From NCBI RefSeq assembly GCF_964355755.1, contig NC_092676.1:2152288-2216287 (forward strand): a stretch of 64,000 nt of DNA. The letters run 5' to 3'. The position numbers were made by a program, and so were the translations under genes. The notes under the pieces were generated by a model. The model made no database searches and was not told the origin of the DNA. It worked only from the letters and a program-made list of their open reading frames with translations. Of this stretch, positions 1 to 64,000 are shown piece after piece. How positions within the stretch are numbered: position 1 is the first letter of the stretch; each line of letters opens with the position of its first letter. Source of the DNA: Antedon mediterranea. Its lineage: Eukaryota; Echinodermata; Crinoidea; Comatulida; Antedonidae.

Positions 1-4022
<4,022 letters not shown>

Positions 4023-4451
4023 GTTACACAGACGGCTGCAGTGCTATACCTGAAAATAAATTATACAAAAATATACATGTTACAATTATTACTAATACAA
4101 TTACTAAAAGAAGTAAAATGCAAAACCTTGGAGAAGTCATCTGTGCCGATAGTCATTAATATAATATTTTGTGTGGCTATTTGGTACATTCAACAGTTCA
4201 TAAAATTCATGGTTTTCTATCAATGCTTCTTAAATTATATTGGCATAGGTAACTAGGAGGCGCACAGTCTACCATGGCGATAAAACACTTTTGATGCACG
4301 GTCAACCATTTTTATAGAAATAATAAATTTACAAATAAATTGCAAAACAATAATTGGGCAAAAAATCCTTTCAAAGTTTCACAATTTGGATTGTAATGTA
4401 AGAAAATTCGGAAAATTGCGCAATTAATTACAAATTAGGCCTAGGCAATTT

Positions 4452-5356
4452 GGCGCTAGTTCCGTTTCGCACCTGTTTTTATTTCGACTTCCTTTTGACT
4501 CCAAATTGTTAAGCAACTTATTGTGAATACCACACCTTAAAATTGGGCCTCATAAGTACTTTTATGAAGAAGCATCACATAAAAAGTAACAAATAAATCC
4601 TTAAATTGATGATTTTACAGACATGATTCTGTTCGCGAATTTAGCATACTCGAAGTTCAATATTTTCGTTTCTATGGAGCGCCAAAACAGCAACAACAAT
4701 AGATGGTTAAAAACTCAGTGGAATGCGTCTTCTTTTAATGCATTTATTATTGAAATACACGTTTAATTTTAATATATTTTGTCAATAAAAATGCTGTAAC
4801 ATTTTACTGCTAATAATTTGCTGTTTTCAAATAGCAACCAACCCTAGGCCTAACTAAGAGCAAGACTAGGCTATAGACTAAGAGGAATATTATTTAGATC
4901 AGGTATACCCCCTACAGCAGTACATGTAATATGATGATGCATTTGTCGATTTTCATTCCTAAAATAAAAGTTCCTGCAAAAAGCATGTACAGTATCAACA
5001 GTAATATTTTTGTTGCATTGACATTGACAAAGTATGATAAAATTGAACGTAATTTTCACCAATAAATGCATTAAATATACGCAATTTACTGAGTTTTTAG
5101 CCCTCTATTATGATTGCTCTTTTGGCGCTCCATAGAAACAACAACATTGAACATGGAGTATGCGAAATTCACAAACCGATGTGCGAGAAACACGTCTGTA
5201 AATTCATCAATTTAAAGGATTTATTTTTTATTTTTTGTGTGATCTCCTTCGTAAAAGTATTTTTGAGGCCTAATTCTAAGGTGTGGTACTCACGATAAAG
5301 TTTCTTAACCAATTTTGAGTCGAAATAAACGACAGGTGCGAAACGGAACTAGCGCC
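4452..5356. mobile_element. 905-bp foldback transposon with long inverted repeats
   Basis: The two ends, GGCGCTAGTTCCGTTTCGCA and its complement, extend inward as about 240 bp of imperfect inverted repeat (roughly 4452-4690 against 5125-5356). The element is flanked by a perfect 8-bp duplication, ggcaattt, at 4444-4451 and 5357-5364. An 8-bp target duplication fits hAT-type and some other superfamilies. No transposase is visible. It lies upstream of CTPS and may separate its promoter from the coding exons. Confidence 0.9.
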
Positions 5357-5364
5357 GGCAATTT

Positions 5365-6424
5365 AATAGAAATTGCAGATAACAAGTCCTTTCTTTCATG
5401 CTACATAGTAGTATCACTATTATTAATTAACCGCTGCACTTCCAGGCGGCCAGGCTGAAAGCAGATGTCCACCTCATGCTCACCTTAAGTGAGCCCTCAA
5501 AATCAATGTCTGGCCCTGAAAAAGACCAGCTGAAATCAAAGAAAGGAGTGGATGCCTACCGATGGAGGGAGACTCCAGCAGGCAGGGAGGCCTAGCCAAA
5601 AACTTCATTTTAGTCCAGTATTTGAACACTTTATCGATTTACGAATCTACAAGTATGAAATATATCTACTTATTACCTATTAAACGTTTTACCTTATTAT
5701 TTTGAATTATGTGTATTTCTTTTCTACGTTCTATTACGACACTTCTTTCACGACACATGCAGCGAACAACAACCTCACATGTGAAATAAAAATGGAATTT
5801 TGTTTATAGCGCCCTCAAAAAAGTGTTTGCGCCAAATTTAAAGATGTCCGTCCAGTGCAGTGTACTTTACCATGGAACTATCTTATAGTTCCATGACTTT
5901 ACTATTATTGATGTCGGCCCTTATTTACACGAGACATAAATAAATTATAAACTCAACAATTAAATATTTTATTCAATTTATTATCAAAATATTAATTAAA
6001 CTCCATTTATAAATTATGGAATTCAACAATTCACATATTTCAAAAGAAAACAAGGCAGCGCTTCCAAATTAAAATACAAAGGTACCTGCTGTAGGAGTAA
6101 AAAAAATAAACTCAGAAATGTTGGGGTTGTGGTTGACATAAACACCTAATGGCACATTAAAATGACAGCACACTTATATTTTAATGATTGCTTGGAAGTT
6201 TGTAACAACAATAATAATCTGTTTGCTCTATTAAATATTTCTTTTTTTTTCTCTAGCATTTCCCATTGTGAAATACAGGTAAAGTATATACATTTCTTCT
6301 ATATGAGTTGTTCATACTCAAGTTTATAGCTTTTATTTACTTTACTTTTTACACAGTGTTGTATGTAATTGTGCTCTGTATTTTGGCCGTTTTTCAATAT
6401 TTGATATACGAATAATGCATGAAT
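5365..6424. other. CTPS upstream / EED downstream interval
   Basis: No confident gene. A GC-richer patch at about 5430-5595 is open on the plus strand for about 50 codons and includes GVDAYRWRETPAG; I do not recognise it. The CTPS promoter and first untranslated exon are probably in this interval or just left of it, and the EED 3' UTR occupies the right end. Stretches around 5930-6060 are plain AT-rich DNA. Confidence 0.5.
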
Positions 6425-9400
6425 TCATTTGATTCTGTCCCATCTCCATATGGTGGCATCATCGCAGGCATAAACCAGAACACTGCCATCTCTTGACAAC
6501 GACGTCTGACGTATCGCTGAATTACAATCAGGATGGCCCAACTTGATGAACCTTTGGAAAACAGATTATCAGTTAAGTTATTTACGTAGTAAATGTAAAT
6601 ATATAAAACATTATGAAAAAATACTGTTTCACCGGATCTATCCTTTAAGTCAATTAACTTACTTTGCTTGCGAAGGGTCGTCAACATCTAAGTCCCATAC
6701 GTACGTTTTACCAATTTGGTTGCCTTGCGCCAAAATCTGAAATATAACAGTTTTTAACATTGCATTTCCTAGGATCTCTTTTCAATTTAATTGTTGTTCT
6801 CATTGTGTTTTGGCTGGCAAGGTGGAGAACATGGTAAAGTGATTACAGTACAGGAAAAAATGGTTTAAAGAAGTATTATTAGTTATCATTATTATGATGA
6901 TTTTAAGTATGTTAAATAAGATCTATAATCATTCAAATTAAAAAAAATTTTTTTTTTTTTTTTCACATTTATATTTGTGTACTCATGCAGTAATTTATTT
7001 ATTATCATTTATTCAACTTTATTTTACAAGGGTAACTAACAGCTGTACTACAGCAGTACAGATGACTTGAAGAGGCCATCTTAAAACCAATAAAAAAATA
7101 TAATGTAATGAGATAAAGAGTTTTACCTTTTGAAAGTAGTCCATACTGAACCTCATAAACCAGATATCACAGTTTGCGTATTCCAGTTTGTGAAGCATTG
7201 TTACTTGCTTGTTGTTGGATTTCTTTATTTTATTAATATCTTCATCAATGTCACCAGGTTTCCAACATACAATACGGTTTTCACAGGACTGAAGATTGAA
7301 AAGAAACCAATTTATTAGAAAATCCCCTGAATAATATCTAATTAAATAATATGAGTGTAACAATTTAACAAATAAAGAGACAGAACACGTTTTAAAATTA
7401 AATTTATTTCGATATATTGACCATTTTCAAGAATCTAAGGGCTCATCTTTGTCAACGAGTGATGAATTAACTAATGTGATTTAGTTGATTGACTGAGCAT
7501 GCTCACAATAACAACAAACATTTGTGTACACTAACCTTAGAGAGGACAAAGTTTCCGAGCCATCGAACGCAATCAACATAATTGCGATGAATATCACGAG
7601 TTGTGAAATTAGGTATGTGTACGTACAATGTCTTAAATGGACTAGAAAAAAGATTAAATATAAAAGAAAAAAATAATATGGATTATTCCATGCTTTCATG
7701 TGAAATTCTCAACATAGTTGGTATAAACTAAACACACTCAATTAAAAAAAAAGCAAGTAATATATACAGTAATGCATAAATAGGTGAAATGGCATAAATA
7801 TTTAAACGTTAGATTAAGCTATATATTTTACCAAAATCCTCCCTCACTCTCTTTTTTTAAACCAAGAAAAAACTCTGCTTTCTTACACCTGTATCACCCT
7901 TAAATCGTCTTTCTATTACCTTTTAAAGCTAAACAAAATTGCTTACCGGTTTGTCTTTGTTTGGTTGTACGTATACGATGTCTTGATAGCCTCCTCTACA
8001 TCGTCCGTGTTCATACACCATATTTTAAGCGAATGATCCATACCACATGACACGACTCGCTCGCCATCTACATCAAAATCCTACCCCCAAAAAAAAAAAA
8101 AACCAAACGACTTTAAAATAAATGTAATGTAACCTACAGAATGGTATTCTAAAAGTATATATTGGATGAAAACAATTTAGCCAGGCTTTGGGTCTGTTCT
8201 ATAGTTACCAACAATAGATTTTCTTCATCTGTACTTCTGTACTATGAATGGATGATTGACTATTTGGAGCACAAAACTAGTTCATAACCATAACCAGTAT
8301 AAGTACCATCTACATTTTAAAACTTTTTAAAGATTACCTCGTGCATTAAGCAACTTCTAGAGGTTTAGGTATATACTTACTGCACTTAAAACTTCGTCTC
8401 TGTGACCTTCGACCCCTCCAAGAACCACCACTACTAAATCAGTCTTCAAATTCCATAGACGAATTGATTGATCTAAGAGAAAGACAATATTAAAATTAGG
8501 ATTAAATAACAGAGACAAAACATTTTTCTTTGAATTGAAAATAAACAAAATTGACATAGATATTGCCTCATATAGACGTAGTGGCGAGTCTTCAACTTAC
8601 CCTTACTAACAGATAACAACAGATTACAATCTTTGGGGTGAAATTTCAATTCATTTATAGCGTTTCCATGAGCACCATAATGCTGAAAAGTAATAATTAA
8701 AATCACAATCATCACACAATTCTTAAAAGGGGAATTTTCTATGACAGTTAAAGATATTGGTCCAATAGTGCAAGTGATATCCCAACAGACCTGCTATTAG
8801 GGAAATCCCCTATTACATCACTAACCTTAACACACTGCATAGTAATTGGGCTGATAATTCGAATGATGCCTCTAGACCCTGCAACAGCTAACAGTGGAAG
8901 TCCTGTTGATTCCTCATAAGTCCAAGCACATGTGTAGAAATTTTCCATAGACTAAAATGTTGTTATGGAATAAAGATGCTATAAATTCTGGGTATTATGT
9001 AATCTAGTCTATTATGATTTCTTAATTCCTTATCAGCCATTCAAATATGAAGTTCTTTATTTAAAGAAGAGTTAATAAATTGGAGTATGTTAGTTCTTTA
9101 GAACATTCTAAAGCCTTGTCTACACTATCAAACTTTATGTGACAACATATATGGACATGATGTCAATGATGTCATATCACTACCATATTTGGGCACCTCA
9201 CAGTTTTTTGTCAAACTAGGTTGATAGTGTAGACAGAGCTTAAAGGGAACACTTTCCTGTGAAACAAATAAGAGAAAACATTACAGCCAACCCTTCAGGA
9301 GACACCAATATAAAGGGGAGACCCATAAATGTAATGAATAATAAATACATACAATGTATATTATATAATAACAATATTTTCTTAATAAAAAACTTATAAA

Positions 9401-10975
9401 GGATACGTCAGCATCAATATAACTCTGTAGTATATTGATTCCTCCATCTTCCTGCAACTCATAAATACTAACTCTGTTACTGCCAACAGTTGCAAACACC
9501 AGCGCATCACCTGGTTTATGGTAATGATTAAATTGAATACCAAATATAGGCAGGCCGTGATCTTCTTTGACGCTACAGCGATATTTATACTGTAACTTAC
9601 AACGTTTGATCTTACATCTTCCTCTCCCCCAACGTCCCCTACCCGGACCTGTTGTTGGTGGCGTGTCCGAGCGGGGGACGCTATCGATGGTTGGGGTACT
9701 GGTTTCTGATCGATCACACAACTCCTGAGGAAATAATTTACATTACAAAGTAACAAAGAAAGTTTATACATTTTTGGGGATTTTTTTTTACGCCGTGGCT
9801 AAAGATACGGTACCGTATTCTAACTTCTGTTTACTAAAGGTACGGTAAAATTGCATTACGTCATAACCAGCCAATGGGGTGCTGGTACGTGTGTGACGTC
9901 ATCGTATAAGGACTTTGGATTTTTTTCATATCGCGAAAACAGTGATCAACCGCATTTTCTTTATGTTTCATTTATCGCTATTATCGCCGTCGTGTGTGAC
10001 AAAAACTAAATGTAGCCTACGTCTGTTATTATTATTGAAAAGCCAAAACATGTTGATTTTAATTCTAGAATACAGAAAACCGTTTCAAAAGAGGCCTAGG
10101 CCTACTTACTACGTACTATAACCTCATATATGAGTTTGTTTGTGTTAGAAAGCGATGCCAGGCTGGGGCCAGCTGCATGTGTGCGCTGATTTCTGTGACT
10201 CAGCCCTGGGGCTACTGTCTAAAAATCATAGTATTTGAGGGCCCCTTTATTGTCCGCATTTGCTTGTTGTTTATGGTCACCATTGTAAACAAAGTTTAAT
10301 AAAAAATATAGGCCTAAAGGCCATTTGGAATATAAATAAAACCCTCCGATCAGCGCACACACATCCATGCAGCATGGCGCCGCCGACAGGAATTGTCTAC
10401 ATACAAGTACAACAGACGCGATATGAAAAAAAATCAAAAGTCCTTATACGATGACGTCACACACGTACCAGCACCCCATTGGCTGATTATGACGTAATGC
10501 AATTTTACCGTACCTTTAGTAAACAGAAGTTAGAATACGGTACCGTATCTTTAGCCACAGCGTTTTTTTTATTTCGGAGTTTTAAAAAAATATTATTTTT
10601 ATAGGCACTATTGATAATTAACTTTATTGTTTTAAATCAGACTACTTATGTATCTATCATTTGTGGTTTAGCTATAACTAACTTAGGCTAGGCCTAGGCC
10701 CAGAGTAGCACACCGGTTGTTTATTCATTTACACCTGGTCGACGGACGGACCTCACTCAGTCACACATGTTAATTGTTATGTTGGTGTGTGTCCAGCTAG
10801 GCCTAGCCTAGAATCTTTTCGTTGAGTGTTACAGTATAAAAACCACATTAATATTTTTATAAGTTACCTCATTTAGAAGTTCATCTCCAGAGGCTCCATT
10901 AGATGATGCAGTATCGGCTGCTTTTTGACATCTTTTTAAGGAATTATCAAGTTCTTCCTCATGAATTTCATCCAT
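6425..10975 (-). CDS. EED: EED, Polycomb PRC2 WD40 subunit
   Basis: EED binds H3K27me3 and activates the EZH methyltransferase inside nuclear PRC2. Ten coding exons on the minus strand: 10975-10868, 9724-9407, 8951-8826, 8682-8601, 8472-8381, 8080-7947, 7641-7536, 7288-7127, 6736-6663 and 6551-6425. They total 1329 nt (442 aa plus stop), almost exactly the vertebrate length (441 aa). A divergent acidic then GRGRWGRGR-type basic N-terminus precedes the seven-blade WD40 core. Family signatures are [97 protein letters not shown] and the C-terminal [12 protein letters not shown]. All junctions are GT-AG and keep frame. Intron 1 contains a large foldback element. Confidence 0.97.
9111..9241. mobile_element. 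Small MITE, CTGTCTACACTATCAAACT family (copy A)
   Basis: About 130 bp with inverted ends (aagccttgtctacactatca and tgatagtgtagacagagctt) and a centre containing atttgggcacctcac. Related copies lie at 24948-25040, 25295-25394 and about 59455-59572. It is in the EED intron between exons 3 and 2. Confidence 0.85.
9791..10562. mobile_element. ~770-bp foldback element in EED intron 1
   Basis: The left arm (from CGCCGTGGCTAAAGATACGG, 9791 to about 9938) and right arm (about 10420 to 10562, ending TTTAGCCACAGCG) are inverted repeats of about 145 bp. They include the motif TACGGTACCGTA and a TGACGTCA-like site. The ends abut runs of T plus A on both sides (tttttttta), which could be an 8-9 bp target duplication, though its low complexity makes that uncertain. 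No transposase is visible. Confidence 0.85.
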
Positions 10976-12174
10976 AGTTTAAAAATCTAAAACCGCGAAA
11001 TTTATTGTTTTGTTATATATAGCGCCTCAAACGGCGAACAAAACTAATTTAGTCTTCATGAACCAGTTTGTTTTTCACAAAACACACCAATAAAATCAAC
11101 ACATTTGAAAATAGTTTTCAAATTAATAATTTACTGAATTTAATATATTTTGTTGCAATAACGACGGTACTTTACCATGCAGATAGTACATTTATTTAGT
11201 AATAAAGTTTTACATTCACTCATAAAATCACAATCTATTTAAACATATAAAAATATATAATATTGTATTCCCTAATATATCTGAGAACTGACACGGACAA
11301 AACATTTAAAACTGCATTGGAAAATAACTATATAAGCATACACTCAAGTACGAAAATAAAAACTTAAGGCAAGAGTCCATTCACGTGGTATCCATAGTTA
11401 CAGTACACATTTTAGACTTATGAATAATTCATAATTACTTGGCTGCAATAATTCATTATGCAAATACAAGGAGGGTTAGGAACTCACCACGTATCTCCTT
11501 TTGTATACCATACTGGCTTGTTAATAGAAACTTATAGAGAAGTTCAAAGGTTTATATTACTATTACTACACACTACTACCCAATTTCAATTCAACAGGTC
11601 ATCCAACAATTTCGATTCAACAGGTCACCCCAACAACCCCACCCCGCTGATGAGGCTACAGTGCTTGTTGTAACAATTTTACCAATTGTAACAAAATTAT
11701 CAATAAAATACTAATTTCAATGCCACAATAACATATACACAATGTGTACTAAAAGTAGGTGAGGTATGGAATTTTAAAATAGTCTGTACACAGGGAAGGA
11801 GAAATGAAGTCCTGAAGTTAATCTAATGTCCTTAATTTTTGCATTGTAATTTTCAAAACGTAGGTGAACTGGTCCCAGGTCTTTGAGAAGAAATCTTAAT
11901 CATTAAATAAAATACATATACTGTATAGACAGGTAAATTTTTGCTTACACAGAAACTTGACTACATTTACCATAGAGGAATACAGTAGATGACTTCTGTA
12001 CCATAAAATTGGGCAACATATGTCAGCTGTACCATAAAATTAGGCAACATGTGCCCACTGTACCATAATGTTTTGTTGTAAAAAAGATACTTCAATCAGT
12101 TAACATGTATGACCACAGTGCTATCAAACTGTGTAACATATTTACTTGTGGGCCAAACAACTAGATACATTCAT
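10976..12174. other. EED 5' flank and TULP4 3' UTR/downstream region
   Basis: No coding sequence. The right part, up to the TULP4 stop at 12175, should be its 3' UTR. The left part holds the EED promoter; tatatagcgcc just upstream of the EED ATG is a weak TATA-like string. A short, imperfectly repeated phrase (taccataaaattgggcaaca and relatives) occurs two to three times at about 12000-12070. Confidence 0.5.
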
Positions 12175-15100
12175 TTATTTGAGTCGCTGAGTTATATTTG
12201 CCAAGGCAACAGCAAATGCTTGTATTGAGGAGAATGGATACTGGAAATCCAAGGTATAAGCATGTCCATCGATACGACCAAATTGTAGCACCTAAAATAA
12301 AAGAAAATTGAAAAAATATTGTTTATCAAATTATTAAAAAATATATATTTAAATGGTTTGTTTTTAATAACAAATTTTTATTTTTCATTTTCAATCTTTC
12401 TTTAATACATTGGAATACAAAAAAAAAGCAAATATTTAATAAATTTGGTAAACAGTATGCTTTGATTTAAAAAAATACAACTAAAAAAAAACACACCGGG
12501 TCGCTTTCTTATTTCTGAACATTATATCATATTCAACCCCCAGTATTTATTTATTCATGCATTTTAAACATCACAGTAATTATTTACCTGCTTGTCATTA
12601 TGTTCCACTTGAAAATTTTTAGCCGATTCTTGCGTCACCCTGCCGCCAAAGTCCAGCTGATAAACCTGCGTGTTCTCGTTCCAAAGGGGCGCTTTATTAT
12701 GCATAAAATGAACCTCAGCCTTACTCGATGAATACTCTTGTATTAACTTTGCTTTCTTACTGACCTTTGACCCATTGCTATCTACACCAACGCATAACAA
12801 CTCTTCAAAGTTCAGCGACATTGGTTGCTGCGCTTTTGCATTTATTTCAACCGGTTTCTGCGTATCATCAGGTGCAGCTTGTAAAGATGATTTCAACTTG
12901 ATACTGTTTACATCACCTGGTTTTGTGTTTCTAAATGGAATGGGGTATCTTTGTTTAGGTACATTTGATGCCGTATTACCGCTGGCAATTAATTGTTTCG
13001 TTTCCGTGGTATCAATCTCAACATTATCATCTCCTGCCGGATCCCCAACAGGAAAATGCGTTTCATCCGGTAACAGACCGTTCGTTTTTGACGTATGATC
13101 TACATAATTATTCCTTTGTTTGTTCAATGTTTTTTTATGTCCATTTACGATTCCAAGGTGTTTGCTACATACTTTACTTTTTGTTTGAGCCCATCGCTCC
13201 TCGCTGTCGCTATCCTCTAAACCAAGGTTAAGCTGTGCATGCGCGCCATTTTCAATCACCTCGTCACCATCGTCTAGAAATGCCGCAGTCCGTAAAACTC
13301 TCTGTGAGGATTTTGGTATTGCACCTTGTTTTATATGTACAGATTTGTCCGTTTTTTTCGTCGGTAATAACACCTTATTTACACTGCCTGTAGTATTGTC
13401 TTCATAATCACAATAATTCTCTGTCGATTGTCTTTCTTCTTCTTTTGTTTTTGAATCTCCCTGTTTTTTCCTTTTTTCAAAATTATTTACTGGAGCTACC
13501 GTTACTTCTTTTAAAGGAGTTTGCCAGTTCTTAAGGTCTATTTTATCATTTGCTTCATCTAAAAAAGAAATAGGTTAAATCATTTTAATGAATCTTTTTA
13601 TCATGCATGAGATATGCAGTATTTCAGAATCACTAATTTAGGTACTGCTTTATATTTATTTTGGTAAAAATGTTGTATTTACAAAAGTACTGTACAGTTT
13701 AAATAACAATAACAAATGCAATAAAAATGAATAAAAAGGTACAACAATATCGCTCTGTATCTCGCTTTGGCTCTATGAACTATTTTTTAGCATATTTATT
13801 GTAGGATAGGTGATTCTGTTTAAATCTTTCGGTTCTCGTTTTTAAATGTCATCATGTAGTGCCTAAGATAGTACTAAAGGATATAGTTAAAGCACAAATA
13901 CTAAAGAAATGTATGTATAGGATATGATTGTGTGTACAGGATAGCCTTAGATTAATACACTTAAATATTTGTATTATGTTTTACTGTTGCTTTATTCTGG
14001 ACAGATACACAAACATTTGATAACAAATGAATAGTAATAAATAGAAATTACCTGAATCATCGTCATCATCACTGAATGAATTCAAACTAAGTGCTGTATC
14101 AGTGTTTTGTTGTAACTGATCTGTCAACTGTACCAACGCTATACTCATCTGTCTTGGCTGTAGATGTAGCAAACTTGTCTTGTAGTTCACTTGACCCATG
14201 TTAGCCGGTAGGAATGACGCTAAACCGTGGATCTTGAACTTTGTACCCCATATATTTGACGTTACTGCAACCAATTTTTCATGCTTAAATCAAAACAATA
14301 TTTTTGTCAAATAATACAAAAACAAAATAAGTATTTCAAGATTATTTACATTAAAGTTATACAGCAAAAACATTCAAATAAAAGGGGACACCTTTGTGTC
14401 AAAGTGTCTCTCTACTGGGAAGGCCCTGAATAGGAGTTGGTCCTAGTGTTACTGTAACATATATAAGAAATTTCCCCTTAAATTCTGTATCTAACCTGAG
14501 GCAGATTGTCTATAAATAGACTATCATATTTGCCTTCTGCTATACTGCCATTTGTGTTTACATGCTTAGTGTCATTGCTATACTAACCTGTGGCAGATTG
14601 TCTATAAATAGATTATCATAGTTGTCTTCTGCTATACTGCCATTTGTGTTTACATGCTTAGTGTCATTGCTATACTAACCTGTGGCAGATTGTCTATAAA
14701 TAGATTATCATAGTTGTCTTCTGCCATATTGCCATTTGTGTTTACATGCTTAGTGTCATCAGACACTTGAAAGCAGGAGTTGCTTACAGACTTGTTATCA
14801 TTTAAACATCCTTGCTCATCATTATCTATGATAATAATTAAACAAATTTATTATGATTATGAACGTATCAAAATCCCCGTTATCATTTCAATTGACATAA
14901 TCTTTACCATTTTCAAAAATTATCCTCTACTTTGTTAATATGCTATCATTACATCATCTTCATATTTATTATCTTTATCATTACCATCACAATCATTAAT
15001 TTAGAGATATTTTAATAATAATAAATAATATCAAACATTTATAAAATAGGTGAGTTTTTAGGAGCGATTTGAATTGAAAAAAGGATGGATTGTAACAGAT

Positions 15101-18100
15101 GGAACGAGGAAGAATTGTATGATAAACACTTACTTAACTTTACATCATTCTGTGCTTTTGGATCATAAATAACAAACTCAGTACATAACTTGCTGATCCT
15201 ACGCCCTTTTAGAAGGGGTACTAAACCGCCAAGGTATTCCAAAAACAGGGTATAGCATGGGTTAGAGTTGCTCGTCTCTTCACCGGCTTTCACCATGGTG
15301 CAATGAAGGCGTTGATTATTAGGCGGTGGTTGACTTATAAACTCACGAAGCTTACACGGTTCTGGAATGCATCCCTAAAGAGAATAAATACATTCATTAT
15401 TTAGAATTTATTTCTTTCTGATAATATTTATTGTCTAAATATTATCAATAAAAAGAAAAATACAAATTTGAGAAAAAAAATGACGTCAACAAACCTTAAC
15501 TGTATTGTAGTATCTTTCAGATACAAAGTTCTTCAACCTTCCTGGCAAGGTGAGGCTACTAACCGCTTTTTCCTCTTTCATAATCGACACGACGACTTCT
15601 CTACACAGAATTTGTAACGGCGCAATCTGTTTCTCTACCCAAGCCACGTGTAGAAGCGGACCGCATGCCACAAATATACGTTTATCGTCATGGCCCCATG
15701 TGAGCGCCGAAAGAGGATGCTGAAATTATAAAAATCGTATTAGTTTTAATATTGTGTGTATATATCGAGCCAATTCGCAATATTGTATCTAAATTTGTCC
15801 ACTACTATAGGCAAATTCTGTGACACTGTATTACTTTGAATATATTTCTTTATTATGTGAATTAATAAAATAATGATAAAGACGTTGCAATTACCTGTGA
15901 ATTAACATCTAATGAGAATCGCAAACGGCCATAAACATTATAAAAATGAACGTAGTTGTTTTCATTTTGTTCCAGAACCCCTCCAACGGCCAAGAATAAC
16001 CCACATTTACTCCACTCCATTACAGTATCTAAAAATGTAGTAAACATTTATCTGGTTATATAATATAATCAACAAAAACGGCCAGAAGTGATCGTCATAT
16101 TTCAAGGAGTCAAATAATCTTCTTTAAAATGATTATTTTTTTATATTTGGTGTATGCCAGACTTGCGTAGCATCCACTTACTTTACAACACAAAATTGGT
16201 TTGAAATGTGCTTTTACCAATGTACTTAATTACAGCACGTTAGCTTTTATCCACATTATAGTAATTTGTGAATGAAAAGGTTACTTAGTTTTCTCATTAA
16301 AATAATTAAATACTTAAATACTATACAAATAACGTGTAATGATTGATAATTACCTTTCATTCCGGTCCTGATTAAAATAGGTGTAATATCATCATGTGAT
16401 TTCATTAATTGGATATCTCCATTTCCTATATCAACCGCCATGATAGCTGGATGCTTTTTACTGCTGCGACGTTTTGCAACATCTAAGAAAGAAAAAAGAA
16501 TTTGATGATATTGATTCTTGTAAAACAACATCTAAAATAATGTTGTTGCAAATATTAAATATCAACAAATACTGTAATGAAGTATACTATATATAATTTA
16601 TAAACAACAAATTATTACATGTGTCAACTTACTACTTTTTTTCCGTCTTCTTTCAGGTTTTTCATCTGATTCTTCTTCGATAACATTTATCATGCGAAAT
16701 TTTTCTACGGACCACATGATTTTCCTGATTTCACGATCCTCGCATAACATTGATTGCAGGACAATAGCCCCATGGATGTCCATGATCATTACTTGACCAC
16801 TGTTTGTACCAAGAATGACCTGCAAGAGGAGTGTACATTATATTAGAGGACAACTTTACCGAGGACCATATTTTAACAACGTATTAGGGATGTACATATG
16901 ATTTCAGAACCACCAAAAAATTAAGGATATCGCTGCACGTGCTCGGTATACAGCCGTCGCTGATTTTGCGATGCACCTGTGACATCACAACAATTTACGG
17001 CGACGGCTGTACAGCGAGCGCGTGCGGCGATATCCTTAAAGATGTATTGTCCCCCAAAAAATGAAAAATAAAGATGAAAAAAATCAAATTTTGAATAGAC
17101 CGTTTTGTAGTTAACATAAAGTTATTCACTTCCACCGAAAAAAAATCCGAGAAAAATATTGATTTCGCTTATAAAAAAATCAAAATAAGTTTACCATTTT
17201 TTCGAACTCATCGGCTCAGAAATTAGGCCGGTAGAGCTAACTCATACATATGCATGATATGTTAATGAGCATCCACACAGCAGAGATCTGATCTAACAAT
17301 GGACGATGCACGTTGTATGTACAACAACACCACCAGAGATCGACGCGACTCGACTGTGGGTTTCCCTGGCCTGATCGTATAAATATGTAAAGCTGAGCTG
17401 TTAATTTGTCGGTAAGTAGGCCTAGACGGTTATTTTAAATATAATAATATATATAACGCAATAATAACAGGAAGGTAAATTAATTAACTTAGCCTGGGAT
17501 TTTTTTCCGTTCAGGGCTAGGCCTAGAATAATTAATACATGCTGCTGCATATTACTAGGCTAGTAGTAGTAGTAAGCAGACTGTGACAATCGGGTCCGTG
17601 CAGAAGATGCCCAGCTAGGCCCTATACATTGTACTTCATAGACTGGCCTAGGCTATATGCCATCAATCTTAGCTACATTCCGAAAATACAGCCAGCTTGC
17701 TGTACCATATATATTTACAGTTGAAGCTTGTTTAACTAATTTTTATGATAAAAATAAAACAAACATTTTTCAGGGAAAATGGTTGCAATACAAGCCTGAA
17801 ATTGAGAACCTTCCAGCACCACTGTACAAGTAGACAGAGGGGAAAAGCCAGCTTAGCCATTTTACAAACAACACAAACAAATGTTTTCTGTACTGTAGTA
17901 AGTCAAATATTTATTTTCTCTTTTTATAAGTTATAACATTATAAGTAATGTGTTTTAATTACCATAGAAAGGTAGTATACTTATTTGACTGTCAAAGTAA
18001 GCAATTTCACTAGCCCAATTTTGCACTAAATATGCATGATCTATTTTTTCCAGATTTTCATACTTTGCTTTTACTTTTTTTAAAGACGTTGAGCTGATGA

Positions 18101-19812
18101 AGACTTGAACAGAGGTCACCCAAAGACAATGATAGACTCGGTATTGGAATATGATTAGATATTGCAGGAAAAATATTTCTGACTCTCCTGCTGCATTCAG
18201 CCAATATGTTCTTGTCCAGCTTGTAAAATATTGTATAATTTTTTTTGTATTATATGTACAGTATATTATTTTGTAAACATAACATTCAATAAATAAAAAA
18301 AAACTACTACAACAGTACACAGGATAAATTCTTCAAATTTACTTACACTTCATAATTTTACTGTAAATATTACAGTGCAAAAGGAGTTAATAAAATATAT
18401 ATATACAGTATATCTTATTGAATTCCTGTATTGTTTTTTGTGTCAATTTGTCTACTAATTATCAATGTGTTGATTGTGGCAGTAATTACGACAGCTATAG
18501 TCTTCTAAGATCGCTCACATCCATTACAAAGTGTCATTTTAATAGTAAGAAACGTTTCAATAAATTGTGAATGTTGCCACACTGTACGATACGTTTTATG
18601 TTTCTCACTACTTGCTCTTATTGTTCAATCAATCAACCTAAAAAAAAAAAGAAATTTGTGTCAAAATATCTGCATAAAATGTTTATTTGCGGAATGTTAA
18701 TTTGAACCTATTGCATTTGATACAGAAAATATTTTTTAAATAATGCATCAGTAAAACATCCAAAACAATATTTAGATTTTCTTTTTTTTTAATTTTCACT
18801 GCCGAATAGATAGTTGAAATCTTTAAAAATTAAACCAATTCATCATGATTAAAACAAAAATACATCCCTTCTGGTGGTGGTCTACTGTAGCCCTAGCTAG
18901 CAGTGTACTGCCTAGCCCTACTACACTCTACTTCTAGAGACTAGACAGAAGTAGGCAGCAGTTAGGCTACTCGAGACTGTCAGTGCTAGTAGTAGTTAGT
19001 AGACTAGTAGTACAGTAGCAGCAAATTCGGGCCTAGGCCTAGCTAGGCCTCTCCTGTTAGCGAAACAAAAACTCACCTAAGTTACCAACTGTAATTCTAA
19101 CTTAGCATTCTGCTAGCTATAGTTTTCGTGTTTTCTTCAAGATTCGTCTCGCATCACTACTCGACTCTCTCGCACGCATGCATTGCTATCGTTGTTGGCT
19201 GTTGATTTGGAAAGCATCATCATCCACACGATGTATCCATACAATATGAATATTTATGAGCTAACTCAGGTCAAGGGTTAAATTAAACCGGAACACATTT
19301 GTCTTCCAGACAAATAGCTTCCGGTTGGTTAATTTTTGCATTAAATTGCGATTTTCCCGTGTAAAAAAATATTTTTTTCAATCCAAATTGAGGTCAAAGT
19401 GAATAACTTTTATGTGCAATTAAAATGGCCCATTCAACAAAAATATTGAAAAAAAAATTTTTTTCAGGGGGACAATACATCTTTAATATCGCGATTTTAA
19501 TTACTGCTAAGATATTAGTGTACATATACTATTGAACATACTGCAATTACTGTTGGATAATTATTTTTATTTACAATGTCATTACATATGGCTCTACTAT
19601 TGTATACCGAAGCCTCAACCATGTGTAAATTTCATTGTGTGGTTAAAATAGTGAAAAACTATTAATTGTTAACGAATGTTTTACTAGTACAGTAACTCAT
19701 AAATTGAAAACTACATTTCCAAAAACTTTGTAAATGATGATAAGGCCTAAAAAAAAAAATTGTTTGTTTGCTGTCAAGTTTTTTTTTTTTGGTAGGGGGG
19801 CGGGTGGAAAAA

Positions 19813-19852
<40 letters not shown>

Positions 19853-22800
19853 AATTTCTCTGTTAATTGCTCGCGAATTTGAGAGTAACAAAACACACTG
19901 AATAAAACAACGAGCTCAAACATCTATTCATAATTTGTTTCACACTTTAATTCTGTTTTGGGCGCGTTAGGCCCCGTGTCTAAACTAGCCTATAGGCTAG
20001 GCCTACTACACAGTAGGTCGTTGTTAGCAGGCCTAATTAAATATTTTTATTTTTAGAAGTTAGTGTACCGTATATTTCGATGTATATAAAGTCGCACCTG
20101 TGTATAATAAGACGCACCCGACCCCTAACTGAGAGTAAAATATCGGTATTTTGTATATCGTCGATGTATAAGACGGCCGCGCCCAGCCTCAACAAGAAGG
20201 GAAGTCCCCCATTCCGTCAGTTCTTTCTAACTTGTTATGAATGAGTTTCGCACCCGCAACATCGAGTGCATGACCGCACGTGTGAGTCGGGCAGCAAAGT
20301 GGTTGACCTCGCGAATTATTACCAAATCAAAATTTGAATTGCCGCCATCTTCGAATCGCGATAAAGCAAGTAGTGCGGAATTACAAAATGCAGCAAAAAA
20401 AAATGTCAATAACATTTAAATAGCATATTCATACAATTAAATTTATATTAATAAAATTTAACTAAGGATTTTACGAAAGATAGGCTACTTAAGAAATACT
20501 GCCGAGATCGGTTCCCCCACACGGCGTAGGGTACCGCAGTGCTAAGGGGCCTAGGTAGGAAAAAATCTGATTTTACCTGTTAAACATGCTTGAACCAAGG
20601 CCATTTTGATATATATTATCCAGATTATATATCAAAACAAACTGATAAAAGGATTTGTTGATTTGCTTCTGATGAGAAAAGTGCCGGATTCATTTCGCTG
20701 ACGGCGAATGAATACACGAATTTTCGCCATTTTCTAGCACTAGCCTTGGGTACCCAGACAGCTGATAACGATTATATTCGATTGTCCAGACGTCTCTGCT
20801 ACTGGTGCTCAATACTACAGTATGTATAACTATGGACCTATAGGTCCATGGTATTACTGTACATATAGTACTGTATGTTTAGTTTTTGCTTTCTTTATGG
20901 CAAAATAAATATTTAATTTTTATTATTGCTTATTTTGCTTTAACTTTATCCAAGAAGAAGTAAATATTATTATATATATGCATATTACAGTCAAGTTGCA
21001 ACTGCCACGAATCCACTCCACTTTGGTTACTAACTAAATAATTAATAGTATAACATCATAACTAACAAACAAATTAACAAGTTAATAAATTAACCACCAT
21101 TAAATAACTTTATTTACAAAAAAGTATTTTACATACAGTATAACATAACATGTAATATCTTATTTACATCGAAGTAAAATATGCCTATCAAACTATCTTA
21201 TGTCAATATTTGAGTTAAATCATCGCGATAATAAACATTTTTATTTTTAAAGACATCTGTTACGTACATCAATTTACAAATATCAAAATAGGATTGTTTT
21301 TGCAGCACAAGATGAATCACAAGTCGGATAGTTTATTCTTAGAAACCTGAAAGAAAAAAAAAACACCAATAATGAGCTATTCATAGTTAAATAATTTTAA
21401 TGTCAACTTTAGTCATCCTAAATTTTGTCGCCATGATCACTACTATACACAATACTGTATATATAAATATCATATGTACGACCATCCAAATTACCTCATC
21501 CTACCTACAGTCCTTCCTAGCCTAGGCTACATTATTGTCATATATTTACAAACCTCCAACAGCCACAACGTATTTTCTTTTCTTTGGCAAAGAATTTCCC
21601 GTAATATATTCCTAAATTAATTAAATAAAAAGGTCTAGGCCTTTCTTTAAATATCCGACGATATATATTATATCCATAATCCAGTGGATATAGATTCAAC
21701 ATTTTAAACATAATAATAATATGGCTTCACATTGATTATAATAAGTCGGCGATATGCCACTAAAAACTAGCCTGCGGCCCTCTCTATCCGCCTACAAATA
21801 GCATTGGGTTTCCGTCAAATGGGCTAGGCCTAGCCTAGGCCTAGATAATACTACAAGTTGGGTACATTTTTTTACAACCAAATAATCTACAATTATATTG
21901 CAATATTTACCAAACTAGCACCAAATCCAAAATAAAAAAGCTACTAATAACATATTTTGGTATATTAACTGGTTTAAAAACGGATTGCACATAGTGATTT
22001 TGAAGGATTGAAATTACTCAACCACACGGCCTGTACTAAACATACGAATCCAAGATGGAGTCTGCTTAGAATATATCCCCAGCTTTGAACGGATATTGAA
22101 TCCGTCCCACAAGCTGAACCAAGCTTAAACTTTCAGAAAAGATAGATTAATAACCTAATAACCAACCACTAAGTTTTTATAAAGGTTCCGTGCTGATGAG
22201 AAAAGTGCCGGATTCCCTACGAAACCAAACAAATAAATCATGTAGCCTACCTCAACGAACACCTCCATCTGCACTTTTTTCTTCAATAAGCTCTGTCGTC
22301 CTTTCCTGGGCTATTTATACCAAAATTTTGTGGCGGGAATAATCTTCCATATTAGGAGTAACAATTTCCAAATATAGAAAGATATAATTTAACCCGGATG
22401 GTGGAAATTGCAGCAGATTTGTAAGGGTATTCCCATGCAAAATGCTTGCCGCGAAGTGAAAAGCGAACCGGAAGTCACTATAACTTGGCGATGCTCAGTG
22501 ACCTGCGCAGTTAAAAAACAGCGTTTTAACGGTTAAATGAGCACTTTGCTGCTCGACTGCGAGAGGCGCACGTTTTCACGGACAATCGTATTCGATTAGT
22601 ATCTATGTATCCGGGTATGTATCCTAGAAGTGTGTACGCTAGGTCTATGCTATAATCAACTGGAGAATATACTAGTCGAACACTGTGTACACAATGTGGT
22701 TGCCAAAAGGAGGGCTCGCTCGCGCTGGGGGTACGACGGTCGTGCGTATAACTATAATACTATTCCAATCGTAAACGTTTTCAAATGAAATTTTATCGGA

Positions 22801-25676
22801 GCGCCTAAAAACAGCTCCATAATAAACAAATCTTTTCATCATATTTAGTACAAAATCACGCTAAAATGCCTTGAAAACTAGCAGGTTGCTGTTACGCTAG
22901 TACACTGTAGCTAGGCTAGGCCTACTCTTTAGACTTTAGTAATACTAATAGGCCTAGGCCTTACCTTAAAAAGCCCAGGCCTAGCCAACGAGGTGGCGAT
23001 ATCTGTGTGTTGAGGCATTTATGTTCGGTGTATAAGACGCACCCTTAATTTAGAGGTTAAATTTGCGTGTCAAAAGTGCGATTATACACCGAAATATACG
23101 CTACGTTATTATTTTTATTGTTTCATTCTCGCACACTCGATTTTTACACCTTTTCGGCCAAAAAAAATCATTAAAAAAACTTTTTTTTTTAAAGCGCCCT
23201 CAACGTAAAAAAAAAACTTTTTCTTATTTCCGCCCCAAATTTTTGGCGAAATTAGGGGCGGCGGATGACAGCAAACAAACTATTTTTTTTTTTTGGCCTA
23301 ATTAATACATACTATTAATACTATAATTTATAACCCTTTATTGACAATATGCATAGAAAATGTAATTGGAAGTATTATTTTCCCATACATTTATAATGAA
23401 ACTTGTATGCATGACAAAAGAGGACTGGATAAAAAATTACCCGCATGAGAAGCTCCAATTAAAATTTGTAAAGATTTAATTAATTAGCGGAAGTATTGTA
23501 CTTCATGTCATGTTTTATTAGTTCTTATTATTGGTTTCATTAAATTGCAATAAGTCCACTTCCCGGGGGAGCTACTCCTATCATAGCGTGCCAATACCAC
23601 ACTCCCCAGGGGAGTGTTGCTATCATTCTCACTAATTGACTATCTTCCCAGGTACCCATTTACCTACTCAACTCATAAGTTCACAGATATTATTTTGATT
23701 TGCCAAAGGTCGCAAGTGTTTGAAATTGAAACTGTTGACCTCCTCTTGAGCTTTTGATGTTTTTCTGTTGTTACATTTGACTACACTCAGTGGTGTAACG
23801 GCTATGAGTGCTCACTGGCTAAACCTAGGGGCCTCAAATTCACTCAGTGGTATAACGGCTATGAGCGCTCACTGGCTAAACCCAGGAGCCTCAAATTCAC
23901 TCAGTGCCGTAACGGCTATGAGCGCTCACTGGCTAAACCCAGGAGCCTCGAATTCACTCAGTGGTGGAACGGCTATGAGCACCCAGGGGCCCATAGTATG
24001 AGCAGTTCCAATGTGCTTTTAGGTGTACAAAATCAGGGGCCTTTTGTCCCCTGCGTTACGCAACTGACTATATATTCTTCAATTTATTATTAATTAACTC
24101 ATTAGTGAGTGGTTACTTTTTTGATGATTTTACCAGTGAAATGAATGTCTCAACGGTCAAAAAAGTTCAATAATATTGTTGTTTATTATTAAAATTTAAA
24201 ATCATTATAACAGAAAATTATTGTTTTATTACTTGATGATATGACTACTATTAGTACTGTTGTACGTTGTTATTATTATATTTCTTAAAATTATTCATAA
24301 AAATATAAATCATACTAAAATACAAAGAACTTAGGAGGTCAAAGTTTATAAGTTTGATAATTACAGTATATATGAAGTTTATCTTGAGCTAATTATACCA
24401 CATATAAATCTGCAATAATAACAGATTTAAACAATTAACCTTTTTCTGACAAAAAATGAGAGATTACACAAAAGGATGAAGAGTATGTGATACGTAAAGG
24501 TAAAATATATTTTTTTTATATTTAATGAGAAATTGCTGATTTTAAGATAATCTATTCAAACATTTATTTTATCCTACAACAGGAACGGGAGAAGATTACA
24601 TTTCAGGACACAAAAACAAATTAAAAGTACAAGATACTAAACATAAAAAAAAGACACCAGAAATAAATCACATTAAATATAAAGGGGGGAGGGGGAGAAA
24701 CAGAAAAGAGGTTCAACGTCAAGAATACCTGTTTGTCATCTGGTGTCCATGTTCCACAGGTCAATCTACCATCTAATTGTAACATAGATGACCAGTACCG
24801 TTGACCAGCCACTGAGCCTACCAATACAAATCCATCTTTATAACAAATCAACGCCGTTCTTCCATCATGGCTCCATGCAAAGTCACTCACCTAAAAATAA
24901 CGTATTTACATAGGAACTTAAGCTTTGAATTGGCTACCAAATATATGAAGCTCTGTCTACACTATCAAACTAGTGATATAACTTCATCATGTCCATATAT
25001 GGGCACATCACATTTAGTTTGATAGTGTAGACAGAGCTTTAGGAATAGTAATCAAGCTATATTTTACCTGACATGCACGATCATTGACCAGTTCTATTGA
25101 CCATCGTCCTTCATATTTAATCCAAACAAAAATGATTCCATCAACATCGCATGTTGCTAATTTTTGGAAAGGTTCATTCCAACGTACTAATACTACCTGA
25201 AAAACGAAATGTACAAACATGATTGCGAGTTTTCAATAACTGTGAATAATGGGAAATGGTGTTTTTTTATTGGAATTTCAATAACTACCATCTAAAGCTC
25301 TGTCTACACTATCAAACTAGCTTGATGTGCCCAAATATGTCTATGGACACATCAAATTTTGTCACATAAAGTTTGACAGTGTAGACAAGGCCTTAAATTA
25401 TAATAAAATAGCATTGGACAGTACCTCACTATTGTGACCTCTTAAATTAAAATTTGTTCTAGTTGGAGAGTTGGTAGTTTTCTTGCAGTGACTTGTGGTA
25501 AATGTTGTGCCGATAATTCCTTTTGCGTTTCCACTTGCCAGCCAGCCTTCCGACACGCATCGTTTCCGTACATGCGTCTTATCTTTTTCGCTGGCAGGAA
25601 CCGCACCCTTCCACGATAATGATCGAATACAGCAGTCACTTCTTGATGCAGGGTTTTGTTCCAATACAGCATACAT
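12175..25676 (-). CDS. TULP4: TULP4-like protein: WD40 repeats, SOCS box, Tubby C-terminus
   Basis: Tubby-like protein 4 is thought to act as a substrate receptor for a Cullin-RING ligase through its SOCS box. Twelve coding exons: 25676-25425, 25196-25068, 24890-24729, 16819-16633, 16482-16354, 16028-15895, 15719-15495, 15374-15134, 14825-14680, 14283-14052, 13558-12588 and 12291-12175. They total 2925 nt, 974 aa plus stop, in frame throughout. WD40 part: [57 protein letters not shown] and [23 protein letters not shown]-box region: [30 protein letters not shown]. Tubby halves: [33 protein letters not shown] and [13 protein letters not shown], then [20 protein letters not shown] and the final exon [17 protein letters not shown] to ANITQRLK. 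It is shorter than vertebrate TULP4 because the proline-rich insert is reduced. The intron between exons 4 and 3 is about 7.9 kb of nested repeats. A 5' UTR acceptor lies at about 25737. Confidence 0.95.
14491..14757. repeat. 92-bp tandem triplication covering a TULP4 exon end and splice donor
   Basis: Three copies with a 92-bp period (starts 14491, 14583 and 14675, each beginning ctaacctg). The right-most copy is the true 3' end of the TULP4 exon at 14825-14680 with donor gttagt. The other two repeat the exon tail and donor inside the following intron. As 92 is not a multiple of three, reading through would shift frame and hit a stop soon after the first donor. Confidence 0.95.
16921..17039. 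mobile_element. Short palindromic MITE between TTAA sites
   Basis: TTAAGGATATCGCTGCACGT at the left is mirrored by CGTGCGGCGATATCCTTAA at the right. The interior is also self-complementary (acagccgtcgctg with cggcgacggctgt). About 119 bp including both TTAA sites. The right TTAA (17036-17039) is shared with the next element. It lies in the giant TULP4 intron. Confidence 0.85.
17040..19482. mobile_element. 2.4-kb TTAA-flanked element, AGATGTATTGTCC family
   Basis: Left end AGATGTATTGTCCCCC, right end GGGGGACAATACATCT, flanked by TTAA at 17036-17039 and 19483-19486. The subterminal parts on both sides share the phrase agttattcactt / aagtgaataact. The interior has only short open frames and no recognisable transposase, so it is probably non-autonomous. 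It sits in the TULP4 intron. Confidence 0.85.
19742..23305. mobile_element. ~3.6-kb nested inverted-repeat element in the TULP4 intron
   Basis: The outer ends carry ttgtttgtttgctgtca (about 19760) and its inverse tgacagcaaacaaac (about 23266), each beside long A/T tracts and GGCCTA. A second, inner inverted pair is present: ccgtatatttcgatgtatat...gtcgcacc at about 20067 and ggtgtataagacgcaccc to caccgaaatatacg at about 23028-23102. No transposase frame is visible. The nesting order is not resolved, and the interior (20500-22950) is unclassified. Confidence 0.65.
23540..23760. repeat. Probable dispersed-repeat fragment
   Basis: GC-richer phrases such as cactccccaggggagtgttg (palindromic) and cccaggtacccatttacc look like part of a dispersed repeat common in marine invertebrates. 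Family assignment is not possible by eye. Confidence 0.35.
23784..23990 (+). repeat. 57-bp tandem repeat, about 3.6 copies
   Basis: Copies start at 23784, 23841, 23898 and 23955, each beginning cactcagtg and containing aacggctatgag. The unit is 57 bp (19 codons), so it stays open across the array. The phrase gtaacggctatgagcgctc resembles a Pol III A box, suggesting amplification of a SINE fragment. No protein gene is claimed. Confidence 0.9.
24000..24728. other. Left remainder of the giant TULP4 intron
   Basis: AT-rich DNA without a recognisable element or gene. It ends at the donor of the TULP4 exon at 24729. Confidence 0.5.
24948..25040. mobile_element. Small MITE, CTGTCTACACTATCAAACT family (copy B)
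   Basis: About 93 bp with near-perfect inverted ends (aagctctgtctacactatca / tgatagtgtagacagagctt). It lies in the TULP4 intron between exons 3 and 2. Confidence 0.9.
25295..25394. mobile_element. Small MITE, CTGTCTACACTATCAAACT family (copy C)
   Basis: About 100 bp with inverted ends (aagctctgtctacactatca / gacagtgtagacaaggcctt). It lies in the next TULP4 intron, only about 255 bp from copy B. Confidence 0.9.
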
Positions 25677-27150
25677 GGTAAACAGGAATGATTTTAGGAA
25701 CCGCTTTATTCGCGTTTATTTAATTGATTTCTGTCCTGCAAATATAAAAAAATGTTTGTTTAAAACAGTTTGGAATTATCTTGAAAAAATAACAATAGGA
25801 TATTATTATTACTAATACTAATTTAGGCCTTCTACACAGTACTAATTTAGGCCGAGCCTATGCCTAGTACAGTAGTATAATTTGAATGAAAAAATGATGG
25901 CAAGCTAAAACAATATAAAAAACTTCACATTTTAATACTAATAATAGAGTAATACTAATACTAATAGAGAGGTCGATCTTTCTATCGGATACGCTCTGTT
26001 CTGGTATGGCATGGGCTCAACTAGCTAAAGCTACAAGTACATATTTATCTCTGCAGCCTAGGAACCTACGCTACAGCCTAAAGGTAACACTATAGGGGAC
26101 CTAGGCCTAGCTATAGAGGCCTAATAATTAAACAAGAGAGGAGATTATTGGAACCTGCTCTCTGTCTTGGCCAGCCTACATTTTTCATTAAAATAACACA
26201 AAATATAGTACTAACGTATTGGTTTGTCCTGTAGTTCAGTGTGATTCATAAACAAAAGGAGATAAACTACCATACAATCATACTTTATTATCATTCTCTC
26301 TAGCCTGGAGGTGTCGAATCCCATTCATTGCGATGTCCTTTTAAGTGTTCTTTCCACCGTCGAAAACAAAGAATCGTCCTCGTCGTCGGCCTTGGTCTGT
26401 GGCTCTCTCAGCTCTGCTCTCTCTGATCTCGCGACGTACGACGACGATCGACGGTGATGAAATGAGAGAAATATAAAACGCAGGGCGCCCTCTCTAAATA
26501 TCTACGCAATTTACTTCAAAACGAAAAAGATCTTTGCTTCAAAATAATTTTTGGTCAAAGTGAATATAAAAATGATTAATAAACTTATACAGTATATATT
26601 TTTGCATAATTTTTCAGGGGAACACTATAAATAAACATAAAAGAACAACATAATCCTAATTCTACAGTAAGCCAGTCAAAAAATATTTCTATTTATTTGT
26701 AAATAATTTATTTCTCAGTAAAAACTAAAAGTAAGAAAATAAAAGGTTACAGTAAATAAAATTCAATAAATAAAAAAATAATAATATTATTTTATAGCAA
26801 CAATTATAATAATAAAAAAAAAAATAAGAGTAGTAAAACGAGTAACGTGAGACCAACAAAAAATGTATAACTATAATACATCTAAATCAGCTAAAAGGGT
26901 GTCACTGTCTACTTTTTTGAAAGGGTTGTCTTTTATTTCCACCACGTAAATAAAACAACAACTTCCTAAAAACCAGAAACTTTCCAACATCAACTGAATG
27001 TATCATAGTTGTGGAAATTTTCAGATGATCGAATCATGGAACTTTCCATGATCGAATAGAAGAATGACTAAATTGAGGGCAGCAGACTATTTAATACACT
27101 GTATATAATTATACTGTCATTCTTGGTACCGGATACTGTGTACAATAAGG
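25677..27150. promoter_or_regulatory. Divergent intergenic region between TULP4 and the TRIM cluster
   Basis: The strand switches here. A CpG-rich block at about 26320-26490 (cgtcctcgtcgtcgg, cgcgacgtacgacgacgatc) with a TATA-like string on the minus strand (ttttatat, about 26470-26478) is the probable TULP4 promoter and first untranslated exon. The plus-strand side at 27090-27150 (ctgtatataattatactg) is the probable start region of the first TRIM transcript. Positions are inferred from composition and splice sites only. Confidence 0.4.
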
Positions 27151-27820
27151 AAGTGAATCCAACTGTACAATACGAACAAGTAATTGTAGAAAGAACAAGG
27201 TAAGAAGACTGTTTAACTTCCCTTACACATTTTTAATTTTTATTCAATGTAATTGTACCAGGAAAGGTACAATTAAAATGTTTATACCTACCTGATTGTT
27301 CCATATTATTATTTTATGGCCTTTGGTGTATAAAAATAATTATATAAAAGGCATATAGGATATAATAATATATAGGCCTACGTTAGGTACTGTTATTTAT
27401 ATAGGGCATTTTTTGATTGTAACAAAAACAAATGGCAATACAAAAATTGTGTGAACATTCTCTCATACTGTAGATATGAGAAGCAATTTAAAAAAGGTTA
27501 TTTATAACCATTCATGGTCACTTTCCAACCCTTATGTAAAATCTTGTTCACTCGACTCCCAACAGGGCGGGGCTGATTTTTTACCTTACTTGGAAAAGCT
27601 TTTCTTTTCTTTGAAAGCTCACTTCTGTTGAATGATCAAATAAAACGAGAACAAATTTTACAAATAAGATTTTCAGAAATATTATCAGTAGATAAATATA
27701 AATGGAATTTAGCATGTCATATTTTATTTCATTTTATTTTATTTCATCTTCATATCCAACAGCGACCAAAGTCGCCCATTTAAAACAGTATATTTATGAT
27801 TGTTCACAGGTTAATCCAAG

Positions 27821-29938
27821 ATGGCTGCCAGTAAGGTGAATAAGTTCCTAGAAGACATCAACGAACATCTTGAATGTAGCATATGCACTGATCAACTTAA
27901 GGATCCAAAAACTTTGAACTGTCTACACACCTTCTGTATGACATGTCTAGAAAAATGGGTGACAACTAAAGGGACACTAACTTGCCCCACATGCTGCAAA
28001 ACATATCCAATTCCAGAGGGCGGGCTTCACAAGCTTGCACCGAATACATTTCTAAACAACATACTTGAAACTGTTGAACACTTTTTGGAAAAGGATGAAA
28101 AGACTTGTGTTTGTGGATTGGGTGAAAAAGTGGAAAGTTACTGTCAGGATTGTAAGGAGTACATATGTTCCATTTGTTGCGCCAGTCATAAAGGAATTCC
28201 AGCCTTGAGAAGTCACAAGCTATATTCCATGAATGATATGAAAGAAATGAGTCAAATTGAGATTACCTCATTGCATCCTTCACAGTGTCTGCTTCATGGT
28301 GAACCTTTGGAATATTACTGTCAGGATTGTGAAGACCCAATCTGTATGAATTGTACAATCATGGGCCACAGAGATTGTGTAGGAAGGCAAAAGCCAATAG
28401 CAATTTCAGAGGCATTCAAAACATTAAAGGAAACTTCAGCAGAATTAGAAAAGGATGTCTATACTTATACAACAGAATTAGAAAACAGCTTAAAAGAGGT
28501 TCATGAGGTTGATACAGAACTGGAAAAAAATAAAGCAAAATCTTTGCAAGATATTGAAAAGTATGTACAAGAAACCATCAAGACAATAAAAAAGAATGGA
28601 GAGGCAATGGAAAAGCAAGTGAAAACAATTTATGAAATGAAAAAGACAGAGATTGATGAACAAAGAAGTGAATTAAGACAAACAGTAACTGATGTGAAGA
28701 CGAAACTGAATTTACTTCATAAATTATTGAAAGGCAATGAAGTATCAGCAATGAAATTAGGTAAAACGGTAGTTAAAGGACTGGCAGACAGGGTTAATGA
28801 TTTACCAAAAACAGACAAAATTGATGATGGACAAACTGACTTTTGTCAAATCAAACAGCAATTTGTTCAACTACAAGAGTTCAACCCTGACAATTTAAAA
28901 AAAGTGACAGCTAACTGTCTAACATTAACAGGAAATAAGTCTGTGATAGAAAATGAAACCATTGTAATAAAAGTAAGAAAACAAACGGAATGTGAAGTAG
29001 ATGCAAGTCAACTGAATGCAACATGGATAACACAGCATGCACAGGAAGAAGTAAAGTTTGAAGAAGAAAATGGAGAATATGTCTTGACAAAAAAAATTAC
29101 AAGCATAGGAGTTTGTAGATTAGATGTGACAGTTGATGGTAAATACATCAGAAATTCACCAATGAAAATCACAGTAGAAAAAGAACTAATCAATTCTATC
29201 AACCTAGGCTTGGTTGGTCAAGATGTACTCAGGTATAAAGATGATTGCTTGCTGGTTTCATGTTGCACAAATGTAATACTTAAGTGTAAGACATCAGGAG
29301 AATACATTGGTAAAATTGAACTACCAAAAGGTACACAAGTTTACAGAATGTTCAAAATGAAGAATGGTGACATAGCATTCAGTGACAATGTCAGGAAGTG
29401 CATTACAATATGCACAATGGATGGTGAGGTGGTTAGAACATTTGGTCAAGGAGTATTGAAATTTCTAAGAGATATCTATGTAGATGAAGTGTCAGATGTT
29501 GTCTATGTAGCAGATTCTGATAATGGTACAGTGGTATTGGACCTTGGTAGTGGACAGGTCATCAATAGATGGACACAACCTAATACTTATGTCCGAGATG
29601 TTACTATGACGAACCAACGACAGATTCTCATATTGGACTCGCGTCATGGATTACTACTAGCTGGTAATAATGGAAGACTAATCAAAGTTCTTGTTGAAAT
29701 ATCGGATAATGTTGTGTTTGGAAAACTGACAAACCCCAGTGCAGTAGTAGTTGATAAACATGATAACATCATCGTATCAAGTCGGTATAATGTGCAACTT
29801 TTTGACAAAGATGGTAAATTCATAAAAGTGATAGGTGAAATAAAGGGTTCATTAGAAATATGCATCATTTCACATCAGCCGCGAAAGATTGCTGTAACTA
29901 ATCAGTATGACAAAACATTGCAAATATTTAATTACTAA
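27821..29938 (+). CDS. TRIM E3 ubiquitin ligase, RING-Bbox-Bbox-CC-filamin-NHL (copy A1)
   Basis: A 705-aa protein from one coding exon. The C3HC4 RING uses C19, C22, C34, H36, C39, C42, C55 and C58. B-box1 spans about C96-H132. B-box2 spans about C156-C186 (C156, H159, C167, C170, C175, C178, H183). A coiled coil follows at about 195-330, with KTIKKNGEAMEKQVKTIYE. A filamin-type Ig domain (about 370-460) ends CRLDVTVDGKYIRNSPMKIT. NHL-type beta-propeller repeats (about 465-705) contain IYVDEVSDVVYVADSDNG and AVVVDKHDNIIVSS. This is the TRIM2/3/71-type architecture; such proteins ubiquitinate targets chosen by the NHL propeller. The ATG lies in ccaagATGG, 11 nt after a splice acceptor (27808-27809); a donor at 27200 marks a probable untranslated first exon, a layout shared by the paralogues. 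It is intact. Confidence 0.93.
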   Translation: MAASKVNKFLEDINEHLECSICTDQLKDPKTLNCLHTFCMTCLEKWVTTKGTLTCPTCCKTYPIPEGGLHKLAPNTFLNNILETVEHFLEKDEKTCVCGLGEKVESYCQDCKEYICSICCASHKGIPALRSHKLYSMNDMKEMSQIEITSLHPSQCLLHGEPLEYYCQDCEDPICMNCTIMGHRDCVGRQKPIAISEAFKTLKETSAELEKDVYTYTTELENSLKEVHEVDTELEKNKAKSLQDIEKYVQETIKTIKKNGEAMEKQVKTIYEMKKTEIDEQRSELRQTVTDVKTKLNLLHKLLKGNEVSAMKLGKTVVKGLADRVNDLPKTDKIDDGQTDFCQIKQQFVQLQEFNPDNLKKVTANCLTLTGNKSVIENETIVIKVRKQTECEVDASQLNATWITQHAQEEVKFEEENGEYVLTKKITSIGVCRLDVTVDGKYIRNSPMKITVEKELINSINLGLVGQDVLRYKDDCLLVSCCTNVILKCKTSGEYIGKIELPKGTQVYRMFKMKNGDIAFSDNVRKCITICTMDGEVVRTFGQGVLKFLRDIYVDEVSDVVYVADSDNGTVVLDLGSGQVINRWTQPNTYVRDVTMTNQRQILILDSRHGLLLAGNNGRLIKVLVEISDNVVFGKLTNPSAVVVDKHDNIIVSSRYNVQLFDKDGKFIKVIGEIKGSLEICIISHQPRKIAVTNQYDKTLQIFNY

Positions 29939-30470
29939 AACATAGGAATATGTTTTCCTTAAAGTGTCTTTTAGAAATAAACTTTGTTCTTCTGAAGAAG
30001 TCGGAGTGCTAGCAGATTAAATACAGTATGTTATTATCCAGTTTTGAGATTCAAAGTTTAAATGGTTGAATTGTTATATTACCTACACAGATGAACTTCT
30101 TTACTAATATATTAAAAACGCACTTAAAATCAATCTTAAAATTATTGCTCCAGAAACAACAATTTGGACGGACAGATGGGCTGCCTACAATCACATCCAA
30201 AATCAAGGATTTGACCATGGTACTGTAAATCACTAAAGACATTTTGTAGATCCAGCGACAGACGTCTGTACAAATTGAGTTGATGTGGTCAAGAGTCATG
30301 GCTGAAATAAAGGTGCAACAAGGGCCAACTAATCCAGAATTGATCCCCGAGTACCTGGCAGAATATGTGATTGGGAGATTTGCTGTCTCGGCATTTTACA
30401 ATCTGTGGCACAGATATATATGCTGTTAATTAACGACAAGGCAGTCTTACATTTTTCCGCTTTCTATACA
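29939..30470. other. 3' flank of copy A1, duplicated at 41487-41876
   Basis: Noncoding sequence from tccttaaagtgtcttttaga onward to about 30345 is nearly identical to about 41487-41876, downstream of the broken TRIM copy. It contains an aataaac near 29974, a plausible polyadenylation region. Confidence 0.7.
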
Positions 30471-30479
30471 ATTGATAAG

Positions 30480-31000
30480 AAGAAGAAAATAGAGAATAAG
30501 TCTTGACAAATATAAAGATAATTGCTTGGTGGTTTCACCAAAAGTATAAGACATCTGGAGAACAAATTGGTAAAATTAGACTACCAGAAGGTACGGAAGT
30601 TTATCGAATGTTCAAAATGAAGAATGGTGACAGAACGAAGAATATTTACAATGGATGTTAACAGACAGATTCTCATATAGGACTCACGTCATGGATTACT
30701 ACTAGCTGGTAATAATGGAAATATATAAATAAATCAAAGTTCTTGTTGAAATATCGGATAATGTTGTGTTTGGAAAACTGACAAACCCCACCCCAATGCA
30801 GTAGTAGTTGATAAACATGATAACATCATTTTATCAAGTGAATACAATGTGCAACTCTTTGATAAAGATGATAAATTCATAAAAGTGATTATTGAAAAAA
30901 AACTTTCATTGGGAATATGCATCATTTCACATCAGCCGCGAAACATTGCTGTAACAAATCAGTGTGACGAAACATTGCAAATAATTAGTTACTAAAACAT
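30480..31000 (+). pseudogene. Degenerate TRIM NHL-domain fragment
   Basis: Nucleotide matches to the 3' third of copy A1 (for example gaatgttcaaaatgaagaat, gatataatgtt-type and catcatttcacatcagccgc) are interrupted by deletions, frameshifts and stops. It ends with the family-typical agttactaaaacata. RING, B-box and coiled-coil regions are absent. It is a relic of duplication, not an active gene. Confidence 0.85.
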
Positions 31001-31760
31001 ACGAAAATGTTGCCTATACAATTGTATCAACAATTATACTAAAATTAAATATTTTAAAATTTAATTACCATTCTCTAGGATATATACAGTATATATATTC
31101 GGCCCAATGCCATCATAACAGATAATGACCTTAGATCCAAAGATCATTAATATTTATTTTTACTCATTATTTATTTATCATTTGAATATTATTAAACTAA
31201 GTTTATAAACTATTCCTGCTATTGTATACAATAAAGAAAAAAAATGCAAGATTTAATGATCATTATTTATTAAACATTTCTATATTATTATTTATTATCA
31301 TCTATTATTAAGTTTATAAACTCCTCTACTGGTGACAGCTACTACAGAGCCGTTCTCCAGGACAAATAATGTAAGAAAATATTATTATTATTGGAAAATA
31401 TTAAACCAATCTGATACTGATAGTGAAAATGAGCTAAGCTTTGCATTTAATAGAAATATTGCAGGATCTCGCAAAATAATAAAAAGCAAAAACAGAATGT
31501 TTTTTTAATTGTTGGATTCCAGAATGTATTGTTGATGGTTGGTACATAATGCTTGTATTTCTTGTCATGTGTTTATATGTATCATATAGACATAAAAGCT
31601 GAATACAATTTATACACAATAACAAAATAAAAAAAGTGAAAAGTGTACAAAATAATAAACATAATATAGTTAAAAAGTTATAGTTATAAAATAAAGTTTG
31701 CTTTTAAGAATAAAGGTAACTTGGTTTAATCTGTTCTGATTTTTTCAACTTTGGAAACTT
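31001..31760. other. AT-rich spacer
   Basis: Plain AT-rich sequence between two NHL relics. No gene, repeat or signal recognised. Confidence 0.5.
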
Positions 31761-31764
31761 TTAA

Positions 31765-31955
31765 AATGACAAACCCATCAGCAGTAGGCACAGTAGTTGG
31801 TAAGATACATTGACTATTTGATGAACAAAGTATATACAGTACATAGTGATTGGTCAAACATGGGCACAAGGATTACGCATCATTTGACATAGCCAACGGA
31901 ATAACAAATCAGCTTGAAAAAATACTACAAATATTTAATTGCAAAAAACATAAGT
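31765..31955 (+). pseudogene. Second, more decayed NHL-domain fragment
   Basis: The phrases aatgacaaaccca, agtgattggt, ggattacgcatcatttgaca and aatatttaattgc follow the order of the TRIM 3' end, with many substitutions and gaps. Only the last propeller repeat is represented. Confidence 0.6.
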
Positions 31956-33234
31956 ATCAACCCAATTTAAAAAATCTTTTTTAATAGAGCGTTTCAATTT
32001 TGTAATACAGGTACCTATTCTAAGTAAATCAATTTAAAGCTGGTAAAATAATCAACTTGATCTGATTTCAAAATGGCAGGATATTCCTTTTTCCCCTGTA
32101 GATTTTGAAAAATTAGGTGACTAAGTTAAAGGTTAACAAAGAACAAAGAACTAGTCGCCAATTTCATAGAAATCAGCTAAAAATTGAACAGAAAGCACAA
32201 CAATAAGGAAATAATTGAAACTGTATCCATGGTAAAATAGAGAACATGATCTTACGTGCAAAAATGAAAATGAAACAATAAAAGGAAATAAAACAAAGAA
32301 AAAACAACCAAACTAACAGTAATTACAACATTGAGTAAAGAGGCAGGATCACAGAAACTGCTAACAAAGTTTGTACATCTAGATGTGACTAGGTTGATGA
32401 AAATTACTTCAAATGACTAAAATCACACTTGCAAAAAGTTTTTACTGTGAAGGTAAGCGGTAACAGTTCTTTTATATTTTCTTTTCCACCAAAACCCAAT
32501 CTACAGTATTAGTCCTTTGTTGTAAATATTCATGTATAATTAAAATGTTTGACGATAACTGTATATTTTGTTTTGAATTTTCAATCATTTTACAGTATTT
32601 TAACTTTGGCCAATTCACCATATTTTATAATTGTGCAATATGATGTATTTTTCTTGCATATTTTATTGTCTTAATTATGCTAAGCAAAATGAATTTCCAT
32701 TTTAAGTGGACCAATAAAATTGAATCTTGAACCTTTATATTGAAAGAAAAATATATACTATAGTAACCCTCTATTTTGATGCAAGATTTAAGAAATTTTA
32801 ATCGTCAACTTTAAAAGGGAAATTCATCTTTGCATAATTAAGACAATAAGAAAATACATCAAATTGCTAAAGGCAATGTTAAAATACTATTTGTAGGCCT
32901 ATGTTAAAATACTATTAAAAACTGCAGATTCCAAAAACGCCAAGTCTGCAATAATAATGTTACTTTAAATTCTGAATAAACCATAAATAATTTGGACTAC
33001 TTAAAAAAATATACTTGTCATTTTAGGAAAATATAATTTAAATTTGCCTAATGCATGGATGAATGGATTTTCTTCCTAATGTAGTTTAGAGGATGCGGTA
33101 GAGGACGTTTAAATATATTATAGGCAAAAGGTAATGCAGTATAAAGAGCCTTAGCCTTAGCTGCAGGTAGTTACCGTTTCCGAACATTTTCATTTTCAGA
33201 AATTTAGAAAATCAATACTGTTTTATTTGGTAAA
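31956..33234. other. Spacer and 5' flank of the first DED gene
   Basis: No coding sequence. At about 32695-32740 the phrase accaataaaattgaatcttg resembles a non-LTR retrotransposon tail. The right end should contain the promoter of the gene starting at 33235. Confidence 0.45.
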
Positions 33235-36200
33235 ATGGCTGCTAAATCAACAGGTACAGTATAAATTATAATAATTTAACCATATGAGGATAACTCCAAA
33301 TAAAAGATAATCATATTTTTTAAAATGTTAACGTTAAATTCTTAAAACGTGTTCTGTCTTATTTGGTGTTATACCCTTGTATTATTTTACCTGAAACAAT
33401 TAGTACAGTAGGCCTATAGTACATCACCTGGATTGTAGAGGATGCTCTAATTCACATAACCCTTTTGCTCCTGTAAAATTCTATATACTGTATTTACAAA
33501 TAGGCCTATACTGTAAACTGTATTTTTTAAATCATCACTTATTACTTAAAATTTTTTCTTAATACAAGTTTTCTTTCCTTTCATTTTCTTAGAAATATCT
33601 GAAAAATCTTTTAGACAGGCTTTAGTAAGTTTTTCAACTTGGTATGATGAACGGTCACTTCTAAAGCAACTGAAAGTTTTGTATGAAGGTTACATTTCAG
33701 TAGCTGCATTAGATAAAGCTTCTACAACAATGGACTTGCTGAATAACTTATGTGATTCTAGTGACCTGAGTTCAAAGGATCTCACCCTTCTCTATGATAC
33801 AATAAAGGCCACTAAACAGTTCGGTATTGTAGACAAACTTCGAATTTACATTCCATCCTTTCCTGAAGTTAAAGAAATCATTATTACAAAATTCAGCCAT
33901 CATCAACAAAAGATTCTGAATTTAGGCAATGAACTGATACTGGAGGATGTGAGAAAAATTGATAATGTGCTTAATTTTCCTCCAATGAACTATCGGGATG
34001 GATGGAGTCTTCTTCTGGATTTACACCACAAACAAATCATTTGTGAAGAAAAAGAAAAAATGGATGAATTTATTACGACCTTAAAGGATCTTGGACTACC
34101 ACGAGCTGTAGCAACTCTTAGTAAAGGTATGTCATGATTTTCATGGAATATTTCAAAACATGGTTATTATTTTAAACAATGTATAAAAAACCTGATACAA
34201 TCAACTCCCCCAATACCGGACACCCTTTGGCTGGCCTAATATGTCTGATTTTCCAGAAAGTCTGGTATTGAGAATGCGTTTTTAATGGTAAAAATGAATT
34301 TGGGACCTTTTAAACCTCAAGAAAAGTCTGGTTTTGTGAGAGTCTGGTTGAGAGTTGATTGTAATGCCATTTCATTATAGCCAATTGTAAATAATTATTA
34401 TTATTAAGTCAAGGAACACATCAATAAATTTGAAGGCAAAAATCCATTCTCATATATTACTAATCAAATCATCAAACTGTATTACAGATGTTCAGATATC
34501 GGTAACTCTGCAAAAGACCAGTGGATCTACGAAGAGAAAGTGGGTCGCAAAAAAAACAAATCTGCTCCCTTTTAAATCTCTAAAAAAGAAAAAAAAGGCA
34601 TGTGATGTAGACATTAGTGAAAACAGCCCATTTAATCTTGATGAAAAACTGCAATCATTACAAAGAACTGTTGATGAAATTCAGCACACTTTGCAAACTG
34701 TCTCGGAAGTTAGTCCACTATTACTAAGCGCTATTAATGGAAAACTTCAATCTTTACCACTTAGTAGAGGAAATAGGTCACCTGTATTAGCAGTTATTGA
34801 TAGTAACCTGCAATCATTGCAAAGGACTATTAATGGAAATCTTCAGTCATCACAGGGTACTCCCATTGATGTTAGATCATCTGAACTAAGAAGCATTGAT
34901 AACAACTTGAAATTTTTACGAAATTTTCTTGAAGAAAAACAACAAACTTTGTCAATCGTTACACCAAACGTGTCAGAATTTATTTGTCAATTTGACAAAC
35001 ATAAAGATGCTGTACCATTAGATGAGGGGGAAAAGATGATTTTGAAACTGGAAAACCTAATTGATTTTTTCAAACAACGTGGGTTAAAATTAACCAAAGC
35101 AGAACACGGTTCTATAATATTCAACTTATCTGTGCTGGATACCATTGCTCTGATACATCTAAGAGAAATGTATCAAAGTGGAGAGCTTCTTTTAAAGCTA
35201 TCAGAAATATTAGTGGCAGAGGAACATCAGCCCACATTTCAAATGGAATGGATAACTTATATTAATGAAACCAAATACAAAGAAGCACTTTGTATGCTTG
35301 AAGAAGGTAAGAAATAATTTGTTGAAATTACATTTTATACACCTGATCAGAAATAGGCCTCTATATACTGTAGCTACTGTTGTCTACTGTATACATGTAA
35401 TCTATTCGATCTATTTTATTCTGCAGAAAGATAGATATAATTTCACATGAAATTTTAAATGAAATGGAAATAATAAACAAGTTGTTTTTAATCGTTAGGG
35501 AATGGATTGAGCTGTTAAATTGTTTTGAGCTATTAAACTTTAATTATTATTTCCAAAAGTGCAAAGAAACACCATGTTATCATGTTATTTATCTTGAATT
35601 TCAGATGACAAGTTATATTCCATACATGATATGATGGAAATGAGCTCAGATGAGATAGCATCTTTGCATCCTTCACAGTGCAAGATTCACAGTAAACCTT
35701 TGGATTATTACTGCAAGGATTGTGAACACCCAATCTGTGCAAGTTGTAGGCCTTCAATGTTGGGTCACAGAAATTGTCCATGCAAACAAAAGCCCATAAA
35801 AATTTCAGAAGAATTTAAATCATTTAAGAAAACGTCAAAAGAAATCGAAAAGGATGCAAATACTTATAAAACAGAATTAGATAACAGGTTACCAGCAATT
35901 TATGACATTGATACAGAACTGGATAAAAATAAATCAAATTGTTTGCAAGATATTGAAGATTACGTACAAGAAACCATCAAGACAATCAAAAAGAATGGAG
36001 AGATAATGAAGAAACAAGCAAAAACAATTTATGAAATGAAAAAGACAGAGATCGATGAACAAATGAATGAATTAACAACAAAAATATCTGATGTGGAAAA
36101 AAAACTTAATTTTCTTCATCAAATATTGAAAGGCAATGCAGTATCAGCAATTGAATCTGGTAAAATGATTGTCAAAGCACTGAGAGACAGAATTAATGAG

Positions 36201-36296
36201 GTACCAAAAACACACCCAATTGATGATGGACAAATTCACTTTTGTCAAATCAAGCAGGAATTTGTTGAACTGCAAGAGATTGCCACAGAAAATTAA
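33235..36296 (+). CDS. DED / death-fold / coiled-coil / TRADD-N-like / TRIM-tail protein (copy B1), ending at an in-frame stop
   Basis: Exons 33235-33253, 33593-34126, 34488-35306 and 35605-36296 join to 2064 nt (687 aa plus stop). Residues about 13-92 resemble a death effector domain (LLKQLKVLYEGYISVAALDK, MDLLNNLCDSSDLSSKDLTL); the RxDL motif is not conserved. About 100-182 is a second death-fold-like helical module (GWSLLLDLHHKQIICEE). About 190-350 is basic, then coiled-coil rich (repeats of LQSLQRT). About 365-457 resembles the N-terminal domain of TRADD (KAEHGSIIFNLSVLD, LREMYQSGELLLKLSEILVA). Exon 4 is homologous to the neighbouring TRIM genes from just before B-box2 through the coiled coil; RING and B-box1 are absent. 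The stop at 36294-36296 precedes an open filamin/NHL continuation in the same frame. Role is inferred: a death-domain adaptor. DED is fairly sure; TRADD-N needs profile confirmation. Confidence 0.75.
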
Positions 36297-37337
36297 AAAA
36301 ACGTGACAACCGCTGACTATCTAACATTACAAGCAAATGAATCTGTAATAGTAGGTGAAACCATCGTAGTAAAAGTAAGAAAACTACATAAATGTAAAGT
36401 AGATGAAACTCAACTAAATGCAACATGGACGACACAGGAAGTTGAGGAACAAATAAAGTTTCAAGAAGAAAATGGAGAATATTTATTTACAGGAAAATAT
36501 GAAAGCCCAGAAGTTCGTAGATTAGATGTGACAGTTAATGGCAAACACATCATAAACTCACCAATGAAAATCACAGTACAAAAAGAACTAATCAATTCTA
36601 TCAAACTAGACTTTGTTGGTCAAGATGTTCTTAAGTATAAAGATGATTGCTTGGTTTCATGTTCCACAAATGAAATACAAAAGTATAAGCCATCAGGAGA
36701 ACATATTGGTGAAATTAGATTACCAGAAGAAACAGAAGTTAACAGAATGTTCAAAATGAAGAATGGTAACATAGCATTCAGTGATAAAGTTAAAGAGTGT
36801 GTTAAAATATGCAATATGAATGGTGAGGTGGTTAAAACATTTGGTCATGGAATACTGTCAAATTCAAGAGGTATCCATGTAGATGAAGAGTCAAATGTTG
36901 TCTATGTAGCTGATTATCATAATGGTACAGTTGTATTTGACTTTATTAGTAGAAAGGTCATCCGTAGATGGTCAAAGCCTGATATGCAAGTCATGGATGT
37001 CACTTTTACTAATCAAAGGGATATTCTCATATTGGATTCACATTATGGATTACAACTAACTGATAATGATGGAACACCAATTAAAGTTCTTGTTGAAATA
37101 TCGGATAATGTTGTTATTGGAAAACTGACAAACCCACGTGCAGTAGTAGTTGATAAGCATGATAACGTCATTGTATCAAGTGATTACAATGTACAACTCT
37201 TTGACAAAGATGGTAATTTCATAAGAGTGATTAGTGAAAGAAAGGGTTCATTGGGAATATGCATCATTTCACATCAGCCGCGAAACATTGCTGTAACAAA
37301 TCAGGTTGACGAAACATTGCAAATACTTAGTTACTAA
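36297..37337 (+). pseudogene. Filamin-NHL 3' half of copy B1, cut off by one stop codon
   Basis: 347 codons continue the frame of exon 4 directly after the TAA at 36294-36296. They encode the filamin domain (RRLDVTVNGKHIINSPMKIT) and the whole NHL propeller to the final LQILSY. There are no other lesions, so the stop is recent, is read through, or is a sequence error. Relative to copy A1 (aatttaaaaaaagtg) the site reads aattaaaaaaacgtg: one T lost and one base gained, restoring frame but creating TAA. Read through, the protein would be 1034 aa. Confidence 0.7.
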
Positions 37338-38538
37338 ATCACAGGAAATGTGTTTCCCATAAAAATTAACTATATTATGCTGAAGAAGTTTCCGGCTAAC
37401 AGATAAAAATTATGTAATATCTAGTGTTGAGATGGAAAAATGAACTTTCATTCTAATATTAAAAGAGCACTTTAACCATTTAATTTTTCTATTTGTTTGT
37501 ATTGTATTATTTTTTTTATTACTGTTATATTGTTATGGTGCTCGATATGTTTCAGGTAATATATTACAGAGAGACACCGGACATCCGAGGATCTGATATA
37601 TCTACACAACAGACACGTGCGATGAATAAAGTTAAATAAAGTTACTGATGTATTGTCGTATATAATTTGTTAATCTACTAACCATTAGACAACCAAAACA
37701 TATATGTTCTGTACATGTGTGTGTAATTTTAAGCATCAAGGAAAACAAATGTCATGTTCACCTTGTTGTGGTCATGACAATAAAGATTATTTTATCTTAT
37801 CTTAAAATGAATCTTTAAAATGAATGTTAATCAAGTATCAAAAATTAATGTTAATGTCCATTCTACCATGTAAAACATAAAACCTACTTCTCTTGGTATG
37901 GAAAGATACAATTTGATTTATTTAAAATGGTCAACATAATTAAAGCAATGTTCAAATGTGTAAGTTTAATGAATTTTTTAAAAAAGTATTAAAGAATTTT
38001 AACTGCATATACATACCATAAAAAAACACTGAAACAATTATGCAAAATTTGGCCTAAAATATTATCTAAAAGAAACGATTGTAAGTCATCGAATATTCTT
38101 TTAAAGAAATGCAAAATAAAAACAAAGGTATTTTGTTGATCAAAAAAAGGAAAATTTCACCAGCAGCTATGTGATTTAGAAAGCTTTTTTTCTACTATTT
38201 CTTTTAAATAAACAAGTTTTACAAAGATTTACAGTACTGGTATTTATTTTCTATGATTTACTAAAAATAGTATTTTTTTTTTTTCGGAATACCAAGATGA
38301 CATAATATATCCATAGCAATAAAAAATAAGAAGCTTAATCTAAGAACTCATAGCACAAAAAACAAACAAATTTAAGTTTTACAGAATAACAGACAAAAAT
38401 ATATATATATATATATATAAAGTCAATGCAACAAGGCATTCTACTGTATGTGCATTATTGACACATTAAGAATGTGGCGATTAATGGCCATGATCAAAGA
38501 ATTACTTGCGTTCACACGATTTCTAAAACTAAAAACAG
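37338..38538. other. Spacer between copy B1 and the broken TRIM
   Basis: No gene. The tail-like phrase acaataaagattattttatc at about 37778-37800 resembles a non-LTR retrotransposon end. A TA microsatellite lies at about 38399-38418. The rest is AT-rich. Confidence 0.5.
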
Positions 38539-38605
38539 ATGAAGTCATCAAAAGATGGAACCTCATTCAAAACAAAAAACATGCTAGCACTACACTTTCT
38601 AGGCT

Positions 38606-40870
38606 GCACTGATCAACTTAAGGATCCAAGAACTTTAACTTGTCTCCACACCTTCTGTTTGACATGTCTAGAAACATGGGTGACAACTAAAGAGACACTA
38701 ACTTGCCCTACATGCTGCAAAACATATCCAATTCCAGAGGGCGGTCTTCACAAGCTTGCACCGAATACATTTCTAAACAACATTTTAGAAACTGTTCAAC
38801 ACTTTTTTGAGAAAGAAGCAAAGAATTGTGTTTGTGGGATGGTTGAAAAAGTGGAAAGTTACTGTCAGGATTGTAAGGAGTACATATGTTCTATTTGTTG
38901 CACCAGTCATAAAGGAATCCCAGCCTTGAGAAGTCACAAGCTATATTCCATGAATGAGATGAAAGAAATGAGCTCAATACAGATTGCATCATTACATCCC
39001 CACAGTATGAGGCCCACAGTGAAGCTTTTAAGTTTTACTGCAAGGATTGTGAACACCTAATCTGTGTGAGTTGTACAATCCTGGGTCACAGAGGTTGTGA
39101 AGGGAGACAAAAGCCAATAGCAATTTCAGAAGCATTTGAAAAATTTAAGGAAACTTCAGCAGAATTACAAAAGGATGCATATACTTATAGAAAAAAATTA
39201 GAAAACATCTTAAAAGCAGGTATATCTACTCATGTAGAACTGGACAAAAATATATCAAATTGTTTGCAAGACATTGAAGATTATGTACAAGAATCCATTA
39301 AGACAATCAATGGGGAGATAATGAAGAGGCAAGTAAAAACAATTTATGAAATGAAAAAGACAGAGATTGATGAACAAAAGAATGAATTAAGAAAAACTAT
39401 TTCTGATGTGGACACAAAACTTGATTATTTTCATAAATTATTGAAAGGAAATGAAGTATCAGTAATTGCATCTGGTAAAATGGTAGTTAAAGGACTGACA
39501 GACAGAATAAATGATTTACCAAAAACAGAATTGATGATGGACAAATTTACTTTTGTCGAATAAAACAGCAATTTGTTCAATTACAACAGTTACACACCGA
39601 AAATGCAACAGCTGAATATGTAACATTACAAGCAAATGAATCTGTAACATTACAAGCAAATGAATCTGCAATAGAATATGAAACCATTGTAATAAAAGTA
39701 AGAAAACTTAATGAATGTGAAGTAGATGCAAGTCAACTGAATGCAACATGGATAACACAGCATGGACTGGAAGAAGTAAAGTTTGAAGAAGAAAATGGAG
39801 AATATGTCTTGACAAAAAAAATTACAAGCATAGGAGTTTGTAGATTAGATGTGACAGTTGATGGTAAATACATCAAAAATTCACCAATGAAAATCACAGT
39901 AGAAAAAGAACTAATCAATTCTATCAACCTAGGCTTGGTTGGTCAAGATGTACTCAGGTATAAAGATGATTGCTTGCTGGTTTCATGTTGCACAAATGTA
40001 ATACTTAAGTGTAAGACATCAGGAGAATACATTGGTGAAATTGAACTACCAAAAGATACACAAGTTTACAGAATGTTCAAAATGAAGAATGGTGACATAG
40101 CATTCAGTGACAATGTCAGGAAGTGCATTACAATATGCACAATGGATGGTGAGGTGGTTAGAACATTTGGTCAAGGAGTATTGAAATTTCTAAGAGATAT
40201 CTATGTAGATGTGTTGTGTACTAACACCATTTAAGGTAAATATCTGAACAATAAAAGCACAACAAGTAAACACACGTGAGTCTAGGTTTAGTCGTTCTCC
40301 ATCTTCCCCGCATCCGGGGCTTTATTCATTCTCCACAACACTATATATATAGAGGGCGTTAGACCATTACAATCGGTTACAATTACAGTACAAGTAATGT
40401 ACAGTATATGACAAGATGAAGTGTCAGATGTTGTCTATGTAGCAGATTCTGATAATGGTACAGTGGTATTGGACCTTGGTAGTGGACAGGTCATCAATAG
40501 ATGGACACAACCTAATACTTATGTCCGAGATGTTACTATGACGAACCAAAGACAGATTCTCATATTGGACTCGCGTCATGGATTACTACTAGCTGGTAAT
40601 AATGGAAGACTAATCAAAGTTCTTGTTGAAATATCGGATAATGTTGTGTTTGGAAAACTGACAAACCCCAGTGCAGTAGTAGTTGATAAACATGATAACA
40701 TCATTGTATCAAGTCGGTACAATGTGCAACTTTTTGACAAAGATGGTAAATTCATAAAAGTGATTGGTAAAATAAAGGGTTCATTAGAAATATGCATCAT
40801 TTCACATCAGCCGCGAAAAATTGCTGTAACAAATCAGTATGACAAAACATTGCAAATACTTAATTACTAA
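38606..40870 (+). pseudogene. Broken TRIM copy (A2), with frameshifts and a solo LTR
   Basis: Homology to the intact TRIM genes begins at tgcactgatcaactt, so the start codon region and the first RING cysteine pair are lost. A 1-nt loss near 39000 (catccccacag against catcccccacgg in copy A3) shifts frame inside B-box2. A 4-nt loss near 39533 shifts it again after the coiled coil. A 202-bp insertion at 40212-40413 interrupts the NHL domain. From about 39712 to the stop the sequence is almost identical to copy A1. Two upstream segments stay open for 174 and 166 codons, so truncated products are conceivable, but a working ligase is not. Confidence 0.9.
40212..40413. mobile_element. Solo LTR inserted in the broken TRIM copy
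   Basis: A 202-bp insert starting TGTTGTGTAC and ending GTATATGACA is flanked by a perfect 5-bp duplication, agatg (40207-40211 and 40414-40418). The uninterrupted paralogue at 29484 onward gives the empty site. TG...CA ends plus a 5-bp target duplication are diagnostic of an LTR; aataaaa is present inside. No internal retroelement sequence remains. Confidence 0.9.
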
Positions 40871-40892
40871 AACATATCTATGTTTTCCTTAA

Positions 40893-41486
40893 AGGCCAGG
40901 TGCGGGCAAAAAATTTCTATTGATCATACATTCCAATAATTATCGATCTATAGTTTCCCCTATGTTTCATAATTTTTGGGATTTTATTTGTGTTACATGA
41001 GTTTGTTGAAAATAAGCACTTTCTTATCAGTGGGGGGATAGTTCAAATTACACAGTAAAATCTCTATTCGTTTGTACACACATTTTGTAAATAGAGAGGC
41101 ATTTTAAAAAGCTATGAAAAATAAACGGTGTGGTAAAAAATGTTATCAGATGACTAAATATAGGTAATATAACTTGAATATTACATTTCTGATATTTTTA
41201 TTCAGCTTCAGATTTTTATTTTCATGCTATAGCAAAAATTATCCACCGTATATCCACCATCTTTTTTCACCGTCTAGGGAGTCACCAGACATGTTATTAC
41301 ATTAGGTTAACTACCTAACTACTGAAAAAAAGTCTTTCTGGTTTTTATGGAAGAATTTTGCCAAATTTTGTATTTGACCATATTAAGTGAAATTCATGTT
41401 TTTTCGTCTAGATTTCTGTTACAAATATTTGATTTATGTACAATTAACCAAATATTAAATTTAAAATTCATGCTTGTACCTGAGCT
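40893..41486. mobile_element. 594-bp TTAA-flanked element
   Basis: Inserted between TTAA (40889-40892) and TTAA (41487-41490). The empty site is visible at about 29958-29962 in the copy A1 3' flank (ccttaaagtgtc). The ends are weakly inverted: AGGCCAGGTGC and the complement of GTACCTGAGCT. No coding capacity. TTAA duplication points to piggyBac-type movement. Confidence 0.85.
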
Positions 41487-41876
41487 TTAAAGTGTCTTTT
41501 AGAAATAAACTTTGTTCTTCTGAAGAAGTCGGAGTGCTAGCAGATTAAATACAGTATGTTATTATCCAGTTTTGAGATTCAAAGTTTAAATGGTTGAATT
41601 GTTATATTACCTACACAGATGAACTTTTATACTAATATATTAAAAACGCACTTAAAATCAATCTTAAAATTATTGCTCCAGAAACAACAATTTGAACGGA
41701 CAGATGGGCTGCCTACAATCACATCCAAAATCAAGGATTTGACCATGGTACTGTAAATCACTAAAGACATTTTGTAGATCCAGCGACAAACGTCTGTACA
41801 AATTGAGTTGAGTCGAAGTGGTCAAGAGTCAAGGCTGAAATGAAGGTGCAACAAGGGCCAACTAATCCAGAATTGT

Positions 41877-42215
41877 CAGAGATGTTACTATGACGAACCA
41901 AAGACAGATACTGATATTAAACAAACATTGTGGATTAAAACTCACTGATAAAATGGAAAACTAATCAAAGTTCTTGTTGGAATATCAGATACTATTGAAG
42001 GTGCAAAGCTATACTCTCTCAGGCAGTAGTTGTTGATCAACATGATGATAACATTATTGTATCAATTCATTACAGTGTACAACTTTTAATTTCATTAAAG
42101 TTATTTGTGAGACAACATTGACAGATGGATTATGCATCATTTCACATCAGTCATGGAAAACTTCAGTAATAATTCAGCTTGACAAAACATTAGAAATACT
42201 TATTTACTATAAACA
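41877..42215 (+). pseudogene. Degenerate NHL-domain fragment
   Basis: Follows the duplicated 3' flank. Matches include gatgttactatgacgaaccaa, aatcaaagttcttgttg and gcatcatttcacatcag, with frameshifts and gaps throughout. Only propeller sequence is present. Confidence 0.8.
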
Positions 42216-43306
42216 CAGGAAATATATTTCACTATACAGTACCTAGTAAACTTTACAAAAATATCTTTTAAAACATAAATTATATTTAAAAAGCACTCTT
42301 CTAATTCTATAGAATAAATGATATAATAAATCTATTCTTGCTGAAGTGAATTCTACCATGTAAAATATAAATCCTACTTATCTTGGAAAAGATACAATTT
42401 CTTTTATTTAAAATATAAATGCAGCAAGCAATGTTATACTTTTGAAGTTTAGCCATTTTGTTTATATTAAAGAATTTCAACTGCATAAACACACCAATAA
42501 AATTCGTATACAAAATGTTGCCTAAATATGATCATCTTGGTAAAATAAATTATTGTCATCAAATTTACTAGAATCTCTGCTGTATTTTGTAAATTTTCAG
42601 ACTATTAGTACTACTAAGGAAGTAATTTTTTGTCCTCTGAACCTGCCTAAACATTTTGAATAAAACAGTTGTACAAGGATTTAAAGTACTGGAATTTTTA
42701 TGATTCACTAACAATTGTAATAAACTCAGTAGCATCTAAATATCAGACTAAAAACAAATATAAGTTATCTATTTGGTGTTTGTATTGAATGGACGATGAA
42801 GATATTAACACATCAATACTAAAGTCTAGTTTACATAGGCTATTTAACCTTTGCACACAAACGAAAAAATTATCAGAATATTCATGATTCTATTCACTAT
42901 AAGCACCTACTGCAGAAGGAAAGAAGCTCGTCGGTTACGAATTTCAATTTAAAATTCTATAAAACTACAGGTATTTTGCACTATTTTTTGTAAATACATT
43001 TATCTATTATTTGTTAGTATTTCTTTTTATATATAATTGCACTTGTAGATACACATGTCCTAATTGTACCTCTTGTACGAGGGTGCGAGTCTAACTGTTT
43101 GTTCTACCTGTATGTAGTTTCATTCCACATTTTAACACGGAAGTAATTATCTTAAACAAGTCACTTTTTACAACAATTAAATAAAGCTCTTTAGTACTAT
43201 ACAGAAAAATTTCAACTAATCAACTTCAGTGATATCAACATTATCATATCAAAAGTATATTTAATAATTACAAATTATGATTTCCAATATTATCAACTGT
43301 TCACAG
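42216..43306. other. 5' flank of copy A3
   Basis: No gene. AT-rich DNA containing the probable promoter and untranslated first exon of the TRIM starting at 43318; the exact donor was not chosen. Confidence 0.45.
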
Positions 43307-43317
43307 ATTATTCTAAG

Positions 43318-45462
43318 ATGGCTGCCAGTAAGCCAAATAAGATTCTAGAAGACATCAACGAACATCTTGAGTGTAGCATCTGCACTGATCAACTTAAGGA
43401 TCCAAGAACTTTAACTTGTCTCCACACCTTCTGTTTGACATGTCTAGAAAAATGGGTGACAACTAAAGGTACACTCACTTGCCCTACATGCTGCAAAACA
43501 TATCCAATTCCAGAGGGCGGTCTTCACAAGCTTGCACCGAATACATTTCTAAACAACATTTTAGAAACTGTTCAACACTTTTTTGAGAAAGAAGCAAAGA
43601 ATTGTGTTTGTGGGATGGGTGAAAAAGTGAAAAGTTACTGTCAGGATTGTAAGGAGTACATATGTTCCATTTGTTGCGCCAGTCATAAAGGAATTCCAGC
43701 CTTGAGAAGTCACAAGCTATATTCCATGAATGAGATGAAAGAAATGAGCTCAATACAGATTGCATCATTACATCCCCCACGGTGTGAGGCCCACAGTGAA
43801 CCTTTTAAGTTTTACTGCAAGGATTGTGAACACCTAATCTGTGTGAGTTGTACAATCTTGGGTCACAGAGATTGTGAAGGGAGACAAAAGCCAATAGCAA
43901 TTTCAGAGGCATTCAAAACATTTAAGAACATTTCAGCAGAATTACAAAAGGATGCATATACTTATAGAAAAAAATTAGAAAACATCTTAAAAGCAGGTAT
44001 ATCTACTCATGTAGAACTGGACAAAAATAAATCAAATTGTTTGCAAGACATTAAAGATTATGTACAAGAATCCATTAAGACAATCAAAAAGAATGGAGAT
44101 ACAATGAAGTGGCAAGTAAAAACAATTTATGAAAGGAAAAAGACAGAGATTGATGAACAAATGAATGAATTAAGAAAAACTATTTCTGATGTGGACACAA
44201 CACTTGATTATTTTCATCAACTATTAAAAGGAAATGCAGTATCAGTAATGGAATCGGGTAAAATGGTAGTTAAAGGACTGACAGACAGAATAAATGATTT
44301 ACCGAAAACAGACAGAATTGATGACGGACAAACTGACTTTTATCAAATCAAACGGCAATTTGTTCAACTACAAAAGTTCAATCCTGAAAATGTAACAAAA
44401 GTGACAACAGCTGACCATTTAACTTTACAAGGAAATGAATCTGTGATAGAAAAAGAAACAATTGTAATAAAAGTAAGAAAACAAAGTAAATGTAAAATAG
44501 ATGCAACTCAACTGAATGCAACATGGTCTACAAAGCATGAGCAGGAAAAAGTCAAGTTTGAAGAAGAAAATGGAGAATATGTCTTGACAAGAAAATGTAC
44601 AAGCGTAGGAGTTTCAAGATTAGATGTGATAGTTGATGGCAAACACATCATAAATTCACCAAAGACAATAACAGTAAAAAAAGAACTAATAAATTCTATT
44701 AACCTTAACTTTGAAGGTAAAGATGTACTTAAGTATAAAGATGATTGTTTGCTGGTTTCATGTTGGACAAATGAAATACATAAGTATAAGTCATCAGGAA
44801 AATACATTGGAAAAATTGTACTACCAGAAGAAACAGAAGTTAACAGAATGTTCAAAATAAAGAATGGTAACATAACGTTCAGTGATGTTGGTAAGAAGTG
44901 CATTACAATATGCAATATGAAGGGTGACGTGGTTAAAACATTTGGTCACGGAATACTGTCATATCCACAAGGTATCCATGTAGATGAGGAATCAAATGTT
45001 ATCTATGTAGTAGATACATACCAAGGTTGTCTAGCTGTATTTGACATTGATAATGGTCAGGTCATCCATAGAGATTGCTTACAGCATGTTAGGTCCAGGC
45101 CCAGACCTCTCATAGATGTCACCTTTACAAATCAAAAACAGCTTCTCACAATATCAACACATCATTTTGGATTAAACCTCATTGACCTTATTGATGGAAG
45201 GCTAGTGAAAGTTCTTGTTGAACAATCAGAATTTTGGAAATTTGGAAACGTGAATGAATCACGTGCAGTAGTTGTGGATAAAGATGATAATATTATTGTA
45301 TCATGCAAATATCATGTACAAATCTTTGATAAAGATGGTAAATTCATAAAGGAGATTGGTAACATAAAGAAGAGACATGGAATATGCATAATTTCACATC
45401 AACCAAAACAAATTGCTGTGCTAAATCTGATCGATAATACATTAGAAATATTAAATTATTAA
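43318..45462 (+). CDS. TRIM E3 ubiquitin ligase, RING-Bbox-Bbox-CC-filamin-NHL (copy A3)
   Basis: An intact 714-aa paralogue of copy A1, from one coding exon. The RING cysteines and histidine are all kept (C19 to C58). B-box1 begins CVCGMGEKVKSYCQDCKEY and B-box2 contains HSEPFKFYCKDCEHLICVSC. The coiled coil, filamin (VSRLDVIVDGKHIINSPKTI) and NHL repeats (HVDEESNVIYVVDTYQG) follow. The NHL part is the most diverged of the three intact copies, with small insertions (for example around DCLQHVRSRPRP), as expected if the propeller is the recognition surface. The ATG is 11 nt after an acceptor at 43305-43306, the same 5' layout as the others. Confidence 0.93.
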   Translation: MAASKPNKILEDINEHLECSICTDQLKDPRTLTCLHTFCLTCLEKWVTTKGTLTCPTCCKTYPIPEGGLHKLAPNTFLNNILETVQHFFEKEAKNCVCGMGEKVKSYCQDCKEYICSICCASHKGIPALRSHKLYSMNEMKEMSSIQIASLHPPRCEAHSEPFKFYCKDCEHLICVSCTILGHRDCEGRQKPIAISEAFKTFKNISAELQKDAYTYRKKLENILKAGISTHVELDKNKSNCLQDIKDYVQESIKTIKKNGDTMKWQVKTIYERKKTEIDEQMNELRKTISDVDTTLDYFHQLLKGNAVSVMESGKMVVKGLTDRINDLPKTDRIDDGQTDFYQIKRQFVQLQKFNPENVTKVTTADHLTLQGNESVIEKETIVIKVRKQSKCKIDATQLNATWSTKHEQEKVKFEEENGEYVLTRKCTSVGVSRLDVIVDGKHIINSPKTITVKKELINSINLNFEGKDVLKYKDDCLLVSCWTNEIHKYKSSGKYIGKIVLPEETEVNRMFKIKNGNITFSDVGKKCITICNMKGDVVKTFGHGILSYPQGIHVDEESNVIYVVDTYQGCLAVFDIDNGQVIHRDCLQHVRSRPRPLIDVTFTNQKQLLTISTHHFGLNLIDLIDGRLVKVLVEQSEFWKFGNVNESRAVVVDKDDNIIVSCKYHVQIFDKDGKFIKEIGNIKKRHGICIISHQPKQIAVLNLIDNTLEILNY

Positions 45463-47131
45463 ACAACATTCTTACAAAAATATTCTAAAATATACATTTA
45501 TATGTTATTTTTTCATACTTAGACGTAATGTTGCATGGTCAACTTTCTGTAATAAATATGAAGTTGCTGTGCAATGCAGTAAGTACAACTAAACAATTCT
45601 TCTAAAGTTATCATTGAAATACTTGTGGTGTAATGATCAGCAACTTACAAAGTTTATTAGCTTATTAAACACTGTACTGTATTTTTAAGTTGATTTATTT
45701 TTTTTCATTTTGGTAAAACAAATTTCAATGCTTACATTTTATTTGGACTATAGACAGGAGTAAATAAACATGCTGCATATTTAAATGAATGAAAATATAC
45801 TAAAATAGTCAGAACTATTTTCACCTTTAAAACAAATACTATATCATATTGTATTGATATGTCCATCTCTATGGAAAAATAAACTTTGTAATATACTGTA
45901 ATCTTGTTTGGAATGTTGTATTTTTTTTTGTCTTTTATTTTCTATTTAGCCCGTTGTTTCCAACATAGTTTTGTAATTATGGTTGCTTTTAACAGATTAC
46001 ATTATCTGGTAAACACGTCTTGTCTTTCTTTCTCAAAGAAGTTTATTTCACAAAGTACCCTCGATGCTTTGAGTCAATGAATTACAGAAACAGTACCTTT
46101 TTAAAATTTTATTGAAATTATATTGTGCCCTCTAATTTGGTTAAAATTCAAGCAAAAGAAACTAAATTCAGAGTTGATTACATGCGCTGTAAATAAAATG
46201 TATGTAGTAGCAAACTATAAAAAAACTTATCCAAACAATCTTATTAAATCACCTAGAATACACATGTGCATGTTTGTTTTGTGAGATATTATAAAACATA
46301 ACAAGGCCAAAAGAAAGTAAATGCAGATTGAATAAAGTTTGCTTTAAAGCAATGCACAATAAACAATAAGGGTTACTTGATGCAAATTTTAAATGCAAAG
46401 AACATGTTTAAAAGTTACCAGCATCTGTGTGTTATTTTCTGTGTTACTAACCTTTCAATTAAGTTGTTGCACTGTATAAGTCAATATGCAATTTCATTTT
46501 GGACAAATAAAATGAGCATTGTTATAAAAGGCATTGTAAAAATGTTGATACTGCTGTTGTTTGTATATTTCTAAACATTTGTTTGCATATTATACTTTTC
46601 AACTATGCACCTAACAGAACCATTGGACTGAAATCCGCTTTGTCTATTGTCAACACATAACTTAGCAAAGTTGAGTGCTGCCATGGTGATTGGCTATGTT
46701 GTTCTCCCTTGAATGGGATGCTATAGAAAAGTTTAGTGTGCCTAAGATTGTAGACAGAATCACAACTTATTATCAGAGTCTCAAGTGGTCCAGTAAACAA
46801 AATGTGCCAACTAAATTTATTAGTTACATAATCATATTAAAGTTGTAGAGAGAATGGACAATCTTTTCTACCTACTGAGATGCCTCCAATATTTTAAGAT
46901 TGCTTGCTCATTGTGACAGATTTAAACCTATGAATATGCAACATTTCAGTTTTGCTCCACTCTGATTTCCACCCTATTTTTGCCTTTCTTGAGCTGTGTT
47001 TTTTTAATATTGCCTGCGATGCAATACAGTAGTTCCCCAGGGTCTGCAATAAGTAATGCAACATAGAAACAGTTTTTTCCATCTTTCAGAATTTCAGACA
47101 ATATACAAAATAAGTAATATCATTTGACAAC
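45463..47131. other. Spacer and 5' flank of the second DED gene
   Basis: No gene supported. The stretch at about 46600-46800 (gaatgggatgctatagaaaa, gtttagtgtg) resembles about 59950-60090 upstream of the third DED gene, so the 5' flank was copied with the gene. Confidence 0.55.
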
Positions 47132-50100
47132 ATGGCTGAATCAGGTACGTCAATAGAACTAGAAAACCATAAAAAAAAATCCTGGAGATCATCAAATTAT
47201 TCAAGTCTTCCTTATAAAAAATGTAATCCTGCCTCAATCTGACCAATAAAATCAGTTTATTTTGCCAATATCTCACCTGTTCTCTTTGGAGTTAAAAAAG
47301 GTGTACACATAATTTCTAAAAATCTTTAAAATGTGTTGTAAAGTTCTGTTTCAATAAAATGGTATGAGTAAAGTATATTTTGATCTTATCTTCTTTTATT
47401 CCTCTTTCATAGAAACATCTGACAAATCGTTCAATCAGGCTCGCTTTTTCAACTTGGTACGATAAACGAAACCTGATCAGGAAACTGAAAGTTTTGTATC
47501 AAGGTCACATTGCAGAAACTGACTTGTATAATGCCTCTACAACAATGGACTTGCTGCAGCAGTTGATTGATTCTGGGGACCTAAGTTCAAAAGATCTCAC
47601 CATTCTCTATGATACCATAAAGATCACTAGACAGTTTGCTATTGTGGACAAACTTCAACTTCACATCCCATCTTTTCCTGATGTTAAACCCATCATTATT
47701 ACAAGATTCAGTCTTCATCAACAAATGATTCTGAATTTAGGCAATGTACTAATACAGGAGGATGTGAACAAAATTGATGGTGCGTACAATCGTCCTCCAA
47801 AGAATTATCAAGATGGATGGAGTCTTCTCATGGATTTACAACACACCAATGTAATTTGTGATAAAGAGAATCAAATGGATAAATTTATTGAGACCGTAAA
47901 GTTGCTTGAATTACATAGAGCTACTGAAACTCTTACAGGTATTTTGATGGAAAATGTTTACATTTAATAGTTATTCGGGAATAGTTTAAAATATTACTTA
48001 ATTGTAACCATGCACCTGAAATTGTAATAATTGATATTTAACCTCAAATATCTTTATTTATAATGGATTTTACTTCATGGTAAGTAAACTTAAATTTAAA
48101 GTTAAAACGGTCAAAAAAGTTTAGTGCATCAAGTTAAGGTAAAGTTTAGAATGTCTCAAATGCATAAAAATAAATAATCTTTATTCGAGGGAGGAGTTTA
48201 TTTGGGTGAGGTGTTTATTTTTTTGGGTGTAATATGGTAACATGTATACCATATTTATTTGAATAAATGGCAGCCATTTATTGTTCAGGTAGGTTTTTAG
48301 GGGGGGGGGAGTTTATTCGAGCAGTTCCATTTATTATGGGGAGGCGTTTATTTTTTTGCGTGTAAAATAGTAACATGTAATCAAATAAAAATCGAGAAGT
48401 GATAAAATACAATACAATTTGTATCAAAATGCTTGTAGATCATGTCAATCAATGAATTCAACTACAAATAGTAATGGAGCTGTAGCTTGGTGGTTAGTGT
48501 GCTTACCTTCCACTCTCAAGGTCCAGGGTTCAATCTGACCTAGTGCCAGAGGACTGACTATTTCAACTCCACTCCTTAAGCCTCAAATGAGTTTATAAGC
48601 ACGATTAAATATAAAATAATTTATCAATTGGTGAGTTTGTGCTCGCTGTTGGATGCGTATCAAAAAAAAAGAAAAAATATAAATGTGTTGTATTTGTGTA
48701 TAATTCATGTGGCGGGATGTTTATTTTAGAAAATAAATAAATGCCCCGGGGCGTTTATTTGAGAGGGGGAGGTTATTCTTCAAAATGATGTTTTATGGGG
48801 GGGGGGGGGGTGAAATTTGTGCGCGTTTATTTGAGGTAGGTGTTTATTCAAGGCGGAAAGTTTAATCGATTAACTACGTTAAAGCCTATAATACTAGTAT
48901 TTATTCTATTTTTGTGTTTATTATTACAGATGTTCAGATACCGGTCACTCTAAAACGCAAGACAGACTCTAAAGATCAACTGCCTAAAAAAAAGATCTAC
49001 AATAAAACTTTATCACAAAGTACTTCCACTGAAGATAAACCATCTATTAAAAGAAACCTAGATGAAAAACTTCAATCATTACAAAGAACTATCGATAAAA
49101 TTCAGCAATCTTTATCAAATGTCTCTGAAGTTAGTCCATCATCACTACAAGCTATTGCTGACAATCATTCACAAAAAAGCACTGAGAATTGGTTATCAAT
49201 AATAACTTCAAAAGATAATCGACTACCTTCACAATATCTTCATCTTAATAAATCTGTACACGATATTGATACAAATTTGCAATTATTACAAAGAAAAATT
49301 GATAAAAATCTGCGATCATTACAGAGTACTCGCACTGAACTAAATAAACTTAATAACAAACTGCAAACTTTACACAATATTCTTGAAGAAAATCAACAAA
49401 ATTTGTCAAGGTTTACACAAAGATCTTGTGATTTCTTTCTTCAACTTTTTCAATATGAAAACATGATGACAAAAGACGATGAAGAAATATTATTTTCAGG
49501 AATACAACTATTTATTAATTTCTGCAAAGAACATGGGTTAAGATTAACCAAAGCAGAACACAGTTGTATCATATTCAACTTCTCTGTACTGGATCCTGTT
49601 GCTTTGACGAACCTTTGGGAAATGTACAAAAGTGGAGAGCTTCTTGTAAAATTATCAGAAACATTAGTGGCAGAGGAACATCAGCACACATTTCAAATGG
49701 AATGGATGACAGAAATGGATAAAGATAAATACCAAGAAGCACTCTTGAAACAGATGGTGAGAAATATATGTTGTTAGTGTCTTAATCTATAACAAAACTT
49801 ACAGTGATAATGAACAACATTTTGCATGTAGTTATGTACAAGTGCATTTCAAAATTGCAACCAAAACATAATATCTGTAATGTTGTTTTACAATTCCATT
49901 CTAATATTTTGTAGAGTCAGGGAAGAAGGAACTTCCTGGTGGACTACAGTATTAGAGACAAATTGATAAAAATGACTTCTATTATACTAATTTGAGAATA
50001 TTATTGGAAATTAAGGTTTAATACTGTTCTACGACACTCACAAGTGTGGTAGAACAGTATTGAACTGATATGTATAAATCTCTTCATTCTCGATTATTGG

Positions 50101-52281
50101 AAATGTATTCATAGTTTTTTTTATATCTTCTGAATTAGACATATCAGCGGAATCATCCTTTGAATTAAACACAGGTGAGTTAATGTATTTATGTTACGAA
50201 GTGTTTGTTGTCCAACCAAACATGTTACCATTAAATTTAAAACCATTACTTAACCTTTACCTTACATGGAGTCACCACAGCATAGTATGAACACTGCATC
50301 ATTGATTCCTTATGAACACACAAAATTAAACCACTCTGGCCTACATTTGCTGTACAATCCTGAACTTGTAAACCAAAAAATTTAGAAGAAATATGAATTA
50401 TTTAGACTCTACGAAATATCTTCATCTTAAAAAATGAGATGAAAATAAATGAGTAACAATTCGTTTTTAATTATCATTAGAAGACAAATAGAAAAAATAT
50501 AAATAAGTTTCTTATTTTATTCTTATTTGAATAAGGTAGAAAAATAGTATACATATTTTGTCATAGTAATAACTTCTTCAATTCCAGCTTCACCACCACA
50601 GTGCAAGATTCACAGTAAACCTTTGGATTATTACTGCAAGGATTGTCAACACCCAATCTGTGCAAGTTGTAGGCCTTCAATTTTGGGTCACAGAAATTGT
50701 GCAGGCAAACAAAAGCCAATAACAATTTCAGAGGCATTTAAAGCATTTCAGAAACTTTTCGCAGAATTAGAAAAGGATGCCGATACCTATACAAGAGAAA
50801 TAAAAAACATCTTAAAAGGAGTTCAAGAGATTGATACAGAACTGGAAAAAAATAAATCAAATTCTTTAAAAGATATTGAAGACAATGTAAAAGAAACCAT
50901 CAAGACAATCAAAAAGAATGGAGAGGCAATGGAGAAGCAAGTGAAAACAATTTATGAAAAGAAAAAGACAGAGATTGATGAACAAACAAAAGAATTAAGT
51001 AAGCCAATATCTGATGTGGACACAAAACTTTGTTTACTTAAAGAAGTATTGAAAGGCAATGAAGTATCAGCAATGGAATCAAGTAAAATGGTGGTTAAAG
51101 AACTAAGAGACAGAATTAATGAGGTACCAAAAATAAAACCAATTGATGATGGACAAATTCACTTTCATCAAATCAAACAGAAATTTGTTGAATTACAAAA
51201 GATTGCCATAGAAAATGTGAAAAACATTGAAAAGGAAATTAAAGTGACAATGGCTGACTATCTAACATTACAAGCAAATGAATCTGTGATAGAAAATGAA
51301 ACCATCATAGTAAAAGTAACAAAACTGCATAACTGTAAAGTAGATGCAAATCAACTGAATGCAACATGGTCTACCCAGCAAGAACGGGAAGAAGTGAAGT
51401 TTGAAGAAAAAAATGGAGAATATGTCTTGACAAGAAAATGTACAAGCCCAGGAGATTGTAGATTAGATGTGACAGTTGATGGCAAACACATCATAAATTC
51501 ACCAATGACAATCACAGTAGAAAAGGGATTAATCAATTCTATCAACCTAGACTTTGTTGGTGAAGATGTACTTAAGTATAAAGATGATTGCTTACTGGTT
51601 TCATGTTGGACAAATGAAATATTTAAGTGTAAGCCATCAGGAGAACACATTGGTAAAATTACATTACCAGAAGGTACAACGGTTAACAGAATGTTCAAAA
51701 TGAAGAATGGTGACATCGCATTCAGTGATTTTGGTAAGGAATGCATTACAATATGCACAATGGATGGTGAGGTGATTAAAACATTTGGTAAAGGAGTATT
51801 GTCACTTCCATATGGTATCCATGTAGATGAGGAATCAAATGTTGTCTATGTAGCTTGTATTAATCATACATACAAATTCAACATTGATAGTGGACAGGTC
51901 ATCCATAGATGGCCACAACACAATAATGCAAGTGTAATTGATGTTACCTTTACAAACCAAAGACAGATTCTCATATTAGACTGGAATAATGGACTACAAC
52001 TGACTGATAATGATGGAAGACCAATCAAAGTTCTTGTTGAGGCATCAGATGTAGATGTAATGGGAAAGTTGACAGAGCCACGTGCAGTAGTAGTTGATAA
52101 AGATGATAACATCATTGTATCAAGTTATCACAATGTACAACTCTTTGATAAAGATGGTAAATTCATAAAAGTGATTGGTGAAACAAAATGGGCATACGGA
52201 CTATGCATCATTTCACATCAGCCACAGACAATTGCTGTAATAAATCGGTGTGACCAATCATTGAAGATATTTAAATATTAA
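47132..52281 (+). CDS. DED / TRADD-N-like / TRIM-tail gene (copy B2), with phase-breaking changes
   Basis: Pieces by homology to B1: 47132-47144 (ATGGCTGAATCAG), 47413-47938, 48930-49756, a 36-nt exon 50139-50174 and the last exon 50588-52281. Exon 2 lacks 5 nt against its paralogues just before the FSTWYDKRN motif, so splicing from the 13-nt first exon is out of frame; the correct frame is nevertheless open back to the acceptor, and an ATG at 47494 lies inside it. Exon 3 (coiled coil, then TRADD-N-like HSCIIFNFSVLD, LWEMYKSGELLVKLSETLVA) ends in phase 0 at 49756, but the next two exons need phase 1. The last exon is intact: B-box2 (HSKPLDYYCKDCQHPIC), coiled coil, filamin, NHL, to a normal stop. 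Either another first exon and donor are used, or this is a decaying gene. Confidence 0.6.
48170..48870. repeat. GTTTATT(C/T)GAGG-rich repeat region with inserted SINE
   Basis: Repeated phrases tttattcgagg, gtttatttgagaggggg and tgtttattcaaggcgg, with G-rich runs, mark a diverged repetitive element in intron 2 of copy B2. The SINE-like unit at 48478-48665 lies within it. Element limits are uncertain. Confidence 0.55.
48478..48665 (+). mobile_element. tRNA-derived SINE-like sequence
   Basis: An A-box-like segment (gcttggtggttagtgtgctt) and a B box (GGTTCAATCTG at about 48528) are spaced as in a tRNA, followed by an unrelated tail ending in an A-rich run (about 48661). No acceptor stem is visible, so it is not called as a tRNA gene. 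Confidence 0.6.
50020..50061. other. 19-bp hairpin in an intron of copy B2
   Basis: aatactgttctacgacact, a 4-nt loop (caca), then agtgtggtagaacagtatt: 18 of 19 positions pair. It lies between exon 3 and the 36-nt exon. It could be a tiny foldback insertion or an RNA structure; no function is assigned. Confidence 0.8.
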
Positions 52282-53540
52282 ATGCTATGTATTATATTGA
52301 TTTTTGATTTACTATATGTTCTGAATATTAATTATAATACATAAAATTCAGATGATAAGATACCAATACAGATTGAAAATTAACCATAATAACAGAAAGA
52401 CATTAATTGGTGTAAGCCAGAAGGACAAACCTACACAAGCTATACAAAGTTAAATTGGAGAATCTTAGTATCACCTCTAAACAATAACAAACCATAAATT
52501 ATAAAAAACATGATTGTTGTAATTCAATTCAATTCAATTCAATTCAATTTTTATTCTACTGCTATTTGACAACATGGCTACATCAGGTACAGTAGGACTT
52601 TCATTTGAAGTATTTTGCAAATCCTGGATTACACTAAATGCCTTTTGTTATAACTGAATAATGTAATCCTGCCTCCATCATTTAAAATATATTTATTTTA
52701 CAACTTTAATTCTTAAAATGAAAGTTAAATTTATTTGTGTCAGTTTTAGATTACAATAAAAATATATTAAAAGTTAATTTAAAGTGGTTTAATCTCTTCT
52801 ACAACTTTGTTCTTCAGGTTGTAGCTTCCCATTTTAAGTATACTAGTGTAATGTAAGCGTATGTATACCGTGTTCTGTGTTCACAATAAAATATATTAAA
52901 AGTAAATTTTTTTAAAGATTTATTTAATCTCTTCTACAACTTTGTTCTTCAGGTTGTAGCTTCCCATGTTTTCATTCATATAGACCTACAGTTAAAAATA
53001 ACAGCAACGGAAACTGGACAAATTTTCAATAACCAGCAGTCTGAAAATAACAGTTAAAAACACCCAAGCAGTTGGTGATTAAACCGTAAATTTGATTGGC
53101 CACCGTTGAACTTAAATACTGTTACATCCTATCGTTTAGCCGCCTCACTGCATTGCATTTTGGGTATTTTTAATGTTTTTTGTCGACAACCACAAATTGA
53201 TTCAATGGTTAGACACAAATTTATCAGAAATGCAGTCAGTATAAACGTTATATTTGAATATAAACAGTTTTATTTGGTGCTATGCAGCAGAAACAGACTC
53301 TTAGATTTCAAAACATATTTGCAATAATTTTTACAATTTTTTGTTAATATGCCATTTTGATGAATATTTATCCACTTTGACCAAAAATTTGAAAAATATT
53401 TACCTGAAAAAATTGTAATTTAAAGAAAAAAATAGTCAAATTGGCTGTGGATTTTTGGTTGAATTTAACTATTTATTTTGTCATTTTATAAGTGAAAACA
53501 TTATTTTTTTTCTTTTTTTTTTCTATGGAAGTGATTAACT
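52282..53540. other. Spacer after copy B2
   Basis: Contains a short aattc microsatellite (about 52519-52547), the orphan first-exon copy at 52574-52586, and an internal repeat (gttgtagcttcccat, about 52820 and 52951). The stretch 53330-53540 looks like part of a diverged AGATGTATTGTCC-family element. No gene. Confidence 0.5.
52574..52586 (+). other. Orphan copy of the 13-nt DED-gene first exon
   Basis: ttgacaacATGGCTACATCAG followed by gtacagtag is nearly identical to the first exon and donor of copies B2 (47132) and B3 (60894). No DED exon follows before the next TRIM gene. Either a duplication relic or an alternative distant first exon for copy B3. Confidence 0.7.
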
Positions 53541-53544
53541 TTAA

Positions 53545-54091
53545 AGATGTATTGTCCTTTTGACTAATTCCAAAAAAATAAAAAATAAAAGATTTCGAAA
53601 AAAGGTGGGTCATTTTGAAGTATCATAATAGTTATTAACTATCACCAAAAATGTTTCGAAAAAAAAAAAATTTAACTGAAATACATACGTTTTTTTGTTA
53701 CAAAAATAACTTTGACTTCCAGTCAAAGTTTTCAATCAAAACATATCCCATAATGAAACGCGCTTGTTTGGCTACTCTGTATGCATAATCATAAAACTTT
53801 CTCATGATCTTTGTGAAAATACCTTCTTAACCGTGACGAGTTGTAAACAATCCTAATTTAGCATATGCATAATGCGTACTCATAGTTTGAAATCTTTGTT
53901 TACTTTCGCTCGTGACGATTTTCCAGATGAAATGTAATCAAAGTAATTTACCTGTTAATTACGTAAACTTGTTGTTTTTGGCTCGAATTTTCGACTTAAA
54001 GTGAAAAACTTTAAAATTACTTTGATATGGCCACTTTAAATTTAGAATATTTTGACCTTCATTTTTTTGTGTTTCAAGGGACAATACATCT
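53545..54091. mobile_element. 547-bp TTAA-flanked MITE, AGATGTATTGTCC family
   Basis: AGATGTATTGTCC at the left, GGGACAATACATCT at the right, TTAA at 53541-53544 and 54092-54095. Another right end of the same family (ggggacaatacatctttaa) lies at about 54157-54175, and related sequence occupies 53330-53540, so this copy appears nested inside an older one. Confidence 0.85.
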
Positions 54092-54179
54092 TTAATGAAA
54101 TTACAAAATAACATATTCATAGTCTGATTTAATTAATCTTCATTTTTCATGTTTTTTGGGGACAATACATCTTTAAGGG

Positions 54180-55378
54180 AGGAGGTATTTTGGCAAATTA
54201 GGTCATGTTAAATATTGGTCCAGCATGTAATGATCACCTAAATTACAATATTTTTTTGAGATATTTATATGAAATTTGTTACTGTCCTTTTAATTGATTG
54301 AATTTGAATAAAACAGATCAGGTAAATTGAGGGCTATCGACTGTCTATGAAATGAACCATTGCTAAAATGTCCAACAGATGTTGTTGGACATAAAACGAA
54401 AATACAATAATAGATGCAAATATATGACATTCAATACTTTAGACAAGTGCAATATATGACTGGCACAGCCTTGGTGATAGTCTATAGAAAACTGGCTACC
54501 GTGAAGTTAGCTACTTGTAGATGCAACGAAAGAAAGAGAATCAAGGTAAGAAGAAATATAGATATTCTTTTGACATTTCTCTTCTTATTGTGAAATGTGT
54601 GATAATGTATGTAGTTTGCAAAGTTTTTTTATTATTTATTGTAAAATAGTGCCATGAGCATATTTTTTTTTCTGATGGACACTTGCGCACAAAAAGCCTA
54701 CGTTATTATTTTTACTATATCTGAATCGAAAACGGTGGGTTTGTTTGACATCTAACCCACACATCTATTTGAAAAAACTATGATTGAACACTCTTACCAC
54801 AAGTGCCTCATCTAGCCTCGTTTACTGTAGAATGATCGATTAAAAGAAATATAAATAAGAAATATATTGTCTACAGTATATGTATACATGTTTGAATAAT
54901 ACATTACACACTTAAAGGAAAACTAATTTCCTTTAACTGTGACTGTTTTAACCTCACATAAGTTATTCACTTTTACCATAAAGGATAAAAAAATTATTCA
55001 CCTGATAAACTGTAAATTAAATAAAAACTAAAAAGTGTTGAATTTGTATTAAAAAAATTAATAATAAAGTAGTCAAATGGAAGAGAAATCATTATTTTTG
55101 TTTAAAACAAAAGTGAATAATAACTTTATTACAACTGCAAAATGTCCTACTAATAGTTTTACTGTATTTGAGGACAATACATATTTTAACCTGTGACATT
55201 TTAATATAATTTATGCCCACAGAATTGCAAGAAAAACTATCCCATGATTACATTGTAAGCCAGAGAAACACAACATTACATTGTAAGTTATCAAATCAGT
55301 CAAACTATTAATATAAATCAGATTCTACTTAAATAAATTTCATAAATGCTTGATACAATATTATTGATTTTTCACAAG
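54180..55378. promoter_or_regulatory. 5' flank and untranslated first exon of copy A4
   Basis: A donor at 54546 (aatcaag|gtaagaa) closely matches the donor before copy A1 (aacaag|gtaagaa at 27200), and an acceptor lies at 55377-55378, 11 nt before the ATG. The transcript start is probably near 54450-54540. A degenerate AGATGTATTGTCC-type relic (ending gaggacaatacatatttt) lies at about 54915-55185 in the intron. Confidence 0.5.
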
Positions 55379-55389
55379 GTATTTCAAAG

Positions 55390-57507
55390 ATGGCTGCTGC
55401 TGCTGGTAATACAAATAAGTTTTTAGAAGACATCAATGAGCATCTAGAGTGTAGCATCTGCACTGATCAACTAAAGGATCCAAGAACTTTAAGCTGTCTA
55501 CACACCTTCTGTTTGACATGTCTAGAAAAATGGGTGACGAAAAAAGGGACACTAACTTGTCCTACATGCTGCAAAACATATCCAATTCCAGAGGGCAGGC
55601 TTCAAAGCCTTACACCGAATACATTTCTAAACAACATTTTAGAAACTGTTCAACATTTTTCAGAAAAGAAAAATTGTGTTTGTGGGATGGTTGGAGAAGT
55701 GGAAAGTTACTGTCAGGATTGTAAAGAGTACATATGTTCCATTTGTTGCGCCAGTCATAAAGGAATTCCAGCCTTGAGAAGTCACAAGCTATATTCCATG
55801 AATAAGATGAAAGAAATGAGCTCAATACCGATTGCATCATTGCATCCTTCACAGTGTGAAGCTCATAGTAAACCTTTAGAATTTTACTGCAAAGATTGTG
55901 AACACCTAATCTGTGTGAATTGTACAATCTTGGGCCACAGAGATTGTGAAGGGAGACAAAAGCCAATAGGAACTTCAGAGTTATTTAAAGCATTTAAGGA
56001 AACTTTGACAGAATTGGAAAAGGATGCGAATACTTTTACAACAGAATTAGAAAACAGCTTAAAAGAAATTCTAGAGATCAATACAGAACTGGAAAAAAAT
56101 AAATCAAAATCTTTGCAAGATATTGAAGATTATGTACAAGAAACTACTAAGACAATCAAAAAGAATGGAGAGACAATGGAGAAGCAAGTAAAAACGATTT
56201 ATGAAAAGAAAAAGACAGATATTGATGAACAAATGAATGAATTAAATACAACAATATCTGATGTGAACACAAAACTGAATTTACTTCATAAATTATTGAA
56301 AGGCAATGAAGTATCAGCAATTGAATCTGGTAAAATGATAGTCAAAGCACTGACAGACAGAATTAAAAATGCACCAACAACACATCCAATTGATAACGGA
56401 CAAATTTACTTTTGTCAAATCAAAGAGCAATTTATTCAACTAAAACTTATGGACACTAAAAAAACAACTGACTATACTGACTATCTAACATTACAAGCAA
56501 ATGCATCTGTGATTGAAAATGAAATCATGGAAGTAAAAGTAAGAAAACAAAAGGAATGTGAAGTAGATGCAACTCAACTGAATGCAACATGGACGACACA
56601 GCAAGGAGAGGAAGAACTGAAGTTTGAGGAAGAAAATGGAGAATATGTCTTGACAAGAAAATGTACAAGTCCAGGAGTTTGTAGATTAGATGTGACAGTT
56701 GATGGCAAACACATCATAAATTCACCAATGATAATCACAGTAGTAAAAGAATTAATCAATTCTATCAAATTAGACTATGGTGGTCAAGATGTACTTAAGT
56801 GTGACAATGATTGCTTGCTGGTTTCATGTCAGACAAAAGAAATACTGAAGTATAAGCCATCCGGAGAACACATTGGTGAAATTACATTACCACAGCGCAC
56901 AAGAGTCAACAGAATGGTCAAAATGAAGAATGGAGAGATAATATTCAGTGATAGAGGTAAAAGGTGCATTACAATATGCAATATGAATGGTAAGGTGATT
57001 AGAACATTCAGTAAAAGAAGAGGATTGTCATCTCCAGAAGGTATCCATGTAGATGAAGAATCAAATGATGTCTGTGTAGCTGATGGTTACAATGGTACAG
57101 TGGGCTATGATATATCTAGTGGTCTGGTCATCCATAAATGGTCACAACCTGATATATGTGTCATGGATGTTACATTTACAAACCAAAGACAGATTCTCAT
57201 ATTAACCTCGCATCATGGACTACAACTAACTGATAATGATGGAAGACCAATCAAAGTTCTTGTTGAAGCATCAGATAATGAAGCTGTGGGAAAGTTGACA
57301 AATCCATGTGCAGTAGTAGTTGATAAAGATGATAACATCATTGTATCAAGTTATCAAAATGTACAACTCTTTGACAAAGATGGTAAATTCATAAAAGTGA
57401 TTGGTGAAACAAAATGGGCATTAGGATTAAGCATCATTTCTTATCAGCCACGAACAATTACTGTAATAGATCAGTATAACAAAGCATTGAAGATATACAA
57501 TTACTAA
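55390..57507 (+). CDS. TRIM E3 ubiquitin ligase, RING-Bbox-Bbox-CC-filamin-NHL (copy A4)
   Basis: An intact 705-aa paralogue, one coding exon. The N-terminus is two residues longer (MAAAAGNTNKF), so the RING runs C21-C60 with all eight ligands. B-box1 is CVCGMVGEVESYCQDCKEY; B-box2 includes HSKPLEFYCKDCEHLICVNC. Coiled coil, filamin (GVCRLDVTVDGKHIINSP) and NHL repeats (GIHVDEESNDVCVADGYNG, AVVVDKDDNIIVSS) follow. It is spliced in the 5' UTR like the other A copies. As an NHL-TRIM it should be a cytoplasmic ubiquitin ligase; targets are unknown. Confidence 0.93.
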   Translation: MAAAAGNTNKFLEDINEHLECSICTDQLKDPRTLSCLHTFCLTCLEKWVTKKGTLTCPTCCKTYPIPEGRLQSLTPNTFLNNILETVQHFSEKKNCVCGMVGEVESYCQDCKEYICSICCASHKGIPALRSHKLYSMNKMKEMSSIPIASLHPSQCEAHSKPLEFYCKDCEHLICVNCTILGHRDCEGRQKPIGTSELFKAFKETLTELEKDANTFTTELENSLKEILEINTELEKNKSKSLQDIEDYVQETTKTIKKNGETMEKQVKTIYEKKKTDIDEQMNELNTTISDVNTKLNLLHKLLKGNEVSAIESGKMIVKALTDRIKNAPTTHPIDNGQIYFCQIKEQFIQLKLMDTKKTTDYTDYLTLQANASVIENEIMEVKVRKQKECEVDATQLNATWTTQQGEEELKFEEENGEYVLTRKCTSPGVCRLDVTVDGKHIINSPMIITVVKELINSIKLDYGGQDVLKCDNDCLLVSCQTKEILKYKPSGEHIGEITLPQRTRVNRMVKMKNGEIIFSDRGKRCITICNMNGKVIRTFSKRRGLSSPEGIHVDEESNDVCVADGYNGTVGYDISSGLVIHKWSQPDICVMDVTFTNQRQILILTSHHGLQLTDNDGRPIKVLVEASDNEAVGKLTNPCAVVVDKDDNIIVSSYQNVQLFDKDGKFIKVIGETKWALGLSIISYQPRTITVIDQYNKALKIYNY

Positions 57508-58144
57508 AACTGCAATAATCTATGAACTGTGGAAATCAATCACTCTGTAACAATAACACTTTTCAAAATTTGTCTAACAGTATAGAGCACCCTCTCTAAA
57601 ATCCTTACAGCTGCCAGTTACTATATTATATTTCTGTACTGTATAGGCTTAGTATTACCTGTGTTTACAATATTGTATTATACTGTATCTATATATAAAT
57701 TTACGTAAGGGCAAAATTCGGTAAATCGCGCCTTACTTTTAGAATTTTTACTCGATGGTATGTAAAGTTGGTTCGTACTTTCGGTACTGATTTTAACCAC
57801 CTGATTTAACCCTGTTTACTAATTAAATTAAGTTAGATAATTAGTTATTGACGATTAAAACGAATTTAGGTTCAAAGATTTGCCCCAAATAGGGGTGTTT
57901 TCCGATCGTGGTATACACTGTCTAATGGATGTCCATCTTGAAAAATACCCGCCACAAAAATGCGAGGAGGCTTCGCATTTTTCTATCTCCTCCTACGATA
58001 ATTGTTTTTAATAGCTGAAAACCGGTTGAACAGTTCGAGTACAGCATCATAATGTTGAAGACAGGCCGATTTTCTTTAAAAAATACTATTTTGATACATT
58101 TAATATACGTTTTTACAAATGTATTGATTTGTGATAAATGGAAC

Positions 58145-58600
58145 ATTCCAAATTATTTGGTTTAACCATACAGGTATAGATTTAGATTTATGGGCCTCCT
58201 TGGAGAATAAACATAAATAGTATTGCAATGCTGTACAATACTGTTAAGGTATTAACCACTTTTGATCGCAATTTGAATCGCAAATGTCTTACTGTGAGTG
58301 TCGGTACTGTTAGATGTAATATAAAAATATAAACAAATAAACTTTATTACTGTGAGTGTGGGTAGGCCCTACTGTTAGATTATAAACATATAATATACAA
58401 ATAAACATTCCAAATTATTTGGTTTAACCATAGAGGTATAGATTTAGATTTATGGGCCCCCTTGGAGAATAAACATAAATAGTATTGCAATGCTGTACAA
58501 TACTGTTAAGGTATTACAAATAAACTTTATTACTGTGAGTGTGGGTAGGCCCTACTGTTAGATTATAAACATATAATATACAAATAAATAAACGTTATTA
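58145..58600. repeat. 262-bp tandem duplication
   Basis: caaattatttggtttaacca begins at 58149 and again at 58411. The following text (tatagatttagatttatggg, aatactgttaaggtatta, tgtgggtaggccctactgtt) repeats in the same order with few differences. Confidence 0.9.
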
Positions 58601-59129
58601 CTGACAGTTGCTTCTCAACGTTTGTATTAATTAATAATTTAAAACTATATAAACGTCGTAGTGGTGTATCGTTACATGTACTTTACTATTTCAATCGACT
58701 ATGACAGTGAGAGTTTTAACAAAGTACCGTATTAAATCGTAAATGTTTTACTGTATTTAGTGGTATATTATTTATAGGCCTATAAAACATTAAAAACAAT
58801 ATTTCGTTACTGAGTGGTGGATAAGAATATATTTTAAAATGTTTCCTCTTTGTACCTATCTTCTTCCCCCATCCCTCAACCCTTAATGTTACATACAAAA
58901 CACAAATTGGGTTTGTTTAAATGAGTCCAAATAAAAAATTTTGACTCATTTTGTTTCTCTCTCGGAAGTAATTCTCAGGGTGCTAATTTTGGTTGATTAC
59001 ATAAATCATTGTGTATATTTATTCGTTTCTGTAAACGACAATGTATTATAGTCCTGCGGTACGTACATTTGAAATCTCCATTTTTTTCTCGCTGGAAATA
59101 CTGTGTATTCGAGAACCATCTGTGGGCAC

Positions 59130-59168
59130 GACCTAGATGGTACGCGAGCGAAGCGAGCGTGCCATCTA
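59130..59168. repeat. Hairpin CTAGATGG(T/C)ACGC
   Basis: ctagatggtacgc and gcgtgccatctag form a 13-bp stem with one mismatch around gagcgaagcga. The sequence is GC-rich in an AT-rich spacer, and looks like the collapsed ends of a foldback element. Confidence 0.75.
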
Positions 59169-59454
59169 GTTTTTATAAATTTGGATCCAATATCATTCCA
59201 CAAAAAGGATTTCCAAAAATGATTATTCTAATTAGTATTGCACACTATATTTGGTTACGGTATATATTTTGATTTGTTTGTTACTACTAACATAATATGG
59301 TTTAATTATCAGCAACAGTATAAAAAATGATTGACATTTTTTAACCAAGGTCAAATCCGCCTCTCAAAACCAGAATTCATACAACATCTGGAAAAAAGCC
59401 AACATTTGTACTTCAAGAAACAAAGTTATTATAGTGAAAGTTTAGCTATTACAT

Positions 59455-59572
59455 TTTATGTGACAAAAAAAATGTGATGTGGCCATATATGTATATGTAT
59501 GCATATCACTATCATATTTGGGCACATCACACTTTGTTGTCAAACTAGTTTGATAGTGTAGACAGAGCTTTA
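59455..59572. mobile_element. Small MITE, CTGTCTACACTATCAAACT family (copy D)
   Basis: Right end tgatagtgtagacagagctt and internal atttgggcacatcacac match copies A-C. The left inverted end is degraded. Confidence 0.75.
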
Positions 59573-60893
59573 GTAATTCAGCTTTTAGTTGACATGCTTT
59601 ATGTTACTTTATATTTGTAAATTATAAATAATAATTATATTACATATCGTATTTCATTTATTTTTATTCTATTAGTTTAAGTCAATATCAAATCCAAAAA
59701 TGATTTTGATAATTTAAATATTTACCAATTTGGCTGTCCTGTAGAGAGAATATGTATCTGTATTGTAAACCTCTTAGCACTACAGTGTGTGTAAAGATAG
59801 AGTATTTGTTATTGTTGTTTAATATATACATAAACTGTGCTGTAATTCAGAAAGAGTGAACATTGAAATAAAATAAGCATTATAAAGGGAATTGCAATAT
59901 TTATATTAACTGTCTTTTCTAAACTTTCTTTTACAACCTTACAGCATACAGAACCATAGCAAAAGGTCTGCTGTTATACAATCTATTATACCACATTTTA
60001 GTTAGCCATGTTGGTTGCCATTTCCCTCTCTATTGAATGGGCTGATAAATTCTATAGAAAAGTTTAGTTTTGTGTGCATGAACAAATTATCAAAGTCTTA
60101 ATTATGATTCAAGTCACTGAATATAATAATAATACACCAATACTAAAATAATAATACTAAGGTTAAAAGTCGAATGAACACAATATCAGAGGCTGAACTG
60201 TTCAGATGACTGAACACCCTATTCTTTAAGTAAATTTTACATAATAAAAGTATGCTTGCAGAAAGGCTGGTTGTAGACAGAATTTATGAACAAATTATTA
60301 TCAGACTCTCGCATGATTCTGTTGACAGTTGGAGTTAGAAGCTAAGGCCGATCAGTTAAGAATATATTTCAAATTTGGAATAAAGGTATTTTTCTTTTTA
60401 ATTAATAAATACATTTATGTACACATTTTGTACTCATTTTATCATTAAATACACAGTTGGATTGGTGTACCTGGTGGATAAGGGCGGGGTTACAGTCTTT
60501 CCTACCAACTGTACATTTGGAAGCTAATTTTCCCCCATAAGCTTATTGTCACAAGATTTTAACGTTTATCTATAAGCACAGTGGCACATTTAGCCCAGGG
60601 TGTTCCTTTCCTTTAAACCTATGAATATTGCATGTTTGAATCTATAGTCATAAGCACAGGCTCGGTGGTATGAACCCCAGGCTAGTAATCTGGAGGAAGT
60701 ACAGTAGGCAGGTACAAACATACATCTGACGTTCAATTGATTTCAACTTGACAATAGTTATGCTATGGGATAATAATAATAGAATTATACTAAATAGAAT
60801 ACAGCAATGGACCATGCCTGGCCATACAGATTTTTTTCTTCATTTTTCAGAAATACACCAATAGATAGAAAACAAGTACTGTTATTTGACAAC

Positions 60894-63800
60894 ATGGCTA
60901 CGTCAGGTACAGTAGAACATTTTAAATACAATTTTACAAACTCTGTATTTAAATAACTATTCCCATTATTATGAATGACAATCAAGAAAAAACATTGTGT
61001 AATTTTGTAGTAATTTTAAGTAGTAATATTTGAATCTGGATTTTACAAATGTTAAACTTTAAATGGAAGTAACCTCATTTGTGCTGAGTTTTAGGCCCTG
61101 TTTCTGCTGCCAATCCCAAATATACCGTATAAATATACCGTATATGAAATTCGTGCACCGTTTCCGCTGCACATACTTTGTAGGTGGGCTGTAAAAAAGT
61201 TGGCTTTTATTACCCAAAATGCATTTCGTGAGACGGAAGTATGGATTGACCTAGAGTCTCGTGTAGTGAGGTTTATACCCGACAAAAACAAAACAATGAT
61301 GGTTTCTCAAAACGTCGTTGTAGCATTGCTTTCTATTTTAAATGTAGAAATGTAGAATGGACATTGACTAGATTTATGCAAAGAAGACGACGGCGTTTGC
61401 CGATGACTTTGGCTTAAGTCTACCACAAATTCTGCTTTTATTTTGTGTGAGATACTTTTGTCAATCTCGGTATCTCTTTTGTTGCCATGCAGTCTTCCCC
61501 CAACCTTCGCTTCTCCCCACAATTGAATTGTAAAAATAGTTATTTCTTCAGTCCACAGTGACATTTTGATCTGTTGCTTGCTTATACACGTGTGTGTCAA
61601 TGCAGCAGAAAAACCAAACAAACAAGTCACGCTCTGTTATTTTTGACCTCGGGTCACATATACGGTATATTTTGAGTGCATCAGAAACGGGGTACGAAAT
61701 ATACGGTATATTTTGGAATATACCGTATAATATCCACAAACGATAGGGATATTTATGCGGTATATATACCGCATATATATACGGTATATTTTTTATGAGA
61801 CCCGTTTCTGCTGCCAAAAAATATACCGTATATAAAATATACCGTATATAAAATATACCGTATATATACGATTACGGTATATTTAGATTACTAAATTAGA
61901 AGGAATTAATTTGTTTAAATATTTACTTAATAAAGCAATAATTAATTATTCAAGAGAAGTTTAAACGTTAATAAATTTAATAACTCTACAGTATGTGTTG
62001 TAAGTCCTGTTCATGCATCCCACTCCTGCCTCAAGAATGGGATGGAAAAATTATATTTTACATTTTTTTCTTCTGTTTTCTTAGAAACATTAAATAAATC
62101 ATTTAAACTGACTTTAGACAGTTTTTCAACTTGGTACGATAAACGAAACCTTATCAAGAAACTGAAAGTTTTGTATCAAGGTTACATTGCAGAAGCCGAC
62201 TTACATAATATCTCTAAAACAATGGACTTGCTGAATCAATTAACGGATTCTGGAGATCTGAGTTTAACAGATCACACCATTCTCTATGATACAATCAAGG
62301 CCACCAAACAGTTTGGTCTTGTAGGCCAGCTTAAAAAGCACATTCCATCTTTTCCTGATGTTAGAAAAAGAGTTATTACAAAATTCAGCCATCATCAACA
62401 AAAGATTTTGAATTTAGGCGATGTACTGAGACAGGAGGATGTGAACAAAATTGATCGCATGTACAATGATCCACCAAACAATTATCAAGATAGGTGGAGT
62501 CTTCTTCTGGATCTACAACACAAACTAATCATTTGTGAAGATAACAAAATGGATGAATTTATTGAGACCTTAAAGGGTCTTGGACTACATAGAGCTGTAA
62601 AAACTCTAACTAAAGGTAATTCATGAAACCTTCTTACATTATAAAAAAATTCAATTCCATTCTCATGCTAGATAGTTGATCTAAAATCCTATAGTACTCC
62701 AATTTTAAATGTTATCAATATAATTTAAAACAAAAATTTGCTGTTAACAAAGAAGATGAAATTTATAGAACTGGCTTAATAAGTTTTCTTAAACTGCATG
62801 AATGATGATGCGCAGGCCCGTAGCCAGGGGGGGTTTTTATGGTTCGGGCGAACCCCCCCTTTACAGCGAACCCCCCTTAACCAACTGCGAACCCCCATCC
62901 CCGACATGCTCAATACCTCACCCTCATCTCCAAAAATCCTCCAAATACGTGCCCCACATTACAAAAAGTTGTTTGTAAATTGAAAAATTCGTAAACTTGT
63001 TTGTGAACCTTCTTCTCTGTATGAGCGTCAACTAGTGATACGTGTCTGTAAATTTCTAAAAGCTGCAAATGAATGAATGAATGAAACGAGCTGGCCCACG
63101 AACGATTCGTACAAAGGACACCGCCAGACAACTGCGTACCTATAATTGTTTAGATCACTGGCAATCAGGCAGCATGCATAAAGTATATAGCCTTCCGACG
63201 TACATCAGTATTTATGTGTGACTATGAAGTATAATGTATCATAGAGGATTATAGTGAATATTAATATTTTACACTATAATATCTATGGTATCAAGTACTG
63301 TAGTTCACATTATGGCATCCGATTATTTTTTTCTAGACCACCAGCCGATACGTACTAAAATGTATCAATATCACCTATTTACATATTTATATTCCTCAAC
63401 AAATTACTGTAAATAAATATTATAGATAGAGCTAGCAAATAGCATTTGCCTTCACCCAGTGTGCTTTTTTCGGGGCTGCTCCTAGATATACGTTCGCATT
63501 GAACTTGAACGCAAAACAAAATACGGAGTAAATGATCAAACAATCGGCGGTTCCGCACAGAGCACGCGCATCTAACATACGGCAACAAATAGTTATCGTC
63601 ATTTAAATTATCGACGTGTTTGAGGAGAAGGAAAAAAGTACGATCTTTTTGCTTATTGGTTATATAGCATGCTGCACGAGAGTGTCTTTTCCGGCCATCT
63701 AGGGGTGTCATTTAACAAAATTCGCTTCGCATCAGGCCCCACCCCCAAATATTTAGTGTCCGAACCCCCCTTGACAGATCCTGGCTACGGCCCTGATGCA

Positions 63801-64000
63801 CACAGTATTAACAAAATATTGATCAAATGCTAACATGGCAAATGCAAGTAAAGTAAGATTTGTAATACACCATGCAATATTTACAAAGGTAAAGTAGGTA
63901 TTTTAATATAATAATATAATAATAAAAATGTATTTTTTATTTATTACAGATGTTCAAATACCACTTACTCTAAAACGGAAGACAGACTCTGAAGATCAAC
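60894..64000 (+). CDS. DED / death-fold gene (copy B3), partial at right edge
   Basis: Exons 60894-60906 (ATGGCTACGTCAG), 62085-62615 and 63950 onward (cut by the window). The junctions keep frame: exon 1 ends in phase 1 and exon 2 continues as ETLNKSFKLTLDSFSTWYDK. The DED-like domain (LIKKLKVLYQGYIAEADLHN, MDLLNQLTDSGDLSLTDHTI) and second helical module (KILNLGDVLRQEDVNKIDRM, WSLLLDLQHKLIICED) are intact, unlike copy B2. Exon 3 begins DVQIPLTLKRKTDSEDQ, matching B2. The coiled-coil, TRADD-N-like and TRIM-tail parts are expected to the right but not visible. Intron 1 holds an ATATACCGTATA-rich palindromic block and intron 2 a 983-bp transposon. Confidence 0.85.
61094..61880. repeat. Palindromic block rich in ATATACCGTATA
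   Basis: About a dozen occurrences of atataccgtat or its complement lie here. Pairs of flanking motifs (ccctgtttctgctgcc at 61097, gcatcagaaacgggg at about 61678-61692, cccgtttctgctgcc at about 61801) suggest at least two nested foldback elements whose ends are CCCGTTTCTGCTGCC-like. The minus-strand open frames across it are not genes. Confidence 0.75.
62813..63795. mobile_element. 983-bp transposon with CAGG(C/G)CCGTAGCCAGG ends
   Basis: The left end CAGGCCCGTAGCCAGG is matched by the complement of CCTGGCTACGGCCCTG at the right. Subterminal gcgaaccccccct-type and cgaaccccccttgaca repeats are present. Flanks atgcg and atgca are only a possible imperfect target duplication. The ends resemble hAT-type termini; no transposase frame is seen. 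It lies in intron 2 of copy B3. Confidence 0.85.

Follow-up and report, generated by a model that had tools for sequence, protein, structure and literature searches.

A death-fold and TRADD-N-like exon cassette among tandem TRIM-NHL genes of the crinoid Antedon mediterranea, and its probable joining to downstream TRIM exons

A cluster of single-exon RING-TRIM-filamin-NHL genes in the crinoid Antedon mediterranea harbours three units, B1, B2 and B3, whose first three exons form a cassette: in unbroken copies all exons are in phase 1, and the cassette ends in an open phase-1 donor instead of a stop. We put at roughly 0.6 the probability that this cassette is completed by whichever exon lies downstream, here a TRIM-NHL exon; the B units would then be a death-adaptor cassette joined to a downstream TRIM exon, with B3 intact, B1 truncated and B2 broken. 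Such joining in the mRNA is suggested by the intron phases, the open frames and the point at which TRIM homology starts. The underlying logic is already known, as constant DED-TRADD-N parts followed by variable tails, TRIM included, are described in PMC8195603; the B units are a further case, with a filamin/NHL tail.

The window (the whole 64,000-nucleotide stretch analysed) is part of contig C7 of a genome of 354 Mb and 18 contigs. The TRIM cluster extends from 27.8 kb to past the window end, and the B units are set within it. Open RING-TRIM copies lie at 27.8, 43.3 and 55.4 kb, and a broken copy at 38.6-40.9 kb (38533-40870), between B1 and the 43-kb gene, is split over several frames. Remnant NHL-end fragments of TRIM copies were also seen at 30508-31021 and 41875-42230, and the TRIM at C7:2229154 is likewise broken. 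The features of the B units and of the two complete genes between them are collected in Table 1.

Table 1. Positions of the B units and neighbouring RING-TRIM genes in the window (domain names as predicted).
Feature	Position	Strand	Basis
B1 exon 1: 19 nt with the start codon and a phase 1 donor	33235..33253	+	
B1 exon 2: DED-like and second death-fold module (predicted tandem death fold)	33593..34126	+	
B1 exon 3: TRADD-N-like domain at the C-terminal end (about 34955-35305), preceded by a coiled-coil-like stretch	34488..35306	+	
B1 exon 4 (coding part): B-box2, then coiled coil; ends at TAA 36294-36296	35605..36296	+	
B1 tail, filamin/NHL part: frame unchanged, after the stop, open for 346 codons	36297..37337	+	
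RING-TRIM-filamin-NHL gene, complete, single exon, between B1 and B2	43312..45462	+	ORF, Pfam
B2 exon 1	47132..47144	+	
B2 exon 2: predicted tandem death fold, out of frame with B2 exon 1	47413..47938	+	
B2 exon 3: TRADD-N-like domain and coiled coil; its donor does not fit the phase of the tail	48930..49756	+	
B2 TRIM tail, no RING found: B-box2, coiled coil, filamin and NHL in an open frame	50588..52281	+	
RING-TRIM-filamin-NHL gene, complete, single exon, between B2 and B3	55354..57507	+	ORF, Pfam
B3 exon 1	60894..60906	+	
B3 exon 2: predicted tandem death fold	62085..62615	+	
B3 exon 3: only its start inside the window, continues to L001 position 780	63950..64000	+	
RING-TRIM-filamin-NHL exon after B3 exon 3, outside the window	L001 1981-4073		

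Each B unit begins with a tiny exon (13 or 19 nt, starting ATGGC), followed by an exon of about 178 codons and an exon of about 275 codons. The exon borders given for B1 in the initial annotation proved exact to the base (junctions 33253/33593, 34126/34488 and 35306/35605); the introns between them measure 339, 361 and 298 nt, and all are GT-AG and phase 1, as are all introns of B3. When 700 nt upstream of exon 2 were scanned, the tiny exon was found in 6 of 11 copies; that of B3 lies farther upstream and had been overlooked, together with the continuation of B3 beyond the window. Once the numbering is extended via locus L001, exons 3 and 4 of B3 occupy 63950-64780 and 65981-68073, and the four exons encode 1155 residues, RING included, up to a natural stop, the sole unbroken chain among the three units. 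The joined frame of B1 gives 687 residues and ends at its TAA, between the coiled coil and the filamin and NHL stretches; the claim that B1 encodes these two domains in one frame does not hold. Nor does B2 encode the domain series ascribed to it: exon 1 to exon 2 and exon 3 to tail are both out of phase, exon 2 being open in a frame not reached from exon 1 and exon 3 ending in phase 0 where the tail requires phase 1, and the joined frame holds 46 stops. A possible mini-exon of B2 was noticed by eye at about 50139-50174, between exon 3 and the tail. The phase-1 GT donor of exon 3 is kept in eight of the ten copies viewed, the exceptions being B2 and L010, which argues that exon 3 is built to continue.

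Exon 2 had been read as a DED-like domain followed by a second helical death-fold module, and both parts of this reading are supported. Pfam DED (PF01335) matches B1, B2 and B3 with E-values of 7.3e-5, 1.8e-6 and 5.8e-4 (23.4, 28.5 and 20.5 bits, all under the gathering score of 35.9), and it matches 16/16 rows of an exon 2 alignment, A2, that includes the three units (best E 1.4e-10; other families at most two rows). These matches point to a divergent DED-like domain in the first half of the exon. In a PDB profile search with the 16 rows of A2, five cFLIP chains came first, at weak E-values of 0.016-0.024, followed by two unrelated chains and then by FADD chains. A structure model of exon 2, built from three window sequences, reached pLDDT 75-91 in blocks from residue 101 and was poor in the first module, mostly under 50. 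Foldseek gave no match to this model at E 0.001, and its 22 best rows were all chains of DED proteins. Residues 100-178 of the model form a six-helix death fold that aligns with the DED of PEA-15 at a VIA-align Z of 9.6 (rmsd 2.5 over 77 residues), a score to be read with caution since values below about 13 in helical bundles can reflect a common arrangement; the 25 best of 32 rows were death-superfamily chains, and the next row had Z 3.1. Because the Pfam matches, the cFLIP-led profile, the Foldseek rows and the VIA-align score agree, exon 2 most likely encodes a tandem death fold. The tandem DEDs of caspase-8, cFLIP and vFLIP are the nearest known likeness, their chains being the best Foldseek rows and cFLIP topping the profile search; unlike caspase-8, cFLIP and vFLIP, the cassette has no visible caspase domain, and the sequence match is weak (E 0.016).

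The C-terminal domain of exon 3, labelled TRADD-N-like in the initial annotation, is likely, though not proven, to deserve that name at the family level only. Pfam TRADD-like_N (PF20694) matches 11/25 rows of an exon 3 alignment, A1, at E<=1 (next family 2/25). B1 alone gave no match to PF20694, B2 gave E 0.21 with 11.9 bits against a gathering score of 23.7, and a relative, L019, exceeded that score with 24.5 bits. Short ORFs similar to the last ~85 residues of the exon occur at other places in the genome, and two of them (C10:20329041 and C3:27138094) exceed the Pfam cut-off. Aligned by hhalign with L026, a stronger Pfam hit, A1 gave 80.9% (P 1.3e-5); against the NCOA6-like L027 it gave no match, though the Pfam hit of L027 lies inside the stretch compared. 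An HMM of ten close copies, run on 640 six-frame ORFs of the window and 41 loci, found L026 at E 0.013 and the next unrelated ORF at 0.28 among the matches listed, a modest result. The conserved TRADD-N motif, a tiny residue followed by Ser or Cys between strands 2 and 3 (PMC8195603), is present as GS in B1, SC in B2 and SS in B3; across A1, by-eye counting found Ser or Cys in 25/25 rows, and the residue before it is Gly or Ser in 19 of them and Lys or Asn in the other 6. Family-level matches, motif and L026 alignment thus favour the label, but B1 itself does not score and a two-sequence model of the TRADD-N-like part was poor (all helical, mean pLDDT 61.8) and found no PDB match below E 1.5. 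A PDB profile search with A1 returned no TRADD chain and a single hit, at E 0.35. As a side observation, Pfam also matches TRADD-like_N at the L027 locus (C11:12807500-12813500), in a Q/M/P-rich ORF of great length that looks NCOA6-like by eye.

The tails resemble TRIM-NHL proteins, which comprise RING, B-boxes, coiled coil, filamin and NHL. The tail of B2 is 66-70% identical to four complete RING-TRIM-NHL copies of the cluster and that of B1 68% identical to the 55-kb copy. Unlike in these copies, no RING was found in the tails of B1 and B2, and B-box1 is missing there as well; the exon after B3 has a RING (PF00097, 37.9 bits against a cut-off of 21). The B-box2, coiled-coil, filamin and NHL stretches assigned earlier are there, filamin and NHL partly below cut-off, but those of B1 are cut by the stop before filamin and NHL and the B2 chain is out of frame. 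An intact RING-less TRIM-NHL protein with a DED, as first proposed, is therefore encoded by neither, and the intact chain, B3, retains its RING.

In B1, DNA homology to six RING-TRIM copies begins at 35608, 3 nt into the exon after an in-phase acceptor; under a simple null devised after seeing the data, a random break would fall so near an in-phase acceptor with a chance of about 0.014-0.022. The B2 tail also starts adjoining an acceptor (50588), farther into the TRIM than that of B1, and the acceptors of B1 and B2 thus stand at differing TRIM positions. Tails in which no RING is found and which start next to acceptors are what one would expect of a downstream exon, less so of the beginning of a gene, and B3 is open across all its joins. 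These two observations stand against an alternative that we hold to be unlikely, though it is the stronger competitor, namely that two gene families are interleaved here and no fusion exists: the DED-TRADD-N genes would end in unrecognised short exons, the TRIMs would have their own promoters and 5'UTR introns, and tandem duplication would have copied both. It draws strength from the RING-TRIMs themselves, which carry an acceptor about 10 nt before the ATG; the window holds no DED exon ahead of the 27.8-kb copy, which has this acceptor too and an in-frame stop between acceptor and ATG. The acceptor of B3's last exon may therefore serve a 5'UTR intron, and the in-phase fit of B3, a one-in-three event, may be luck. 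The full TRIMs at 43 and 55 kb moreover stand as single ORFs, and B2 cannot be joined in frame. A tree of the seven TRIM tails had no starred branch and did not place the tails of B1 and B2. On balance, the proposed DED/TRADD-TRIM fusion is plausible for B1 and B3, where the phases fit, but B1 is stopped and B2 is broken.

The stop in B1 may be of recent origin, vary between individuals or reflect an assembly error, because dN/dS is alike on its two sides: against the RING-TRIMs at 28, 43 and 55 kb it is 0.57-0.59 before the TAA and 0.59-0.76 after it. All valid pairs computed gave dN/dS below 1 (maximum 0.87; pairs with R66k, which was in a wrong frame, were left out). A location of the TAA inside an intron is unlikely, as the preceding stretch aligns as coding with four other tails. 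That the B units are relics of an ancestral fusion, the present copies being decaying pseudogenes, would explain the TAA of B1, the frame breaks of B2 and the broken TRIMs of the neighbourhood, yet we regard it as quite improbable given that B3 has no break at all and that B1 past its TAA shows no further stop and an unaltered dN/dS.

Genome-wide, at least 150 relatives of the DED exon were counted (the searches scored 150 of 382, 150 of 340 for the DED exon, and 103 of 162 candidates). Of the 150 DED exons, 15 have a TRADD-N-like exon on their own strand no more than 4 kb downstream, and none was found upstream or on the other strand; a NACHT match lies within 8 kb downstream on the same strand of 31/150 (2 upstream, none on the other strand). 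These counts used 150/150 DED, 103/103 NACHT and 32/34 TRADD-N-like rows, two second pieces being omitted. TRIM matches within 8 kb were found downstream of three of the 150 DED exons, all in this cluster, upstream of three and on the other strand of none, from 42 of 94 TRIM rows; the other 52, checked by eye, included none near a DED exon outside the cluster. Only 3 of the 15 DED-TRADD-N pairs thus have a TRIM downstream, all in one cluster, and TRIM matches flank the cluster's DED exons on both sides, so position alone is no proof of fusion, and the two-sided arrangement speaks for interleaved families.

Other ORFs downstream of DED-TRADD-N pairs are candidate tails by their position and speak for the cassette reading. 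Pfam found a PARP catalytic domain at L004 (E 2.3e-18); at L010 it found CCCH fingers together with weak matches of PARP12 type, and L044 has a PARP/CCCH set that by eye resembles these two. An LRR ORF follows the pairs of L007 (Pfam) and L043 (by eye), and at L008 (C9:20301000-20307000) a Death ORF (E 1.8e-7), with a phase-1 acceptor seen by eye, follows the pair; a near-identical pair at C8:16572934 has no Death ORF in its locus, L042. No recognised tail was found at L003, L005, L006 and L042 within the stretches examined, and L009 has no TRADD-N-like exon. Loci L042-L044 were judged by eye only, and the Pfam scan covered neither L029 nor L030. A MuDR hit in L004 was set aside as a repeat artefact (0 stretches). 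Several further features were noted. At C3:32.71-32.745 Mb (L004, L010, L029, L044), three DED-TRADD-N pairs lie amid PARP12/ZAP-like ORFs, those beyond the Pfam matches being recognised by eye; a short tandem repeat with two or more open frames separates DED and TRADD-N-like exons at L010 (about 1047-1669) and L029 (about 3-955). DED exons also precede NACHT ORFs, for example at C3:2344196 (L034), C5:20018934 (L031) and C11:16945967 (L039), a sizeable DED-type NLR repertoire.

The nearest published work is a study by Kaur and colleagues. Constant DED-TRADD-N parts with variable C-termini were already described there in 2021 (eLife 2021, 10:e70394; PMC8195603), the tails named being TRIM, B-box, PARP, STAND NTPase, LRR and Death-like. 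The initial annotation took DED/TRADD adaptors and TRIMs to be separate as a rule, a premise overtaken by this study, which reports DED-TRADD-N fused to TRIM and to B-box. The study also describes lineage-specific expansion in marine invertebrates including echinoderms, with 18-23 copies in one clade, and proposes retroposition into TRADD-N neighbourhoods. The B units resemble this class in a DED-like domain followed by a TRADD-N-like one in a constant part, in a candidate variable C-terminal part and in the motif, and in B1 and B3 the order and phase of these parts on the DNA fit the class. Unlike the proteins described there, the B units have two predicted death folds and a coiled-coil-like stretch in the constant part, and three copies lie amid tandem single-exon TRIM-NHL genes. 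Filamin and NHL are absent from the main text of PMC8195603, and an identical architecture may stand in its source data; among the papers searched, none gave a closer description of TRIM, death effector domain and NHL combined in echinoderms.

If the cassette is indeed joined to the TRIM exons, two kinds of protein would result. In B3 the cassette would join a whole RING-TRIM-filamin-NHL exon, giving the intact chain; in B1 it would join a TRIM that has lost its 5' end, beginning shortly before B-box2, and whose frame now closes past the coiled coil; B2 would be a broken copy. The NHL/filamin part would bind ligand and the TRIM coiled coils would gather molecules, whereupon the tandem death folds could recruit death-fold partners of the FADD/caspase-8 kind, and the RING of B3 would add ubiquitin. 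Pyrin (TRIM20) is a TRIM with one PYD, B-box, coiled coil and a B30.2 end. Like B1, it has a death fold in place of the RING, then B-box and coiled coil; unlike pyrin, B1 carries a pair of DED-like folds together with a TRADD-N-like domain, and its frame closes past the coiled coil. By analogy with pyrin and tandem-DED proteins, the TRIM parts would most likely cluster the protein and the death folds would signal, and B1 may act like pyrin or may regulate B3-type proteins through its coiled coil. TRADD-N could switch between its flanking domains, as proposed in PMC8195603.

How the joins arose can be suggested only tentatively: it is possible that an open phase-1 cassette amid tandem single-exon TRIMs captures its resident neighbours by splicing, at three points, giving forms with and without RING. 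The B3 join would fall before the RING, and those of B1 and B2 would fall between the B-boxes, each at a different place. Unlike in the retroposition proposal (PMC8195603), the captured parts would here be resident tandem neighbours.

As proteins of this kind have already been described, the surprise is limited. Should the joins hold, one polypeptide would combine a TRIM sensor with a death adaptor, which directly predicts what an invertebrate TRIM-NHL would signal through. The cluster would also show at close range how a cassette with an open end may acquire tails, which is how the highly diverse TRADD-N immune proteins of marine invertebrates are thought to be built.
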